Source: Tribonema minus
Taxonomy: Eukaryota > Sar > Xanthophyceae > Tribonematales > Tribonemataceae
Direction of reading: 5' to 3'
DNA: 64,000 nucleotides
Assembly: GCA_017506865.1 (NCBI GenBank)
Contig: JAFCMP010000520.1
Location: 620,001 to 684,000, forward strand
A program made the position numbers and the translations under genes. Below the pieces are notes generated by a model. That model saw only the letters and a program-made list of their open reading frames with translations. It did not search any database and was not told the origin of the DNA. This document shows positions 1-64,000 of this stretch, in pieces (the stretch's first letter is position 1; each line of letters starts with the position of its first letter).

Positions 1-494
1 TGAGGCAGTTCAAACATATGTACTTGAACTGTTCACTATCATCTGGATGTGCGCTTGATTCTGTGAAGATGCTGGCTTTCGCAAGTTTTAATTTATAGGC
101 GCGAGCGAGGTCCGCACACGGGCGTGGCCCCGTGTGACGCGCTGCTGGCATGCATGGAGAACCATGGAGCGTCACCTGAGCGCCTGCTTGTCGCCTCAAA
201 GCGTTCTATTCAACCTAATACCGACTTGCCTATCATGTACCCCAACCATCGTCATTGCCGAAACCCTGACCCTACCCCTTCACCCCCTATGCCTGACACC
301 AGTCCTAAACTCCGGGCCTGCTGAGTACCTGCCGGAGCGGGGTCACCCGTGCCGCTGTCAAAATGCCTGCTCGCCGCCTCAAGGCATCCGTGTCAACCTC
401 AAGACTACCTAGTCGTGGTTAGCTGGTGCCCTAACCCTAACCTTAACCCTACCGCTAGGCCTGCCCAACCCCACACTGCCACACAGCTGCGCAC
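1..494. other. Left-edge intronic or downstream sequence
   Basis: I see no exon that I can place here. Two diverged stretches resemble the donor side of the exon ending at 495: around 160-215, and around 320-400 with a GGAGCGGGGTCA core. A degenerate CCCTAA stretch lies near 430-455. This fits an intron of the fusion gene whose last exons lie outside the window. Confidence 0.4.
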
Positions 495-782
495 CTGCTG
501 GAGCGGGGTCGGCAGCGGCGGGAGGGGCGTCGCCTGCGCCGCCGGCAGCAGCGCCGCCAGCAGCAGCGCCGCCGGCAGCAGCGCCGCCGCCGCCATCTGC
601 GCCGGAGCTCGATGTAGCAGGGGGGTCGGCGGCAGAGGTGGAGGGGGGGAGCTTACGCGCAGCAGCGGCAGCGGCAGCAGTGCTCAGGAGAGCGCGGTTG
701 GCAGCGGGGGGCGGGGGGGGGGGGCGTCCGGCAGGGGGCCGGCGATGGTCATGGAGGGTATGTAGTACGCGGTCTCCGCCAC
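495..782 (-). CDS. Tentative exon: end of CBM6 and low-complexity Ala/Gly/Ser linker
   Basis: After an acceptor at 783, phase 0 gives VAETAYYIPSMTIAGPLPDA, which would continue the CBM6 strand from exon 1706-1543. That frame meets a stop beyond a long run of C on the minus strand (about 710-724). The alternative frame on the far side of the run reads an Ala/Ser/Pro/Gly linker up to a GTGCGC donor at 494. The linker resembles the one before the membrane helix in the gene ending at 54810. Either the homopolymer length is misassembled or a splice site lies inside, for example GTAAGC near 656. The gene presumably continues left of the window. Confidence 0.35.
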
Positions 783-3700
783 CTGCCACCGGCGCATGTG
801 GCATTATTTAGATGTCAGATTTGTTTATGAGCAGTTGAGCTGATCGGCTGTGGGCAGGGCTCGCTCTGGAGATGTGCGGAACATGGCGGCGTGTGTGAGT
901 GCTCGTCGCCCACAGCGGGCAGGGTTTCTCGTGAACGGTACACATGCAGTACACTCTGTGCACGGTGTGCGTGCTGCTTGCACTCAAGACCCGGCGCAGA
1001 TTGTGCTTGCGGCCGTAACCCTTACCGTTACGCAACCGTTGTAAGCCTGACGTCTACCCATGCTCACGCATCGAAGGGTGCACTCACACTGATAGGATAC
1101 ATCTTTCATCGCTGTGCTTGTTGAAGTTGGCGTCGTAGCCGGTGTCAGGGTTAGGTCTTAGGCTAGGGTTAGACCGGAGTTCATGTCAGGGCTCAGGTCA
1201 GACGCAGGGTTACGCGCACTCACGCTGATTGCGTACTCCGACCACTCGCCCGGCTCTGTGAAGTTGATGTTGTAGCCATTGTCAGGCTAAGGTCTGAGGC
1301 TAGGGCTAGAACAAAGATCAGCTTAGGGATTGGGTCAGACGCAGGGTTACGCGCACTCACGCTGGTCGTGTACTTCAACCGCTCGCCCGACTCCGTGAAG
1401 TTGACGTTGCAGCCGCTGGTAGAGTTAGGGCAAGAGCTACTAGGTTACATTGGGTTCAGGTTGGGGATAGGGCAGGAGACAGGGTGACGCGCACTCACAT
1501 TGATGGTGTACTTCAACCGGACTTAAGGTTATGCGCACTCACGCTGATGGTGTACTTCAACCACTCGCCCGGCTCCGTGAAGTTGATGTCGTAGCCGTCG
1601 TTCGTGTCGGCGCTGCACACCATGCACTTCTCAATGTCCACGGCGGAGTCGGCGCGATACGTCGCGCCGCCGAAATTCTCGGGGGACAGGTCGAGGAAGC
1701 CGATTCCTGCGGCGAACGTCAACAACGAATTGCGACGACAGCTAATCAGGCGACAGGGGAGGTGGCGCTGCTAATTCTGCCGACAGAGGGGCTTTGTTGA
1801 GGGCTTGGTGACTCAATGTCCACGGCTAAGTCGGCGCGATACGTCGCGCCGCCGAAGTCAGGTCGAGGAAGCCGATGCCTGCGGTGAAAATCGAACAACA
1901 AATCACGGCGACAGCAAATCAGACGGAAAGTAGCGCTGCTCAGCTCCGACGACAGCAGGGCTTGATGAGGGCTTCAATCTACAAATACTGTTAGAAAGCC
2001 GATTCCTGCGGCGAGCGCGAAGAACGAATCGCGATGACAGCACATCAACTCCTATGACAGTAGGGCTTGATTAAGCGCTTAGTGACTTAGGGCTAGAGTG
2101 AGGAAGCCGATACCTGCGGCCAGCGCAGGCAGAATCCACGCCAACAGCATGAACATGTCGCACTCAAGGCAGCATCACAAACTGATCAAACGAAGAGGAC
2201 GCCTCGCCTTGTGCATGGACAAGTCACACTTAAGAGCGTTGTCACATTTAACTGAAAAATTATACAGAATTGCATTACGAACCTTCTCCTCGCATGTCAT
2301 ACGCGTCCACGCGTCTGTCAGACGCTTCACTGCGGAACGCGCGTAAGCCGCGCAGTTTGTTTCAGAGCACAAAAGCCACATCATGTGTAGCCCCACACTC
2401 AGTACCACAAAGCGCGCAGGAAGTGTTTGCAATTGGGCAGTCGCTGCTAAACGGCCAGACGTCAACAGCCAGATTTGTATTTCCATGCCTGTCTAACGAA
2501 TGCGGGCGGCGCCTCGCCGACAAGGCGACAAACAGCACCTACACATGGCCGTTGTGCTCTCAAACGAACGTGCGGCTGACGCGCATTCCGCAGTCAAGCG
2601 TCTGACAGGCGCTTGGACATGCATGACGTGCGAGGAAAATGTTCGTATTGCGATGTTGTCTGTTTGTTCAGTTAAAGTGTGACGATGTTCTGAAGCCTAA
2701 CTCGTCCACGCATAAGGCAAGGCGTCCCCCTTGTTTGATCAGTGTAAAAGCAAGTGAGGCATGGGGAGTGGCGCTGCTAACCTCTGAAGACAGTAGTGGC
2801 TCTAGTACGGGCTTGGCGACTGAGGGTTAGCGTAAGGGAACCGATGCCTGCAGCGAGAGCCACCAACAGATCGCGCCGACAGCGAACGAGACGTGTGAAG
2901 CGGCGCTGCTGGACTCTGGCGGCAGCAGGCGCTGGGCGGAGGGCTTGGTGAAGGCGTTGCACAACGGGCGACCAGCAGAGCTGGGCATTCCTGAGCTTCA
3001 CCTGGGGTTAGGGTTAGCGTTTGGTAGGAGTCGAGTACGGGTTGAGGTTAGCCGACCCACCGAGCGCTGTGCGTACGTGTCAGGAAGCCGATTTCTGACG
3101 GGGGCAAGGACGGTGCTTGGGCTGGCGGTAGTATGATGCTTTGACATACTGTCCACGAGACCTCAACCCATTGCTTTGCATGCTAGCCTACCAACTAGTG
3201 CTCTGCTGCAGCCATGTGCCTATCCTTGCTGGTCGGTGCCATGCGAGGGATGCCCTTGCTGGTCGATGCCATGCAAGGAGTACTGCACATGCTGCTGCCT
3301 CTCCCAGACTCTCGGCAAAATCTTCACACTCGTTAAGGCCTGTTCCCCTTTGACATACTCCCCACGAGACCCCGATCCAGTTCCTCCTCACTGTTCTCTT
3401 GCCTGAGGCCAAAAGCTCTAGCTTGTTTGGCTTTGCACCTTCAACTGCACACCTGCGCAACTTCCGCTGCAGAGGGCTGCGCGTTCGGACCCTGGGCATA
3501 CCCCAAACGAACTGATCCAAGAAATCAATGACAGTGAACAATGGTAAGGGGGGATGCTGCAGCTCTCGCCTGGGCCGCCGTCGTCGAAATCCTCTCAAGT
3601 ATGTATTACGGTTAGGGTTAGGGTTAGGGTTACGGTTAGGGTTAGGGTTGGGTTGTGGTTAGGGTTAGGGTTAGGGTTAGGATGCTGCAGTTGAAGTGGT

Positions 3701-6700
3701 TTTGTGTGCTGCGGTAGGTTGGTATGCTGCCACTCACCTGGGCCGCCGTCGTCGAAATCCTCTGCTTCGAACTTGCCCGCGAGACCCTGGCCAACTTTGC
3801 CGGCTGTTTTGACGGCCTGCACATGAGGAACATGAAGAGGTCGAGCATTGTGAGGTAGGCTCATAGCACGTGGCGACGCGAGGGGGGCAGTGGCTGAGCG
3901 TTGTGTTTGTGGATGACAGAATGCCCCTGATGGAGCACGTCTGAAGACGAAAGTCGCGTGCAGCGGTTGAGCGCTGCAGCAGTCACGCAGAAGCCGCACC
4001 GTTGGGACACAAATATTTCAGATGAAAGCAACGAGAACAACTAGCAAGGGCTCAGACCAGTCGAAGGGGTGCAAACATAGTCGGTTTAGCAGAGAAGCTG
4101 AGACGTGGTGTGTGAGTGTTGTGGGGTTGAACAAACCAACCCCGCGGGGAACGCATGGCGCAAAACGCGCGATGGGTTGCCGCACAATCTGCTTTGACAG
4201 CGTTGCACAGCAGTTGAGCACTGAGGCAGTCGCGGAGAAGCCGCACTGTTCGGATACAATTATTTCAGAGACAACAAAAAGATTGGCAGCGTTGCACAAC
4301 CCACCGAGGGGCCAGTGCCGGCGCTGAGAAAGCGCGGCGAGGCCTTGACCGCGTCTACGACGGTGACACAAGTTGCGTGTTGCAATTGAGCACTGTAGCA
4401 GTCACCGAGAAGAAGAGTACCGATGAGATACGTACAAATATTACAAATGAACAAATTATACTTTACAGCGTTGCATAACCCACCGAGGGGCAGGTGCCGG
4501 CTTGGAGGAAGCGAGGCGAGGCCTTGACGGCGTCGGCGCCCTTGCCCGCGACCGCCAGCAGCGCGGCGACGCCGTTGTCTGAGTGCGCGTACACCTGAGA
4601 GTAGGTATACGATAACGGCGGATACATACGTGAGTATGTAGGCAAACAAGCATGGTAGGTACACGCGTGCGTAGAAACACACTGCTGAGGTGGGAACTCA
4701 AGCGACGCGGTTGTCGGAGTGCGCGTACACCTGAGGGGTATGTATACAACAACGGCGGACACGTATGTGCATATCAAGGTAGCACTACGTGATGTCACCA
4801 GCACTGGCCGAGGGTACGCATACAAGATTAGCGGATGCATGCGCGCGTATGATGTAGGAACACGTGATGCCGCCACATGCATACGTGCGTACAAACATAC
4901 ACGGCATGTCACAGAGAAGTGAGACTGCATACAACCGCACATCCGATGTAAGGATATGACAACATGGGGGTACACACGTGCACATGCTCCTGAAACAGGT
5001 GCCTACAAATGGGGATACATGCGCATGTACATCTGAGGATGTACACACACATAAATACACCCTACCAGAAAACAATGCGGGAGGGCAGCTGCAGCTGCCG
5101 CAATATCCTTTTGCGGCAGCGGCGCAGTGCCGTGGTGCCTAGACTGCGAGGCCCGCTGGTGCACATCAGCTAACTCTCACCCTAACCCTAATTATAACCC
5201 TAGTCGCAGCGCTCAACGCCTGGTCAGGTCGCAGCACTCATACGCTTGGCCGCATTGCGGTCGTTCGTGTAACCATCACTGCTGCAGTAGCCACGCCCAA
5301 CACAGGCGGGGACGATGGCCTCTCACAGGACAGTGCAATAGACTCAACAAGCAATGCATACTGAACAGGGGTTGGGGGGGGGGGGGGGGGGGGCGTGGTT
5401 AGAGACAGCAGAACAGACACGACGGCACTGTCATTGGCTGCATCCCTTGCTCGTATGCCCGCACAGCGACGATACATCGTGACGGGCGTAAGCGCTGCTT
5501 TCGCACATCGCCTTATGGGCCACTCTGCCCGCCATAACCCCCCCCAGTGTACCGCAGCCAAAATGATGAACCGGCGAGAAACTCTATATGTGCACACATG
5601 TACTTCAATAACATACTTCAACATGACACACAGTGCGCACACTCACGTGGCAGTGCATCATCATGGCGCCGTTGAAGCGGTCCGTGCGGAAGCGCGTCGT
5701 GACGGGCACCGGGTGCGACACCGTGTCGTACCAGTCCCCCGGTTGGAACTGCATGCGTGGGCAAGCGAGATGACAACAAAAACCATTGTGAAAAACAAGT
5801 GCAGCACGGCTCAGGAGGTGTGCGTGAGCGTCGCCAGCGGCCATGTTCATAAAGTTGCGTTTGTAGCTAGTGCGCGCATTGAGAACTGACTGCGTCAGTT
5901 GTCGATCGTGCTGCGACCGCGTGGCTATTGAGGCAGCGGCAGACACAGCTCAGGGAGCATGCATGAGCGTCATCAGAGCAACCACGCGCGGATGGCCGTG
6001 ATTGTAGCTACTGCGTGTGACTTGAAGTGCGAGGCAGCGAGCGACCAGCGACAGTGGCGCGCGTGCAACTGCTTGTTTGCGCCGCCGGACAAGCGGCGGT
6101 AACACAGCTGAATTCGAAGTACGCTATAAAACAGGAGTGAGTGAAATATGATTTCGCATGTTCAGTTCGTTCACACAGCAGAGGAGCGGCTGTGCGGGCA
6201 CCCGACAGCTCGCAAGGACAGCGGCTTTCACGATGCGCAACATCAGATCGAGTGGGCGGCGTTGCTTTGCATGGCAGCTGCGGGGGCAGGCATACTGGCC
6301 CTAACCAGCCCTAACCCTATTTTCAGCACTAACTTCAACTTCAACCTCAGCACCCACCCAGCCGACTGGGGCTGGGGGCGGGCGCACTCACCCTAGCCCT
6401 CACCCTGACCCTTACCCTAATTGTAATGACAAAATCCAGTCAACAAAGGCGCTAACTTCAACCCTAAACCTAGCACTCACCCAGCCGGGGACGTCCGCGT
6501 AGTCCGTCAGCGGGCCCTGCAGCTGCATGTGGTTGACGTGCAGGTGCGCCGGGTGCTGCTGCAGGTTGTCCATCACAAACTCGTTGACGGTGTCCACCTG
6601 CGCCGCGCGTACACAGGAGCATGCACAACGCTCAGCAGATCAGCACAAGCGCCCACGCAGCGTGCCGCGTGATGGTGCAGTTTGTGCGAGGGGCCTGCTC

Positions 6701-9700
6701 TGGGAATCGCGGTGCAATGCGGAAGCGGCGCATCGCGATGGCGTGCGCTGTGAGTCGCTGCAGGCAGTGGTCCATTGCAAACGTTTGATGCTTGCTGACG
6801 CGCATCAGCTGAGCATCTGATGTATGCGCGCGCATGGGATGGCGAGCATGCATGGCATCTTGAGCACTGCCTCTGATTCCCACCCCCACCTTAGGGTTAG
6901 GGTTGGGGTTAAGCTACCTTCCTCCACCTCCTCGATGCCACTGCTGCATGACACAGTGAGCGCGCTAGCCCTCTGCAATTGCTGGTGCGCGAAAAACCGT
7001 TGCATGTGCAGTGAGCATGCTCACACAAATGCATGGCAGACTACACATCTGAGTGTGAACATCTGAGTGTGAACATCTGAGTGTGAACGAGCACAAATCC
7101 CCGGAGACCGAATCACTCACATCAAAGGTGAAAAGCGGCGGCTTGTAGCCCTCGGGCAGCAGCACGCCGTTGACGGCGCCGCGCAGCTCAATGTCCACGG
7201 ACTGCGCCGGCGCTGAGCGCTGCAGATCGGTCAGGTAGTGGGGCCTGCAAGGGGGGGGGGGGCGCATGGGACCAATAATACCTCTCAGCAGGGGCCACAT
7301 TAATCTAGTTCGGGGTACATACTGATGAGTTGCAGACTCTGTGCTCGATGTTTCTAGACTGCGCTGGTGCTGAGCGCTGCAGATCAGTCAGGTAGTGGGG
7401 CCTGAGGGGGGGGGGGGGGGGGGCGACAAAGGCTTTGAGCACGGGCCAGGTCAGCGGCTACATGCTAATGAATTGCAGACTCTGTGCACGACGTTTGTAG
7501 CATTTGTGTCCACAGACTGCGCTGGCGCTGAGTGCTGCAGATCGGTCAAATAGCGAGGCCTGCAGGTGGCACAGACACAATAAATTCTCTCAGCAGGAGC
7601 CATGGTGAGTGTCCTTCAATGAGTAGCAGACTCTGTCAAGTGCTCACAGCGCCTATGTCCACGGACTGTGCAGGTGCTGCGCGCTGCAGATCAGTCAGGT
7701 AATGCGGCCTGAGCGGGGGGGCATGGCACAGACACAAGAAATGCTTTTAGCATGGGCCATGGCGAGCGTATTTTGATGAGTTGCAGACGCTGTTCTGTGC
7801 TTATGGCGCTCATGTCCACGGACTGGGTGGTGCTGCGCGCTGCAGATCGGTCAGGTGGCGCGGCCTGCGGGGCGGTAGTGGTAGAGGCGCAACGAGCGCT
7901 TTCAGCTGCGGTCATGCTTGAAGTTTACGTGACTTTCCAAGCTTCAAAGCGGTGCCCATTCTGCTACGGTCGCTGGCGCTGAAGTCCTCGGGGCGCGCGG
8001 ATGCTGAGCGCTGCGTTTCCGCCACGTAGTGCGGCCTGCGCAAGCAGCACACCCGCCCCTGCTGTACCTGCGGAGGTCAAAACCCGCTCCGGCCACCTCA
8101 ATGTGCAACCCTTTTGCGAGGGCGAAAGCCCTCGCCCGGGAGGCGACAAACAAGGACCTTCGCGGGTGAGCCCGTTGCCTTTGACACCAATCACAAAGGC
8201 AACGGGCACACCTTTGTTTATCGCCTCCCGGAGGAGGGCTTCTGGGCGTTGCGGTTTGAGGTGGCCGGAGCGGGCTCGACCCCCGCAGGTACAGCAGCCC
8301 CAGCACGAGTGTGCATACTTGAAGTTAGCGCACGCATCCGCGGTCCCCTGTCGATGAGGTTGTGTACGCGCAGCAGCGCGCACTGCTGCTGGCTGAGCGT
8401 CACCGCACGGAGGGAGCGTGACTGCGACAAAACCAATGCACACCATGCCCCTGTGCATCCAACTGCATGTACTGCTCAGGCGACGCCGCCTCTCGCGGGC
8501 CGTACGCAGCGAGTGCTGCGGGCAATGACACGGTGACCCTTAAAGTTTACACCTGCCAGGCAAAACTTCAACAGTGACGCACCGGCAGGGCACCCAGGTC
8601 GGCAGGTCGTCCTCCAGGGGCTGGTCGGAGGGCAGGACGTTGATGGCGCCGATGGTGTTGAAGTTCTCCACGCCAAGCGTAGAGAGCTGCATGGAGATGG
8701 GACCGGGCGCGTTGCAGCGCAGGACGAGGTCGACGCGCGACGCGATGGAGAAGAAGAGCAGGTCGTCCTGCAGCATGCGCGGAGCGCTGCGCGCGGAGAA
8801 ATGCGGCGCACGCGGACAGGAGCACATGTGAGGTAGAATAGATTCTGCGCGTTCGCACTGCAAGCACCAGCGCAGAATGAGGTCCATGCGCGACACGATG
8901 GAGAAGAAGAGCAGGTCGTCCTGCAGCATGTGCGGGACGCTGCGCCGAGAGAAAGTGCAGCGCTTGTGCACGCAATGACGCCATTAGAGGCGGGGGAGGG
9001 GTCATGGCTCACGCGATGGATGCGAGTAGTATGAGGCTTGGGGGCAGCATCTGACGGTGGACGACAACGCAGAAGAAGAGCAGGTTGTCCTGCAGCATGC
9101 GCGGAGCACTGCGCCCGGACGGGAGCACGCGTGCGCAGGAGCACGTCAGAGATGTGAATGAGGGTGTCAACTTGCAAAAAACATGACCATCACGCTCCGC
9201 CAGAGATCAGAGCTGAAGCGTTGAAATGAGGGCTGGACAAAAGAGAGGCGATTGGGACAGGTGCAGGTGGTCCTGCAGCATGCGCGGACTGCAACTTCAA
9301 GTTCAACTTGGTAATTTGAGGATGACGCACCTGTTGAGGTAGACGCCGTCGAGCGCCAGCAGCCCCATCATGCAGCCAGTGGGCATGCCCTTGGCGTTCA
9401 CGAAGCGCATCTTCACGTTGGACTGCATAGGGGGCGGGGATCGCTGTCATAGTCAGAGCCAGAGTCAGAGTAGATGCCCACGTGAGCGAGCGCGGGCCAT
9501 TGCAATTGGAAGGCAGGTGCGAAGTCGGTGCTGAACACTGCTGCAGCGCCGTGAAAAACATCTAATTTGCATCAGCAAATGGCGCGGTGCCGTCGACAAA
9601 TGCTGCACTGCTTGACGCACTCGAGAGTGTTTTGTTCAGTTGCACAAGTCTGGAAATTAAGCCTAATTCAACACAGACATGGCGCGAGCGTGTAGACGTA

Positions 9701-12700
9701 AGCACGTCGTATTAGCTTTTTAAAGAGCTCCTTTCTGTGCTTTATTTTTTTACGTGTGCCACACACGTTATTATCCGCAATATGCTTCAAAACACAGCAG
9801 CGCCACGGGAGCTCACCACATGCGCGTGGTGCAGCATGCGCAAACGCGTCCACTGCCCCTGCGCTTTAGTTTAGACACATCAGAAGATCAAAACGTCTCA
9901 GCGCTCTCTGCTCCAGCACTATAGGTACATCGTCGCGCGTGCGCTTGCGAGCCCTGGTGCTCTACAGCATTGACTCGAAAAGAGCATACTCATTACATCA
10001 GAGGGCAAGCGGGCTCACCACGTGCGCGTAGTGCAGCATGCGCAGGCGCGTCCACTGCCCCTGCGTGACGGGCATCTCGAATGTGTCGCAGCCGTTGATG
10101 AGGTAGTGCGCGGTGGGGCCGGTGGTGTCCATGGTGGTCGTGTAGATGGGGTCCTGCAGAACGCGGTGAGAAGTTGAAGTTGTTGACATCAGTGCTCAAC
10201 GCCCGTTGCGCCTTCATACCATGCGAGAGGGCCTCTGTGAGGCCATACGCAGTTGCTGCGGCCTGCAATGCCCCCCATGAGCGTGGTTGACGTCAGTGCT
10301 CAACAAAGAAGTACTGCGTTGCTCGCACCATCCCAGAAAGACTCTGTGAGGGAGTACACAAACGCTGCGACTTGCAGTGCCCCCTCTTAAGCCTGCATCT
10401 CTTGCTGACGCAAACCCGCTTTGAGGTGCTCTTCAGTTGAGGCGTGCGCCAAAGTTGACAACGCACACTGCGACCTTCAACATACCTCAGATACAATTGA
10501 ACCAGGCACTGAGCATCGTCAAGCTCTACACGCACCTAGCCTGACATCTTCTGCGGACTCTCAAAATAGTTGTCTGTCTGATGCAGCGCTCGCGACATGC
10601 AGCGTGCTCTGTCAACGGCCATACGGCAGCGCTCGCCGCTGCCGTGCACGCACGCACGCACTGAGTCTCTCCCTTGAATCAGGGTTCACAGTGGGGTGTA
10701 GAGTCGAAGGTAAGGATAGACTTGGTTCGGGTCCTCGTTTCACAGCTGAGAGCGTATAGCTCACCACCAAGCCAGAGATGACAATGAAGGGATCCAAGCA
10801 GACAGGAGACTCGTGGCTAGTGCTTGCGTTTCTAGCAGCAGGTATCATTGAGAACCAGGCGCCAAACATGAACAGCCACGTCAGTGCGCAGCAGGACCGA
10901 ACCTCAACATGAGCTGAGGCGTGCTCTGTTACCATACCAGCTGCACCACGACGCCGCGCGACTAGGGCGAGTCTCCGCTATTAGCTAGGGTTAGGGTACT
11001 TAACCCTAACTTGGGTTAAGGTTTTCAAACCTAAAAACCTTAGTACACACCCACCTGCATGCCCTCGGCGACGGTGGCGGTGGTGGTCGGGTCCAGCTGC
11101 TGGATCTGAAGGAAAGCCTGTAGACAAGATGGCAGCGCACACGACGTGGCACCGTCAATACAGCTCGCCTCCAGCAGCATGCGCGTGACGATGATGATCA
11201 GCGTGTTGTTGACGGATGCCGCAGCACGGAGGGAGACAACACCCTGACCCTGGCAGACCCGGCTGCTTAGCGCTGACGGTAGGGATCGGATCAGGGTTAG
11301 GGTTGGTCTGGTCAAGTTGTTGAGGGTAGTGGAGGCTACGCGTAAGGTGTTGAGTGCCGCGTAGGGTTAGGGTTTAGGGTTAGGCTGACATGGTCGCCTT
11401 CGCACACTCATCACGACGTCCGCTGCAACTAGGCAACTTCGAGCTGCATGCGTCCACATGGCAGTGACGGGTAGCTTCATTCCACAAGAGCGCAGGTGCC
11501 AGTTTCACCGCAGCGGAGCGTCAACTTCACCTGCGGTATGTCCTTGTAGACCTCGGGCATGCTCGCCTCAAGCCACGGGTTGTCCTCCACGACGAGCAGC
11601 GCTGCAGCGCCGGCGCCGGCCTGAAGCGTGGTTGAGCCGTGGTGGTGTGGGTGGTACCAGTGCAGCCCGCCTGCGGCGCGCCAGCAGATTATCAGTCATT
11701 AAGTCATCAGCATTGACCGCAGCACTGGTAGGCAGTCCAGCTTTTCTGCAAAGTGCCTTCGACATGCCTGCATACGTTGCATGGTGGTTGAGGGAAGATT
11801 TGCGTACAGAAGTGGTGACCACCAACTTCAATCACATGTTGTACTTGAACCAGTGCTGTCCGGTGTTGATGTGACTGCAGGGTAAGCGGTCACGGTACGT
11901 GAGAGAGTGCCGTGAGGCCGCTCTCCCGTGCGCGCCGTCGCCGCGAGCGCAGTGGCCGACGCGCAGCGCTGCACACGTTCAGGCCACAATCAAGGTCAAC
12001 TTGAAGTCTCACCGGTGTGGCCGCACGGTATCTTGTACAGGTACGTGTGGTCGGCTCCGGGCTGGATCTCGACCGTCATGTCGTCGCCGCCGGCTGAGCC
12101 GCTGATGTGCAGGCCACACACTTCAACTTTAACTTCAACTTCAAGCTGGACAAGCACTCACACATTTTACTCGAAACAGTGGAGAGTCATCAGTTGCTCA
12201 CCGCTATGATCGCACGGGATCTTGTACAGGTACGTGTGGTCGGCGCCGGGCTCGATTTCGACCGTCATGTCGTCGCCGCCGGCTGAGCCGCTGATGTGCA
12301 GTCCGTGCAGGTGCATGTTGGTCACGAGGGGGTCGCGGTACGAGTTGAAGGGGGCCTCGGGGAAGGGGGGAAGGTAGCCGTGCATGCGGTTGTTGAGCGT
12401 CACGCTGTACTCGCTGCAGGCCTGGGAGTCGCAAGTCAACGAGTCAATGAGTATGAGTCGGTCAGATCATTGCCTCTAACATCGCGCTGGCAAACTGGGA
12501 GTATGCGGCGGCAAAGACTCCGATGCGTGAGAACAGTGGCGGCAACACGGTGCTGTGCACCTGGCATGATGCGCATACGCAGGTGGCACAAATCCCACAC
12601 GCAGCGGACACTGGCCTATGCATTGAAGAATGAATTACATTCGTTGAGCAGCAGGACAGCATGCATGCCGTAAGGACGCCAGCGCAGCCTGTTTCCATGC

Positions 12701-15700
12701 CACGCACAGCGCAGAAAGCCCGCGATATGAGCAAGTGCAACTCTTTGAGTGTGCAACACGATGCAAGCGTGCCACCTCCTGCATCCATATCACCCCGTGA
12801 CAGAAGGCCAATGCATTGTAGCTGAGGTTGGCATCTATGAGCCGTACGCGCGCGCGTCGCCATTGCTGTACGGGGCAGCACACATGCCACATCTGTGCAG
12901 GGTCAGCACTGTGCATAGCATAGCACCTGCTTCTTGCCTTCTTGCAGCACAAGGCAGCACGCTACATCTGCAACAGGCGCCATTGCACACAGCACCTGCT
13001 TCTCTCACCTTGGTGCTGGTGCTGCACTGCTTCGGATCACCATTAGCGTTGGCGCTGAGCAGCAGTGCTCACTATCATCAGTTAGGGTTGGTGTTAGTAT
13101 AAGCGCTACGCAGCAGCGCTCACCTCCATGCGCATGAGGGGCCCCGGGAGCATGCCATTCAGGGTGCGTGTCTGAAAGGTCCCGTACTTGTTGGTGTAGC
13201 TGGTAACCCGCAAATCGATCTGGGTTTGCAGGGGGGGAGGGGGGGGGGGGGGGGCTTAGTGCTCAGTGTTGCAATATCAGATGGTCAAACTTTTCAGTGC
13301 AGGGCCTAGGGGTAGGGCATGGTCCAGTTCAGGGGGCGCTGCTGAAGCTGGCCTTTCAAATTGCGCATGGCGGCCTATGTGCATGCGGCAGTGCGGAATT
13401 ACCACTTGCTGAGCACCGGGCAGTTATGCGCAGCAACGCTCAGCCATGCCACAGGAGCCGAGCGTTGCCAACATTGCAGCCCGAGTAAGATGTACGTGAA
13501 GTGTGTATGAAGGCAGTGTCTGATGTGCCGCTGAAGCGTGGTGCTCATCGCTACATGACACTGGCAGGCAGACGGTCTGCAGCACCAATGGGCGCACTGC
13601 GTCATCACAAATTTGACTCCGTTGTAGTACTTAAGACTCACACCAACCCAATGTACCAACGCGCTCTGGACACAGTTTGACATTTCACTCGATACTAGTG
13701 GTACCTGCAAACGTTTTCGTACTATTTGAGGCAGCACAAAGCCCCAACCCCCCCCCCCCCCCCCTCACCTCAGCGACGTTCTGCCCGTTGCCGCACTGCT
13801 GCCACTTGACCTCCGGGTAGTCGTAGGGGTCGTGGCACATTACCGCATCGGTCACCGGGTCCTTGTCGGTTAGCACCACGGGCGGTCTGGTGGGGATGAT
13901 GCCTGTGTGACAACACGCGGGCAGACAACGAGGAGCGATGCTCCTTGAGTCTGAGTCAGAGTCTCCTGATGATGCGCAGCTCGCGTACGGATGCAGAGCG
14001 CGGAATGATCGCGTTGCAAGCGTTTGCCGTACAGCAGATGGTGCTGGCAGTGGGTCTAACCCTAACCCTAACCCTAATCCTATCCCTAAACGCACCTCGC
14101 GGCGGTGCTGACGCTTAGCGAGTGGTCGAGCGCGCGCAGATACTGCGACGTGCAGTGCGTGTACGTCTATGCCGCACTGCGTACAATCATGGCAGGAGGT
14201 AGGCATGCATACCTGGCTTTGCGGCGGTGTAGAAGCGCACGGTGCGCGGGCACTCGTAGTCTGAGATGTGCGTAAACCTGAAAAAACTGGACACTGCACT
14301 GCATAGACTACATACATGGCAGGAGCTATACATTAGTAGGCATGCTGACCTGGCTTTGCAGCGGTGTAGACGCGTATGGTGCGCGCAAACTCGTAGTCCG
14401 TGATGTACAGGAACCCCGTCACGGGGTCCTCGGTGACGTCGATCGCCCCCAAATTTGCGAGCAGCAAAATTGGGTCCGCAGTGAAGTCGGGCTCGCCCGT
14501 GGGCAGGTTTGGGAAGTACCAGAACCCCTGCTTGGTGAAGTCCTGGAGGCGGGGATTTATTCAGGGGAGCGAAGGGGGGGCGGGGGGGGAGGGGGGTAGC
14601 TGAGCAGCGCTGCTGATGCTACCAAGTGCACCTGGCACTGTGAAATTGGACGGGCGGCGGAGAGGCGATGACGGCCGTGAATTGCTGTGTGGCAGCAGTA
14701 CGTCCGGCTAGATGCAGTGATTGCATGTGCCGTGCCGCAACCAACTAGTACTTGGTGAACACGTGTGAGTCAGGGGCATGAACTCCAATCGTACTGATGC
14801 ATGCAACACACACAGCACACCTACCAGAATCGCAGCGCACACCTTCCTGTGTAGCCAAAGTATGCACGTAGAGGCGATCAACAGCGACGGCGCACTGCCA
14901 ACAAAGCTCACCATGAAGAAGAGCACGTTGCGGTATGCCTCAGGCACCATGGGCGACGCCGTGATGTATGCCCCGCTGACTGAGGCACCGTCCTTGTTGG
15001 CGTAGGCGGGCGCGGTGGGATCGAGCGCGCCCTTGCGGTACGCGTACATCGGCGCGGTGTAGCCGAGGCTGAGCACTGGGTCGGCGGGATTGGCGAGGGC
15101 GTCGTAGACTCCCTGCGGCAGGTAGTGAGTGAGTGAGTGAGTGAGTGAGTGAGTGAGTGAGTGAGTGAGTGACTGAGTAGCAGAGTGGTAGCCGGGGCGG
15201 AGCACTGGGTCAGCGGGGTTAGCGAGGGCATCGTAGACTCCCTGCGGAGAGTGGTGAGTGATTGAGTGAGCAAGTGCGTGAGTGGATGAATCAGCAGCAG
15301 AGTTGTAGCCAAGGCTAAGCACTAGGTCATCGGAGGGAGCGAGGGCATCATTTATCGTAGACTTCTTGCGGCAGGTGGTGAGTGATGAAGTGAATGAGTG
15401 AGTGAGTGAATGAGTCTATTGGGCAGATGTTGCGGCGGTTGGTTCTGAATGAGCCAGCGCTGGCGCCCGCGCTCATCAGGCACGTCAAAAGTCACTTCTA
15501 TGTCATCCATAATGAACCATTGCCTGGCGGAGGTTACATGTTAAATCAGCGCTCACTTGGCAGATGTCAGGGCGGTTGTTCTGAATGAGCCACCGCTGGC
15601 TTGCGCGCGCTCACCACCGACGCCCTCGCAGCCTCGTGAACAAGGAAAGCTCATCGCGAATCACACCACTGCATCTGCCCTGTATGCTGCAAAAGTGTGC

Positions 15701-18700
15701 CACAGTCAACGATGATGTTATGACAATGGACGCTTGAGGTTATTACCTGACAGATGTCGAGGCGGTCGTTCTGAATGAGCCAGCGCTGGCGTGCGCGCTC
15801 GTCGCCGACGCCGTCCCACGGCGTGCCCTGCACGCACGGCCAGCCCGCGTTGAACGGCTGCGCGGTGTAGTCCTGCTTGAGGTCCACCCTGCGGCAGAAG
15901 TTGCACAGGCAGCAGCGATCAGCAACCAAGATGTACCAGTATGTGACATTTCAAAACACCTCAGCAGTAGTAGTACTTGAGCGAATGTTGTACTTTGAAG
16001 TGTTTGACATGTACATCCAAAGTAGTCGTGCTTGAAGTCGACCCTGCGGTAGCAGCAGCGATCAGCACATGGCACCGGCGCTACTTTGCGGAAGGCGCAC
16101 TTCGCGAGTGCACGCATACAGAAGCAATCAGCCGCGTGCGGGGGTCGTGCACGCACAACAGCCAGCCCACATGAAATGGCTACACAGCGTAGTCGTGCTT
16201 GAGGCCGACCCTGCCGAAGCAGTCGCACAAGCAGCAGCGATCAACACAGTTGAAATTGGGCTGGGGCTAGCTTACGATTGCGCGTGTTACCGCGAGGGCC
16301 GTTTTTGAAGTGGTAGGCAGTTGTAGCACAGCTTCAAGCATCATCTTCCTTGAAAGTATGCAGCTGTCTGTGAGTGCCCCCCCCCCTCCCCCGCTCCCCC
16401 CCTTCCCCCTCCCCCCCCTGTATGCTCAGCTGGCCCGTGTTACAAGGCTACACGGCACGGGTAAAGCGGAGCGTTTGTGATGCAGGGGCTCCAAAGCGTG
16501 TAGGTTGTGGGTGCTTACACAGCACAGCAGGGGAGAGCATAATCATTGTGATAAGGGGCATCAAAGCGTGTAGGCTGCGGGTGCTGACACCAGCACAGCG
16601 GGCATGCCAGACACTTTGCAAGCCTAGCCTGCTCTGACGTGACAGTGCTCAACACGACAGTGATCAGCAGCCGTGACGAGCGACGTGCAGAGGGAACCAT
16701 TCACTTCTTCTCTGCTGTCGTTGTTGCTTGGCCCGAAAACGGTGCACAGGTATGATGGTGAATCTAGCCTTGCAGTAGAATCACTAACTTCGAGAGGTTG
16801 GGTTGATGTCAACCACATTGAAATACCTGTTTACTTCTATTACCACAGGTTTTCAAGGGATGCGGGAGGTGGTACCTGTAATGCGCTCTTTCTGAGGCTT
16901 GAAGTTGGCAACAAAAACTGCAAGTGCAAGTACACATACAGTATACCAACAATCCTCACTGCCTTTCAACGATCTCAAATGTACCTCTCGAAGTATGTGG
17001 TACTTCAAAAGTAAATACTTCGTATTACTGTACCTGTAGATGCGCTCTGTCTGAGGCTCGTCGCCGGAGCCAACGTCGGTGACCCACAGGATGTCATCCG
17101 CGGCGATGAACGAGCGGAAGGGGTTGCGGAACCCCTTGCCCCAGACTGTGTAGTCAACGCCCTCCACCAGCGGATCGTTCTGAGCGTAGCCACCTCTGCG
17201 GCATTGGGCAGGCGGGGGGGGGGGGGAGATGGGGGGGGGGGATGAGGTGCAACTGAAATAAAAGAGTTGAACTTTGTGCAGGCGCAGAGTATGTATATGT
17301 ATGCAGTGTCATCATCCACAAACTCTGCAATATGGCGCGCCAGTTCACATACTTCGAAGCAGTACAATGCGTGCGGCTTCTGCACAGCACTTGCGCGTTT
17401 GGAGATGTTGCGGTTACGCAAGCGCTGTGACCGTCACTGCAGACCGACGCGAGCCACTGGGCAACAGGCTAGGCACAGAACAAGCCCATACTCTAATAGC
17501 ACAAAGAACACGAGTCATGAATAAGCGTGCTCCCTCCGAATTGCTGCGCACTGCGATGGTTGCTGGGACTGAAACATCCAGAAACACCATCAGGTGCTTC
17601 TTCTTGAGAGCAGCGTGACTGAACGCAGGGCTTCACGACTGGGCACTGGAACTTCTGAAACCACGATCCAGTACACTCCAGAGCAGCGCAACTGACGACG
17701 CACGGCACTCTCACGCACGTGGTGCGGTAGGACTCGGGAGCGATGCGCAGCCCCGTGGTCAATCAAATCTGTCTATGCACTCAAACAGTGCCCCAAGGCC
17801 GCGTATTCAGAACGAGGTGAGGACGCGCGAGCAGTAGTCAGAAGTGGCAATGCGCAGCACTCTCACGCACCTGGTGCGATAGGACTCGGGGGCGATGCGC
17901 AGCCCCATGCATATTACCAGCTATGCAGTCAGGAAGTGCTGCATGACATGAGTGCTCGGAAGTGAACCAAGGACGCGCGAGCAGTAGTCAGAAGTGGCAG
18001 TGCGCAGCGCTCTCGCGCACCTGGTGCGGTAGGACTCGGGGGCGATGCGCAGGCCCTTGCCGTGCACAAAGTCGTCACGCTGCGAGCGGAAGCAGCCCTG
18101 GCCGGGGGTCTTGGTGACGTCGTAGCACGCGTCGTCCTGCGCAAGGGGCAGCAAACAATATACTTAGCGATTATACTAATGTACCTCAACGCATGTATAT
18201 GCTTCAACTTCAAGGCTAATCCGAACCCCAAACCTGACCCTAACCCTGACTCTAACTCTAACCCTGTTCCTAACCCTAACCCTGTTCCTGACCCTCACCC
18301 TGACCCTAACCCTAATTGTAATACCAGCCCTAAACCCCTGTATGTATGGATGGCATAGCGTGCGCCGTCTTGCGCAAGCGGCAGTGAGCATACCTGGGGC
18401 TGGCATTCTGAAGTGTCATGCAAAAAGCGATCGCCGTAACAGAAACTGCGCTCGTGCTCGCGCCAGCTCTGGCATGCCGGGACATCATTGAACACGATTG
18501 ACGCATTCCTCGCCTAATCCTGACTCTGACGCCTACCGTAACCCTAACCCTAACCCTAAACCTGACCCCAATTCTAATCCTAACCCTGGTTGGGGGTCCA
18601 TTGTGGTGCCGTGACACGCATTGTTGCTGCACACATCATTGACGCATGTGCTCGAACGCATCTATGTTGGCCTACCAGCCAGTACTCTACGGCAGCTGTG

Positions 18701-21700
18701 TGCCCACTAGTAGTACTGCTTGCCAGTGCCAAGCAACAAGCGACAAGCGATGCAGACGCTGCTGCCTCTCCCAGACTTTTGGCACAAAAAAAATTCACAT
18801 TCCCGGGCTCGTGTTGGCACAGAGAACATGCCAGAAATGTCAGGCCAAGACACCAGGTGCAGGTGGCGACTGATGGACGAAATGTCAATGAAGCGCGCAA
18901 CGCTCACCGCCTGGATGCCGTAGTCGAAGATGGTAAAGTGGGAGTGCTCGCCGTACAGGATGGGCGATTAATAGTCATCAATCATCCGATGAAAAACAAC
19001 CATATGATGATTCATGAATAAAATGTCAATGAAGCGCACGGCGCTCACCGCCTGGATGCCGTAGTCGAAGATGGCAAACTGGGAGTGCTCGCCGTACAGT
19101 ACGATCATCTCCTCTGCAAAAGTGCAGCAGCGATCAGCAGCTGAGCGTTGAGGCAGCTAGAGTGTCGTCGTTAAGCATACCAGAGTCATGGCGCAGCGAC
19201 ATTTGTAAAACATGCACTGGTTTAAACTGCGACACTGTGTGCTGCGCTTGACATTTTGTCAAGTAACAAGGACTGCTGAGTTGGCGAAACCAGTTAGCAA
19301 TGTAAACATACAGCAGGGCTTACGGACACTGAGAGCTTGCCATTTGCTAGTTCTTCAAAATTACTTCCAGAAGTAGGACAAGTCATTCAGCGCACGCAGA
19401 CAGTGCAAGGCACGCAGCAAAACCTGTATCGCACACTGACCACGACTCTCGCACGCAAAGGCGCCACGTACACACACGACACTCATACTTCAACTTTGAG
19501 GAACTTCAAGGAGCACCGCAGCGAAACGCCACCGACAGTGACGCACTGGTGCTCGTGAACATCATGACACTCCTACTTCAACTTCGCGGAACTTAGCGAA
19601 GCGCCGGCGGTGACGCACCGGTGCTGGTGAACATGACGGTGCCGACGCCGTGCGTCGCGGAACCCCCGCAGCCGTCGACCAGCAGCACCGCGTCCTCCTT
19701 TGCGGTGCCCGCTTCAAGGTCAAGCACCAGCCGCGACACAACGCTCAGCTTCTCGCAGTTCTTGCCGGGCTCGCAGTTCTGGTCGCCCCAGTCGGCGGGG
19801 CGCGTCGCGCCGACCTTGGGGTTGGGCCAGTCCGTGTCGCTCATGGCGTGCGCGACGCCGGGCTGCGCCATCCAGAAGATGTAGGCTGCGCGGCGGCGGC
19901 GGCGGCGGCGGCAGCGGCGGCAGCGGCAGCGGCGGCGGCGGTGGCGGCGGCGGCGGCAGCGGCGGCGGCGGTGGCGGCGGCGGTGGCGGCAGCGGCGGCA
20001 GCGTGGGCGGTGGCAGCAGCGGCGGCGGTGGCAGCGGCAGCAGTGGCGGCGGTAGCGGCAGCAACGGCGGCAGCAGCGGCGGCGGCAGCAGCAGCAGAGA
20101 GGATCGGTAAAGCAATGAGAATGTGCGTGTTAAGATGATGTGCGCACGTACGCATATGGCACACCGCCGCCAGTGCGCACTTCAACATTGTGTGTGGGCC
20201 GGTCGGCGTGTCGCGCGGCGCACACCGCACCCGCGCTGCGCCGCCACAGCGCGTAGGCATTACCAGTGCTATCCTGAGGGCTGACTTCGAGGTGCATCAT
20301 GGAGTGCTGCAAAAGCGCGCGAAGGTCGCCCGCGCCGGTGTGCCACCTGCACCAGGAAAGCAAGTTTGACGGGGGTCGTTCAAGATCTGAAGCGCGGCAT
20401 CAGCACAGAATATCATGTAGCAGGAGCACCATACGTGGGCCACCCGCATCGCTCGCGACCTGCGCTGCGCGCGGTCAATGCAGCTCTGCTGAGCCCCCCC
20501 TCCCCCCCCCCCAACGCGCCCCCCCCTTCACGCTGTACACTGGTGCGCTCAACAATAAAAAAACAGCACCAAATGGGCCAACAATCGACACAAAAAGGGC
20601 TGATCTGCATATGGAGATGAGCTAGGCTTGCACACCTCACCAAATCAACATGCTCCCACAGCAAAATTTGCAGCAGAAGTACTCGGATGAAGATTTTGTA
20701 TTTGAAAACTTTGTTGTTAATTTGCGAGGCATGCCAACTCACCAAAGTTGTTGCCGCCTTTGCCGAACTGCGGGTCAAAGCCGAAACCCACCAGGCCGTG
20801 GTCATCGGCGGAGTACACCTGAGCGCATACATACATTCGCAGGCATGCGCAATCAATTGACACTGCAGGGCTATCAAGGTGCTTCAAGTGATGAAGTGCA
20901 TTCATGAAGTTGTTGCTCAATGCACTCAACACAGGCTGTTCGGCACACATGGCAACATCAAGATGATGGAAAGTGCATGCAGTGCTGAAACACTGATGGT
21001 ACAAACAGGCCAACGTTGTACTCTTACAGCCTATGCTATGCTCCGCTCGACCCCAAAGCCATGTTCGGAACTGGGTCCACGGCTGCAATAATCCTGACCC
21101 TAACCCTGACGCTTGTGCAGAGCTATGTTACGTGCTTGCTGCGTGTGTGCCATAGCTTGAAGTTGTGATCTGTGGTGCAATAAGCATTTTGGTTTTATCT
21201 GTGTTTTTTCCCCAGCGTATGAACGGATGTTAATACGTGATGTGCGTACTGTCTTATAGTCTATGCTAGAACTATATAATCTGCTACTGTTGTAAAAGCG
21301 TGCTTTGACAATTTGGACGTGCATGTGATGAGCGTCCTTTTAACAGGAATAGAAACAGAACATTCGAGAGCAGTATCTGTCAACATGCGTTTCAGCACCA
21401 AACACGAAGAACACGTCACCAATCTCATGACGACGCGCGGGGAGTCCGCAGTTACAGCAGCGGCAGTTGTACGCATCAGCGCAGCCAAGAAGGTGAAGCT
21501 GGCGGTCGTGGACCTCACAGGCGACGATTGATGGCACAGAGTGCTACGACCGCCAGCTTCGCCTCCTTGGCAGGGCTGACGCGCGCAACTGCAGCAGCTG
21601 CAGCTGCGGACCTCTCGCGCTTCATCAGGTTGCTGACGTGCTCTTCGTGTCAGGGTTGTGGTGAATGTTTTCCCGGTACCGCCTGGGGCGTCAAGCATTG

Positions 21701-23303
21701 TTAAATCTACCGCCGCGGTCTGCTGCACGGAGTCAACTACGGCACCGTATGCCGCACACTGTTCATCTGTGATGATGAACAGCATGAGGAGGTCATGCAG
21801 GCTCGGGACGAAGCAGCGCGCCTGCCGTGCGGAAACGCGACACCACTGCACACGACACAACAGCAATTGTGACTGTAACTGTAACCGACTAACTGCAGCT
21901 AACTAACTGTGACGCCGTACCTTCTGCTCGATGTTGAGCAATGTCACGTAGTCGTCGGCCTCCACGTCGATGGTGTCGTACAGGCGGATCTCGCCGTACT
22001 TGTGTATGGTGATGACCTGCGCGGTCGTGGGCGAGAACCTGAGCGCCGTGGCCTTCTCCTCGCCGGAGAACGTCCAGTGCTGCTGCACGACGAGGTTCAC
22101 CTGCGCGCGGGGCACAGACAGCAAATGTGTGATGTTTCAGTCCCGAATTGGCGCGAAACGTTAAGCGAGTGCACCGCAGCGTGTGACGTTGCACGCGCCG
22201 GAGCATGGTTTTTTCGCAGACTCACCCTGGGGGTCCGGGTTCGGGTTGGGTTAGGCTTGAGTTAGGGTTAGGTTTGGCGTAGGGGTAGGGTCAAGATTAG
22301 GGTTGGGGGCACGATGAGGTTGATCTGCGCGTGCGCACGCAGCAAATGCGTGATGTCTGAGTGCCAGGTCTGGCGTGGAAATGAAGCGAGTGCGCTGCAG
22401 ATGCATCACAGAGCGTCATTGTGCACAGCAAAGGGGGCATGCGTGACATTTGAGTGCCGGGCCTGGCGTGAAACAAGAAGTTGGTGCACTGCGCGCGCAT
22501 CACAAGGCGTTGCTGCGATCACACACTCGTGGATGCGCTGATGGACTCAGAGTTGCACTGTTTAGCGCTGGGCAAAGAAGTTACGTCATGATTGTATATG
22601 CCGTCAGTGTAGTTGTGTTCGGTGCACGGTGGCACATGGCAACAGCGTCACAAAGATGTCAAGGAGGCAGCCCTTGGATAGATTGCCTTTTATAAGTGGG
22701 CATGACTGCTGCCACAAAGCGGCAGTGCTTCACACATTGAGAGATGTCCCCGCCAGACACAGCTGGAGCTGCTCAATGAAGCGTCAAAGCCGAACACATG
22801 GCGCGAGCAGCACCAGCCGTTCTGTCTTATGCGTGGACATGTTGCAGACGTACAAGTATAGCTCGTAGCACTGGAAGACACCGGAAAATTGATGTATACA
22901 TTGGTATGTAGAAACACGACGATCACAGTGCTGTTCCGCATGTGTGCTGACCGGACCTGACCGGACCGAGTGCACAGAGCTCGCACAAGCAGTGTCCCAA
23001 GCCTGGGTTTCTGAAGCGCCATGACCTGCACACCACAGCTTTGAGAGGTCCAAGTAAAATTGCTTGAAAGAGACACATATGGCATGCAAAACTCACATCT
23101 TTATTGGCGACCACTGGATCGTTGCCCAGAAAATCATAGACGCCGCCAACAGCCTTCTCGTCGAGCAGCTCACGGCGGCGATTGTGTTGTTGGCCATTTC
23201 CGCCGATCTGAACCTCAGCGGATTTGAACGCAGTGCAGGCTAAGAGTAGAAGTATTAGCGAGAAACATGCGGGCCTGGAGGCACCGCGCTGTAGCGCGCG
23301 CAT
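495..23303 (-). CDS. Secreted glucose/sorbosone dehydrogenase - multicopper oxidase - CBM6 fusion protein (3' end probably beyond left edge)
   Basis: Gene rebuilt on the minus strand. Exons run 23303-23097, 22100-21921, 20818-20743, 19885-19619, 19113-19049, 18136-18021, 17195-17034, 15888-15747, 15112-14912, 14542-14350, 13902-13769, 13219-13124, 12421-12202, 11670-11531, about 11270-11055, 10153-10019, 9422-9331, 8767-8583, 7244-7121, 6597-6481, 5748-5647, 4594-4484, 3816-3738, 1706-1543 and, tentatively, 782-495. Nearly all junctions are GT-AG and keep phase, giving about 1,170 residues before the linker. The ATG at 23303 opens a signal peptide with the hydrophobic core FSLILLLLACTAF. Domain order is dehydrogenase beta-propeller (about residues 70-580), multicopper oxidase (about 585-1090), CBM6-like module (about 1100 on). 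Two problems remain: the 9422-9331 to 8767-8583 junction breaks phase, and the exon after 11531 has uncertain edges. Known families: GSDH/AA12-like, AA1-like and CBM6. The fusion as one transcript is inferred from strand, order and phase. Confidence 0.8.
1100..1520 (-). repeat. Donor-side copies of exon 1706-1543
   Basis: Three to four truncated copies of the exon's 3' end with its donor and adjacent intron lie downstream of the true exon, at about 1100-1150, 1200-1285, 1343-1425 and 1486-1519. Each carries the GCGCACTCACGCTG-type donor edge on the plus strand, and they are separated by GTTAGGGTTAG-like sequence. None has a matching acceptor end, so they should be removed with the intron. Confidence 0.8.
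1543..3816 (-). CDS. CBM6-like carbohydrate-binding module exons of the fusion
   Basis: Exon 3816-3738 ends with KFEAEDFDDGGPG and exon 1706-1543 continues in phase with the CBM6 signatures FGGATYRADSAVDIE and GYDINFTEPGEWLKYTIS. These match the IEAE-x-FD, YR-x-D-x-VDI and GEWLEYTV landmarks of CBM family 6. The family binds plant and algal glycan chains through a beta-sandwich. The module follows directly after the oxidase, with no linker visible. The second half of the module is not securely found: the next phase-compatible stretch is at 782 and reads VAETAYYIPSMTIAGPLPDA. Exon 1706-1543 has the most heavily duplicated edges in the window. Confidence 0.8.
1810..3100 (-). repeat. Acceptor-side copies of exon 1706-1543
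   Basis: Upstream of the true exon are truncated copies of its 5' end with its acceptor. A long copy lies at about 1815-1890, with shorter ones at about 1990-2012, 2098-2122, 2833-2855 and 3078-3098. The common core on the plus strand is GAGGAAGCCGATTCCTGCGG, and the copies keep the CTGCGG acceptor edge. Together with the donor-side copies this is the densest edge-duplication set in the window. Confidence 0.75.
3141..3371. repeat. Dispersed ~170-bp intronic repeat, copy 1
   Basis: The core at about 3179-3348 starts CTAGCCTACC and contains CTGCTGCCTCTCCCAGACTC near its other end. It holds a ~26-bp internal repeat (CTTGCTGGTCG...). Related copies lie at 18655-18800 and 58200-58372. This copy is flanked by near-identical ~23-bp direct repeats beginning TTTGACATACT (3141-3163 and 3349-3371), which look like target-site or local duplications. 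The family is unknown, with no tRNA-like promoter or coding domain seen. Confidence 0.7.
3551..3735 (-). repeat. Donor-side copy of exon 3816-3738 with TTAGGG array
   Basis: A truncated copy of the exon end encoding EDFDDGGPG lies at about 3551-3601. It is separated from the true exon by a degenerate telomere-type array (GTTAGGG units, about 3606-3680). The donor of the copy reads GCGAGA instead of GTGAGT on the minus strand, so it is probably dead. Confidence 0.8.
4280..4745 (-). repeat. Edge copies of the terminal oxidase exon 4594-4484
   Basis: A donor-side copy lies at about 4282-4365 and an acceptor-side copy at about 4687-4745, so both edges of this exon (which carries part of the last copper motif) are duplicated on opposite sides. 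The copies are too diverged and truncated to replace the exon. Confidence 0.65.
4484..13902 (-). CDS. Multicopper oxidase domains (middle exons of the fusion)
   Basis: All four copper-binding motifs of a laccase or bilirubin-oxidase-like enzyme are present. NMHLHGLHIS lies in 12421-12202 and GLHWYHPHHHG in 11670-11531. QQHPAHLHVNHMQL lies in 6597-6481. MMMHCH ends exon 5748-5647 and continues as VYAHSDNG at the start of 4594-4484. Together these supply the ten Cys/His ligands expected for the type 1, 2 and 3 coppers. The first cupredoxin opens with LNGMLPGPLMRME (13219-13124). Middle-domain pieces such as AHYLINGC and GQWTRLRMLHYAHV come from 10153-10019. The residue at the usual type 1 axial position appears to be Val rather than Met, Leu or Phe. 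Exon 13902-13769 bridges from the dehydrogenase. The family oxidises substrates and reduces O2 to water; the substrate cannot be read from sequence. Confidence 0.88.
7350..8040 (-). repeat. Five acceptor-side copies of exon 7244-7121
   Basis: Copies of the first ~50 nt of the exon plus the acceptor occur at about 7353-7400, 7508-7560, 7657-7712, 7811-7866 and 7993-8035, with a spacing near 150-180 bp. The shared plus-strand core is GCTGAGCGCTGCAGATCGGT, ending in GGCCTGC. All lie upstream of the true exon in transcription order. Confidence 0.85.
8880..9290 (-). repeat. Acceptor-side copies of exon 8767-8583
   Basis: Copies of the 5' exon edge, with plus-strand core GAGAAGAAGAGCAGGTCGTC next to CTGCAGCATGCGCGG, occur at about 8880-8940 and 9060-9115. 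A shorter one lies near 9255-9290. They fill the intron upstream of the exon. Confidence 0.8.
9810..9865 (-). repeat. Donor-side copy of exon 10153-10019
   Basis: A roughly 50-nt copy of the exon's last codons with the CTCACCAC donor edge lies downstream of the true exon. It keeps a usable-looking GTGAGC donor on the minus strand but has no acceptor end. Confidence 0.75.
12008..12112 (-). repeat. Donor-side copy of exon 12421-12202
   Basis: About 100 nt of the exon end, encoding the stretch after the HLHG copper motif, is repeated downstream at roughly 90 percent identity by eye. The copy stops just short of the copper motif. It is then followed by AACTTCAACTT-type sequence. Confidence 0.8.
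14205..15602 (-). repeat. Edge copies around three dehydrogenase exons (14542-14350, 15112-14912, 15888-15747)
   Basis: A donor-side copy of 14542-14350 lies at about 14207-14275. Acceptor-side copies of 15112-14912 lie at about 15182-15253 and 15298-15375. Donor-side copies of 15888-15747 lie at about 15420-15470 and 15553-15602. A (TGAG)n run at 15124-15172 reads (CTCA)n on the transcribed strand and serves as the pyrimidine-rich tract before the acceptor of 15112-14912. Confidence 0.8.
14350..23303 (-). CDS. Signal peptide plus glucose/sorbosone dehydrogenase-like beta-propeller (first ten exons of the fusion)
   Basis: These ten exons encode the secretion signal and a soluble quinoprotein-type sugar dehydrogenase propeller. 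Family landmarks appear in order: an opening blade with RFSPTTAQVITIHKYGEIRL (22100-21921), GLVGFGFDPQFG (20818-20743), a lineage-specific Cys-containing segment (19885-19619), VHGKGLRIAPESY (18136-18021), which aligns with the family's His-Gly-Gly-x-Leu stretch and may carry the catalytic His, GFRNPFRSF followed by WVTDVGSGDEPQTERIY (17195-17034), NAGWPCVQG (15888-15747), SGAYITASP (15112-14912) and FLYITDYEFARTIRVY (14542-14350). Known members use PQQ to oxidise sugars. PQQ use here is inferred, since I cannot confirm every cofactor contact. A non-enzymatic propeller such as the hedgehog-interacting-protein type is the main alternative. Confidence 0.82.
16020..16220 (-). repeat. Acceptor-side copies of exon 15888-15747
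   Basis: Two short copies of the exon's first ~20 nt (encoding VDLK-like residues) with the acceptor and adjoining intron lie at about 16025-16065 and 16185-16235. They are embedded in a longer repeated intron segment containing AGCAGCAGCGATCA. Confidence 0.65.
17700..17910 (-). repeat. Donor-side copies of exon 18136-18021
   Basis: Two copies of the exon end encoding GLRIAPESYRT with its donor lie at about 17706-17756 and 17868-17910, about 150 bp apart and downstream of the true exon. The repeat includes about 40 bp of intron after the donor. Confidence 0.85.
18226..18330. repeat. Degenerate CCCTAA telomere-like array
   Basis: Runs of CCTAACCCTGACTCTAACCC-type units fill this intron segment. 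A second cluster follows at about 18535-18590. They are interstitial, not a chromosome end, because gene sequence continues on both sides. Confidence 0.85.
18650..18805. repeat. Dispersed ~170-bp intronic repeat, copy 2
   Basis: This diverged copy shares GCCTACCAGCCAGTACTCTA and TGCTGCCTCTCCCAGACTTT with the copies at 3141-3371 and 58150-58410. Its centre is shortened and the far end runs into an A-rich stretch. I did not find flanking direct repeats here. Confidence 0.6.
18876..18960 (-). repeat. Donor-side copy of exon 19113-19049
   Basis: Nearly the whole 65-nt exon end, encoding EHSxFxIFDYGIQA, and its GTGAGC donor are repeated 145 bp downstream. The flanking AATGTCAATGAAGCGC is duplicated as well. 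Identity is about 90 percent by eye, so this copy is among the younger ones. Confidence 0.85.
19887..20100. repeat. GGC/GCA triplet-repeat tract
   Basis: A compound (GGCGGCAGC)n tract of about 210 bp lies directly upstream of the acceptor of exon 19885-19619. It reads as poly-Ala, poly-Gly or poly-Pro/Leu in all frames, which explains the long open frames here. I see no evidence that it is translated. Confidence 0.9.
21400..21655. repeat. Inverted repeat (~115-bp arms) beside a helicase fragment
   Basis: The plus-strand segment at about 21400-21518 and the minus-strand segment at about 21655-21540 are inverted copies. They share the cores AGGTGAAGCTGGCGGTCGT and CACGAAGAACACGTCACC. Both arms have a related open frame: one ends VRISAAKKVKLAVVDLTGDD, and the other contains ARVSPAKEAKLAVV. 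Only about 20 bp separates the arms, so the region could fold back. This is probably debris of the mobile element represented by the helicase fragment next to it. Confidence 0.65.
21655..21785 (-). mobile_element. Pif1/Helitron-type helicase fragment (Walker A region)
   Basis: The minus-strand frame contains TDEQCAAYGAVVDSV, then LDAPGGTGKTFT, the N-terminal motif and Walker A box typical of Pif1-like helicases and of Helitron Rep-helicases. Only about 45 residues are recognisable. No Rep domain, downstream helicase motifs or Helitron ends were found. The fragment lies in the second intron of the dehydrogenase-oxidase gene on the same strand. It is most likely a remnant of a rolling-circle DNA transposon. 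A captured piece of a cellular PIF1 gene is the alternative. Confidence 0.7.
22092..22500 (-). repeat. Acceptor-side copies of exon 22100-21921
   Basis: Upstream of the exon a ~105-210-bp unit recurs at about 22092-22195, 22311-22400 and 22425-22500. The first repeated copy still includes the exon edge GCACGATGAGGTT. The others keep only intron sequence around GCAAATGCGTGATGT. TTAGGG-like units lie between copies 1 and 2. Confidence 0.65.
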
Positions 23304-26300
23304 GACAGCTCCTCTCCAGCTGGACAGCAGGTCTGGCCCGCTGCGGCTCTACGACCACGGGAAGGCCAGAGCAAGTGAGACACCGACATTGTGTCAGCGA
23401 TATTCATGAGGAGGGCCCAGTGACGGCCTCAGCTACACTGCGGCTGTTGTGTTGCCGCTCGTGGCCTAACGTACAGAGCCCAGTTTTACAACCCATCAAG
23501 CGCGGACACACTCGACACGCTCGATAATTGCTCATTAAATTTGAAGTGTGATGATGGATAAGCTGCATGGCATTCCCATCCTTATGATGCCAGTTTCGCT
23601 TCGTCAGGAGCTCATGCGTGACTGCTTTAGATGAAAAACTTCAAGCATCAACTTCCTAAGCGTTCTGCCGAGGGTGACAGAAGACTCTTCGCGGCTCCTG
23701 GCCAGAAATTTATCACCTAGCACGAAAATTCATGCATACTGAAGCTGTAGCGCCACCTCTGCCGGCCGCATCGACTGAAGTGGCGTTCACTTCACAGTTG
23801 TGCATCCGCCAAGAGAAGCGACTTCAGTGCACCATGGTGCATCAACGAGCCACAGCAGTTTTCCTAGGGACGAAGTCACTAGGTCTCCGTTTGCACATCG
23901 TGCAAAAGACCCAAAATCGCAATAACTTCTGAACTAGAAGCCTGTTTCTCATCCTGTTTGGTGCATGGTACAGACAATACTGTTAGGTATAATGATGATG
24001 CAACAGATCTGCAGCAGACCATTTGTGTGATGCTGTGGGTAATTCTGTGTGTGTGTCCACCGAAAACCCGATAATTGTTGCCGGTATTGATGACACCCGA
24101 AGCAGCTATCACCACGGCGAGGAGCAAGCAGAGACTGTGTAGTGGAGGAGGATGGTCTTCAAGCAAGTGATGAGGTTAGCTTAACGAGTATGTAGGCGCG
24201 AGCAGCAGAAAGAAGCAGCAGCCCGGTGCGGTACAGCTCGCGGAGGACTGTCTGTGGAGCTGCCTGAGCGAGGCACGGCAACCTAACGCAGCACGCGAGA
24301 CCAGGTGCCGAGTGAGGTGCAGCAACAGCCCTTGCTTCATGGTGAGCAGTGCTGAGCCACGTGTGGCAGCAAGTGGTGCTGGTGAAAGCAATTTGACCCA
24401 TGCATGGGCGGGAGAAGCAGCACCTGAGCACCGTTGTAGCTTGTGAATGTCCAATCAAGACCTGCTGAGCATGACTAGGCTCAGCTACTACACATGTCTG
24501 CAGCATACGCCCCAATGCAGCTGTGGAACAAGCTGTATTCATCGAGCGGGAGTGTGTCTTATGCAACTGTATCTCGGGCACCAGGTTCGGATTTCAGTGT
24601 CTGTTGCGACGATGGGCTGCTGCTGGCAACAACAAGGTAAAGCTACTCGACAAGCAGGAGGAGCACAATAATGCTGGTTCCGGTGACTTGCAGATATGCA
24701 GTAAATGGTGATTGACTTGGCAGCCCATCAGCGATGAACCTCCATAGCTGGTGCTTGCCATTTGTTCGCAACGGCAACTGGCCTGGCCGGCGGAAACTGA
24801 AGCCATAATTCAACAAACGAGTTTGAGGCTTGCAGATCTGTATGCTGTCAAGGCGAGCAGTGAGCACGCAGCAGACTGCGATTATTGACTTGGCATTCCA
24901 TCAGCCATGAATTTCCATTGCTCAGCCTGGTACTTGCCAACTGACAGTGTTTGCAGCGGCGACTGGCTTGGGCTGGCTGCACCTGAAGAAATGTGCAACA
25001 TGCGAGGCGTGCAGAGCTGCCAGTGCATGCTGTCACACTGGGCCGTGTATGCAGTGAGCACGCATCAGGTTGCGGTCGGTTGAATTGGCGACTCATGAGC
25101 ATTGAACTGCCGTGGCCGGTCCTTGCCACCTTTTTCGATGGTGACTGCCTTGGGCTGACTGCAGCTGAAGACATATGCAACATGCGAGGCTTGCGGAGCT
25201 GCCTGTGCATGCTGTCACACTGGGCCATGATGCAGTGAGCACGCAGCAAGTTGTGCTCGGTCGACTTGGCGCGTCGTGAGCATTGGACTGCCATCTGGCA
25301 GCAGGTGCCATGGCAATGCATTCTTCAAGAGGCCAGGTGCTTCCAACAACGCACTGGTGTCAACAGCATCATGTGGTAGGAGAGCAGCTGAGGCGCAGAC
25401 CAAGCTGGCACAGCAGGACGTGATAGCACACTTCCTAATCGCCATAAAACCTGCATGGAGTAAGTGCATGCCTCTGGACAGTGTATGCGTTTGAAGCTTC
25501 AGAATGTGGTATCAACAATCATGACATACAATGTTTCATTGTGTGCTGAACTCCTGCTTTGCCCTGCTTGCCAACATACACATCTGCAGTGTGCAATGAC
25601 GCAGCGTCGGGTGTGGCTTTGCCTTTGATAACCCCAGGCGGTGGAGCAGTCATCACAGAACTCACAGTGGAGTCGTGCAGCCCTCCAAACGCACGAAATG
25701 GCTGCTTGCCTGCAGCTCAGTGTGGCTGAAATTTGCACTTCAAGTCTCTCAAGTTTAGGGGAAAGTTATGCTCCCGTGTTGTTTTGCAACCACTGACAGC
25801 TTCAAAGTTTTGGGCATTTGTAAGATATTACTTCATTCATTGCACACATTGTCACATGTGCCGCCTCCTGTGCCCCTGCTTCCTCTGCTGCTGTTCACTG
25901 ACAACGGTGTGCCTGTCTGCATGGCCAGCTTTCCAACATGTTTGCAATTCAACAACCCTGCCAACAAATTCCCACAGCTTGTGACAAACACAATGCCTTG
26001 TTGCTTTTTGTAGCACCATGGTGCGCTCTATCTGCACGCGTCCCTAGGACTCTCCCCCAGCCCGCAGGGCTATTATCTGGACCATCGTATTGTCGATAAA
26101 GCCCTACCAATGTGCGTGAATTGCACTGTTTCCAACTGTGGTACAATACTGCTGTCAGTTTCTGCAGTGGTGCAGATCTGCAATGCAAACATCACAGCCC
26201 TCACGTATCGTTGGAGGTCCATGGTGAGCATGTACTCATGGACTCATGTATGTGTGCAGACACCACCAGTCCATGCACCAACAGTGGTGGTGTGATGGGG

Positions 26301-26421
26301 GGGGGGCACCCCCCTCCATCACAATCGCGGCACGACGGTGTGTTTTCGGCCCTATTCGAATGTTACAGTTTGGATCCTCGCTTTAACACACACAGCGAGC
26401 GCGCTTCACTGCGAGCCGGCC
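23304..26421. other. Divergent intergenic region between the fusion gene and the DUF1348 gene
   Basis: This is 3.1 kb between two divergently oriented starts, so it should hold both promoters. I see no convincing TATA box or initiator. It contains a tandem repeat (24700-25330) and no recognisable coding domain. The small open frames are short, AT/GC-neutral and lack homology that I can name. Confidence 0.6.
24700..25330. repeat. ~180-bp tandem repeat, about 3.5 copies
   Basis: Anchors such as GCAGTGAGCACGCA recur near 24860, 25053 and 25238. Versions of ATTGACTTGGCA...CCATCAGC...ATGAA recur near 24711, 24890, 25079 and 25261. The period is about 180 bp and the copies are clearly diverged. 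The array lies in the divergent intergenic region. Confidence 0.75.
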
Positions 26422-28381
26422 ATGCTGCGGATGAGGGCTGGCGCTCGAACGGCGGTGCAGCGGCAGCAGCACCTGTGGCCGCCATGCGTCGCCAGGACAG
26501 CAGCAGCCATGTCAACCTCGAGCGATGCACCAGAAGGCAAGAAGGCTCCTCGAAAGATGGTCGCGCTGCCGAAGAACTTTAACGACCTGGAGGTGGGGCC
26601 AAAGAGTAAAAGGTACATGGACGCAGCGGAGGCAGGCAAGCTCAAGTGGAAGCCCCCAGCAGCCGATCTGCCGGACCGGCTGCCTCTGCCTCCCTTCAAA
26701 ACTAAGGTGCCGCGAACTTGTGTCTGCTCTGCTGTCAATGTTTTGTTTGTGTTGATGAGGCAGCAAGGATGCGCTGCACGTACGGAGTCTTTGGATCCTG
26801 CATTATCACCTCAACTGTGATGGCACGCGCATGTTTTGGGCGGCGCACTCGCAGCGCCATGATGCCGCGGTCGTGATGCCATTGTACATGTCAGCTTAAG
26901 CTGTATGCATTGTACCAACATGGTTCTATGACTGGCCCTCTGTGGTGTGTTGCGATTGAGATCAAAGGCCTTAGCACTGGTGGTTGCTCTATTCCAGTGC
27001 GGACAGTGGTACAAAGGTCTCGAGCTCACTTCATGGGGGCAGTTGTTGCTACTGCCACAACATGGCCCTCGCGAGCGCACATTGCCAGGGGGGTACCAGA
27101 TGCTACAATCATTGCCTGCAAATGCTTCAGCACTGATCTGAAAGAATTCAATTATGCCTGTGTTGGCCGTCTCCATGCTGCAGGCGCAGGCACTTCAAAA
27201 GGTCAAGGCAGCGGAAGGTCAGTGCTGGGGCGACCGTTTCACGTGCATAAGGTTGTTGGGAGCACAGAGACTCCCAATACGACAGCTCAGAATGGTGCCA
27301 GATCCCTGACTGCACGCCCACCACGACAGCGGTTGCAGTGTCCATGTCGTCAGAGCTTTCGCGCTGTGACCGTCACGTGCTTACCAATGAACTGGAAGTG
27401 CACTGCAACAGGCATTGAGCCTGCTTTCGATGTGTCCGCCGCATTCTGAGACAGGTGTCGGTATGCGCAGAGAGGAGTCGGCCACATACGCTGCTCACAG
27501 GGAACATTGTGCAAGCCCCCTGCTTCAGAGGTGAAAATGTACGCAAGTCGACTGACAGTCCAGATCATTCGCTCATGGGACACTGTTGTAGTGCCGCGTC
27601 CCCCTCCCCGGGGGGGTAGCGGTTTCGGTAAAGCCAAATTGCACAACGGCATCAGCAGCTCATGAACCCATCATAGTGCCCCCCCCCCCCTCCCCATCCC
27701 TAGCAATGCTTTTGCGGGTACATTGCACCGACAATCAAATCATGCACTCATGCGCCCCCCTGCCCCCTCCCCGCCTGCCGCTGCGCATACACGTGGAACA
27801 GCCGCGACCCCGCGCGCATCGCCGCGGCCTACAGCGCCGACACGGTCTACCCCTAACCCTCACCCCAACACTCTGTCCGCTGCGGGCCCTACACCACCAT
27901 CAATGCCCCTGCTGCAGATTGTACTAGTCAGTGAGAATGGCACCGACGATCCGATCATCAGCCCATGAGACCCCCCCCCCCCCCCTGCGGCTGTGCAGAC
28001 GCGTGGAACACCCGCGACCCGGAGCGCGTCGCCGCGGCGTACAGCGCCGACACGGTCTGGCGCAACCGCGACGAGTTCCTGCACGGGCGCGACGCGGTGC
28101 GCGCGTTCCTCGAGCGCAAGTGGGCGCGCGAGTCGCGCTACCGCCTGCGCAAGCACCTGTGGGCGCACAGCGGGCGGCGCATCGCGGTGCGCTTCGAGTA
28201 CGAGTACTACTGCGAGGAGGGGGAGGGGCAGGGGGAGGGGGAGGGGGGCGGGGGGGGGCAGTGGCGGCGCGCGCACGGCATCGAGCTGTGGGAGTTCGAC
28301 GACAAGGGTTACATGCGCTGGCGCGACATGTCTGCGAACGACGTGCCCATCGCGGAGAGCGAGCGCCGCCTCGTCGACTAG
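26422..28381 (+). CDS. DUF1348 family protein (NTF2-like fold), three exons
   Basis: Exons are 26422-26706, 27184-27217 and 27999-28381 (702 nt, 233 residues). Exon 1 ends RLPLPPFKTK, the 34-nt microexon gives AQALQKVKAAE, and exon 3 starts DAWNTRDPERVAAAYS and continues with DTVWRNRDEFLHGR, KWARESRYRLRKHLWAH, RIAVRFEYEY, ELWEFDDKGYMRWRDMS and NDVPI. This order matches the DUF1348 (PF07080) family almost end to end. The family adopts a SnoaL/NTF2-like fold and its function is unknown. A Gly/Glu-rich insert (GEGQGEGEGGGGG) interrupts the sheet between EYEYYCEE and QWRRAHG. Starting at 26422 gives an Arg-rich, acid-poor leader that could be mitochondrial. ATG 26509 would give a 204-residue cytosolic form. 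GT-AG introns keep phase. Confidence 0.9.
27725..27855 (+). repeat. Acceptor-side partial copy of the DUF1348 exon 3
   Basis: The first ~60 nt of exon 3, with its poly-C tract and about 60 bp of upstream intron, are repeated about 210 bp upstream. They would encode TWNSRDPARIAAAYSADTVY. The copy ends abruptly at CCCTAACCCTCACCCC, a telomere-like sequence. Its acceptor is mutated from GTGCAG to GCGCAT, so it is likely silent. Confidence 0.85.
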
Positions 28382-31300
28382 GCGCCCCCCCACCCCCCTG
28401 TCGTGGGGGGGCCCGGACGGGGGTGCGGGGGGTGCGCTGAACACAGGTCCCTGTCATGCCTGGAGGGGGCGGGGCTGCGAGGCACGGCGGCGCGGGGCGG
28501 CGGCGTGCATTGCGTGCATTGCGAAATGTCAGCAGTAGCTTCATGAAGAGTGGTTGCAGGTGGCGCTTGTGGAGCGCGGGCTGGCGGGGGCAAGCGGGAT
28601 GCAGGCGCTGCGCACGACGGCCGATAGCTGAGGCGGCCAGTTGGAACACGCGCAACGGGAGCGGGGGCGGAGAGGGGGGGGAGGGGGGGGGGCAGGGGCA
28701 GCTACACGACATGTCGGCGCCCTGCGGGGGGGCAGGGGCAGCTACACGACATGTCGGCGCCCTGCGTATCGCGCACGCGCACCGTCTCACTCCGCGGCGC
28801 CGTCCGCACCACTGTGTGGTGGCCTCGAGCATGGCAGCCCAGGGCAGTTGCTGCGGCGGCGCGCCGTACGCGCGCGCGAAGCGACAGCCGCGGCAGCAGC
28901 GGCGGTGGCTGCGGGTGCAGCAGGTGGGGCGGGGCGGCGGCGACGCAGCCCCCGCGCACCGCAGCAGCAGCGCTGGGCAGCGCCTTGGCGGCGGGGGCCC
29001 TACGCGGTAACGTGCCCGTCTCGCAGCGATGGCCATGCACCACAAGCGAGGAGACGTATATGCACTATAACTAGTAGACCCGTAGCTCAACTTGCTCAGT
29101 GCGTGCCGCCTACCTAGAGTACGTACTGTACGTGCCACCTGCACGACTCCATCGCGCATCAGAGCCCCATATGAGCGCGCTGCCGCTTTCACGCTGCGGC
29201 GAAACACCGGTGGCATTCACGCGACGGGCGCCCGATGCGGCGCTGCCAGTGGGCACGGGCGCAACTTGCACCCTGTCACAGGGCACTTCACACACACTAT
29301 AATGTTCACGCGCATGCCAGCTGCCCGCGCGTGCTCGATGAGTCTTGCGAGTCTCGCCCGTTCTGCGCTGCTGCTCCTGCGCTGCGCTGCATGCATACCT
29401 GCCTGCATCGACGCTCCGACACCGCATCAGCGCTCAGCGCGTGCACTTGAGCGCACCGCTGCGGCGCGGCGCGTGACGCTACGGCCACGCTATCGCAAAG
29501 CGCCATTGAGTGGTGTTGGTGTGCTGCGCGCGTGTGCCCCCAATACGCTATGTGCATGTGACTGCAAGCTTTTTATAGACCCTGAGAAACTGCCTCCGTG
29601 AACCTTCAACCTGTGGCGCTGCCGACCGCGGCTCTGCTGTCGGGCTTACTTCTTGAAGGCACTGCTCGGAGGCGCACAGTGCGACGTCTTGGTGCTGCGG
29701 CAGCGCTCATACTCACAGTTCTGCTGGCGGCGACTCTCTCCGCTGTCGAGCGACGGCTGGCTGTGTGCGCGCAGGTGTTGTCCATACAACGCATGTCGAA
29801 CACCTGGGCGCACAGCTGTGCTCTACCAGTACAGGCTGTTGTGGAGCGGGAGACGCCCACTTGTCGATCTCACTTGGCGTACTGAGCGTTGACTGATCTT
29901 GCGGCAGACATGCAGCATAAGTCTGTAGCAAGGGTTGTACTGATCACGATGCATCTGGACTGTTCCGCAGCCCGCAAGCGGGCATCTGTAGGTGCGCGGC
30001 GGCCGCAGAAAACATCACGGACACTTGTACACCTTTCAGTGCTTGCATAGATCACAGACACCACACTGTTCTGCTGGCGCGCAGTGCAAGTGCAGCGGTC
30101 TTGACAAGGCACGCACGTGCACACTGTGCTACGTGCAGCACGCATGCTCGCGCCTCGGGGTGCCGGGTTCTAGGCGTGTAAGCGCAATTTTACTGGACGC
30201 GATGGCACATGTAAACTTGCAGGCGACGACTTGTGCGCGCGCAACGCTCAACAACGTTCCCCGATGAGCACGGGGGGGTAGAGGCGATGCGGCACGACGC
30301 TAAACTCTGTCTATGACAAGGAAGGGGCGGATCGACAAAGGTTTGGGGCATGCCGGCATGCAACATGCAGCGCTGCAAGTGCGGCGCCGCGCCATGGCAC
30401 GAGACGCACCGGCAGCGACCAATTGATGACCCAAGACCTCAAATGAAGCAGCAGGAGTTGGGGCAGCGGCAGTCGAGCAGCACACGACGCGGCAGCACGC
30501 CAGTGAGAGGACCACACGCGACCGTCAAAAATACGACACGTCTATTCGCTGTGCGCGCGTCTATAAAGTCAAAGGGGGGCTGCGGCAGGCACGCACTCTA
30601 TTGGCGGCGCCGGCGCGCGGCGCCTCGTGCCGCCAGACAGTGGTGAAACGCGCATCCGCGCGCGTGCGCGCCGCGGCGCCCCTCGGAGCAGCCAAAGATG
30701 TCATACACTATGATGTCAAAGCCCCCTTCCCGGGGGGGGGAGGGGGGGGGGGGGAGGGCGCTTGCATCTCGGTTGTAAATCACAGTCGCGAGTGCGCGGC
30801 GCGCAAGCTCAAGGCTTTGCCTCGCGAGAGAGTCCAGTGGGCCCTGCTTTTCTCTCAAAGCCCCGCATCCGCAGCCGCCGCGGCAGCGGCAGCGGCACCC
30901 GGCGCGTACTCCCAGGGAGGGGGGGGGGGCGAGGGAGGGGGACGGGGGGTTGCAGGAAAAGGAAAAGTGCAAAATCAAGGGGGACGGACGCATGCGGCCG
31001 ACAAGTAGTGGGGGGGGCAGCGCCACGCGGCAGCTGCGCCGCGCCACCGCACGAAAGGACAGTCTCGCGCTCCTCGCTTCTTTCCGCGCCCCGCGCGCGC
31101 ACGCGCGTGGCCTACAACAGCTACGACGATCACACGGCGACCACGCCGAGCGGTCCCTGCTAAAGCAGCAGCGGTCACGCGCTTGCGGAGACCGGGGGCG
31201 ACAAGCGCGCAGCTGAGCGCTGCAGCGTGGACAAAAACAACTGTGTTCCCCCCCGGACGGCACAGGCCACGGTGGCGAGCGCGTTCGGGGAGAGGGGGGG

Positions 31301-34300
31301 GGGGGGGGGGGCGGCGTCCGTCGCCGAATGATGTTGCGGCCAGATGGCGCCGTGGCGCTCCATGTTGTGCTCTCGCGCAGGCTGCTCTGGTCGCATCAAC
31401 GGCGAACGTCTGTCGGGCTGCAGGCGCGCGCCGCCGCCGCGGCGATGCTCGTGGGCCGCCGGTGATGATGAAGGCGCGCTGGCGCGACCGCTGGCGGCGC
31501 GTGGCCGCCAGTCTCCAGAGTCATGCGAAGCGGTGGTCGCAGAGGCATTGCCCCTGCCGGGAGTCGTCTCCCTGGCACCCTTCCGTGGTGCTGGCGACTC
31601 TGAAGTAGGAGAGCGGTTCCGACGGAAAGGTCCCCTCTGACTGAACTCCGCCGTCGCCAGCAGGCGCGCCGTGGCAGGTGTACATGGCGTAGCTGTCTGT
31701 ACGCTGCAATGCAAATTGTGGCAGCCTGGGATCCTGAGGGTGCTGCTGAAGCGCCAGGCGTTTGAGGGGTGCCTCCGAAGGTCCTGCGCTGGGCGAGGGG
31801 CACCCCCTGCGGACTGCGCGCAAAGCCTTCGTCGCAGCTGCTGCTGCTGCCCTGCACAGCACCTCAGCTTGGTTGCCGAGAGAGGCGCTTCGCGCCTTGA
31901 CCGCGTCGCCATCCTCGCTCCAGTGCCAGCGCACTGGGCGTTCGCATGGCGAGCTGCTGCCAGTGACTGTGCTGTCGAGGGTGCTGCACAGCGATTCGTC
32001 GCTCACGCGAACCTCGATGAGGTGCTCCCATTGAGATACGTGGAAGGTGACGCTTGCGCCGCTGCTTGTGCTGCCGCCGCCGCTGGCCGTGGTGCTAGGG
32101 ATGCAGCTGCTGCTGTTGAAAGACTTGCAAACTGCGGTGTTAAGTGGCAGCACCTCCTGTCGTTTGACAGTGGCGCCACCACCTGACAGGGCGGTACCAC
32201 CGCACATGATATCAGTGCTGCTTGGGCTGCAATGCCGAACACCTGCGTGTCTGCAGTGGGAAGCCTGGTTCAATTCGCTATGCGAGTATGCGAGCGGGTG
32301 AGTGACGGCCTGTGGTCGCGCGGCTGGTGCTGCAGATTCTTGGCCTCTGCACCCGAGCGCTGAAGAGAGCTGTGCTTGCTGTTGTGTGGCGGTAACTGCA
32401 GCTGTGGCTGCCTCCTGGAAAAAGTCTAGCGGGTGCGCTGGGCATTGAAGTCGCGTGTTGCGTGTGGTCTACTACGCTTTTTTCTTTTTGCATGGCTTCG
32501 CTCCGCATCGGGATCATTCAGGGTCGAGCTCCGCGCATCACGCGTCGGTGATGATATTCTTGCGCCGCTGGAAGGTCGGCTATCCTATTGCAGAGGCTGA
32601 GCGCCCCCCCAAGCGACACCGTTGCAGCTCTTCAGCATGAATTCACGTGAATTCACGTTAAAACCTGAAACTGTCATCATGAAGAGTTCATACACTCGCC
32701 GCCAACCCGCCACAAAAGAAATCCACGATGACCGACTGACGGTCCGCAACGACGGTACAATCCGCATACACGATGGTCCGAATCCGAGGTGAATTGGCAC
32801 GACATCATGAGGTGCTCCCGCCGTGTGCTCCCCACCATACTTTCAAGTCAACCTCAAAAAGCAGCGGAAGGCTCTCCGCAAGGCTGCTCTTTCAAAAAAG
32901 TCAAGCGGAGCAGCATCAATGATTGCGCACAGAGTGGCACCAATGGTTTGCGCACACAGGCAATTGTAGGCACGCAATCAACATTAACTACTGCGTAGCC
33001 CGAGCGATGGGCGTGGCTTAGCCCGCAGTTGAATTCCACGCTCGCGGCGGTCCGCAAGTGGGGTCTAGATTTCAATGTGCAGATGACCGTTTGGTGAAGA
33101 TCTGCCGAACGAATATGCGTAGTATGCGTAGAACATTCGTCACTTGTCTATTCGACACTGATGACTGAGAGCCATTCTGACACCAGCTGCTCGTTAACAC
33201 CGAGAGGTGCGGCAGCGCTTGCGGTGGCGCTGATGGTGGCGAGGGTGCATCAGGCAGCTAGGGGATGGGAGATGCTGGCTCTGACTGTGAGCAGGAGCTG
33301 CGGAGTCGCGTGTGGTGAGGATACGGCTTTGGGCAGCAGCAGGGGATATTGGAACATGGGGATGCGGATAGCATCAGGGCACACTGTAGATCGTTTGCTT
33401 GAACACGCAAGAAAGAGAACCTCGGCCAGGCACGTCAGCGGCGTGCTTAGGCAAGGAATCGAGGACCGGGCGCCTCTGGCCCAAATGTATACTAGAGGCA
33501 TAACCGCGGTCCTCCGGCGTTTTCGCTCAAGAGATGGAGACATCGGCTACGATAGGTGTGGCTCAGACTGGGTGCCGCTGTGTCTACCCCCCATGAGTCT
33601 AGTACAAGCCTGCAACGCAGGGCTCTAAGGGCCCGTCCGATTTTAGTTTTTTGAAATCTTATTCAACGCATCAAGCCCACCTTGGGGCTGCTATAAATAC
33701 AAGATCATAAGTACGGCTTGTGCAGCCATGAATTTCTGGCGTGATTCACGTGCCGCGTTCCGTGCCAACATTCGCGACAGAAGCAATTTGTGTGGTTCAT
33801 CAGTGTGACCTGCGTCAGAGGTCGCTGACGACGCAGCGCATACTACGGCGCCAGAGCGGTGCTGCTGGCACTAGCAGCATTCCCACAGGCCACGGCACGC
33901 GCAACGACTGCAGCGCAAGCCACTATGCCTCGCCACCGACTGCCTGGCATACGCACTAATGTTCGGCCGCGCCGTCTGATTGGCTGAAATGTTCTCGAAT
34001 TTCTTTAATCACGCCATGTTCCCTTCATCGACCCTGAAAGGTCGTCGTGAAAATCATGACCTGATCAGCGGCCCTTCATGATCGACGCCACTGTTTTTCA
34101 TGATATTTCACGCCAAATTGGGACGTGCAGAATGGCTCTGAATTGTTTTATCTGTCACATCTTCAAGGAATCCACAAAAGCCAACAGTCCACAATAAATA
34201 GCCCAGGCCACCTTGCTAGAAGCAAAACAATGAGAAGGCACCAAGCCCCCTTTCCTTTTCTTTAAGCACACACCACAGTGATGAGCACTGCCATCCGAAA

Positions 34301-35389
34301 CAGCTTCGTTATGTGGTGAGCACTGCCATCTAACGGCTTCGTGCGTGTGCCTTTAGGGCGCGCAAGCCCACATGATCCATAATACGCTTGCAATGGCACC
34401 TGTGCAATAAGATGAGGGGATGATCACATTGCAGTTACTGTACTGGTGTGCACATGTGTCCAAGCTCTTGGGACGCAGTGCAGATTAGACTGCTGTGTAG
34501 GAGTAACCTTTGCGACTGCGTAGGACATCCGGCCTCCCTTGGGGTCGGTCTTGTATATTGTACTTGAAGTATATATATCTCTTTCCTTAGGTACACGTCC
34601 ACAAGCACTGGCGCAATACATACAAGATCATAAGCACTGATGCAACTGCAGCAATGCTACATGCCACCATGACCGCCATTGGCGTCTCCCCCCCCCCCCA
34701 ATCTCGAATCCTTCAGGGTCACTGCCGCTCGACAGTAGTGTAAACTACCGACAGTAGTGTAAACTGCCGCCAGACAGAGCGGAGCGCATTACAAAATGTC
34801 CATGTAAGCCAGAGGGCTCCAGGCTGGCTGCAGTATGCGAATTGCTCGGATGCATGCATGGTTCATTTTCTGTGAGACAGTTCCCAATGCTCTTTGGCAA
34901 TGGCACAGTTCCATCCTCAATCTGCAATCAGCCAAAAGAGGCAGTCGCACACAATTGAACATTTGCAGTACTTTGAAGCATGTAATTGTGTTATTTTCAC
35001 ATGGCGCGCGAAAGCCCGCTCATTTAAATTGCGCCACTCAATGCAGGATCTTTTCTCCAAAGAGCAAAGCCTGTACTTCAAAGGAAGTAATACTGTCCGC
35101 TGCGCGTTGGGGTGACTGCGGGGATTCCCCTACCAAGGTCACGATTTTCATACGACGCATTGGCGCGCGCCACCTGCGCAAAGCGTGACGCGCGCCTGTG
35201 CGATGCTTGAGCTTGCCGGCAACGACCCACATAGCGACTGCGCGTGCACACGCGGCATTTGCAGCGCGTGGCGGTGCTCTGCAAAGCAGCCGCGTTCGCC
35301 AAGTTGAACCCCATGTAGGCCGCCGCTGATTGCTCAGCAAGGCGTTGCAGCAGCACCAACTGACCAACGCGTGCCTGAGCGGCGCGCTG
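28382..35389. other. 7-kb intergenic region without a recognised gene
   Basis: This lies between the 3' ends of the DUF1348 gene and the PPR gene, which converge. It contains a 35-bp direct repeat at about 28695-28765, G/C homopolymer runs, and GC-rich overlapping open frames on both strands at 30600-32300. From about 33630 it becomes AT-richer, with a 16-bp palindrome earlier at 32639-32654. No open frame here shows a domain I can name. The longest uninterrupted frame away from homopolymers is 31521-32273 on the minus strand. Confidence 0.6.
31521..32273 (-). CDS. Uncharacterised open frame of 250 codons, possibly not a gene
   Basis: This single uninterrupted frame is Ser/Ala-rich, with the segments TASGGGSTSSGASVTFHVSQ and RPVRWHWSEDGDAVKARSAS. 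I recognise no domain. A 171-codon frame on the opposite strand (31671-32186) is equally plausible, and GC-rich sequence readily yields such frames. There is no sign of edge duplication here, unlike around the recognised exons. Confidence 0.15.
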   Translation of the reverse strand: MNQASHCRHAGVRHCSPSSTDIMCGGTALSGGGATVKRQEVLPLNTAVCKSFNSSSCIPSTTASGGGSTSSGASVTFHVSQWEHLIEVRVSDESLCSTLDSTVTGSSSPCERPVRWHWSEDGDAVKARSASLGNQAEVLCRAAAAAATKALRAVRRGCPSPSAGPSEAPLKRLALQQHPQDPRLPQFALQRTDSYAMYTCHGAPAGDGGVQSEGTFPSEPLSYFRVASTTEGCQGDDSRQGQCLCDHRFA

Positions 35390-38300
35390 TCAGCGCGCCG
35401 GCGTCACGCCTTCAACTTGAAGTTCTTCTTCCGCGTCGCCGCGCGCCGCCGCCGTCGCCGCCGGCGGCAGCGCCTGCAGCACGACGTCGCCGCGCAGCCG
35501 CCACCACGGCGCCGCACGCGCGGCATCGACCAGCTGCGCGGCGCACTGCAGCCGCTCCTCCCGCACCAGCGCCTTGACCACCGCCGCGAAGGCAGACGGC
35601 GAGGGGCGCACGAAGCGCGACAGCGCGGCAGCGGCGGCGGCGTGCGGCGGCAGCACGGCGGCAGCGGCGGCGGCGGGCGGCTGCAGCAGCGCGGCGGCCG
35701 CGTCCAGCTGCGAGCGGGCAGCGCGGCGGGGCGGCGCAGGCGGCGCGAGCGGGGTGATGGATGCGGCAGCGCAGATCGTGGCGGAGCGCTGCTTGCGGCG
35801 CGTGTGCGCTGCTGCCGCGCATGCAGCGCGCCTGCGCATTTTCGTGGGCACGCCTTGCAGGACGTTGGCATGAGAGGACGTGCAAGAGCCGTCGTCGTGC
35901 TGATTGTGATCCAGGGGCAAACTGTTGATGCGACATCAACGAGGCAACTCCGGGGGTGCGGCATGCCCACCATCAAGGCGCCACTGGTGCTGGGTCCAAT
36001 AAAATCGCGCGTACCGCAGTGCACGCTGAGGCGCGCCGCAAGCCCCTGAGCCATGCTGTGCTGCGGCTTGGTAAGGCCGCATCGCAGCTGCGATGTGCCG
36101 TGACGGCGCAACTGATGCAAACGCCAATGGAGCATTTGCCAGGGGGTGCGCCTTGGCGCATTATGCGCTTGCAGATGTCTGCTCTCGCGCTCAATGCCAC
36201 CGATAGCTTCACCTGAGTGCGTTGACGAAAGAAAGAGAGGAACGCTTCAAGAAGCATTACCTGTTCGCCCGCGATGAAGGCCTGCAGCGCTGCTTGCAGC
36301 ACGGCCGGCGGCACCGCCGCCGCCTTCCCGAGATGCTCGGCGGCTGCTGCGCTGGCCTGCAGCAGCTCCGTCACCGCGTGGAACTGCAGCAATGCGGCAA
36401 GCACGCCGGCAGTGCAAATGCCAAGTGTGTCAACAGGAGGTCCTGACGCACTGCCAGCAGGCAGTGTGGTGGCGCGAGCGATGCATACGGTTTGCATGGC
36501 AAGGCGTTGGTTGTCGCACTGACCAACCAGCCTGCATGATTCTGCTTGCGCCCGCGCAGCGCGCACGGCAGCTCCGCCACTGTGCCGCACTGCCGCGCGA
36601 CGTGTACACCGAAACGTGAGGGGCTGGCAAAGCATACATACATGCATACCGTGTCGATGGCGACTACTTCAGCACGGTCGACGTGAACGCGCTGCTGAGC
36701 TGCGTTGCGTTTCACAGGCAACGTCCCTGCTGGCGCGGCCGCGTGCCGCCGCTGACCGCGCACCATCATGCGAGCGACTGCCCGTCGCAACACTGGTGCT
36801 GTACAATGCAACGCATTGCAGCGCGTCTCGGTCTGCCATATACCACCAGTGCCGTACAGGCATCGACGGCAATTGCGGCGCGCATGCGCGTGCGAGAGCA
36901 CTGCACGCACCTGTCGCGCGGCGCCGCACGCACGCACGGCGCACTCGTAGCACGCCACCGTCGGCGTGAGGCCGTGACGCTCCTGCATCTCCTCTAGAAG
37001 TTCAAGAACGACGCGCCACTCGCCCCACTTGCGCGCCGCCTGCGTAGCGGCAGCAGTGGCGGCGGCAGCGACAGCGCGGGCGGAGGGCGGCAGCGGCAGC
37101 GGGCAAGCACAGTTTGACTCATCTGCGGAGCGCTGATCGTAACTGAGGGTATGTATGGTATAGCGTGTGATAGAGGAGACAAATGCGGATAGCGCCCCAG
37201 CTCGCCCCGCTTCCCTGCGGCGGCAGTTCTTTGTGACTCTGGTCGAAACAGGTTGAGCGCAGGTCATGCATCATCTTCGCAGTTGCAGCAGAAAGTGCGC
37301 CCACGCAGAAGAACAGCGCAGAAAAGAGGGAGGCTTTACAGGGGGGAGTGTAACTTTGAAGTTGCTTTCAGGCGACGACTTTGACGCCTGCCTGCCGCAG
37401 TGCCTTTGTGATACTCCGGGCGGAGGCGACGGCAGCAGCCGTACCTACACTCGCCTCCGTGGCTCGCAGGCAGCACGCATGGCGCGCGCAGGTGCACCAG
37501 CGAGTGCATGAGACCACACACAAACATGCCTCCATGGCGCGCATAGGCAGTGCTCTCAATACCCACATGTACAATATCTCCACAGCACGTGCATCCGTGC
37601 ACAGCTCTACATGCGTTTGTACATACCTCCGTGGCGCAGAGGCAGTGCTCCTTGCGCGGCGCGCGCCCCGACTCAACACCCATACGTGCAGCATCTCCAC
37701 AGCGCGCGCATGCATGCATAGTTCTACATGAAAAGATCGTACAGGTCTAGGTGATAAGAAGTGGTTAGCCGCAAGTACCTTCCACCAGTGACCGTGGTCG
37801 CCGCTGCTGGAGTCACTGGCCGCGAGTCAAACAGTGCCATCGTATCCGAAGTAGTCAACAAGACGTCTGTGTGCAAGCTTTTTAGCGTCCGAGGCGTGGG
37901 TCGTCAGCATGGAAAAAGCTCTCACGTGTTCGGTAGGCCAACCCAAGCGACATACGTGCATACCTCCATGACGCAGAGGTAGTGCTCCTTGCGCGGCGCG
38001 CGCCCCGACTCCGCCTCCACGCGCCGCAGCAGGCTGCACGCGACCTCCCACTGCCCCGCGGCGCCGGCGGCGGCGAGCAGCGGCGTGAACATTTCGCGCA
38101 GGGGCCTGCCGGGTGGCAAGTCACCGGGTGAAGATCGGGGTAGGGTTGAAGTTCTTTCTGTGTATGGGTTATGGCGCCGAGAACATGCTGAGCAGGGTCC
38201 TGCCATATGGCGAGCCACCGCGTGAAGATCAGGGTCAGGGGGTAGGGGTGAAGCTTAGGGGTTAGGCTTGGGTGGCAGCGCTCAGCGGGTGCATCAGTGC

Positions 38301-41300
38301 TCAGCGCTTCTGTCCCCGGTGTGCGAGGTGATTCAACGAGTAGGCCGAAGTCCCTGAGCTTCAGCTGCTACAACGGCGCACGCGCATGGCGAGCGGCGCT
38401 CGCACTGCTGCCGAGCGCTGCTGCTTCTTCGCTGGCGGCGCGCACGTGCTTTCAGCTTCCGCCTCCAGCTTCCGCAGCCGGTCCCGCAGCTTCTTGGCGA
38501 GCTTCGTCGACAGCGCCTGCGCCTGTGAGCGCCTCGACGTACGTGCGGCGCCTATCAGCGCTGCGTACGTGCGGCGCCTATCAGCGCTGCGTACGTGCGG
38601 CGCCTATCAGCGCTGCGCACGCCGGGGACTTCACGGCGCTCCATCGGATCCGCGCGCGCTCTCGGTCGGGGTAGGGTTAGGGTTGGGCAGCACCGATCAG
38701 CACGGGTATGTCAGTGCTCGGCGCTGCCGTCCCCTGCGCAGGGCGATTCTATGAGTGGGCCGAGTCCCCGAGCTTCAGCTGCCGCGGGAGCGCACGCGGC
38801 GCGCAACACTCGTGTTGCTCGGGTACATGAGATCGAAAATAGAAGTACAAGAACAAAGCAGCGCGCTCTCACCGCATGTGCGCCTTGCGCATCTCGTTGA
38901 GCAGGCCGAGGCCCCGATCGAGCTCGCCCGCGGCGCACACGGCGTGCACCGCCTGCGCGTACGTCGCCGCCGACGTCGCCGCGCCCGCGAGGCGGCGCCG
39001 CTCCAGCAGCGACAGCGCGCGCCGCCAGTCGCCTGGGAGCGTCAGAGCGGGAGGGTAGCGAGAACATGGGATTATCTGTTTGGGGAGGGGAGAAGTGGTG
39101 TCATGATTTGACCGGCAACAGGACAGGAAGAAGGAACACTACCGGTGGTTGCATTGCCACCAGCAGTGCGCCGTGCCCATCGGCAGCCAGTGACAGCGCG
39201 CGCGCCGCCAGCCGCCTGAGCATCGCGGCAGGGAGTGGTGAACGCAGTCACTCACACCAACGACGACAGGACGTTGCGATGAGAGCAAGAAGCAGCAGCT
39301 CCAGGCGGCGGCGCTCCAGCAGCGACAGCGCGCGCCGCCAGTCGTCTGAGCGGTGGGGCGGGATGGTAGCAAGAACACATTTTGTTACTGCATTTGCGGG
39401 GGAGGTGGTCTCATAGTTTGGCCAGCTGCAGGACAGAGAGGTGTTTTTCTACTGTAGTGGGTACGTCGCCGCCGACGTCGCCGCGCCTGCGAGCCGGCGC
39501 GGCTCCAGCAGCGACAGCACGCGCCGCCGGTCGCCTGCACGTTGCGGCACGGGGCGAGCGAGGCGTTTCACTTGCAGAAATGACAGAATGGTGTCCTGCA
39601 GTGAAAGTCGATGTTGTCGCTGCGCACACGGCGCGCGCCGCCTGCGCGTACGTCGCCGCCGACGTCGCCGCGCCCGCGCGGCGGCGCCGCTCCAGCAGCG
39701 ACAGCGCGCGCCGCCAGTCGCCTGAGCGGTGGGGCGATAGGGTAGCGAGAGAATGGGGTTTTAATTGGGGGGAGGGGGGGCAGAAGTGGGTGTCATGGTC
39801 TGGGTGGCACCAGAGAGAACGAATAAGTTCTTCTGATGGTTGCGTTGCACCGATATTGCCACGCCGTGCCCGCTGGACGTCAACAGAAGCAACGTGTGCG
39901 TAGCGTGCGCTTGCAGCCGCCTAAACATACAGGCAGAGGGGGGGGAATCGAGGTCAAAGCTGCGGGGGAACTGACGGGGGGGGGGGGGGGAGGCGGGCAT
40001 GTACTAGCAGTAAGTACCATGAATGTCAAACATAAGTACATCACATGCATACGTGCAGTTGATTCGTTTGCCTGCCGGCATGGTGTGTATGCAGCGACAA
40101 CCCGGCCTCAAGGCTTCCTATCGCACATTCAAATGACAAGATGAACAACATGCTACAACGTCCGGTACAAGATGACCCAGAGCACGTCCTCGCGTGCAGC
40201 AGGACCGTCAAGGCAAATGCTGTACAAGCTGCCTCTGACGCACAGCCTCCCCCCTCCCCCCCCCCGCCCCCGTAATCCATTATTGCTTGTGCGCAGTGGA
40301 ACGTGCAGCGGTGCGTGCGCAACCTTGGAAACGCCCTCGTGTCTATGATCGATCACCTGCACACTTGTAGCGTATTCCTGCAAGCACGCCCTACTGCCGC
40401 ACGCAGTCATGACAAACGCTACGCGCGCGGCTGCTGCTGGTGGTGGTGGTGGTGGTGGTGGTGGTGGTGGTCTAAATAGCCAACGACCTGCTGCTGCTGC
40501 TGCAGCTGCTGCTGTTGCTGCTGCGGATATTTGATACCGAGAGCCTGCTGCTGATGCTGCCGCTGCTGTTGCTGCTGCTCCTGGAGCAGATAAGTAAGGA
40601 CCTGCCAACGCAACAGTCTGCCGCCGCTGCTGCTGCTGCTGCTGCTGGCGCGGAACAACGAAAGACCTGCAACTCTGCTGCTGGTGTTAATTAAGTCAGG
40701 GCCTGACACTGCTGCTGCGGCAGCGTTGCGCTGCATGAGTGAAAACACTGCTGCATCAGCACGCCGTCACTTTTGGCGCGATGTGTCAATGTTTGTACGT
40801 CCTTCATGTCAGACGCGGCGCGCGCCGCTGCTGCACTGCTGCTGCTGATCGCTGCTGCTGCTGAACGTTGCTGCTGCTGCTGCTGCTGCTGCTGCGGTCG
40901 ACATGCCTCACCTGCGTGCCTGCACGAGCTCACAGCCGCGCCGTAGCCCCGGGAGTTGAGCATCATCCCCTCCTGTGGCCGCACGGGCGCGGGGAGCACA
41001 GGCGCAGTGTCAGGAGCATGGCGGCGCCGCGCGATGGTACATAAGACGGTACATAGGCGTTATCATCGCGCGCTGCGGCACTGAGATGGTTGGCATGGTA
41101 CTGAGCAGTGCTGTCGCATCAAGTTGCGCCCCTGACGTGACCTGAGCGCCAGAGCAGTTCTTCAGCCAGGTATGTAGGCAGACGCATGACGCTGCGGCAC
41201 TGCGGCTTGAAGTAGACGGTTGGCGTGTTCGTGAGCGTTGCTGTCACATCAAGGTGCGCCCTTGACATGACATATGCAGACACGTGGAACCGCCCAGGAG

Positions 41301-44300
41301 CGCGCGCAGCAGAGTCGGTCCTCCAGCCAGGTTGGTAGGTATATGACGCGGTGCCCATGCGGCACTGCGCCCCGAACAGATCCCGGTATGTTCAGCAGTG
41401 TCGTTTGTGCCCTGCCCCCTATCCCCCAAGCTTGTACAACGTGATATGCATTCTAGAAATACGCACCTCCTCCATGTCGCTGAGGACGCCGAGCGCTGTC
41501 GCATAGTCGCCGCTGCCGGCCAGCGCGAGCGCGCGCAGGCTCCACATGGCTTAGAGTTGCTGCATTCTGATGAACTACTAAATAAAGTAAAAACCGGTTC
41601 CTGAAATACGCACCTCCTCCATCTCGTTCAGGACGCCGAGCACTGCTGCGTGGTCGCCGGCGCCGAGCACGCGCGGGGCTCCACGTGACTGAGCGCTGCT
41701 GCATTCCGATGAACTCCTAAATGAACCGAAAACGGTTTCAAAACTACGCACCTCCTCCATCTCGTTCAGGACGGCGAGCATTGCTGCGTGGTCGCCGCTG
41801 CCGTGCAGCGCAAGCACGCGCAGGCTCCACGTGGTGCACTCGTACAATCGTTTCACAAACATGCGCTTTCCAAAAGGAGTAAAAAGGGTTGTACTTTTAG
41901 AATACGCACCTCCTCCATCCCGTTCAGGACACCGAGCACTGCTGCGTGGTCGCCGCTGCCGTGCAGTGCGAGCACGCGCGGGCTCCACGTGACTGAGCGC
42001 TGCTGCATCCTGATGAACTACTAAATAAATGGAGGAAAAAAACGGTTCCTGAAATACGCACCTCCTCCATCTCATTCAGGACACCGAGCACTGCTGCGTG
42101 GTCGCCACTGCTGTGCAGCGCGAGCACGCGCAGGCTCCACGTGGCGGCGTCCCATGGCACCTTTCTTTGAGTCATGCGCTCTTGCAGCAACAGCGCATCC
42201 TCCCACCTGCGGCGCGGATGCAGCGCACGCATGTCAACTTCCAGTTGATGTAGTGGAACGTCACCTGATGCAGCAGCGGTTGTGCCGAGTTTGTTGTCTC
42301 TTGGGCAGGTGGCACTGCCGAGAGCGCGCAGCGCATGCGTCGCCGACCACGACATGCGCGCAGTGCAGCACGGGCGCCGTTATGGTTGGCATGTGTTCCT
42401 GCAGCAGCAGCGCTTCCTGCCACCTGCGGCGCGGGCGCGGCGCGCGCACGTCAACTTGAAGTTGATGTAGTGGCACGTCACCTGACACAGCCACGGTGCA
42501 TGTGCAGCGACGGCCTTGTGCCACCGGTGCTTCTATTTGAGCAGGACATGTTCATTTGTGCTCGTGGAGTGCAACGCTGAACCTAGGGGTAGGGCTAGGG
42601 TTAGGGTAAGTGTTGGGGTAGGGTAAGTGTTGGGGTAGGGTAAGTGTTGGGGTAGGGTTAGGGGACCACATGACCACTGCGAGTACTTTGTGAGAAGCGC
42701 GCCTGGGAGGGATGTGTGCGCGCATGCCAGAATGCATGGGCTGAGAATGAAGTGTGGTGGTTATATTGAGCGCAACGTGTTCATTTGTGCTCGTGGAGTG
42801 CTGCGCTGAACTACCACATGATCACTGCGAGTACTCTGTGATCATTATGAGGTTCATCGCGGAGGTGAGGTCGGCGTGCTCCGCGTCACGGTCGGGGGGG
42901 AGGTGGATCAGTTTGGAGGGGGAGGGGACAGGCAAATAGGTGAGAGAGTCATTGAAAACGAGATGGGGTCAGTCGGTGACTGTCACTGAGCACCGGACCA
43001 CGTGGTAGTACACCTAGCAATTGCTGAGAATGCTACTGCGTGCTTGGTCTCTGTCGGCCCTCATCCGAAGTGCCAGGAAATGGCATGCCTGGTTTTTTCA
43101 CGCGCATCACTGAATTGTATAAGGGTCGTTCTGTACGAAAAACATGCACACAGGGGAAAATGAGACAGCATGTGAAGAAAAAGAGTACAGCACGGAGGCT
43201 TCCCACGTGGTCCCCCACCGTAGTACTAGCTCCGCTCAAGGGTGCTTAACTTCAGCGATCGGACGAGAGCTGGTGCTGTCACCATGATATGGCCGTACCC
43301 ATTCATGGAGGTTGCATTTAAGCATACAACACAATGATAAGTTGCCTACACAGAAGCTGAGTTGACCTGATCTCTAATCAGCACATGGTCTGCAATGACG
43401 GTGATGGGCAGCAACACACCATGAGCCCTGGATGCAATGTACCCGGCATGATCGGCTACCGTATGTGTCCACTGAGATGCAGACGAGCGCGCCTGGAGGT
43501 TGGTTGGGTTTGTGTTGGGGTGAGGATTAGGTTGTTTAGGCGTAAGCTTGTTTTGTAACCCTAACCCTAACCCTGTGAGCATGCCAGAATACATGGTGCG
43601 GGGGAAATAGTGCAGATTTACCGCCGGCGTATCATGTGGAGAAAAAAAGAGTACAGCACAGAGGCTTCCCACGTGGTCCCCCACCGTAGTACTAGCTCCG
43701 CTCAAGGGTGCTTAACTTCAGCGATCGGACGAGAGCTGGTGCTGTCACCATGATATGGCCGTACCCATTCATGGATGTTGCATTTGAGCATATCAAGTAC
43801 AAAATATTGCCTACTCACACATGTGGTATTAACTTCATCTCTAAATAGCACATGGTCTTTGACGGCAGTGGTGGGCGACAATTCACCATGAGCCCTGGTT
43901 CCATTGTGCCCGCATAATCGGCTGTCGTATTTGTCCCCTGCAATGCAGAGGAGTGCGCCTGGAGGTTAGGGTTAGGGTTTAGGGTAATGTTGTTTTCTAA
44001 CCCTAATGTTTTCTGACCCTAGCCCTAACCCTAACTCTAACCCTGTTTGCATGCCAAAATGCATGATGTAAAAGCAGGATGTACTGCCGCCGTATCTGAC
44101 GCGCTTGAGTCTGGGCAACGTCTCTGCTAGGAGCTTGGTGAAAGTCCAGGGTTCGTGGATGAACTGGCCACGAATGGTTCATCGTACACAACGAAAAGAT
44201 GCGCTGCGCGCTTGTGTGCACGGACCCGCTCCTAGGACTCAGCACAATACAGTTTTCGCGGTGTTTCGGTATAGGAGCTGTTTCACTTGTGCATCGCCGC

Positions 44301-47300
44301 AGGCGCTCTGCATGCCCGGCGCCAGCCATGGTCACATGACTCTGCCCGGTCGGAAGTCGCTAATGCATACCACAAACAATTATTTGCGCCCAGCGAGAAG
44401 ATGCGCTGCGCTGCTGCACGGACTCCCTCAGTACCTTTCAGCACAATGCAGAGGATCTCGTGTTTTCATGTGTGTGCACCGTCCTCACCGCCCGGCGCGG
44501 ATAAGCGCTTCGGTGGCGGCCTTGTTGCACACGTGTGCCCGGTGGACACCATACAGGAGCAGGAGCTAGTTCAGGTGTGCACTGTGTCAGTGCTCTGCAT
44601 GCCCGCCGCGAGCCAACACAAGACCCTGCCTGATGCTACGGTCGTGTCGGAAGTACGCAAATCACAAGGCGCAGTTCACCGTACCCGATGAGTACACGAC
44701 CTCCACACTTGCGCACATGTATACTGAGGTGTACAGTACAGAACTCTCATGTGTTAGCGTGTGTGGCCACCGTCCTCACCGCTCGGCGCGGATGAGCACG
44801 TCGGTGGCGGCGTTGTGCGCATAGTGTGATTCCCATGTGTCTCCGCGTCGATTGCATTGCATACATCGATTTGTCTCAGCACGCCATACGGCAAGCACAA
44901 GAATCTCAGCGCGATGAAATAAGCTTGAAGCAGAAAAAGAATGGTCCTCACCGCTCGGCGCGGATGAGCGCGTCGGTGGCAGCGTTGTGCGCGTATGTGC
45001 CGGGTGCGAGCCCCGCCGTGTGCGCCTCGTCGAGCAGCCGCAGCGCGTCTTCCGTCTGCGCGTCGTGGCGGCAGCGGCAGCAGCAGTGGCAGCGGCGGCG
45101 GCAGCGGCGGCAACGGCGCAGACGCAGCAGGAGTGTGAGCGTTCTGGTGTAGCGTGCGCGTGAAGCTTGGGGTCTGAACATCGATCTACGATCTTTTAAT
45201 TTGTTTCCATTGATACAGCAGCGCGCGTCCTGCGTTTGCGCGTCGCGCCAGCGGCCACCATACAGAGTTTATTCTTCAAACGATGACTAGCACTCCTTTG
45301 ACACACTGAGCATCACCGAGCCACCATTGTTTGGAAACACTACACCCGTGTGTACTCATGGACCTGTGTTTTATGAAGGCCCCAAGGGAGGCTGGTATTT
45401 GTGTTCCTAGGGTGTACAAGCCGATGACAAGCGAGATGGACAATCGGGGGGCGCTCTCACCATGCCGTCGTTGCCGCACGCGGCGATGGCGGTCACGTAC
45501 GATATGTTGTCAGGTGTTTTTGTAATCATTGTCAGCGGGGCCCTAACCCTTTAATGCTACACCCCGTGGTGCGCCCGCTGACACCGTGGTACTCCAGCCG
45601 TCAACGGGACGCACCGACAACCAATAAATAGACAAGCTGGGGGCGCTCTCACCATGCCGTCGTTGCCGCATGCGGCGATGGCGGTCGCGTACGAGATGTT
45701 GTCGGGGCGCAGGCGGCGCTCCTGCATGTCCGCGAGCAGGTGCAGCGCGTCCGCCGCATCGGGGGCCTGCGCACGAGCGGGCGTCAGCTTTTAGGGTTAG
45801 GGTTACCAACCCTGCCCTAACCCTCAGATGTGTTGTATGAGAGGTTCTGGCGTGCAAGGCGGCGTCACGGGGGTGCAGCGCGAGGGCGTGGTGTCGTCCG
45901 TATGGAGGTCGCGCTGCCGCATACACATACATACCTATATAGCATACAGGTACAGTGGTACATACACTGGCGGCGAGGCAGGTGCACACGTACCTTGGCG
46001 GCGGCGTTCAGCATGGCGTTGTAAGTGATGAGCGTCGGCTCGAGGCCGCGCTGCCGTATACATACGTACCCAAACAGCATGCAGGTAGGTATGTACATTG
46101 GCGCCGAGGCAGGTGCATACATACCTTGGCGGCGGCGTCCAGCATGGCGTTGTACGTGATGAGCGTCGGCTCGAGGCCGCGCTGCCGCATGTCCCTCAGG
46201 AGGGCGTGCGCGGCTGGCAGGCGCCTGCGCGCACCCAAGCAACCGCGCGCGCGTGCGATCGCGGAGAGAATCGCGGAGCACAGTGACGCCACGCTGATCA
46301 CATTCAGGAATGGTGACTGACGGAACTGCTGCGATGATCACGCTCACACTTCAAGTGCGTGGTGATTGACGGAGCAGTAGCTCCATCGTTACCCTGAAGG
46401 TGTCACGCATACAGTTGGCGATGGCGAGGGCGGACACAGTGACAACCCCAGAGCGTAAGCAAGTTAGTGCCGTGCGCTCCAATGCCCGAGGTCGAGCCGG
46501 TGGAGGATCCAACATCCGATGCCAGCGTTACAGTGAAGGCGTTGTAGCCGTGCACGGCGTGATACTGCGCTGCGGGCAGCAGCCAAGCATGTGCTTCCAG
46601 TACTTCGAACTGCAGAACTTCAAGTATGACTACACGTTTTGATACGAAGGCTTGCCTAGCCCATGCGGCCACGGTGATAGCAACAGCGCACATGGCGATC
46701 GGGGGGCATTTAAATAAGCAGAAGTACTTCAATCTCTTCATGATGCATACTTCAAAGCAGCGCGCGTGTGTGATAATGCGAGCGCTCGCCTCGCCCGCGC
46801 GGCCACGGTGATGGCGGCGTTACACATGGCGGCGTTTGGCGACACCAAAGCAAGTACTTCAAGTTCTTCAGCATGCATACTTCAAAGCAGCGCACGTGTG
46901 TGATATCTCACCTCGCCCGTGCGGCCACGGTGATGGCGGCGTTGTACATGGCGGCGTTTGGCGGCACCAAAGCAAGTACTTCAAAGTACTTCAAGTTCCT
47001 CATAATGCATACCTCACAGCAGTGCGCATGTGTGATAATGCGAGTGCTCACCTCGCCTGCGCGGCCACGGTGATGGCGGCGTTGTAGCTGGCGGCGTTCG
47101 GCGGCACCAAAGCAAGTACTTCAAGTTCCTCATAATGCATACTTCAAAGCAGTGCGCATGTGTGATAATGCGAGCGCTCACCTCGCCCGTGCAGCCACGG
47201 TGATGGCGGCGTTGTACATGGCGGCGTTTGGCGGCACCAAAGCAAGTACTTCAAAGTACTTCAAGTTCCTCATAATGCATACCTCACAGCAGTGCGCATG

Positions 47301-50300
47301 TGTGATAATGCGAGCGCTCACCTCGCCCGTGCAGCCACGGTGATGGCGGCGTTGTACATGGCGGCGTTCGGCGGCACGCCCGCAGCGATGGCGTCGCTGA
47401 GCACTGTTGCGGCGCGCCGCGCGTCGCGCGACGACCTGCATGCGTCATCACAGAGGCGCCGGCGGTTTCAGCGACCATTGCGAGCGCGCCTGCGGACCGG
47501 CGCAGCGACGCGCGAGCGAGCGCGCAGGCATCGTGGAGGTGACAGCGCACGTGCATCGCACGACGAGCCGCCAACCTGCCTGACCTACCCCCTGACGTTA
47601 ACCTTAACGCAGCGTGGCACGCAGCATCACAGATGGTTTCAGCTGACGGCGTGCGCGCGGAACTGTCGCACGGGGGTGATTTGGGAGCAAGCGACTGCCA
47701 CGGCAGCGGCAGACCGCATGCGTTGAGCCGTGCACTCGCAGCAGCGCCGCAGAGGGAAGCCCCGACGCCGCTGCGGATGCGGCGCAGAGGCAAGCAGGGG
47801 CACGCGCTCTGGCGCGGCGCCAGCAAGGCATCGCGGCGATGCACACTGCGCGATCTGGAATATGCAGTGGACAAATCGTCTAGACACTGTCGGTTCCCAC
47901 CGTGAGTGCAGAGCCGCAAGCGCCGCTGAGAGACAAGACCCTCGTCACAACTAACGTCAACTCCGACCCTCACCCTAGCCCATCACCGCACCAAGGTCAT
48001 CACCCGCGCTGACGCACACCGGCTGTTTGGCCCATTGCGACCGAAACGCAGCAAATCAACCCCCCAGCCCTGACCCTAACCCACATCGCACCAGGCCGCC
48101 GTCCTTCTGCACGCGCACGCATTGCGCATCTGTGATCATTGGGACCGCATCGCTGCAGCAGCGCGCCGCGTGCACGCACGTGAGGCCACACGTACCTGAG
48201 AGCCGTGAGCTGCTCCACGATGGCCTTCTGAGACGGCAACCGCACCGCTTCGGGCGCGCGTGGAACGGCCGCTGCATCGTCCGCCCTCATTTCGCCGCCG
48301 CCGCTGCTGCCGCCGCCGCTGCCGCCGCCGCCGCCGCCGCAGCCGCTGCTGCGCCGCCGCTGCTTGCGCCAGGGCCTGTGCGCGTACACCGCCGTTTCGC
48401 CGTCGTCGGAATCGTGGCCGCGATCTGCCGCACGCAGTGAGGAAAGGCCAGATGTGTTGGAGTTTCAACTGGTTCAGAACATCTGAAACGTCGCGGCATA
48501 CACGGATACACCGCGCGCGTGGTGATGATGCCTCCAAGATGCACGCCGCGTCTCGTGCGGTGATAACTTGAACATACAAGACACAGAGCAAAGTTTGAGT
48601 GCAATTCAACGCGTCGCGTCTCGCGTGCACACACCCAGCCCGCCTGCTAATTTCCATCAAGCCCAGAGATGCGTCTGCCTTGCGAATGGAGCGCGGGATG
48701 CGTTATCCTAACTCTAACCCAGACTCTAACTCTGACCCTGCAACGCGAGTGCCGTTGGCGCACGCGCATGCGCGTCGATGCACCGCCTCTTTGCCGCGCG
48801 GCCGCGTGTGGCACAGTCGCGTGATGCAGACGCCGCGTCGGACCCGCAACGCGCGAAGGGCGCAGTGGCGCACGTCGGCGCTGGTTGCGGCTGTGGTGCG
48901 TCCCACTGTTCCGGCGTGTGCACTGACCGCAAGCCACAGCGTCGAGGATTGCGACTTCACGGCGCCACAAGCAAGCAAGCGTCAGGCGCCACCTGCTCGG
49001 CAACTGCCGGTGCTACTGCCTGGCCGCCGCCGCCACCGCGGCGCACCGCGCGAGCGGCGCCACCAGTGCCAGCCCAGCGGTCAGCACCGACCGCGAGCTG
49101 AGCAGGATGCGGGCCGCTGACGTACTATCCGTTGCAGAGTTCTCGACCCCACTTTTTTCGGATTTTGCGGAAAAACACATCAGCGCGCGCGCCATTCTGA
49201 GCTGATACAGCTTGCGACGTAGGCGGAGTTGATCAGAGCCGTCTTAATCAATTCCATAGATATTCTCGTGATCAGTCAGCCTACCAGAGGGCTGCGCAGC
49301 GCGTGCTGTTCGTGGTGACTTGTGCGCATTCCAGGTGAAAAGTGCCTTCACAAAACGGGGGGAACCTTGTGTCCTCAACCATGCGCTGCCGACGTGAGCG
49401 CTGCTAAGCAAAGTGGTAGCCTGCCAGTGTGAAATCGGGACCATAGAAGCCGATTTTCAATTGGTGATCATGGTCAAAAGTTATCACTGTCGTCGCCAGC
49501 ACCTTCGGCTATGCGCAGTACTAATCGTTTGAAAATGAGCGCGAGAAACAGCCCGAAACGACGCAAGAGGCCTGAGCACAAACAACGGCGCAGCAGAATG
49601 GGTATACCGCGCGATAGCGATGGAGCTGGCACGATCTCTACATCTGTGTCATTAGGCTGAGACGTAGCGGTGGCGTCTCTCAAATTTGCGTGGAGGTTCA
49701 CCGTGTCGTTCGCGAACGACGACTGCTTGAAAAGTGGAGCGACTTTGAGCACACCGATGCAGAAGAATGGAGATACCACGCGAAAGCGATGGTCCTGGCA
49801 CGCTCGGTGTATCTGTACAAGTAGTCTGACATGTGGCGATTGCAGCTCACGAAATTGCATGCAAAACCATCAAAGCGTTTGCCAGTTACGGCTGCTTGAA
49901 AATCGAGGTGGCAATTTTGAGCGCAATTTTTTTAGTAGAATGAAGATAGCACGCGATAGCCATGGAGCTGGTGCACTCACTGCATTTGTGCTGATAAAGT
50001 GGTACTTAGCGATTGCGTTGCACCAGCTTGCAGGGAAATTCATCGGGGCGATCGCAAGTTACGAATGCTTGAAAAATGGGGTCGAGAACTGTGCACCGGA
50101 TAGTAGCTCCAGTCGCGTCAGCGGGAAGATGAACCCTTCTGAGCCATTATTTGGCGCTTGGAGTGCCGCTGCAAGGCCAGCCGCAGCAGCCGCAATGGAG
50201 TTGGGCACGGCGGCCACTGTATCTGAGCACTGGAACACGTGCCTGCTGCTCAGAAAACTACTGAGAATTGCCATTGCCCCTGCCGAGGCATGCCCTGCAA

Positions 50301-51237
50301 GCGGCGCAGGCGAGAGCTCGCACCCTCAAGGAGGCGCCACGCTTCACTGCCCGCCCAGCCGTAGCGGCCACGCGCCGGTTGCGCAGAGAGTCGCGCACGC
50401 ATCCTGCGGCGGTGGAGCACTGCAGGGGCAGCAGCGCATGTGGTTGCGCGCACTGGCAGTGGGGTGGGTGCAGCGTTGTCTGGTGCCTCACCTTGCTGCA
50501 GCGCACCGCTGGCGCCCGCCATAGCAGCAGCAGCATTCGCTGCCGCTGTCGCTGCCGCCGCCACCGGTGCCGCCGCCGCCGCTGCCGCTCCTGCTGCCGG
50601 TCCTGAAACTGTCGCTTGCTGCAGCTCCGCCCCTTGCTGATGCGGCGCACCAGCGTTGGTGGCGTGCGCTGTGCAGCCCAGCCACGTCACGACTCCTTGG
50701 CAGCTGCATGAATAACACGTAAGCATAGCGCATCAGATTTGTCTCGCTGATTCGATGATTTCCGCCATGACATCGGTTGTGTTTGACGCAACACTGTCGT
50801 GACATGATCAGGGTGTGGGAAGGTAGACCCTGCTTTTGGTCATGAGATGGCACTAGGGCAGAAGATGACACTGCTTCAGGACGCTTTCGCTGCCCTGCCA
50901 GGTGACGATGTCAACGCATACGTGAATTGCTGGACAACGCCTGGGCCTCGATCACAATCGAAACACTGCAAATCAGCGTGAAGTAAGCAATCCCATCAGA
51001 CAATATCTGCCCCCCACCTAAATCAAATTATACTGATGCCAAAATAGTGGAGGTAAGGCAAAAATCGTACCTGCGGACCGCCAGGGCGGGACTGTACAGC
51101 AGGCCAACAGTTGGCGACAAGTGCTGAGCTGCTAGAAGCAGTCCTAGTGCCAACGTGGTGCTGCGCACGCCTCTGGAAGCTTGGACATCCCTGCTGCGGC
51201 TGCTTCTGCGTGTTTTCTTCCAGCTAAGTCTCAACAT
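35390..51237 (-). CDS. Pentatricopeptide-repeat (PPR) protein with plastid-targeting-like leader, 14 exons
   Basis: Exons are 51237-51071, 50703-50492, 48424-48196, 47435-47322, 46224-46125, 45766-45653, 45055-44952, 42206-42062, 40972-40912, 39032-38873, 38105-37964, 37039-36911, 36383-36261 and 35707-35390. All junctions are GT-AG and in phase, giving about 705 residues. Helical-repeat hallmarks include DMRQRGLEPTLITYNAMLDA, LLADMQERRLRPDNISYATA, LLDEAHTAGLAPGTYAHNAA, LLNEMRKAHM and ELLEEMQERHGLTPTVACYE. The leader has a basic stretch, then a hydrophobic core (LALGLLLAA) and Ser/Ala-rich sequence, as expected of a bipartite signal for a secondary plastid; mitochondrial import is the alternative. 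An Ala-rich linker follows. PPR proteins bind organelle RNA for processing, editing or translation. The RNA target is not readable because these repeats are degenerate. The first and last exons are plausible ends, but start and stop are not supported by transcript data. Confidence 0.88.
37440..37690 (-). repeat. Donor-side copies of PPR exon 38105-37964
   Basis: The best copy, at about 37620-37680, repeats the exon end encoding GRAPRKEHYLC with its donor. More diverged copies lie near 37530-37570 and 37445-37495. All are downstream of the true exon. Confidence 0.7.
37755..37870 (+). repeat. Dispersed segment shared, inverted, with 56170-56330
   Basis: About 100 bp with the core GGTTAGCCGCAAGT, then CTTCCACCA, and the end GAGTCAAACAGTGCCATC, matches the minus strand of 56215-56310. 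Both copies preserve a short open frame with the pattern VSRKxLPP and ESNSAI. The segment lies in a PPR-gene intron. It is likely a mobile-element fragment of unknown class. Confidence 0.65.
39296..39730 (-). repeat. Acceptor-side copies of PPR exon 39032-38873
   Basis: Three copies of the 5' exon edge, encoding DWRRALSLLERRR and up to ATSAATYAQA, lie upstream of the exon at about 39296-39352, 39462-39535 and 39628-39725. Each keeps the acceptor edge next to CCTGAGCGG-like intron sequence. Confidence 0.85.
40439..40900. repeat. (GGT)n and (CTG)n microsatellite region
   Basis: A pure (GGT)n run at 40439-40471 is followed by scattered CTG/CTGCTG runs to about 40900. The region lies in the intron between PPR exons 40972-40912 and 39032-38873. 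The long poly-Gln/Ser/Ala frames in this interval are products of the repeat. Confidence 0.85.
41458..42055 (-). repeat. Four donor-side copies of PPR exon 42206-42062, ~150-bp period
   Basis: Copies start at about 41467, 41614, 41757 and 41912. Each repeats the last ~90 nt of the exon, encoding WSLRVLALH and then VLNEMEE, plus the GTGCGTATTT donor and ~60 bp of intron. Frames are largely open in every copy. A further acceptor-side copy of this exon lies at about 42398-42485. Confidence 0.9.
42588..42662. repeat. Telomere-like minisatellite
   Basis: Three perfect 17-bp units (GGGGTAGGGTAAGTGTT) are preceded and followed by TTAGGG-type motifs. They stand at one edge of the 5S rRNA gene spacer region. 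Confidence 0.85.
43178..43182 (-). terminator. RNA polymerase III terminator of 5S copy 1
   Basis: A run of five T on the minus strand abuts the 3' end of the 5S gene, as expected for polymerase III termination. Confidence 0.8.
43183..43300 (-). rRNA. 5S ribosomal RNA gene, copy 1
   Basis: On the minus strand the 118-nt transcript starts GGGTACGGCCATATCATGGT and ends CCGTGCTGTACTC. The first nine bases (GGGTACGGC) pair fully with the last nine (GCTGTACTC) to form helix I. The internal promoter is recognisable: GAAGTTAAGCACC in the box A position (nt 48-60) and TAGTACTACGGTGGGGGACC over the box C position (nt 73-92). Five T residues follow immediately. It sits in an intron of the PPR gene on the same strand and differs from copy 2 at one base. 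Confidence 0.93.
43642..43648 (-). terminator. RNA polymerase III terminator of 5S copy 2
   Basis: Seven T residues on the minus strand follow the 5S gene directly. Confidence 0.8.
43649..43766 (-). rRNA. 5S ribosomal RNA gene, copy 2
   Basis: This 118-nt gene is identical to the copy at 43183-43300 except for one transition at transcript position 107. The closing helix and internal control regions are intact, so it looks functional. The two starts are 466 bp apart. Parts of the spacer, such as ACCATGAGCCCTGG, recur beyond this copy at about 43885, which marks a third, 5S-less unit. Confidence 0.93.
44470..44825 (-). repeat. Donor-side copies of PPR exon 45055-44952
   Basis: Two copies of the exon end, encoding residues like NAATDxLIRAER, with the GTGAGGAC donor lie at about 44475-44535 and 44755-44822. 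A copy of the flanking AGAAAAAGAATG was not seen, so only the edge itself is repeated. Confidence 0.8.
45176..45215. repeat. Short copy of the dispersed segment at 56310
   Basis: About 35 bp (CTACGATCTTTTAATTTGTT) matches CTACGATCTTCTGATTCGTT at about 56314. It may be a third fragment of the element also seen at 37755 and 56170. Confidence 0.5.
45448..46070 (-). repeat. Donor-side copies of PPR exons 45766-45653 and 46224-46125
   Basis: A copy of the end of 45766-45653, encoding SYATAIAACGNDGM-like residues, lies at about 45452-45520. Copies of the end of 46224-46125, encoding LEPTLITYNAML, lie at about 46000-46068, with a shorter one near 45893-45930. The intervening intron contains a TTAGGG/CCCTAA stretch at 45790-45830. 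Confidence 0.8.
46645..47250 (-). repeat. Five donor-side copies of PPR exon 47435-47322, ~130-bp period
   Basis: Copies lie at about 46650-46705, 46785-46845, 46907-46968, 47043-47106 and 47176-47238. Each repeats the exon end encoding PPNAAMYNAAITVAARAR, the GTGAGC donor and an intron start containing ACTTCAAGTTC. Identity rises toward the true exon, as expected for serial duplication. Confidence 0.9.
49440..50100. repeat. ~170-bp tandem repeat, about three diverged copies
   Basis: The anchor GCGATGGAGCTGGCAC and variants occur at about 49618, 49787 and 49957, followed in each copy by TGCATCTGTG-like and GCGATTGCA-like sequence. The array accounts for the 284-codon open frame on the plus strand. 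It lies in the intron between PPR exons 50703-50492 and 48424-48196. Confidence 0.7.
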
Positions 51238-51542
51238 ACCCGCCTCCTTCCTGTTCTGTCAGATTATTGCAGCTCTTTAAAAAGTGGATCACCACAGCAA
51301 GCTCGCTCTCTATCATCGAAAGGGATGAACTTCACCTTTTAATTTGAACTTCACCTTTCAGTTGAACTTTCCTTGTGTTTTGCGCCGAACAAGAGATCAA
51401 AAACACGGAAAGCAGAGAGAGACTCTCACTCACTCACAGCTGCTTCCGTGGTGAAGGGGTAGGCACGTGTTGCAAGGCGATCGAGAACACTTCTCGGTCT
51501 GTGCGCAGCTCCTCGGCCCGGAGGACGCTTATTGAGCAATGA

Positions 51543-51727
51543 TTCCGGAGGACCAACACGCTCCTGCCCGACTCCGTGGAAGCCTCAGCCCTCGCGGATG
51601 ACCTATACCCCGGTGTGCCATGCCAGGCCTACAGCTTTCGGCCTGTGCGGTCTGCGGACCTGGCTTTGTACTGCAGCGCCAGAAACCTCCCGCTCATGTG
51701 CACATGTGAGTACGAGCGCTCGGAGGT
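51543..51727 (+). CDS. Candidate exon of an unrecognised plus-strand gene
   Basis: The frame reads TLLPDSVEASALADDLYPGV and continues PCQAYSFRPVRSADLALYCS, ending in CTCEYERSE before a GTGAGT donor. Third codon positions are strongly G/C, as in the confirmed exons. No family is recognised and no clear acceptor or start codon precedes it, so the 5' edge is a guess. If real, the gene would be transcribed divergently from the PPR gene. Confidence 0.3.
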
Positions 51728-52611
51728 GAGTTGCTGTTGACCCAAAGGTACATAGCCACTGCCGGGAGGTTGTAACCTGCTATCTGCATGAGTGAGCAGC
51801 AGTCCTGTGTGCGCACCTTTCGAAGTAATGGCAGAGTCAGCAAGAAGTGTTACACCTTCACAACCGGTATGGCTGTTGACATCAATGCAGCGCGCACTGC
51901 ACTGTTGGGGCTCTGCCATGGCCCCGCTCACCACGCATCGCAGTGACCAGCGAGCACGCGATTCAGTTCCGTCACTGTTAAATCGAAGTCAGGTGGCATG
52001 CGTTCCCCATGGCTCCGCCGCTTTTGTGGCAAGTCCTGCCACTGCACCTGCGATTTGTGCAACGGCATCCCCACTGCACATCAGTCGCGCACCATGATGC
52101 GCAAGTTGCATATCCTGTCAGTTCGGTCAGGCGGATTTAGCACAGGCCGTTGTTTTCAGTCATGATTGCGTACTGCGGCCTAAAACCACTGTTACTTGTG
52201 TGACCGCAACAAAACACGAGTTGCTTGAGGTCATTGACAGGTCTCCAGTTTCTGCGGTAATACTATGCAGTCATCGAAGTGTGCAGCCCAACCACCATGC
52301 TCTTCACAAGGGACAGGATCTTTGCTGCACCCATGGAGTTAGCCTCTCTGAAGTATTGGCCTTCTGCAGCGCTGAACACCTACTGATCAAAATCCTCTGT
52401 AGCATGGCGTCGTTGTAATGCCGAGTGTGATGCTATAAGCAGCAGAGCACGCACGGTGACTTTGACCCAAGTCACCCAAGCGCATGCCTCACAATGAGGA
52501 TGCCACCGGTGTGGTCTGCCCACCGGCCAAGCTTGTGCAGGTCCTGCACTTTCTTCAACAGCCGCATTGGAGTGACGCTTGCGCTGCAATCCCCATTGCT
52601 ATTGCAGCCAC

Positions 52612-52943
52612 CAGCACCCAACGATCGGGCCTACAAGCCCAATGCCGCAACGGCGGCAGCGGCTAGGTTCCCCGCTGAGGTCGCCGCCATGGCGCGCCTA
52701 GCGGAATCCTTCACGCTTCGCGCAGCGGGTTCTCGAGGCGCGGCGCAGTCCGTGGCAGCAGCGGCCCCGGCGGCAGCGGCGGCAGCAGCGGCAGCGGCAG
52801 CGCCGCAGCAGCCTCTCCACGGCGGCAGCGCGGCGGCGGGCGTGGGGGCAGGCGCGGCGGCGGCAGCGGCGGCGGCGGCAGCGGCGGCGGCGACAGCGGC
52901 GGCGGTGGATGAATGTGGATCTCCAGACAGTACCGCTCCGTGA
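52612..52943 (+). CDS. Candidate terminal exon of an unrecognised plus-strand gene
   Basis: After a good acceptor (TTGCTATTGCAG) the frame starts PPAPNDRAYKPNAATAAAAR, continues FPAEVAAMARLAESFTLRAA and runs through a long Ala tract to DECGSPDSTAP and a stop. The N-terminal 50 residues look protein-like. The Ala tract is a triplet repeat and weakens the case. A link to 51543-51727 is unproven. Confidence 0.25.
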
Positions 52944-54809
52944 ATACTTGGACATGAGCTTACTTGAAGGAAGCCGGTCAGAGAGGAAGGGTCACAGCGG
53001 CGATGGCGGAAACCTGGCAGCCTCTCACGGTGTGGGCGCCGCGGCGGCAGCACTGAGGTGTGCAGCGGTGGTGGCGGAAGCGAGACGGTCTCTCAATTGT
53101 GCGGATGCGGTGGTGTGGTGTGCAGTGGGATATCAAGCTACTGTGGGACATCAAGCTACTGTAGCATGTCTGGTTGTGAGTGACTGGAAGAACGCTCAAA
53201 GACTCGAAGACAGCCGGTCAAAGCGGAAGGCTTGCAGCGATGGTGGCGGAAACCAGTCATTGGTGCGGGGACCGCAGCTGCAGCACTGTGCGGCACCAAC
53301 AGAAAAGATGATGAGCGCTGCTGTTTTTTGTGGTAGAGATTGCCTGATGTCCATTGGATGCTGCACGTAGCGTTGTGACGAGGCGATGTATGGTGGAATT
53401 TGCGGTCCGTCCAACGGCTGCAACCATGCCAGGATACACAGGGATACACTGCAGTGCCAATGGCTGCGAGGACTTGGCTGCTTGCATACATCACCATCCG
53501 GCCTCCTGGTCCATCACGCGTTCAAGCCCAAGCGAACATCTTGTGACAGCTCACTCTGAAGGCCATTGCCCGCTGTGCCTACTGTGCCTGCATCAGTGGC
53601 ATGTACCGTACATGCTGCATTGCAGTACCGTGGGTACTTGAATGTCTTGAACAGGAGACGCTGTGTGTCTTCCAACAGTTCTCCGTGTTTTGCTTTTTTT
53701 CTGGCTGCTTGCTGACGTCCGGCATGGGCTGCATGTACTCGTAAACTTGCACTGGGCTGCATGTACTCGTAGACTTGCATTGTCAATGCTCACTGACGTC
53801 AGGCACGGGCTGCATAAACTCGTGGACTCGTGGACTCGAATTGTCGATGCCTGCCTGCTGGTGCTCTTTAAACTGGCATGCCTATATATGATGCCCCTGC
53901 AGGCCATATATGATGCCCCTGCAGGCATTCGTCTCTAAGCGCCACAACGTCTGCTGGGCTCACAACTGCAGCGCTGGCAGGTGTTTACTTGTCAGCCAGC
54001 GTACGTGTCTGCGCACAGCTAGGCACGGCTCGCAGAAGCACAAGACAGACGGTAAAACCTGCAAAAGCATGTTCCCACAAGTCAGGTTACATCTGGCTAC
54101 ATCCGGTCTGCCGACACATTGGCTTGTTGAGTAATCAAGCATTGTAGGCGCGCATCAAGCACAAGGTGTGGCGGAAGAGCACGTATAAAAAGCACATCAC
54201 ATTCAGACTATGTGAGAGACATGAGGCGACACGACTGTCCTACCGGACATCCAGTCGCGCGCCCCACAATCAAGGCATCAAGGCTGACATACCCTACCCT
54301 AACACTCCCTAGTTGACACGTCAAAACTTCTACTACTACAGTAGCAGACTCACAGATATGGCTGGCGCCAGTGGCCATTGTGCAAAATCGCCAGGGGGCC
54401 TTTGAAGCTGAGCATTGCATGTGCGCTTGCCGCTTGCGCAGCAAGCGCCCCTGAACAGATGCAATGGTCAAACTAAAACGTCTACCAAAACGTGCAGAGG
54501 GCACCTGCTCCCGTCCTCAAACTTACCAAAACGTGCAACGGGCACGTGCTCCCGTCTTCAAACTAACTTCAAAACTGCAAGTGCAAGTTGCGCCCTTGCT
54601 GGGATTCCCATCCGGTTGCCGCCACAAGAGGCATCGGCGGTTGCACTTGTTCGTGTCAGCGCACGGGCGACAGGCCCGCAGCGACAACGGCCCGGGCGCA
54701 GCGCGCCTGTGCCTCCAATCAAAAACATACCCCACTGTGCGAAAACTGTCAGGCATGAGCATTGCTGAGCGCTGGTCTGCCTGCACATGCCCCCAGGCAT
54801 CGGCGCTCA

Positions 54810-57800
54810 TCAGATGATGTCATCGACCTCCTTGTGGCCGGCGAAGCCCGTCAGGTTGTACCCCTTGAACGCCAGCATGCGCATGACGCCGAGCATCAGT
54901 ATCGCACCCGCCGCGGCGCTGGCGCCGGCAACTGCAACTATTGCGCCAGCGCTCAGCGTCTCACTTGAAGTTGAGCCGCCGCTGTTGGCAGTGGCGCTGC
55001 CGCCGCTGCCGTTGCCGCCAATGCCGCCATTGGTGCCGCCGGTGCCGCCGGTGCTGCTGCTGCTGCTGCTGCTGGTCTTGGCGTCGCTGTCGCTGGCGGT
55101 GGTTTCAGCGGGCACTGTGGGTGCGGGGGTGGTGGCGGCTAGTACGTCTTCTTGCTTGAGGTTCAGGCTGTCGAAATGGAAGTCGTCCTGGAGAGCACAC
55201 ACCTGCAGAAAGTTGAAGGTTACAAGAAAAATGCGAGAAAATACAGCCCGCTCAGGACCAGGGACAGGTCAGCGCTGGTCTCATCATCCAACTAGGAGGG
55301 GATGGGGCTATGGCTGGAGACGCATGTCCTGCTGCTGCTATGTCGCAATACCGGTCGCTGGCAAACGCTGTCAAACGCAAACAGCCGTGCCGCACCCGCT
55401 GGTGCAGCCGCCACTGGTGTACGGAACTCTTTGGCGCCCTCCAGGTACACGCTGCAGCCCTGTGCAGGGCAGTGCCTCGAGCGAACACTTCCGTTCCAAG
55501 TTTGGCGGCTTGAATGATGAGCATCTGCAAGTGTTATCTCGAAGCATGTATGCACCACAGTAGTTCGCACTGCATTTTCACTGCCGAGCCAAGGGCAGCA
55601 TCTCAGCCTACTCTGTAGTACAAACACCAGATGTGCAGAGGCCGCCAGTACTGAGCACTGACCTGTATGCAGTGCTGCCCCGCGTCCATCTCCACGGGCA
55701 CTCCGTCGGCCCCGCTGGCGATGGTCTGGTAGGCGTAGTACCCGTCCGCGAGTGCGGCGGGAAACACGACCGACAGCAGGAGCGCGGGGTCTGCGGGCGT
55801 CGCTCGTGGCCCATAGTTGTACTTGGCCTGGCACATTGGAAGTTCAGGGCACGTTTGAAGTTCAGGGCACATTTGAAGTTCAAGGCATGTTTGAAGTTTA
55901 GGGAACAGCAGGAGCGCGGGGTCTGCGGGCATTGTTCGCGGCCCGTAGTTGTACTCGGCCTGGCACAATTGAAGTTCAACAAAGGTCGGCACGAGAACAA
56001 AAATCGCTGAGTGTGTGGTGGAAAGTCGGCATGAGAACAAGCCGCTGGGTGTGGGATCAAAGCTGGCACCTTTGGCTGGGTCTGGGATCAACAGTGGCAC
56101 GTTTGAAGTTCAGGGCGCGTTTGAAGTTTGGCAAAGGTCATGAGAACAGACACCGCTGAGTGTGTGATGGAATGTCAGCATGAGGAAGAACGGCTGATTG
56201 TGGATGGAAATGATGGCACTGTTTGACTCGTGGCCAATGACTGCAGCAGCGGCGACCGCGGATATTGGTGGAAGGCACTTGCGGCTAACCATCCTTTGTC
56301 ACCTAGAGCTCTACGATCTTCTGATTCGTTTCCATGGAAACTAAGCACGTGGGTTGACTTGACCTGGATTATATGTGAGACTGCAGAGGCCCGCATGAGC
56401 GAGGTAGTGATGGTTGTGACCAAAGTGAGGTACACGTAGGTATGCTGGCACAGCGCACACGGAAGCTGATCTGCTTTGAAGATTAACATTGGACTTGGCT
56501 GAGTAACACAGGACATGGGTTTTGCTCGAGGCTCATATGTGTAGCCGCCCAAGCACATGGTTCGAGCTGCAGACTTAGGCAAGGTGCCAATCTCATTATC
56601 AGATGAGAGTAGGGCACCTATGCGTTGAGGCTGCTTCACTGTGCGCCTCAGCGGCCGGTGGCCTGGCGCAGTCAGCGGGGTACGTCGATCATATGGATTA
56701 AGTCAGTTGTCTGCTGAAAAGGACATGAGTCTAGTTTTCTCCGCAAGAAAAATTCCACAAAAAATATCACCGCGCAGTCCAGCGGCTCGGTCGTGGCGCA
56801 CGCCCCCGGCACGGCGCTCACTGGAGAAGGCAGGCGGCGTGCAGCCTCAACTTCGACCAAAAGGCCAATAAACTTCTGCTGATTGACAAGTTTCTAGAAA
56901 AATCTCACCACGCAGTCCGGCGGCTCGGCGCGCTCCCCTGGCACATTTACTGCAAGGTCAGAACTTTCCTGCTGATGAATTCTCTACTTTAGAAGCATCA
57001 AGAATTTTCCCTCACCGCGCAGTCCAGCGGCTCGGTCGCAGCGCACGCCCCCGGCACCGTGAGCACGAGCGCCATGGGGCCCGCATCAGGCGTCGGCACC
57101 TCGCGGCCCGTGCTCATCGCCGCAGAGTACGTCGCCTGCGGCGTCGCCGCCGTCACAGTGTAGCGCCACCACTCGCCGGCGGCGATCCAGTTGAGGTCGG
57201 CGCCGTTCGACATGATCTGCGGCGCGCGGCGGCGGCAGCGGCGGCAGCGCTCGGCATGAGGGGGGAGGGGGGGGAATTGGGGGGGGGGGGGGGGCATATT
57301 GCATGCGTGTGCGCGCAAGCGCTGCCACGGCGGCGACGGCGGCCATTGCGTCGCTCGCTGGTGCAAATTTGCTGTGTGCCGCGCATTTCTGTGGGGCCAG
57401 CGCAGTCAGCACCTACGGTTAGGGCTAGCTAGGGTTACACTCAACTACACTATGCGAATGTGTCCTTCTCGGACTGCTGTACTCTGTGGCTGCCGCACTG
57501 GCAGCGGCGCCAAAACCGCATGCGCTGGAGCGCACGACGCCGATCATCTTCAAGTGCTCATCTTCAAGTGAGCGCATGGCAGAGCCAGCGGATCCGGAGC
57601 TGGCGCGCAGCTACACCATGGCTCAATTCAAAACACATGTTTGCATCACAGGCTGGTGTGGGCGCCAGTGTCACACCAGGAGAGCATGTAGTCAAAGATG
57701 CAGCATAGACGGCCGACGCTCGAGCACAAAGCACCGCTCATGCCAAGGTATGTGTTGGGTCAAAGCCAAGTGACACCGCAAGCGAGCGCTGAGACAGAGG

Positions 57801-60800
57801 AGCAGTGCAACGAGCGCGGGAGATCGGGCGCTGTTGAACATTCACCATGCACGTCGCACCAGAGGCCATCATTACTGCAGATCGTGATACACACCCTCAG
57901 TGTAAGCCTAGCCCTGCCCCTCCAAGTAGCTTTGACGCTGACAGTAACCCTAACGGCGCATGTCGTCGACAGCTGCCTGTGTTTGCGTGACTAGGGCACT
58001 TCCATTCGCGCTGCGAAATCACAAAAGCCAACGCTATCCGTTATGCGCTGTCCCGCCAGCGCAGACCAACTCGCGGGCCCAAGAGCATATGCACAACTTT
58101 GCAACAACGCACGATGTGTAACGCATGGGCGCTGCCGCTCATGCAGCATTTGTGTGCGCAGTTCTGCCCTACGAGTGGTGATGCCCTCACCTTGTCTTTC
58201 TATGCTAGCCTACCAGCTAGTACTCTGCTGCAGCTATGTGCCCGTCCTTGCTGGTAGGTGCCATGCAAGGAGTGCTCTTGCTGGTCGGTGCCACGCAAGG
58301 AGTGCTGCGCACGCTGCTGCCTCTCCCAGACTCTTCGCAAACACTTCACACTCTTTAAGGGCCTGTTCCCCATGCGCAGTTCTGCCCTACGAGTGGTGGT
58401 GCCCTTACCATGGACAACTTTGCAGCAATGCACATTCTGCAGCACGTGGGGGGCGCGGCTCATGCAGCGTTTGCATGCGCGGTTCTGCCCTACAAGTGGT
58501 GACGCGCTTACAGTACCTTGTCAGCGTTGCAGGGTTTGCATGCGCGGTTCTGCTCATCATTGCAGGGTTTGCATGTGCCGTTTTGCCCTGTGAATCGTGG
58601 AGATGCTTTTACAGACCTTGTCGTCGTTGTTGCCAACCTCAATATCGACGGACGGCGCGTCCGGGCGGTACCCGAGGTTCATGCCGTTGTTGGCGGGCGT
58701 GGTGTCCAAGTAGGCGACACCGGCCTTTCCGACGTCAAAGTTCTCCGCCTCGATGATGCCGGGGATGGCGACCTGCGGGGTACAGCGTGTCAAACAGGTG
58801 AGCACCAGCACTTCAACAAATATACTTCAAGTTGTCTTCATCACAAAGTAGGCGACGCTGGCCTGGCCGCGTCAAAGTTCTCTGCCTCGATAACACCGTG
58901 GATGGCGACCTGCGCGGCACTGCGTGTCAGGCAATCGCAATTACTTTATAATGATTTTCGCTCAGGGCGCGAAAAACCCCAGATGGTGGATGTCCATGGA
59001 CTTGCAACCGGAATCTATGTGTGTTTCTTAACACCTTGAAGTGTCTCAATGCGCATTGCCGATTACGTTGAAACGACATCGCCAAGTACTTGAAGCAATG
59101 TACTTCAATTACTTTTGATCAATTAGAGCTAAAGGCATTGGCAGCTGTCAGATGATCATCGTGGCCTAAAATCTGTACACAGTGATGTGCAAAACCTTGG
59201 TTGGAGGTCATTGTTACTACCAGCTACTTGTGGGACAGTGCATGTGACATTCTGAAAGTAGCAGACGATCAATGATGAAGGTGATGACAAGCTTTGCATT
59301 TCTGAGCAGGTGCACAGAAATTCAGTGCCTTCTCATAAGGCAAAGCAGGCGCAAGAGTGGAGGATGTGCCCTCTGTATCAAAGAAAAAGTGGTGTGCAAC
59401 GCGCAGACTCGCAAACAATCAGCACCTTCACTTTGAGGCAGCTTTGACGGACTCCAATCAGCTTGCGCATACACATGCGAAGGGTTTGTCCGTGCTGGTA
59501 TCAGCGGTATGCATGTATGCATGGCTGTGCCTGAATGCACGTATGCATGCGTCGTCATGCAAAATATTAATCTCTAAGCATTCAGGCACGAGAGATGATG
59601 TTGCGCTAGTCGACGTTGGCCCGCAGTGAGGGCAGACTGGGTGTGCAACGCAGATGTCAGTATGTATGGCAGTACCCAACGCACGATGACGGCTGACAAA
59701 ACGCGTACAGCATACCCTGGATTACCGGCTTGTTATGACAAGTGAGGTCACACACAGTTCAGCAAGGCGAAGGCAACAACAATGTCGTGACCGCTTCCCC
59801 GCGCGCAGCCAAGTCTTACGACGCTGACATGAATGTATTGAAAGACTTAGGGTCAGGGCTAGGGTAAGGGTTGGACGCAGGGTTAGGGTTAGGGTTAGGT
59901 TAGCTAGTCCTAAGTTCACGGACAGTCTTTTTGCACTTCTTAATGGGCAGCAGGAAGTGCTCTCACCTTTGCTGGCTCGTAGGCCGCCCAGCCACCAACG
60001 TCTGAAACATATTCATTTGAGTTCATTTGAGCGTTGTAAGACTTATATTGTCTGCTCGAGTGTCTGTCTCTGACATTGTTGTTGGCGTCGGGGTGAGGGT
60101 TAGGGTACGGTGAGTAGCTAACCCTAGCTTATGTGTGGGTTAGGGTTAGGGTTAGGTTAGCTAGCCCTAAGTTCACGGACAGTCTTTTTGCACTTCTTAA
60201 TGGGCAGCAGGAAGTGCTCTCACCTTTGCTGGCTCGTAGGCCGCCCAGCCACCAACGTCTGAAACATATTCATTTGAGTTCATTTGAGCGTTGTAAGACT
60301 TGTCTGTTCGGGTGTCCGTCTCTGACATTGTTGTTGGCGTCGGGGTGAGGGTTAGGGTAGGGTGAGTAGCTAACCCTAGCTTATGTGTGGTACACTCCCA
60401 CCGCTTTCCCCCGAGCAGGCAAGTTATACGTTTACGAAGCTGACTTGAATATGTTTCAGACATTGGTGTTAGCGTTGGGGTGAGGTTTAGAGTAGGGTGA
60501 GTACCTAACCCTAAGTTCTTACGTACAGTCTCACCCCGCACTGCTTAACGGGCAGCAGGAAGCGCTCTCACCTTTGCTGGCTCGTAGGCGGCCCAGACGC
60601 CAATGTCAGAGACAGACACCGGGTCCCCCAGAGAGCAAAGCTAGCAGCACATTGACAAACAACAGATGGAGGCAATTCGAGATCATGAGCCTCTGAACAT
60701 CAGTGGTGGTGGTTGTTCACACATCACCGGACATTGTATCGAGCGGCGCAGCACAGCAGCAAATGTAATTTGAATATATTAACATATGTCTTAATGCGAA

Positions 60801-63800
60801 TTTAGCGTGGAGTAGACTTCAAGAGCTAACGCAGCGGCGGAGGCAGCCGTGTGCAGTGACGCCGACACTGTGTGCAGCAGTTGGCCGCACGCATACATAG
60901 GCATCAGATCGTGATATCATCAAAGTATCACACGCAGTCACGAGAGGCACAGAACCGTGGAGCAATCAGAGGGCTTGCTGACATGACGAATGAAATGAAC
61001 GGCAATCCTTACGGTCCTTACAGTACACGTCAATACGTTGTTTAGTGAGCTGCGCCGCGTATGCTTCGGCGCTGGCCTCTGTACTTTCCTGTGCTTCTAA
61101 TCAGAGCACCAAATGCGCCGCGAAGTGTTCAATCAAACAGAGCACATGATGACGTGACGATTGCGCTAGCGCGCCCGGCGGTATGCATGCGACAGCTGAC
61201 AATCCTGTTGCAGCGTGGTGTAGACTATGTCTGTTCTCCGAACCTATGCAGCAATACGCCAGCGTGCGTGGCGATGCGATGATGATATACTTCAGATGTC
61301 TATACTTCTGTGTATATATAAATCCTGTGTACACATATATACTTCTACTTCTACGAACGTCGAAGTACTTTGAGGTACATACCTGCAGGCACACGTCTCC
61401 GGCTGGCAGCAGAATAGGGTCGCCCATAAACGTCTTGAACACCTGCCGAAGCAGAAAATCCAGCACACACGCACAGGATGAGGCAGGGTGCCGAGTACAA
61501 TGCAACAGAAAGCGAGGTGCAAATGCATCCAATCAGAATGTGGCAGCCCCGATCCTCTCTCTTGCCCATGTACGCCTTGGTTGTCAGGGTCCCAAGTGCC
61601 GTCAATCTGAAGTGCAAAGTGCGACGCTGACCATGGGTTGCAAGTGCAAGCTGTGTAGCACCTACCGCAAGCCCTCCCGTGCTGGTGAAGGCCGCGTCCA
61701 GAGCCGACAAGTGCAACTTCAGGATGTGACGCTGACCATGAGTTGCAAGTGCAAGTTGTGACGCTACTAGCACCTACCGCAAGCCCTCCTGTGCTCGTGA
61801 AGGCCGCGTCCAGCGCCCCCAACTTCAAGCGTAACGCGTGACGCTGGCCATGAGTTGCAAGTGCAATAAGTGACGCCTATAGTCCAGCGCCCCAAACATC
61901 AAGCGCAAGGCTTGATTCAAGTTGTGACGCTGTCAGTGCGTACCGCAAGCCCTCCCGTGCTCGTGAAGGCCGCGTCCAGCGCCACGGACGCCGTCGGCTC
62001 CTGAGCCGCGTTGCAGTCGTAGGGCCCAGGACGCTCGATGCACTCGCCCGCGCCCGCCAGGATGACCACGTGGCTGCCCTTGGGCACGGGGCTGGGCAGG
62101 GGGAGAGGGAGATGAGGGGGAAAGAGGGGGGAAGGGGGGCGGGAGGGGGACGGGGGGAGGGGGGAGGGTCAGTCAGGGGGAATTATGTGCAGGGGGCTGT
62201 AGCTTGCAGCGTTGAAAAGTACCGCAGCTCGCGTGATGCGCGGTGGTGGTGCGTGTGCACACTTTCATGCCCCCCCCCTCCCCCCCCCCCCCCCCCAGGT
62301 CAGTCATGGACCGTGTTGAGGTCTCCTGAACGCGCGACGCTAGAGACAGCAGCCGGCGTGGAGCGTCGCATCAGGGCGCTGTGCGCGACGCGGAAGCGCG
62401 CGGGGGCTCCGGCGCAGCGGACACGCCTGCACGGCTCGCATGCTGCAATGCTGACAAGTTGTGCGCTGCACCCCTACGTGTGTGCGCGCGCGCCGGCAGG
62501 CAGCGGCCATGGCGCGGCTGCCTCACGCACAGGGGAGTTTGCGGTGATGAAAGCAGAAGAAAACCTCTGCGGTGTTGCAACACGAAAGGGGGTCTGCGTC
62601 CCGCGAGGAACACGGCTGTTGAACTGCCGCGGCCGGGTGACACGCAGCCACGCACAGCCACATTGATGGCAGCAGCAACGGCAGCAGCAGCGGCAGCAGC
62701 GGCGGCAGCAGCAGAAGCGGCGGCAGCAGCAGAAGCGGCGGCAGCAGCGGCATCATCACCATCATCATCATCATTCGTAGCGGCAGAAGCAGCAGGAGCA
62801 GTGCTCAGCAGCAGCGCTCACCTTGCGGAGCCCATGTTGGCGCCGACGACGTACTTCCCGGCCTTGGCCACCGACGCCGTGTAGGAGAAGAAGTCGCCGT
62901 TGGCGGCAGCGCTGATGGCATATCCGCCTGGACACGTGTCACACTCGACGGTGCCCACCTCCGGAGCGTCCATGCGCACACCGGGGGGGCCGGGGCCCGC
63001 GACGATGCCGTAGCCCGAGGCCTGCAAATAATTTAGGAATGAGGGGGTGGGTGGGGGGGGTGTGTGTGACGGTGAGGCTGGTAGTTTCATGTTCTGCTAC
63101 GGGGGTGGGAGGTGGGGTGGGGGGGGGGTGTCAGGCTGGGTACGAAGCCGGCATGCGCACAGCGCGGTACATGTACAGTAGTAGGTCTCGCTGCATAAGT
63201 GCATGCCAGTGGCAATGGGGGGCGTCATATGCAGACTAGCCCTTGTGCCATACGAGCACGTCAGATGCTGACATTTTGATGTGATGGTGTGGATGCGTTC
63301 TTCGAGCACAGGCTGTAAGGCTGCACTGCAGACTGCGCGTTCTGAGGTACGTGCAATCTGAGACAACGCCTCCAATGCGCCACGTAGCATACTCTCATGA
63401 CGCATTTCAAGATTATATGTCCATTCTACTCACAAGCTCTTCAGGACATCACATTGCAGAGTGCCAGGCTACAGCGCTGGCCCGGTGTATGTTGCGGAAT
63501 CGACGGCGTTGACCAGGAATTGGGTGAGCACATAAGGAAAGCGCTATGTAGGAAAAGCAGCGTTGGGGTTAGGTATATCACTGAGCCCTTGAGGGGACGT
63601 CAGGGGTAATTGACAGGCGACACATGGGTACTACGAGTCAACTGCTGTGCATTGCCTTGTGATTGTAAACCATTCTTTACACAGCAATACTTCGAAGTAT
63701 ATCATTATAAATATAGTAGCTGTCACTCTGAAACATTATCTTGCATAGCCTTGGGAAATATAGAGGTTGCCACTAGAAAATATTATTGTGCATCACCTTG

Positions 63801-63886
63801 GGTGGGATGGGCGGTATGGCGCCGCCGACCATGGCGTTGTCGCCCAGGTCAAACAGGGTGCCGGTAATCACGCCAGGCAGGACGGG
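54810..63886 (-). CDS. Membrane-anchored CBM6 protein, C-terminal part (5' part beyond right edge)
   Basis: Exons are 63886-63797, 63021-62822, 62091-61944, 61442-61383, 60640-60572, 58772-58617, 57216-57016, 55827-55663 and 55202-54810. They are phase-consistent and give 493 residues. Two CBM6-like units are present. The first is degenerate: PGVITGTLFDLGD, NGDFFSYTASVAKAGKYVVG, FKTFMGDPILLPAGDVCLQ. The second is clear: IPGIIEAENFDVGKAGVAYL, LGYRPDAPSVDIE, IAAGEWWRYTVTAA, VPVEMDAGQHCIQV. A Thr/Ser/Gly linker follows, then one hydrophobic helix (AGAIVAVAGASAAAGAILML) and a short tail ending KEVDDII before the stop. It is probably a type I membrane protein displaying glycan-binding modules. It could be a paralogue of the gene at 495-23303. 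Its catalytic part, if any, lies outside the window. Confidence 0.85.
55905..55975 (-). repeat. Acceptor-side copy of exon 55827-55663
   Basis: About 60 nt of the 5' exon edge, encoding YNYGPR and PADPALLL-like residues, with the acceptor is repeated ~125 bp upstream. Between the two lie several TTTGAAGTTCAGGGCA units. Confidence 0.85.
56170..56640 (-). repeat. Dispersed segment with a 154-codon open frame
   Basis: The minus-strand frame contains ALGDKGWLAASAFHQYPRSP. Pieces of this segment occur elsewhere: about 56215-56310 is repeated inverted at 37755-37870, and about 56310-56345 is repeated at 45176-45215. It sits in an intron of the CBM6 gene. No domain is recognised. An eroded mobile element is the simplest reading. 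Confidence 0.45.
56760..56960 (-). repeat. Donor-side copies of exon 57216-57016
   Basis: Copies of the exon end encoding ATEPLDCA with the CCGCGCAGTCC donor edge lie at about 56768-56825 and 56905-56945, downstream of the true exon. Each is preceded by an AAAATTC/AAAATC-type intron start. Confidence 0.85.
58150..58410. repeat. Dispersed ~170-bp intronic repeat, copy 3
   Basis: The core at about 58202-58370 is closest to the copy at 3179-3348, including the internal ~26-bp repeat and CTGCTGCCTCTCCCAGACTC. It is flanked by ~25-bp direct repeats (GCGCAGTTCTGCCCTACGAG at about 58158 and 58377). A related but diverged third occurrence lies near 58478. Confidence 0.7.
58845..58920 (-). repeat. 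Acceptor-side copy of exon 58772-58617
   Basis: The first ~65 nt of the exon, encoding VAIxGxIEAENFD and KAxVAYL-like residues, with its acceptor is repeated ~130 bp upstream of the true exon. Confidence 0.8.
59840..60560 (-). repeat. Large donor-side duplications of exon 60640-60572 with TTAGGG arrays
   Basis: Two nearly identical ~150-bp blocks (about 59905-60055 and 60165-60305) and a more diverged block reaching the true exon share AGTGCTCTCACCTTTGCTGG and a following GCCCAGCCACCAACGTCTGA. Each block is bordered by GGTTAGGGTTAGG and by GTGAGTAGCTAACCCTA sequence. The near identity marks one of the youngest duplications in the window. Confidence 0.9.
61655..61935 (-). repeat. Donor-side copies of exon 62091-61944
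   Basis: Copies of the exon end encoding LDAAFTSTGGLA lie at about 61660-61705 and 61768-61820, both with GTAGGTGC-type donors. The intron start TGACGCTGGCCATGAGTTGC recurs with each copy and again near 61840. Confidence 0.85.
62667..62815. repeat. (GCA)n triplet repeat
   Basis: A GCA/GGCAGCAGCAG tract with a short (ATC)n stretch stands directly beside the donor of exon 63021-62822, within the intron. It produces poly-Ala and poly-Leu frames that are unlikely to be translated. Confidence 0.9.
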
Positions 63887-64000
63887 CTGTCCGCACAGCA
63901 GCAGCATTGCAGCACGCATAGATGTTGTCAGCATGGCATTATACTGCACGCTTCCAGGCGGGCGGGGGCGCTAGGTGGGGGTGGGGGTGGGGGTGGGAGT
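63887..64000 (-). other. Intron at the right edge of the CBM6 gene
   Basis: After the acceptor of exon 63886-63797 only non-coding sequence is visible, ending in a GGGGGTG run at the window edge. Confidence 0.6.

What the first reader, a model, noticed from the sequence alone, without database searches (positions are those of the whole stretch)
495..23303. Single gene fusing a quinoprotein-type sugar dehydrogenase, a multicopper oxidase and a CBM6
Seen: on one strand, phase-consistent exons run from a signal peptide through GSDH propeller motifs (GFRNPFR, DVGSGDEPQTERIY, NAGWPCVQG), straight into all four copper motifs (HLHG, HPHHHG, HPAHLH, HCHVYAH) and then CBM6 motifs. Known: GSDH/AA12 enzymes oxidise sugars and pass electrons to acceptors; multicopper oxidases (AA1-like) reduce O2 to water; CBM6 binds glycans. 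Inference: a glycan-targeted polypeptide coupling sugar oxidation to oxygen reduction, in effect a one-chain redox relay. I am not aware of this domain order being described.
Basis: partly seen in the sequence, partly recalled or inferred. Interest (0 to 1): 0.9.

Follow-up and report, generated by a model that had tools for sequence, protein, structure and literature searches.

The report
Algal sugar-dehydrogenase-like/copper-oxidase fusion protein
One large gene of a photosynthetic eukaryote appears to encode a secreted protein that joins a sugar-dehydrogenase-like propeller, a multicopper oxidase and a sugar-binding module in a single chain, and the same genome holds a family of such fusions; it may be a self-contained machine that oxidises sugars with oxygen, but its chemistry is untested.

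Summary
On the minus strand 25 exons (23303-684) join by 24 GT-AG introns in one frame: signal peptide, GSDH-superfamily propeller, multicopper oxidase (MCO) with all copper motifs, start of a CBM6. The 'two genes' reading is strongly disfavoured: in four paralogs (C155, C268, C290, C457) one uninterrupted exon runs from the propeller's end through a linker into the MCO start, and 17 of 19 propeller loci found in this genome have an MCO match downstream on the same strand. The exons that could be tested (S1-M2) are under purifying selection (dN/dS 0.17 and 0.29, no stops). The gene probably does not end at 495: CBM6-like exons continue beyond window position 1.

The propeller is GSDH-related by profile-profile comparison (99.6%, E 1.7e-24) but under Pfam's cut-off. 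Catalytic His and one Arg of quinoprotein glucose dehydrogenase are kept in 4 of 4; Lys377, Arg406 and Arg408, which hold PQQ there, in 0 of 4. So 'quinoprotein' and 'redox relay' remain hypotheses. No description of this domain order turned up in the open-licence papers searched. New variant of a known kind.

The parts
23097..23303 (-). exon S1: ATG, likely signal peptide (core FSLILLLLAC), start of mature protein
21921..22100 (-). exon S2: propeller
   Evidence: 95% identical exon in tandem copy
20743..20818 (-). exon S3: propeller, DDHGL motif
19619..19885 (-). exon S4: propeller, ATHG motif with the His aligned to catalytic His144 of sGDH
19049..19113 (-). exon S5: propeller
18021..18136 (-). 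exon S6: propeller
17034..17195 (-). exon S7: propeller, GFRNPFR (Arg/Asn aligned to R228/N229) and DVGSGDEPQTERIY
15747..15888 (-). exon S8: propeller, NAGWPCVQG
14912..15112 (-). exon S9: propeller
14350..14542 (-). exon S10: end of propeller
   Evidence: fused to M1 in one exon in paralog C155
13769..13902 (-). exon M1: linker and start of MCO
13124..13219 (-). exon M2: MCO, NGMLPGPLMRME
12202..12421 (-). exon M3: MCO, copper motif HLHG
11531..11670 (-). exon M4: MCO, copper motif WYHPHHHG
11055..11117 (-). exon M5: MCO (acceptor corrected by comparison with paralogs)
10019..10153 (-). exon M6: MCO
9331..9422 (-). exon M7: MCO
8583..8786 (-). exon M8: MCO
7121..7244 (-). exon M9: MCO
6481..6597 (-). 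exon M10: MCO, copper motif HPAHLH
5647..5748 (-). exon M11: MCO, HCH
4484..4594 (-). exon M12: MCO end, VYAHSDNGV completing HCHxxxH
3738..3816 (-). exon C1: start of CBM6 (FEAEDFDDGG)
1543..1706 (-). exon C2: CBM6 core (DGYDINFTEPGEWLKYT)
684..782 (-). exon C3: CBM6 (VAETAYYIPSMTIAG), C-run, in-frame TGA; the tandem copy's exon is open here

Best explanation
A secreted, modular oxidoreductase in one chain: signal peptide, GSDH-superfamily propeller, short (in relatives Pro/Thr-rich) linker, multicopper oxidase with all four copper motifs, and one or more CBM6-type modules. Proposed mechanism: CBM6 holds the enzyme on a polysaccharide (own cell covering, mucilage or food glycan); the propeller oxidises a sugar or sugar-like alcohol at the conserved His/Arg site using a quinone or another bound cofactor; electrons reach the type-1 copper and reduce O2 to water at the trinuclear centre, so that no H2O2 is released. 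SHOWN by sequence: one frame, domain order, copper motifs, purifying selection on the exons tested, gene family. INFERRED: secretion, glycan target, catalysis by the propeller, cofactor identity, direct electron transfer.
For: One frame through 25 exons. Junction within one exon in four paralogs. 17 of 19 propeller clusters followed by an MCO match on the same strand. Complete model of paralog C457: 1315 aa followed by TAG, with signal-peptide-like start, propeller, linker, MCO and whole CBM6; a single 616-aa ORF holds the MCO from its second copper motif on plus the CBM6. Propeller against GSDH: hhalign 99.6%, E 1.7e-24; profile hits sGDH in the PDB at 4.3e-7. Residues aligned to H144 and R228 kept in 4 of 4. 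MCO Pfam hits 1.8e-10 and 1.3e-8, over cut-off (run on an earlier model with a longer exon M5). The type-1 axial position, read by eye, is Val, Val, Leu in three fusions and Met in the MCO-only protein; a non-Met axial residue goes with high-potential laccases (recalled). dN/dS 0.17 and 0.29.
Against: Residues aligned to sGDH K377, R406, R408 and Q246 are replaced in 4 of 4 and N229 is kept in 2 of 4, so PQQ binding as in sGDH is not supported. No structure was predicted, so the distance between sites is unknown. An MCO-CBM6 protein without a propeller exists in the same genome (C179, 806-aa ORF), and 11 of 29 MCO clusters lie on contigs without a propeller hit, so the MCO can work alone. The focal copy's last exon has an apparent frame break. 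Exons M3-C3 were not tested for selection. No expression evidence.
Confidence: 0.4

Rival explanations
1. One chain, but the propeller is a non-catalytic binding or scaffolding domain (as in hedgehog-interacting protein); the MCO acts alone on phenols, metals (Fe, Mn, Cu) or other donors, and CBM6 merely anchors it.
For: Loss of the residues aligned to K377, R406, R408 and Q246 in 4 of 4; weak similarity to HHIP structures (E 0.23); an MCO-CBM6 protein without propeller exists.
Against: The His and Arg aligned to H144 and R228 of sGDH are invariant in 4 of 4, as is an Asp-His pair at the Q76-N77 positions; the profile is nearer to sGDH (4.3e-7) than to HHIP (0.23).
Confidence: 0.35
2. One chain, two independent activities: sugar oxidation with an external acceptor, and oxidation of a different donor by the MCO, without electron transfer between domains (proximity or co-secretion only).
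For: Pro/Thr-rich linkers in paralogs do not enforce a fixed geometry.
Against: Family-wide retention of the order (17 of 19) favours a joint function, but does not prove electron transfer.
Confidence: 0.2
3. Two neighbouring genes (propeller gene and MCO gene) misread as one.
For: The frame upstream of exon M1 is open in the focal copy and holds an ATG in the 14349-13903 intron; in the 80 bacterial and archaeal MCO loci examined the two are not in one ORF, and in one archaeon they are neighbouring genes.
Against: Junction inside one exon in four paralogs; the frame just upstream of M1 is interrupted in the tandem copy, and the alternative N-terminus has a hydrophobic peak of 1.75 against 2.45-3.15 for the five presumed signal peptides; splice sites kept in the tandem copy (11 of 11 acceptors and 11 of 11 donors that could be read).
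Confidence: 0.04
4. The focal copy is a decaying pseudogene of the family.
For: In-frame TGA after a C-run in exon C3 where the tandem copy is open; MCO exon M10 lacks about eight residues that paralogs have; many decayed partial exon copies in introns.
Against: No stop in exons S1-C2, all 24 introns with GT-AG; dN/dS 0.17 against the tandem copy over the 12 exons covered. A homopolymer indel is a common assembly error (general knowledge).
Confidence: 0.1

Closest known systems
Soluble quinoprotein glucose dehydrogenase (sGDH, GdhB) of Acinetobacter calcoaceticus (PDB 1c9u, 5min)
   Same: GSDH-superfamily propeller; profile match over nearly the whole domain; residues aligned to His144 and Arg228 kept
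   Different: K377, R406, R408 and Q246 not kept; sGDH is a stand-alone enzyme with no oxidase or CBM (recalled)
AA12 PQQ-dependent pyranose dehydrogenase of Coprinopsis cinerea (CcPDH; PMC6881789, passages read)
   Same: Eukaryotic multi-domain enzyme: PQQ propeller plus an electron-transfer domain (AA8 cytochrome b); by the passages read it too lacks sGDH K377, Y343 and W346 but keeps the catalytic His
   Different: Its partner is a cytochrome, not an O2-reducing MCO; no AA12 structure is named among the 12 PDB hits of the propeller profile
Bacterial laccases / CueO (PDB 2xu9, 1kv7)
   Same: MCO domains and copper motifs
   Different: Stand-alone enzymes without propeller or CBM6; the 80 bacterial/archaeal MCO loci kept are 23-32% identical in the best segment
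Hedgehog-interacting protein (HHIP)
   Same: Eukaryotic, secreted, GSDH-like propeller (recalled)
   Different: Much weaker match (E 0.23); HHIP is a non-enzymatic binder (recalled)

Membership tests
GSDH (Pfam PF07995) | score at or over the curated cut-off (25 bits) | tested here: not met
   Focal propeller: no hit. Paralog pieces: one hit at E 0.15. Best, C457 model: 24.7 bits, just below.
GSDH superfamily (fold-level relation) | significant profile match over most of the propeller to accepted GSDH proteins | tested here: met
   hhalign of 4 propellers against 17 sequences found with PF07995: 99.6%, E 1.7e-24, columns 16-472 of 489 against 3-316 of 322; hmmsearch against PDB sGDH 4.3e-7. 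NCBIfam TIGR02604 (a related propeller) 4.3e-5 for C22, far below its cut-off.
PQQ-dependent sGDH-type enzyme | catalytic His144 and Arg228 | tested here: met
   4 of 4 sequences (correspondence read from the alignments).
PQQ-dependent sGDH-type enzyme | K377, R406, R408, Q246 (PQQ contacts; K377 and R408 by PMC6881789 passages, the others recalled) | tested here: not met
   0 of 4 for each. N229: 2 of 4.
PQQ-dependent sGDH-type enzyme | PQQ bound, sugar oxidised | not testable with these tools
   needs protein
CAZy AA12 | similarity to the CcPDH catalytic domain | tested here: inconclusive
   No AA12 structure named among 12 PDB hits at E up to 10; no CAZy library at hand.
Multicopper oxidase (Cu-oxidase; AA1-like) | Pfam Cu-oxidase domains over cut-off | tested here: met
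   PF07732 41.4 bits (cut-off 21) and PF07731 35.2 bits (20.4) in the focal protein, earlier model with longer M5; the middle domain PF00394 is not listed.
Multicopper oxidase (Cu-oxidase; AA1-like) | four copper-ligand motifs HxHG, HxH, HPxHxH, HCHxxxH | tested here: met
   First three in 5 of 5 sequences, the last in the 4 of 5 whose model reaches it; C22 is cut by the piece fetched.
Multicopper oxidase (Cu-oxidase; AA1-like) | O2 reduction | not testable with these tools
   needs protein
CBM6 (Pfam PF03422) | score over cut-off (28.9 bits) | tested here: inconclusive
   Focal 14.1 bits in the whole protein and 18.2 alone, below; paralog C457 module 28.9, at the cut-off; a module beyond the window gave no Pfam hit but matches a CBM6 structure (2y8k) at 1e-7.
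CBM6 (Pfam PF03422) | glycan binding | not testable with these tools
   needs protein
HHIP-type propeller | closer to HHIP than to enzymatic GSDH | tested here: not met
   E 0.23 against 4.3e-7 for sGDH.

The most novel reading that the evidence does not exclude
A natural, single-chain sugar:oxygen oxidoreductase made of a GSDH-type dehydrogenase wired to a multicopper oxidase and targeted to glycans, i.e. an enzymatic 'biofuel-cell' relay that oxidises sugars at the expense of O2 with water, not peroxide, as product, and whose dehydrogenase site binds its cofactor in a way different from known quinoproteins; expanded to a family of a dozen or so members in one alga.
Probability: 0.3. Interest if true: 0.88.

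Novelty: new variant of a known kind. Interest (0 to 1): 0.68.

Why it matters
Each part is known, but a dehydrogenase-like propeller of this superfamily fused to an O2-reducing copper oxidase is, as far as the searches here reach, undescribed. Known dehydrogenases of the kind pass electrons to separate acceptors or to a fused cytochrome; engineers pair sugar dehydrogenases with laccases by hand for bioelectrodes (recalled). A natural one-chain version, kept at 17 loci of one assembly, would show how cells solve the electron hand-over and would point to an unknown way in which phytoplankton modify their own or other organisms' polysaccharides. It also offers a test of whether eukaryotic GSDH-like propellers without the classical PQQ contacts are enzymes.

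Tried and rejected
Two-gene reading: tested by paralog exons, tandem-copy frame and hydrophobicity, rejected. A longer exon M5 (11243-11055) was first used (and so in the queries of 19, 24 and 32) and dropped because the four MCO relatives aligned lack the extra stretch. Single-sequence searches of the focal propeller gave no relevant hit (Pfam 22, PDB 23); a profile of four family members was needed. PF07995 against the own genome gave 9 matches, none at the 19 propeller clusters. Relatives of the fusion in viral contigs (94 pattern stretches) and bacterial/archaeal genomes (26): none confirmed. These scans use two short peptide patterns each, so absence is weak evidence, and no eukaryote collection was searched. 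The Nitrosocosmicus MCO/GSDH neighbourhood may be chance: 23 GSDH matches in that genome. Organism: pieces of plastid genes show a photosynthetic eukaryote; the lineage was not settled; a look-up of one PDB code in papers led nowhere. Papers on MCOs in haptophytes (6 listed; passages of PMC11685980) report cupredoxin domains in coccoliths but, in the passages seen, no such fusion. Structure prediction was not tried: as I read its rule it takes no spliced proteins and no proteins of these loci.

Full report
Setting. The window is G000:C517:620001-684000 of a 158-Mb assembly in 554 contigs. Fragments of the plastid psaA/psaB family are scattered over its contigs (11 matches; one 56-aa piece matches PsaA chains at 1e-29), so it is a photosynthetic eukaryote. 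The lineage was not settled.

Gene model. Reading the minus strand with three-frame translations and fixing borders by script gives 25 exons from 23303 to 684. All 24 introns are GT-AG, the phases match, and the joined frame has 1162 codons before the last TGA. Exon M5 was shortened after comparison with paralogs; still used the longer version.

Is it one gene? Own-genome searches with the propeller (76 matches), MCO (84) and CBM6 part (14) revealed a family. Clustering the places typed gives 19 propeller and 29 MCO clusters; 17 of 19 propeller clusters have an MCO cluster downstream on the same strand, 0.26-7.3 kb between listed start coordinates. The two misses: C154 has no MCO hit; on C162 the propeller hits start as late as 135675 of 137589 bases, so the contig ends. 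Eleven MCO clusters lie on contigs without a propeller hit. Some contigs may be haplotype copies of each other (equal or near-equal scores: C193/C343/C549; C29/C452; perhaps C155), so my estimate of distinct fusion genes is nearer 13. The lists are lower bounds, as the tool says.

The decisive point is that four paralogs have no intron at the junction. Single ORFs of 188 aa (C268, L041:1148-585), 230 aa (C457, L042:3883-4572), 118 aa (C290, L044:2818-2465) and 324 aa (C155, in L033) run from the end of the propeller (in C290 only its last strand) through a linker into the MCO start, as far as GMIPGPLMRME, YMVSAPVIRMK and GMVPGPVIRMQ in the first three and the M1 equivalent in C155. In C457 one 616-aa ORF holds the MCO from its second copper motif on plus the whole CBM6, and the model ends at TAG after 1315 aa. 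A signal peptide-MCO-CBM6 protein without propeller also exists (C179, 806-aa ORF, L045; a hit with an open frame of equal length on C90), so the propeller was either added to or lost from an MCO-CBM6 protein.

Selection. Against the tandem copy (C517, pieces within 703724-717611) dN/dS is 0.17 over the 12 exons S1-M2 that the fetched pieces hold; against C155 it is 0.29 over 10 exons (S1 and S6 gave no match in the pieces). No aligned codon is a stop. In the tandem copy 11 of 11 acceptors and 11 of 11 readable donors keep AG/GT, the S10 donor and M1 acceptor included. In C155, with positions carried over without gaps, 8 of 10 acceptors and 6 of 10 donors do; two of the misses are the S10/M1 border, where C155 has no intron, and two donors read GC. 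S1 is only 46% identical in the tandem copy and is in the total. Exons M3-C3 were not in the fetched pieces and were not tested.

What the domains are. MCO: Pfam Cu-oxidase_3 and Cu-oxidase_2 over cut-off, PDB laccases and CueO (best 3.4e-14), copper motifs HLHG, WYHPHHHG, HPAHLH, HCHVYAH. Pfam's middle domain PF00394 is not listed. Propeller: the focal sequence alone gives no relevant hit; a profile of four family members finds Acinetobacter sGDH at 4.3e-7, then E. coli GSDH (0.037) and HHIP (0.23), and matches an alignment of 17 PF07995 sequences with 99.6% probability. Those 17 are of the 30 loci returned from 19 genomes. CBM6: 18.2 bits for the focal piece, under the 28.9 cut-off; 28.9 in C457.

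Active site. With the correspondence read from the alignments, residues aligned to His144 and Arg228 of sGDH are conserved in 4 of 4, Asn229 in 2 of 4 (Gln in the other two), whereas Asp143, Gln246, Lys377, Arg406 and Arg408 are kept in none, and Gln76-Asn77 is Asp-His in 4 of 4. That His144 is catalytic and Lys377 and Arg408 contact PQQ is from passages of PMC6881789; the roles of Arg228, Asn229, Gln246 and Arg406 are recalled. The same passages say that the fungal AA12 enzyme has no counterpart of Lys377, Tyr343 and Trp346 and binds PQQ differently, so the losses do not exclude PQQ; but 'quinoprotein' is not established here.

Extent. The last in-window exon C3 holds a C-run followed by an in-frame TGA. 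In the tandem copy the same exon stays open for about 262 codons to the end of the piece fetched, through an Asp/Ser/His-rich and poly-Ser stretch. Beyond window position 1 the same strand continues with CBM6-like pieces with AG and GT at or within 3 bases of their ends, at about -205..-351, -1532..-1708, -2316..-2405, -3388..-3588, -3970..-4116, -6245..-6400 and -6836..-7036; the last two, joined, match a CBM6 structure at 1e-7 though Pfam lists nothing. Whether they belong to this transcript is not shown.

Distribution and novelty. No relative of the fusion was confirmed in bacterial/archaeal genomes or viral contigs with the patterns used. In the ORFs of the 80 bacterial/archaeal MCO loci kept, the propeller profile hit one ORF, a separate GSDH gene (PF07995 5.4e-44) 3' of the MCO gene of an archaeon. 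Paper searches: GSDH with MCO and CBM6, 0 papers; MCO with quinoprotein, fusion and domain architecture, 0 (73); laccase with glucose dehydrogenase and natural fusion, 1 review (74); sorbosone dehydrogenase with MCO, 3 (78); the Pfam pair, 0 (79); MCO with CBM6, 26, of which 10 were listed (89). For these I saw listings only, and nothing in them names this order; 16 of the 26 were not listed. Eukaryote proteomes could not be searched.

Mechanism. The simplest functional reading is a glycan-anchored enzyme in which sugar oxidation is coupled to O2 reduction to water. The invariant His/Arg pair, the intact copper motifs and the kept fusion speak for it; the missing PQQ contacts and unknown geometry speak against certainty. 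A non-catalytic propeller on a working MCO is nearly as likely.

Noticed in passing
window 1-24000, minus strand introns (e.g. 7401-7357, 7559-7507, 7708-7655, 7864-7808, 8035-7984 beside exon M9): Introns hold partial copies of the neighbouring exon: 22 copies of 11 of 25 exons, all beside the parent exon (three low-complexity matches of C3 left out); 21 of 22 reach an exon edge within 4 bases and 18 of these 21 keep the splice dinucleotide. Looks like intron growth by tandem duplication across splice sites, leaving decoy sites.
   Followed up: partly
L160 (C517:686201-687800), tandem copy of exon C3: Long Asp/Ser/His-rich and poly-Ser stretch inside the CBM6-region exon of the tandem copy, open for about 262 codons to the end of the piece; possible metal- or mineral-binding insert.
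   Followed up: no
L045:394-2811 (C179) and C90:1030290: Single-exon 806-aa signal peptide-MCO-CBM6 protein without propeller; a hit with an open frame of the same length on a second contig.
   Followed up: partly
L033 (C155:126920-130117): A close paralog lacks the S10/M1 intron that the focal gene has; within the focal intron lies what looks by eye like a decayed copy of the end of S10, suggesting gain of this intron by exon-edge duplication.
   Followed up: partly
L084:4761-7927: Ca. Nitrosocosmicus: MCO and GSDH genes side by side on one strand; the genome has 23 GSDH matches.
   Followed up: partly
G000:C97:91196-91414 and 100007-100165: A PF07995 GSDH match and a CBM6-part match 8.6 kb downstream on the same strand, with no MCO hit on that contig: perhaps another GSDH-CBM6 arrangement.
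   Followed up: no
window introns, e.g. about 3680-3605 and 11370-11200: Telomere-like CCCTAA-type repeats inside introns.
   Followed up: no
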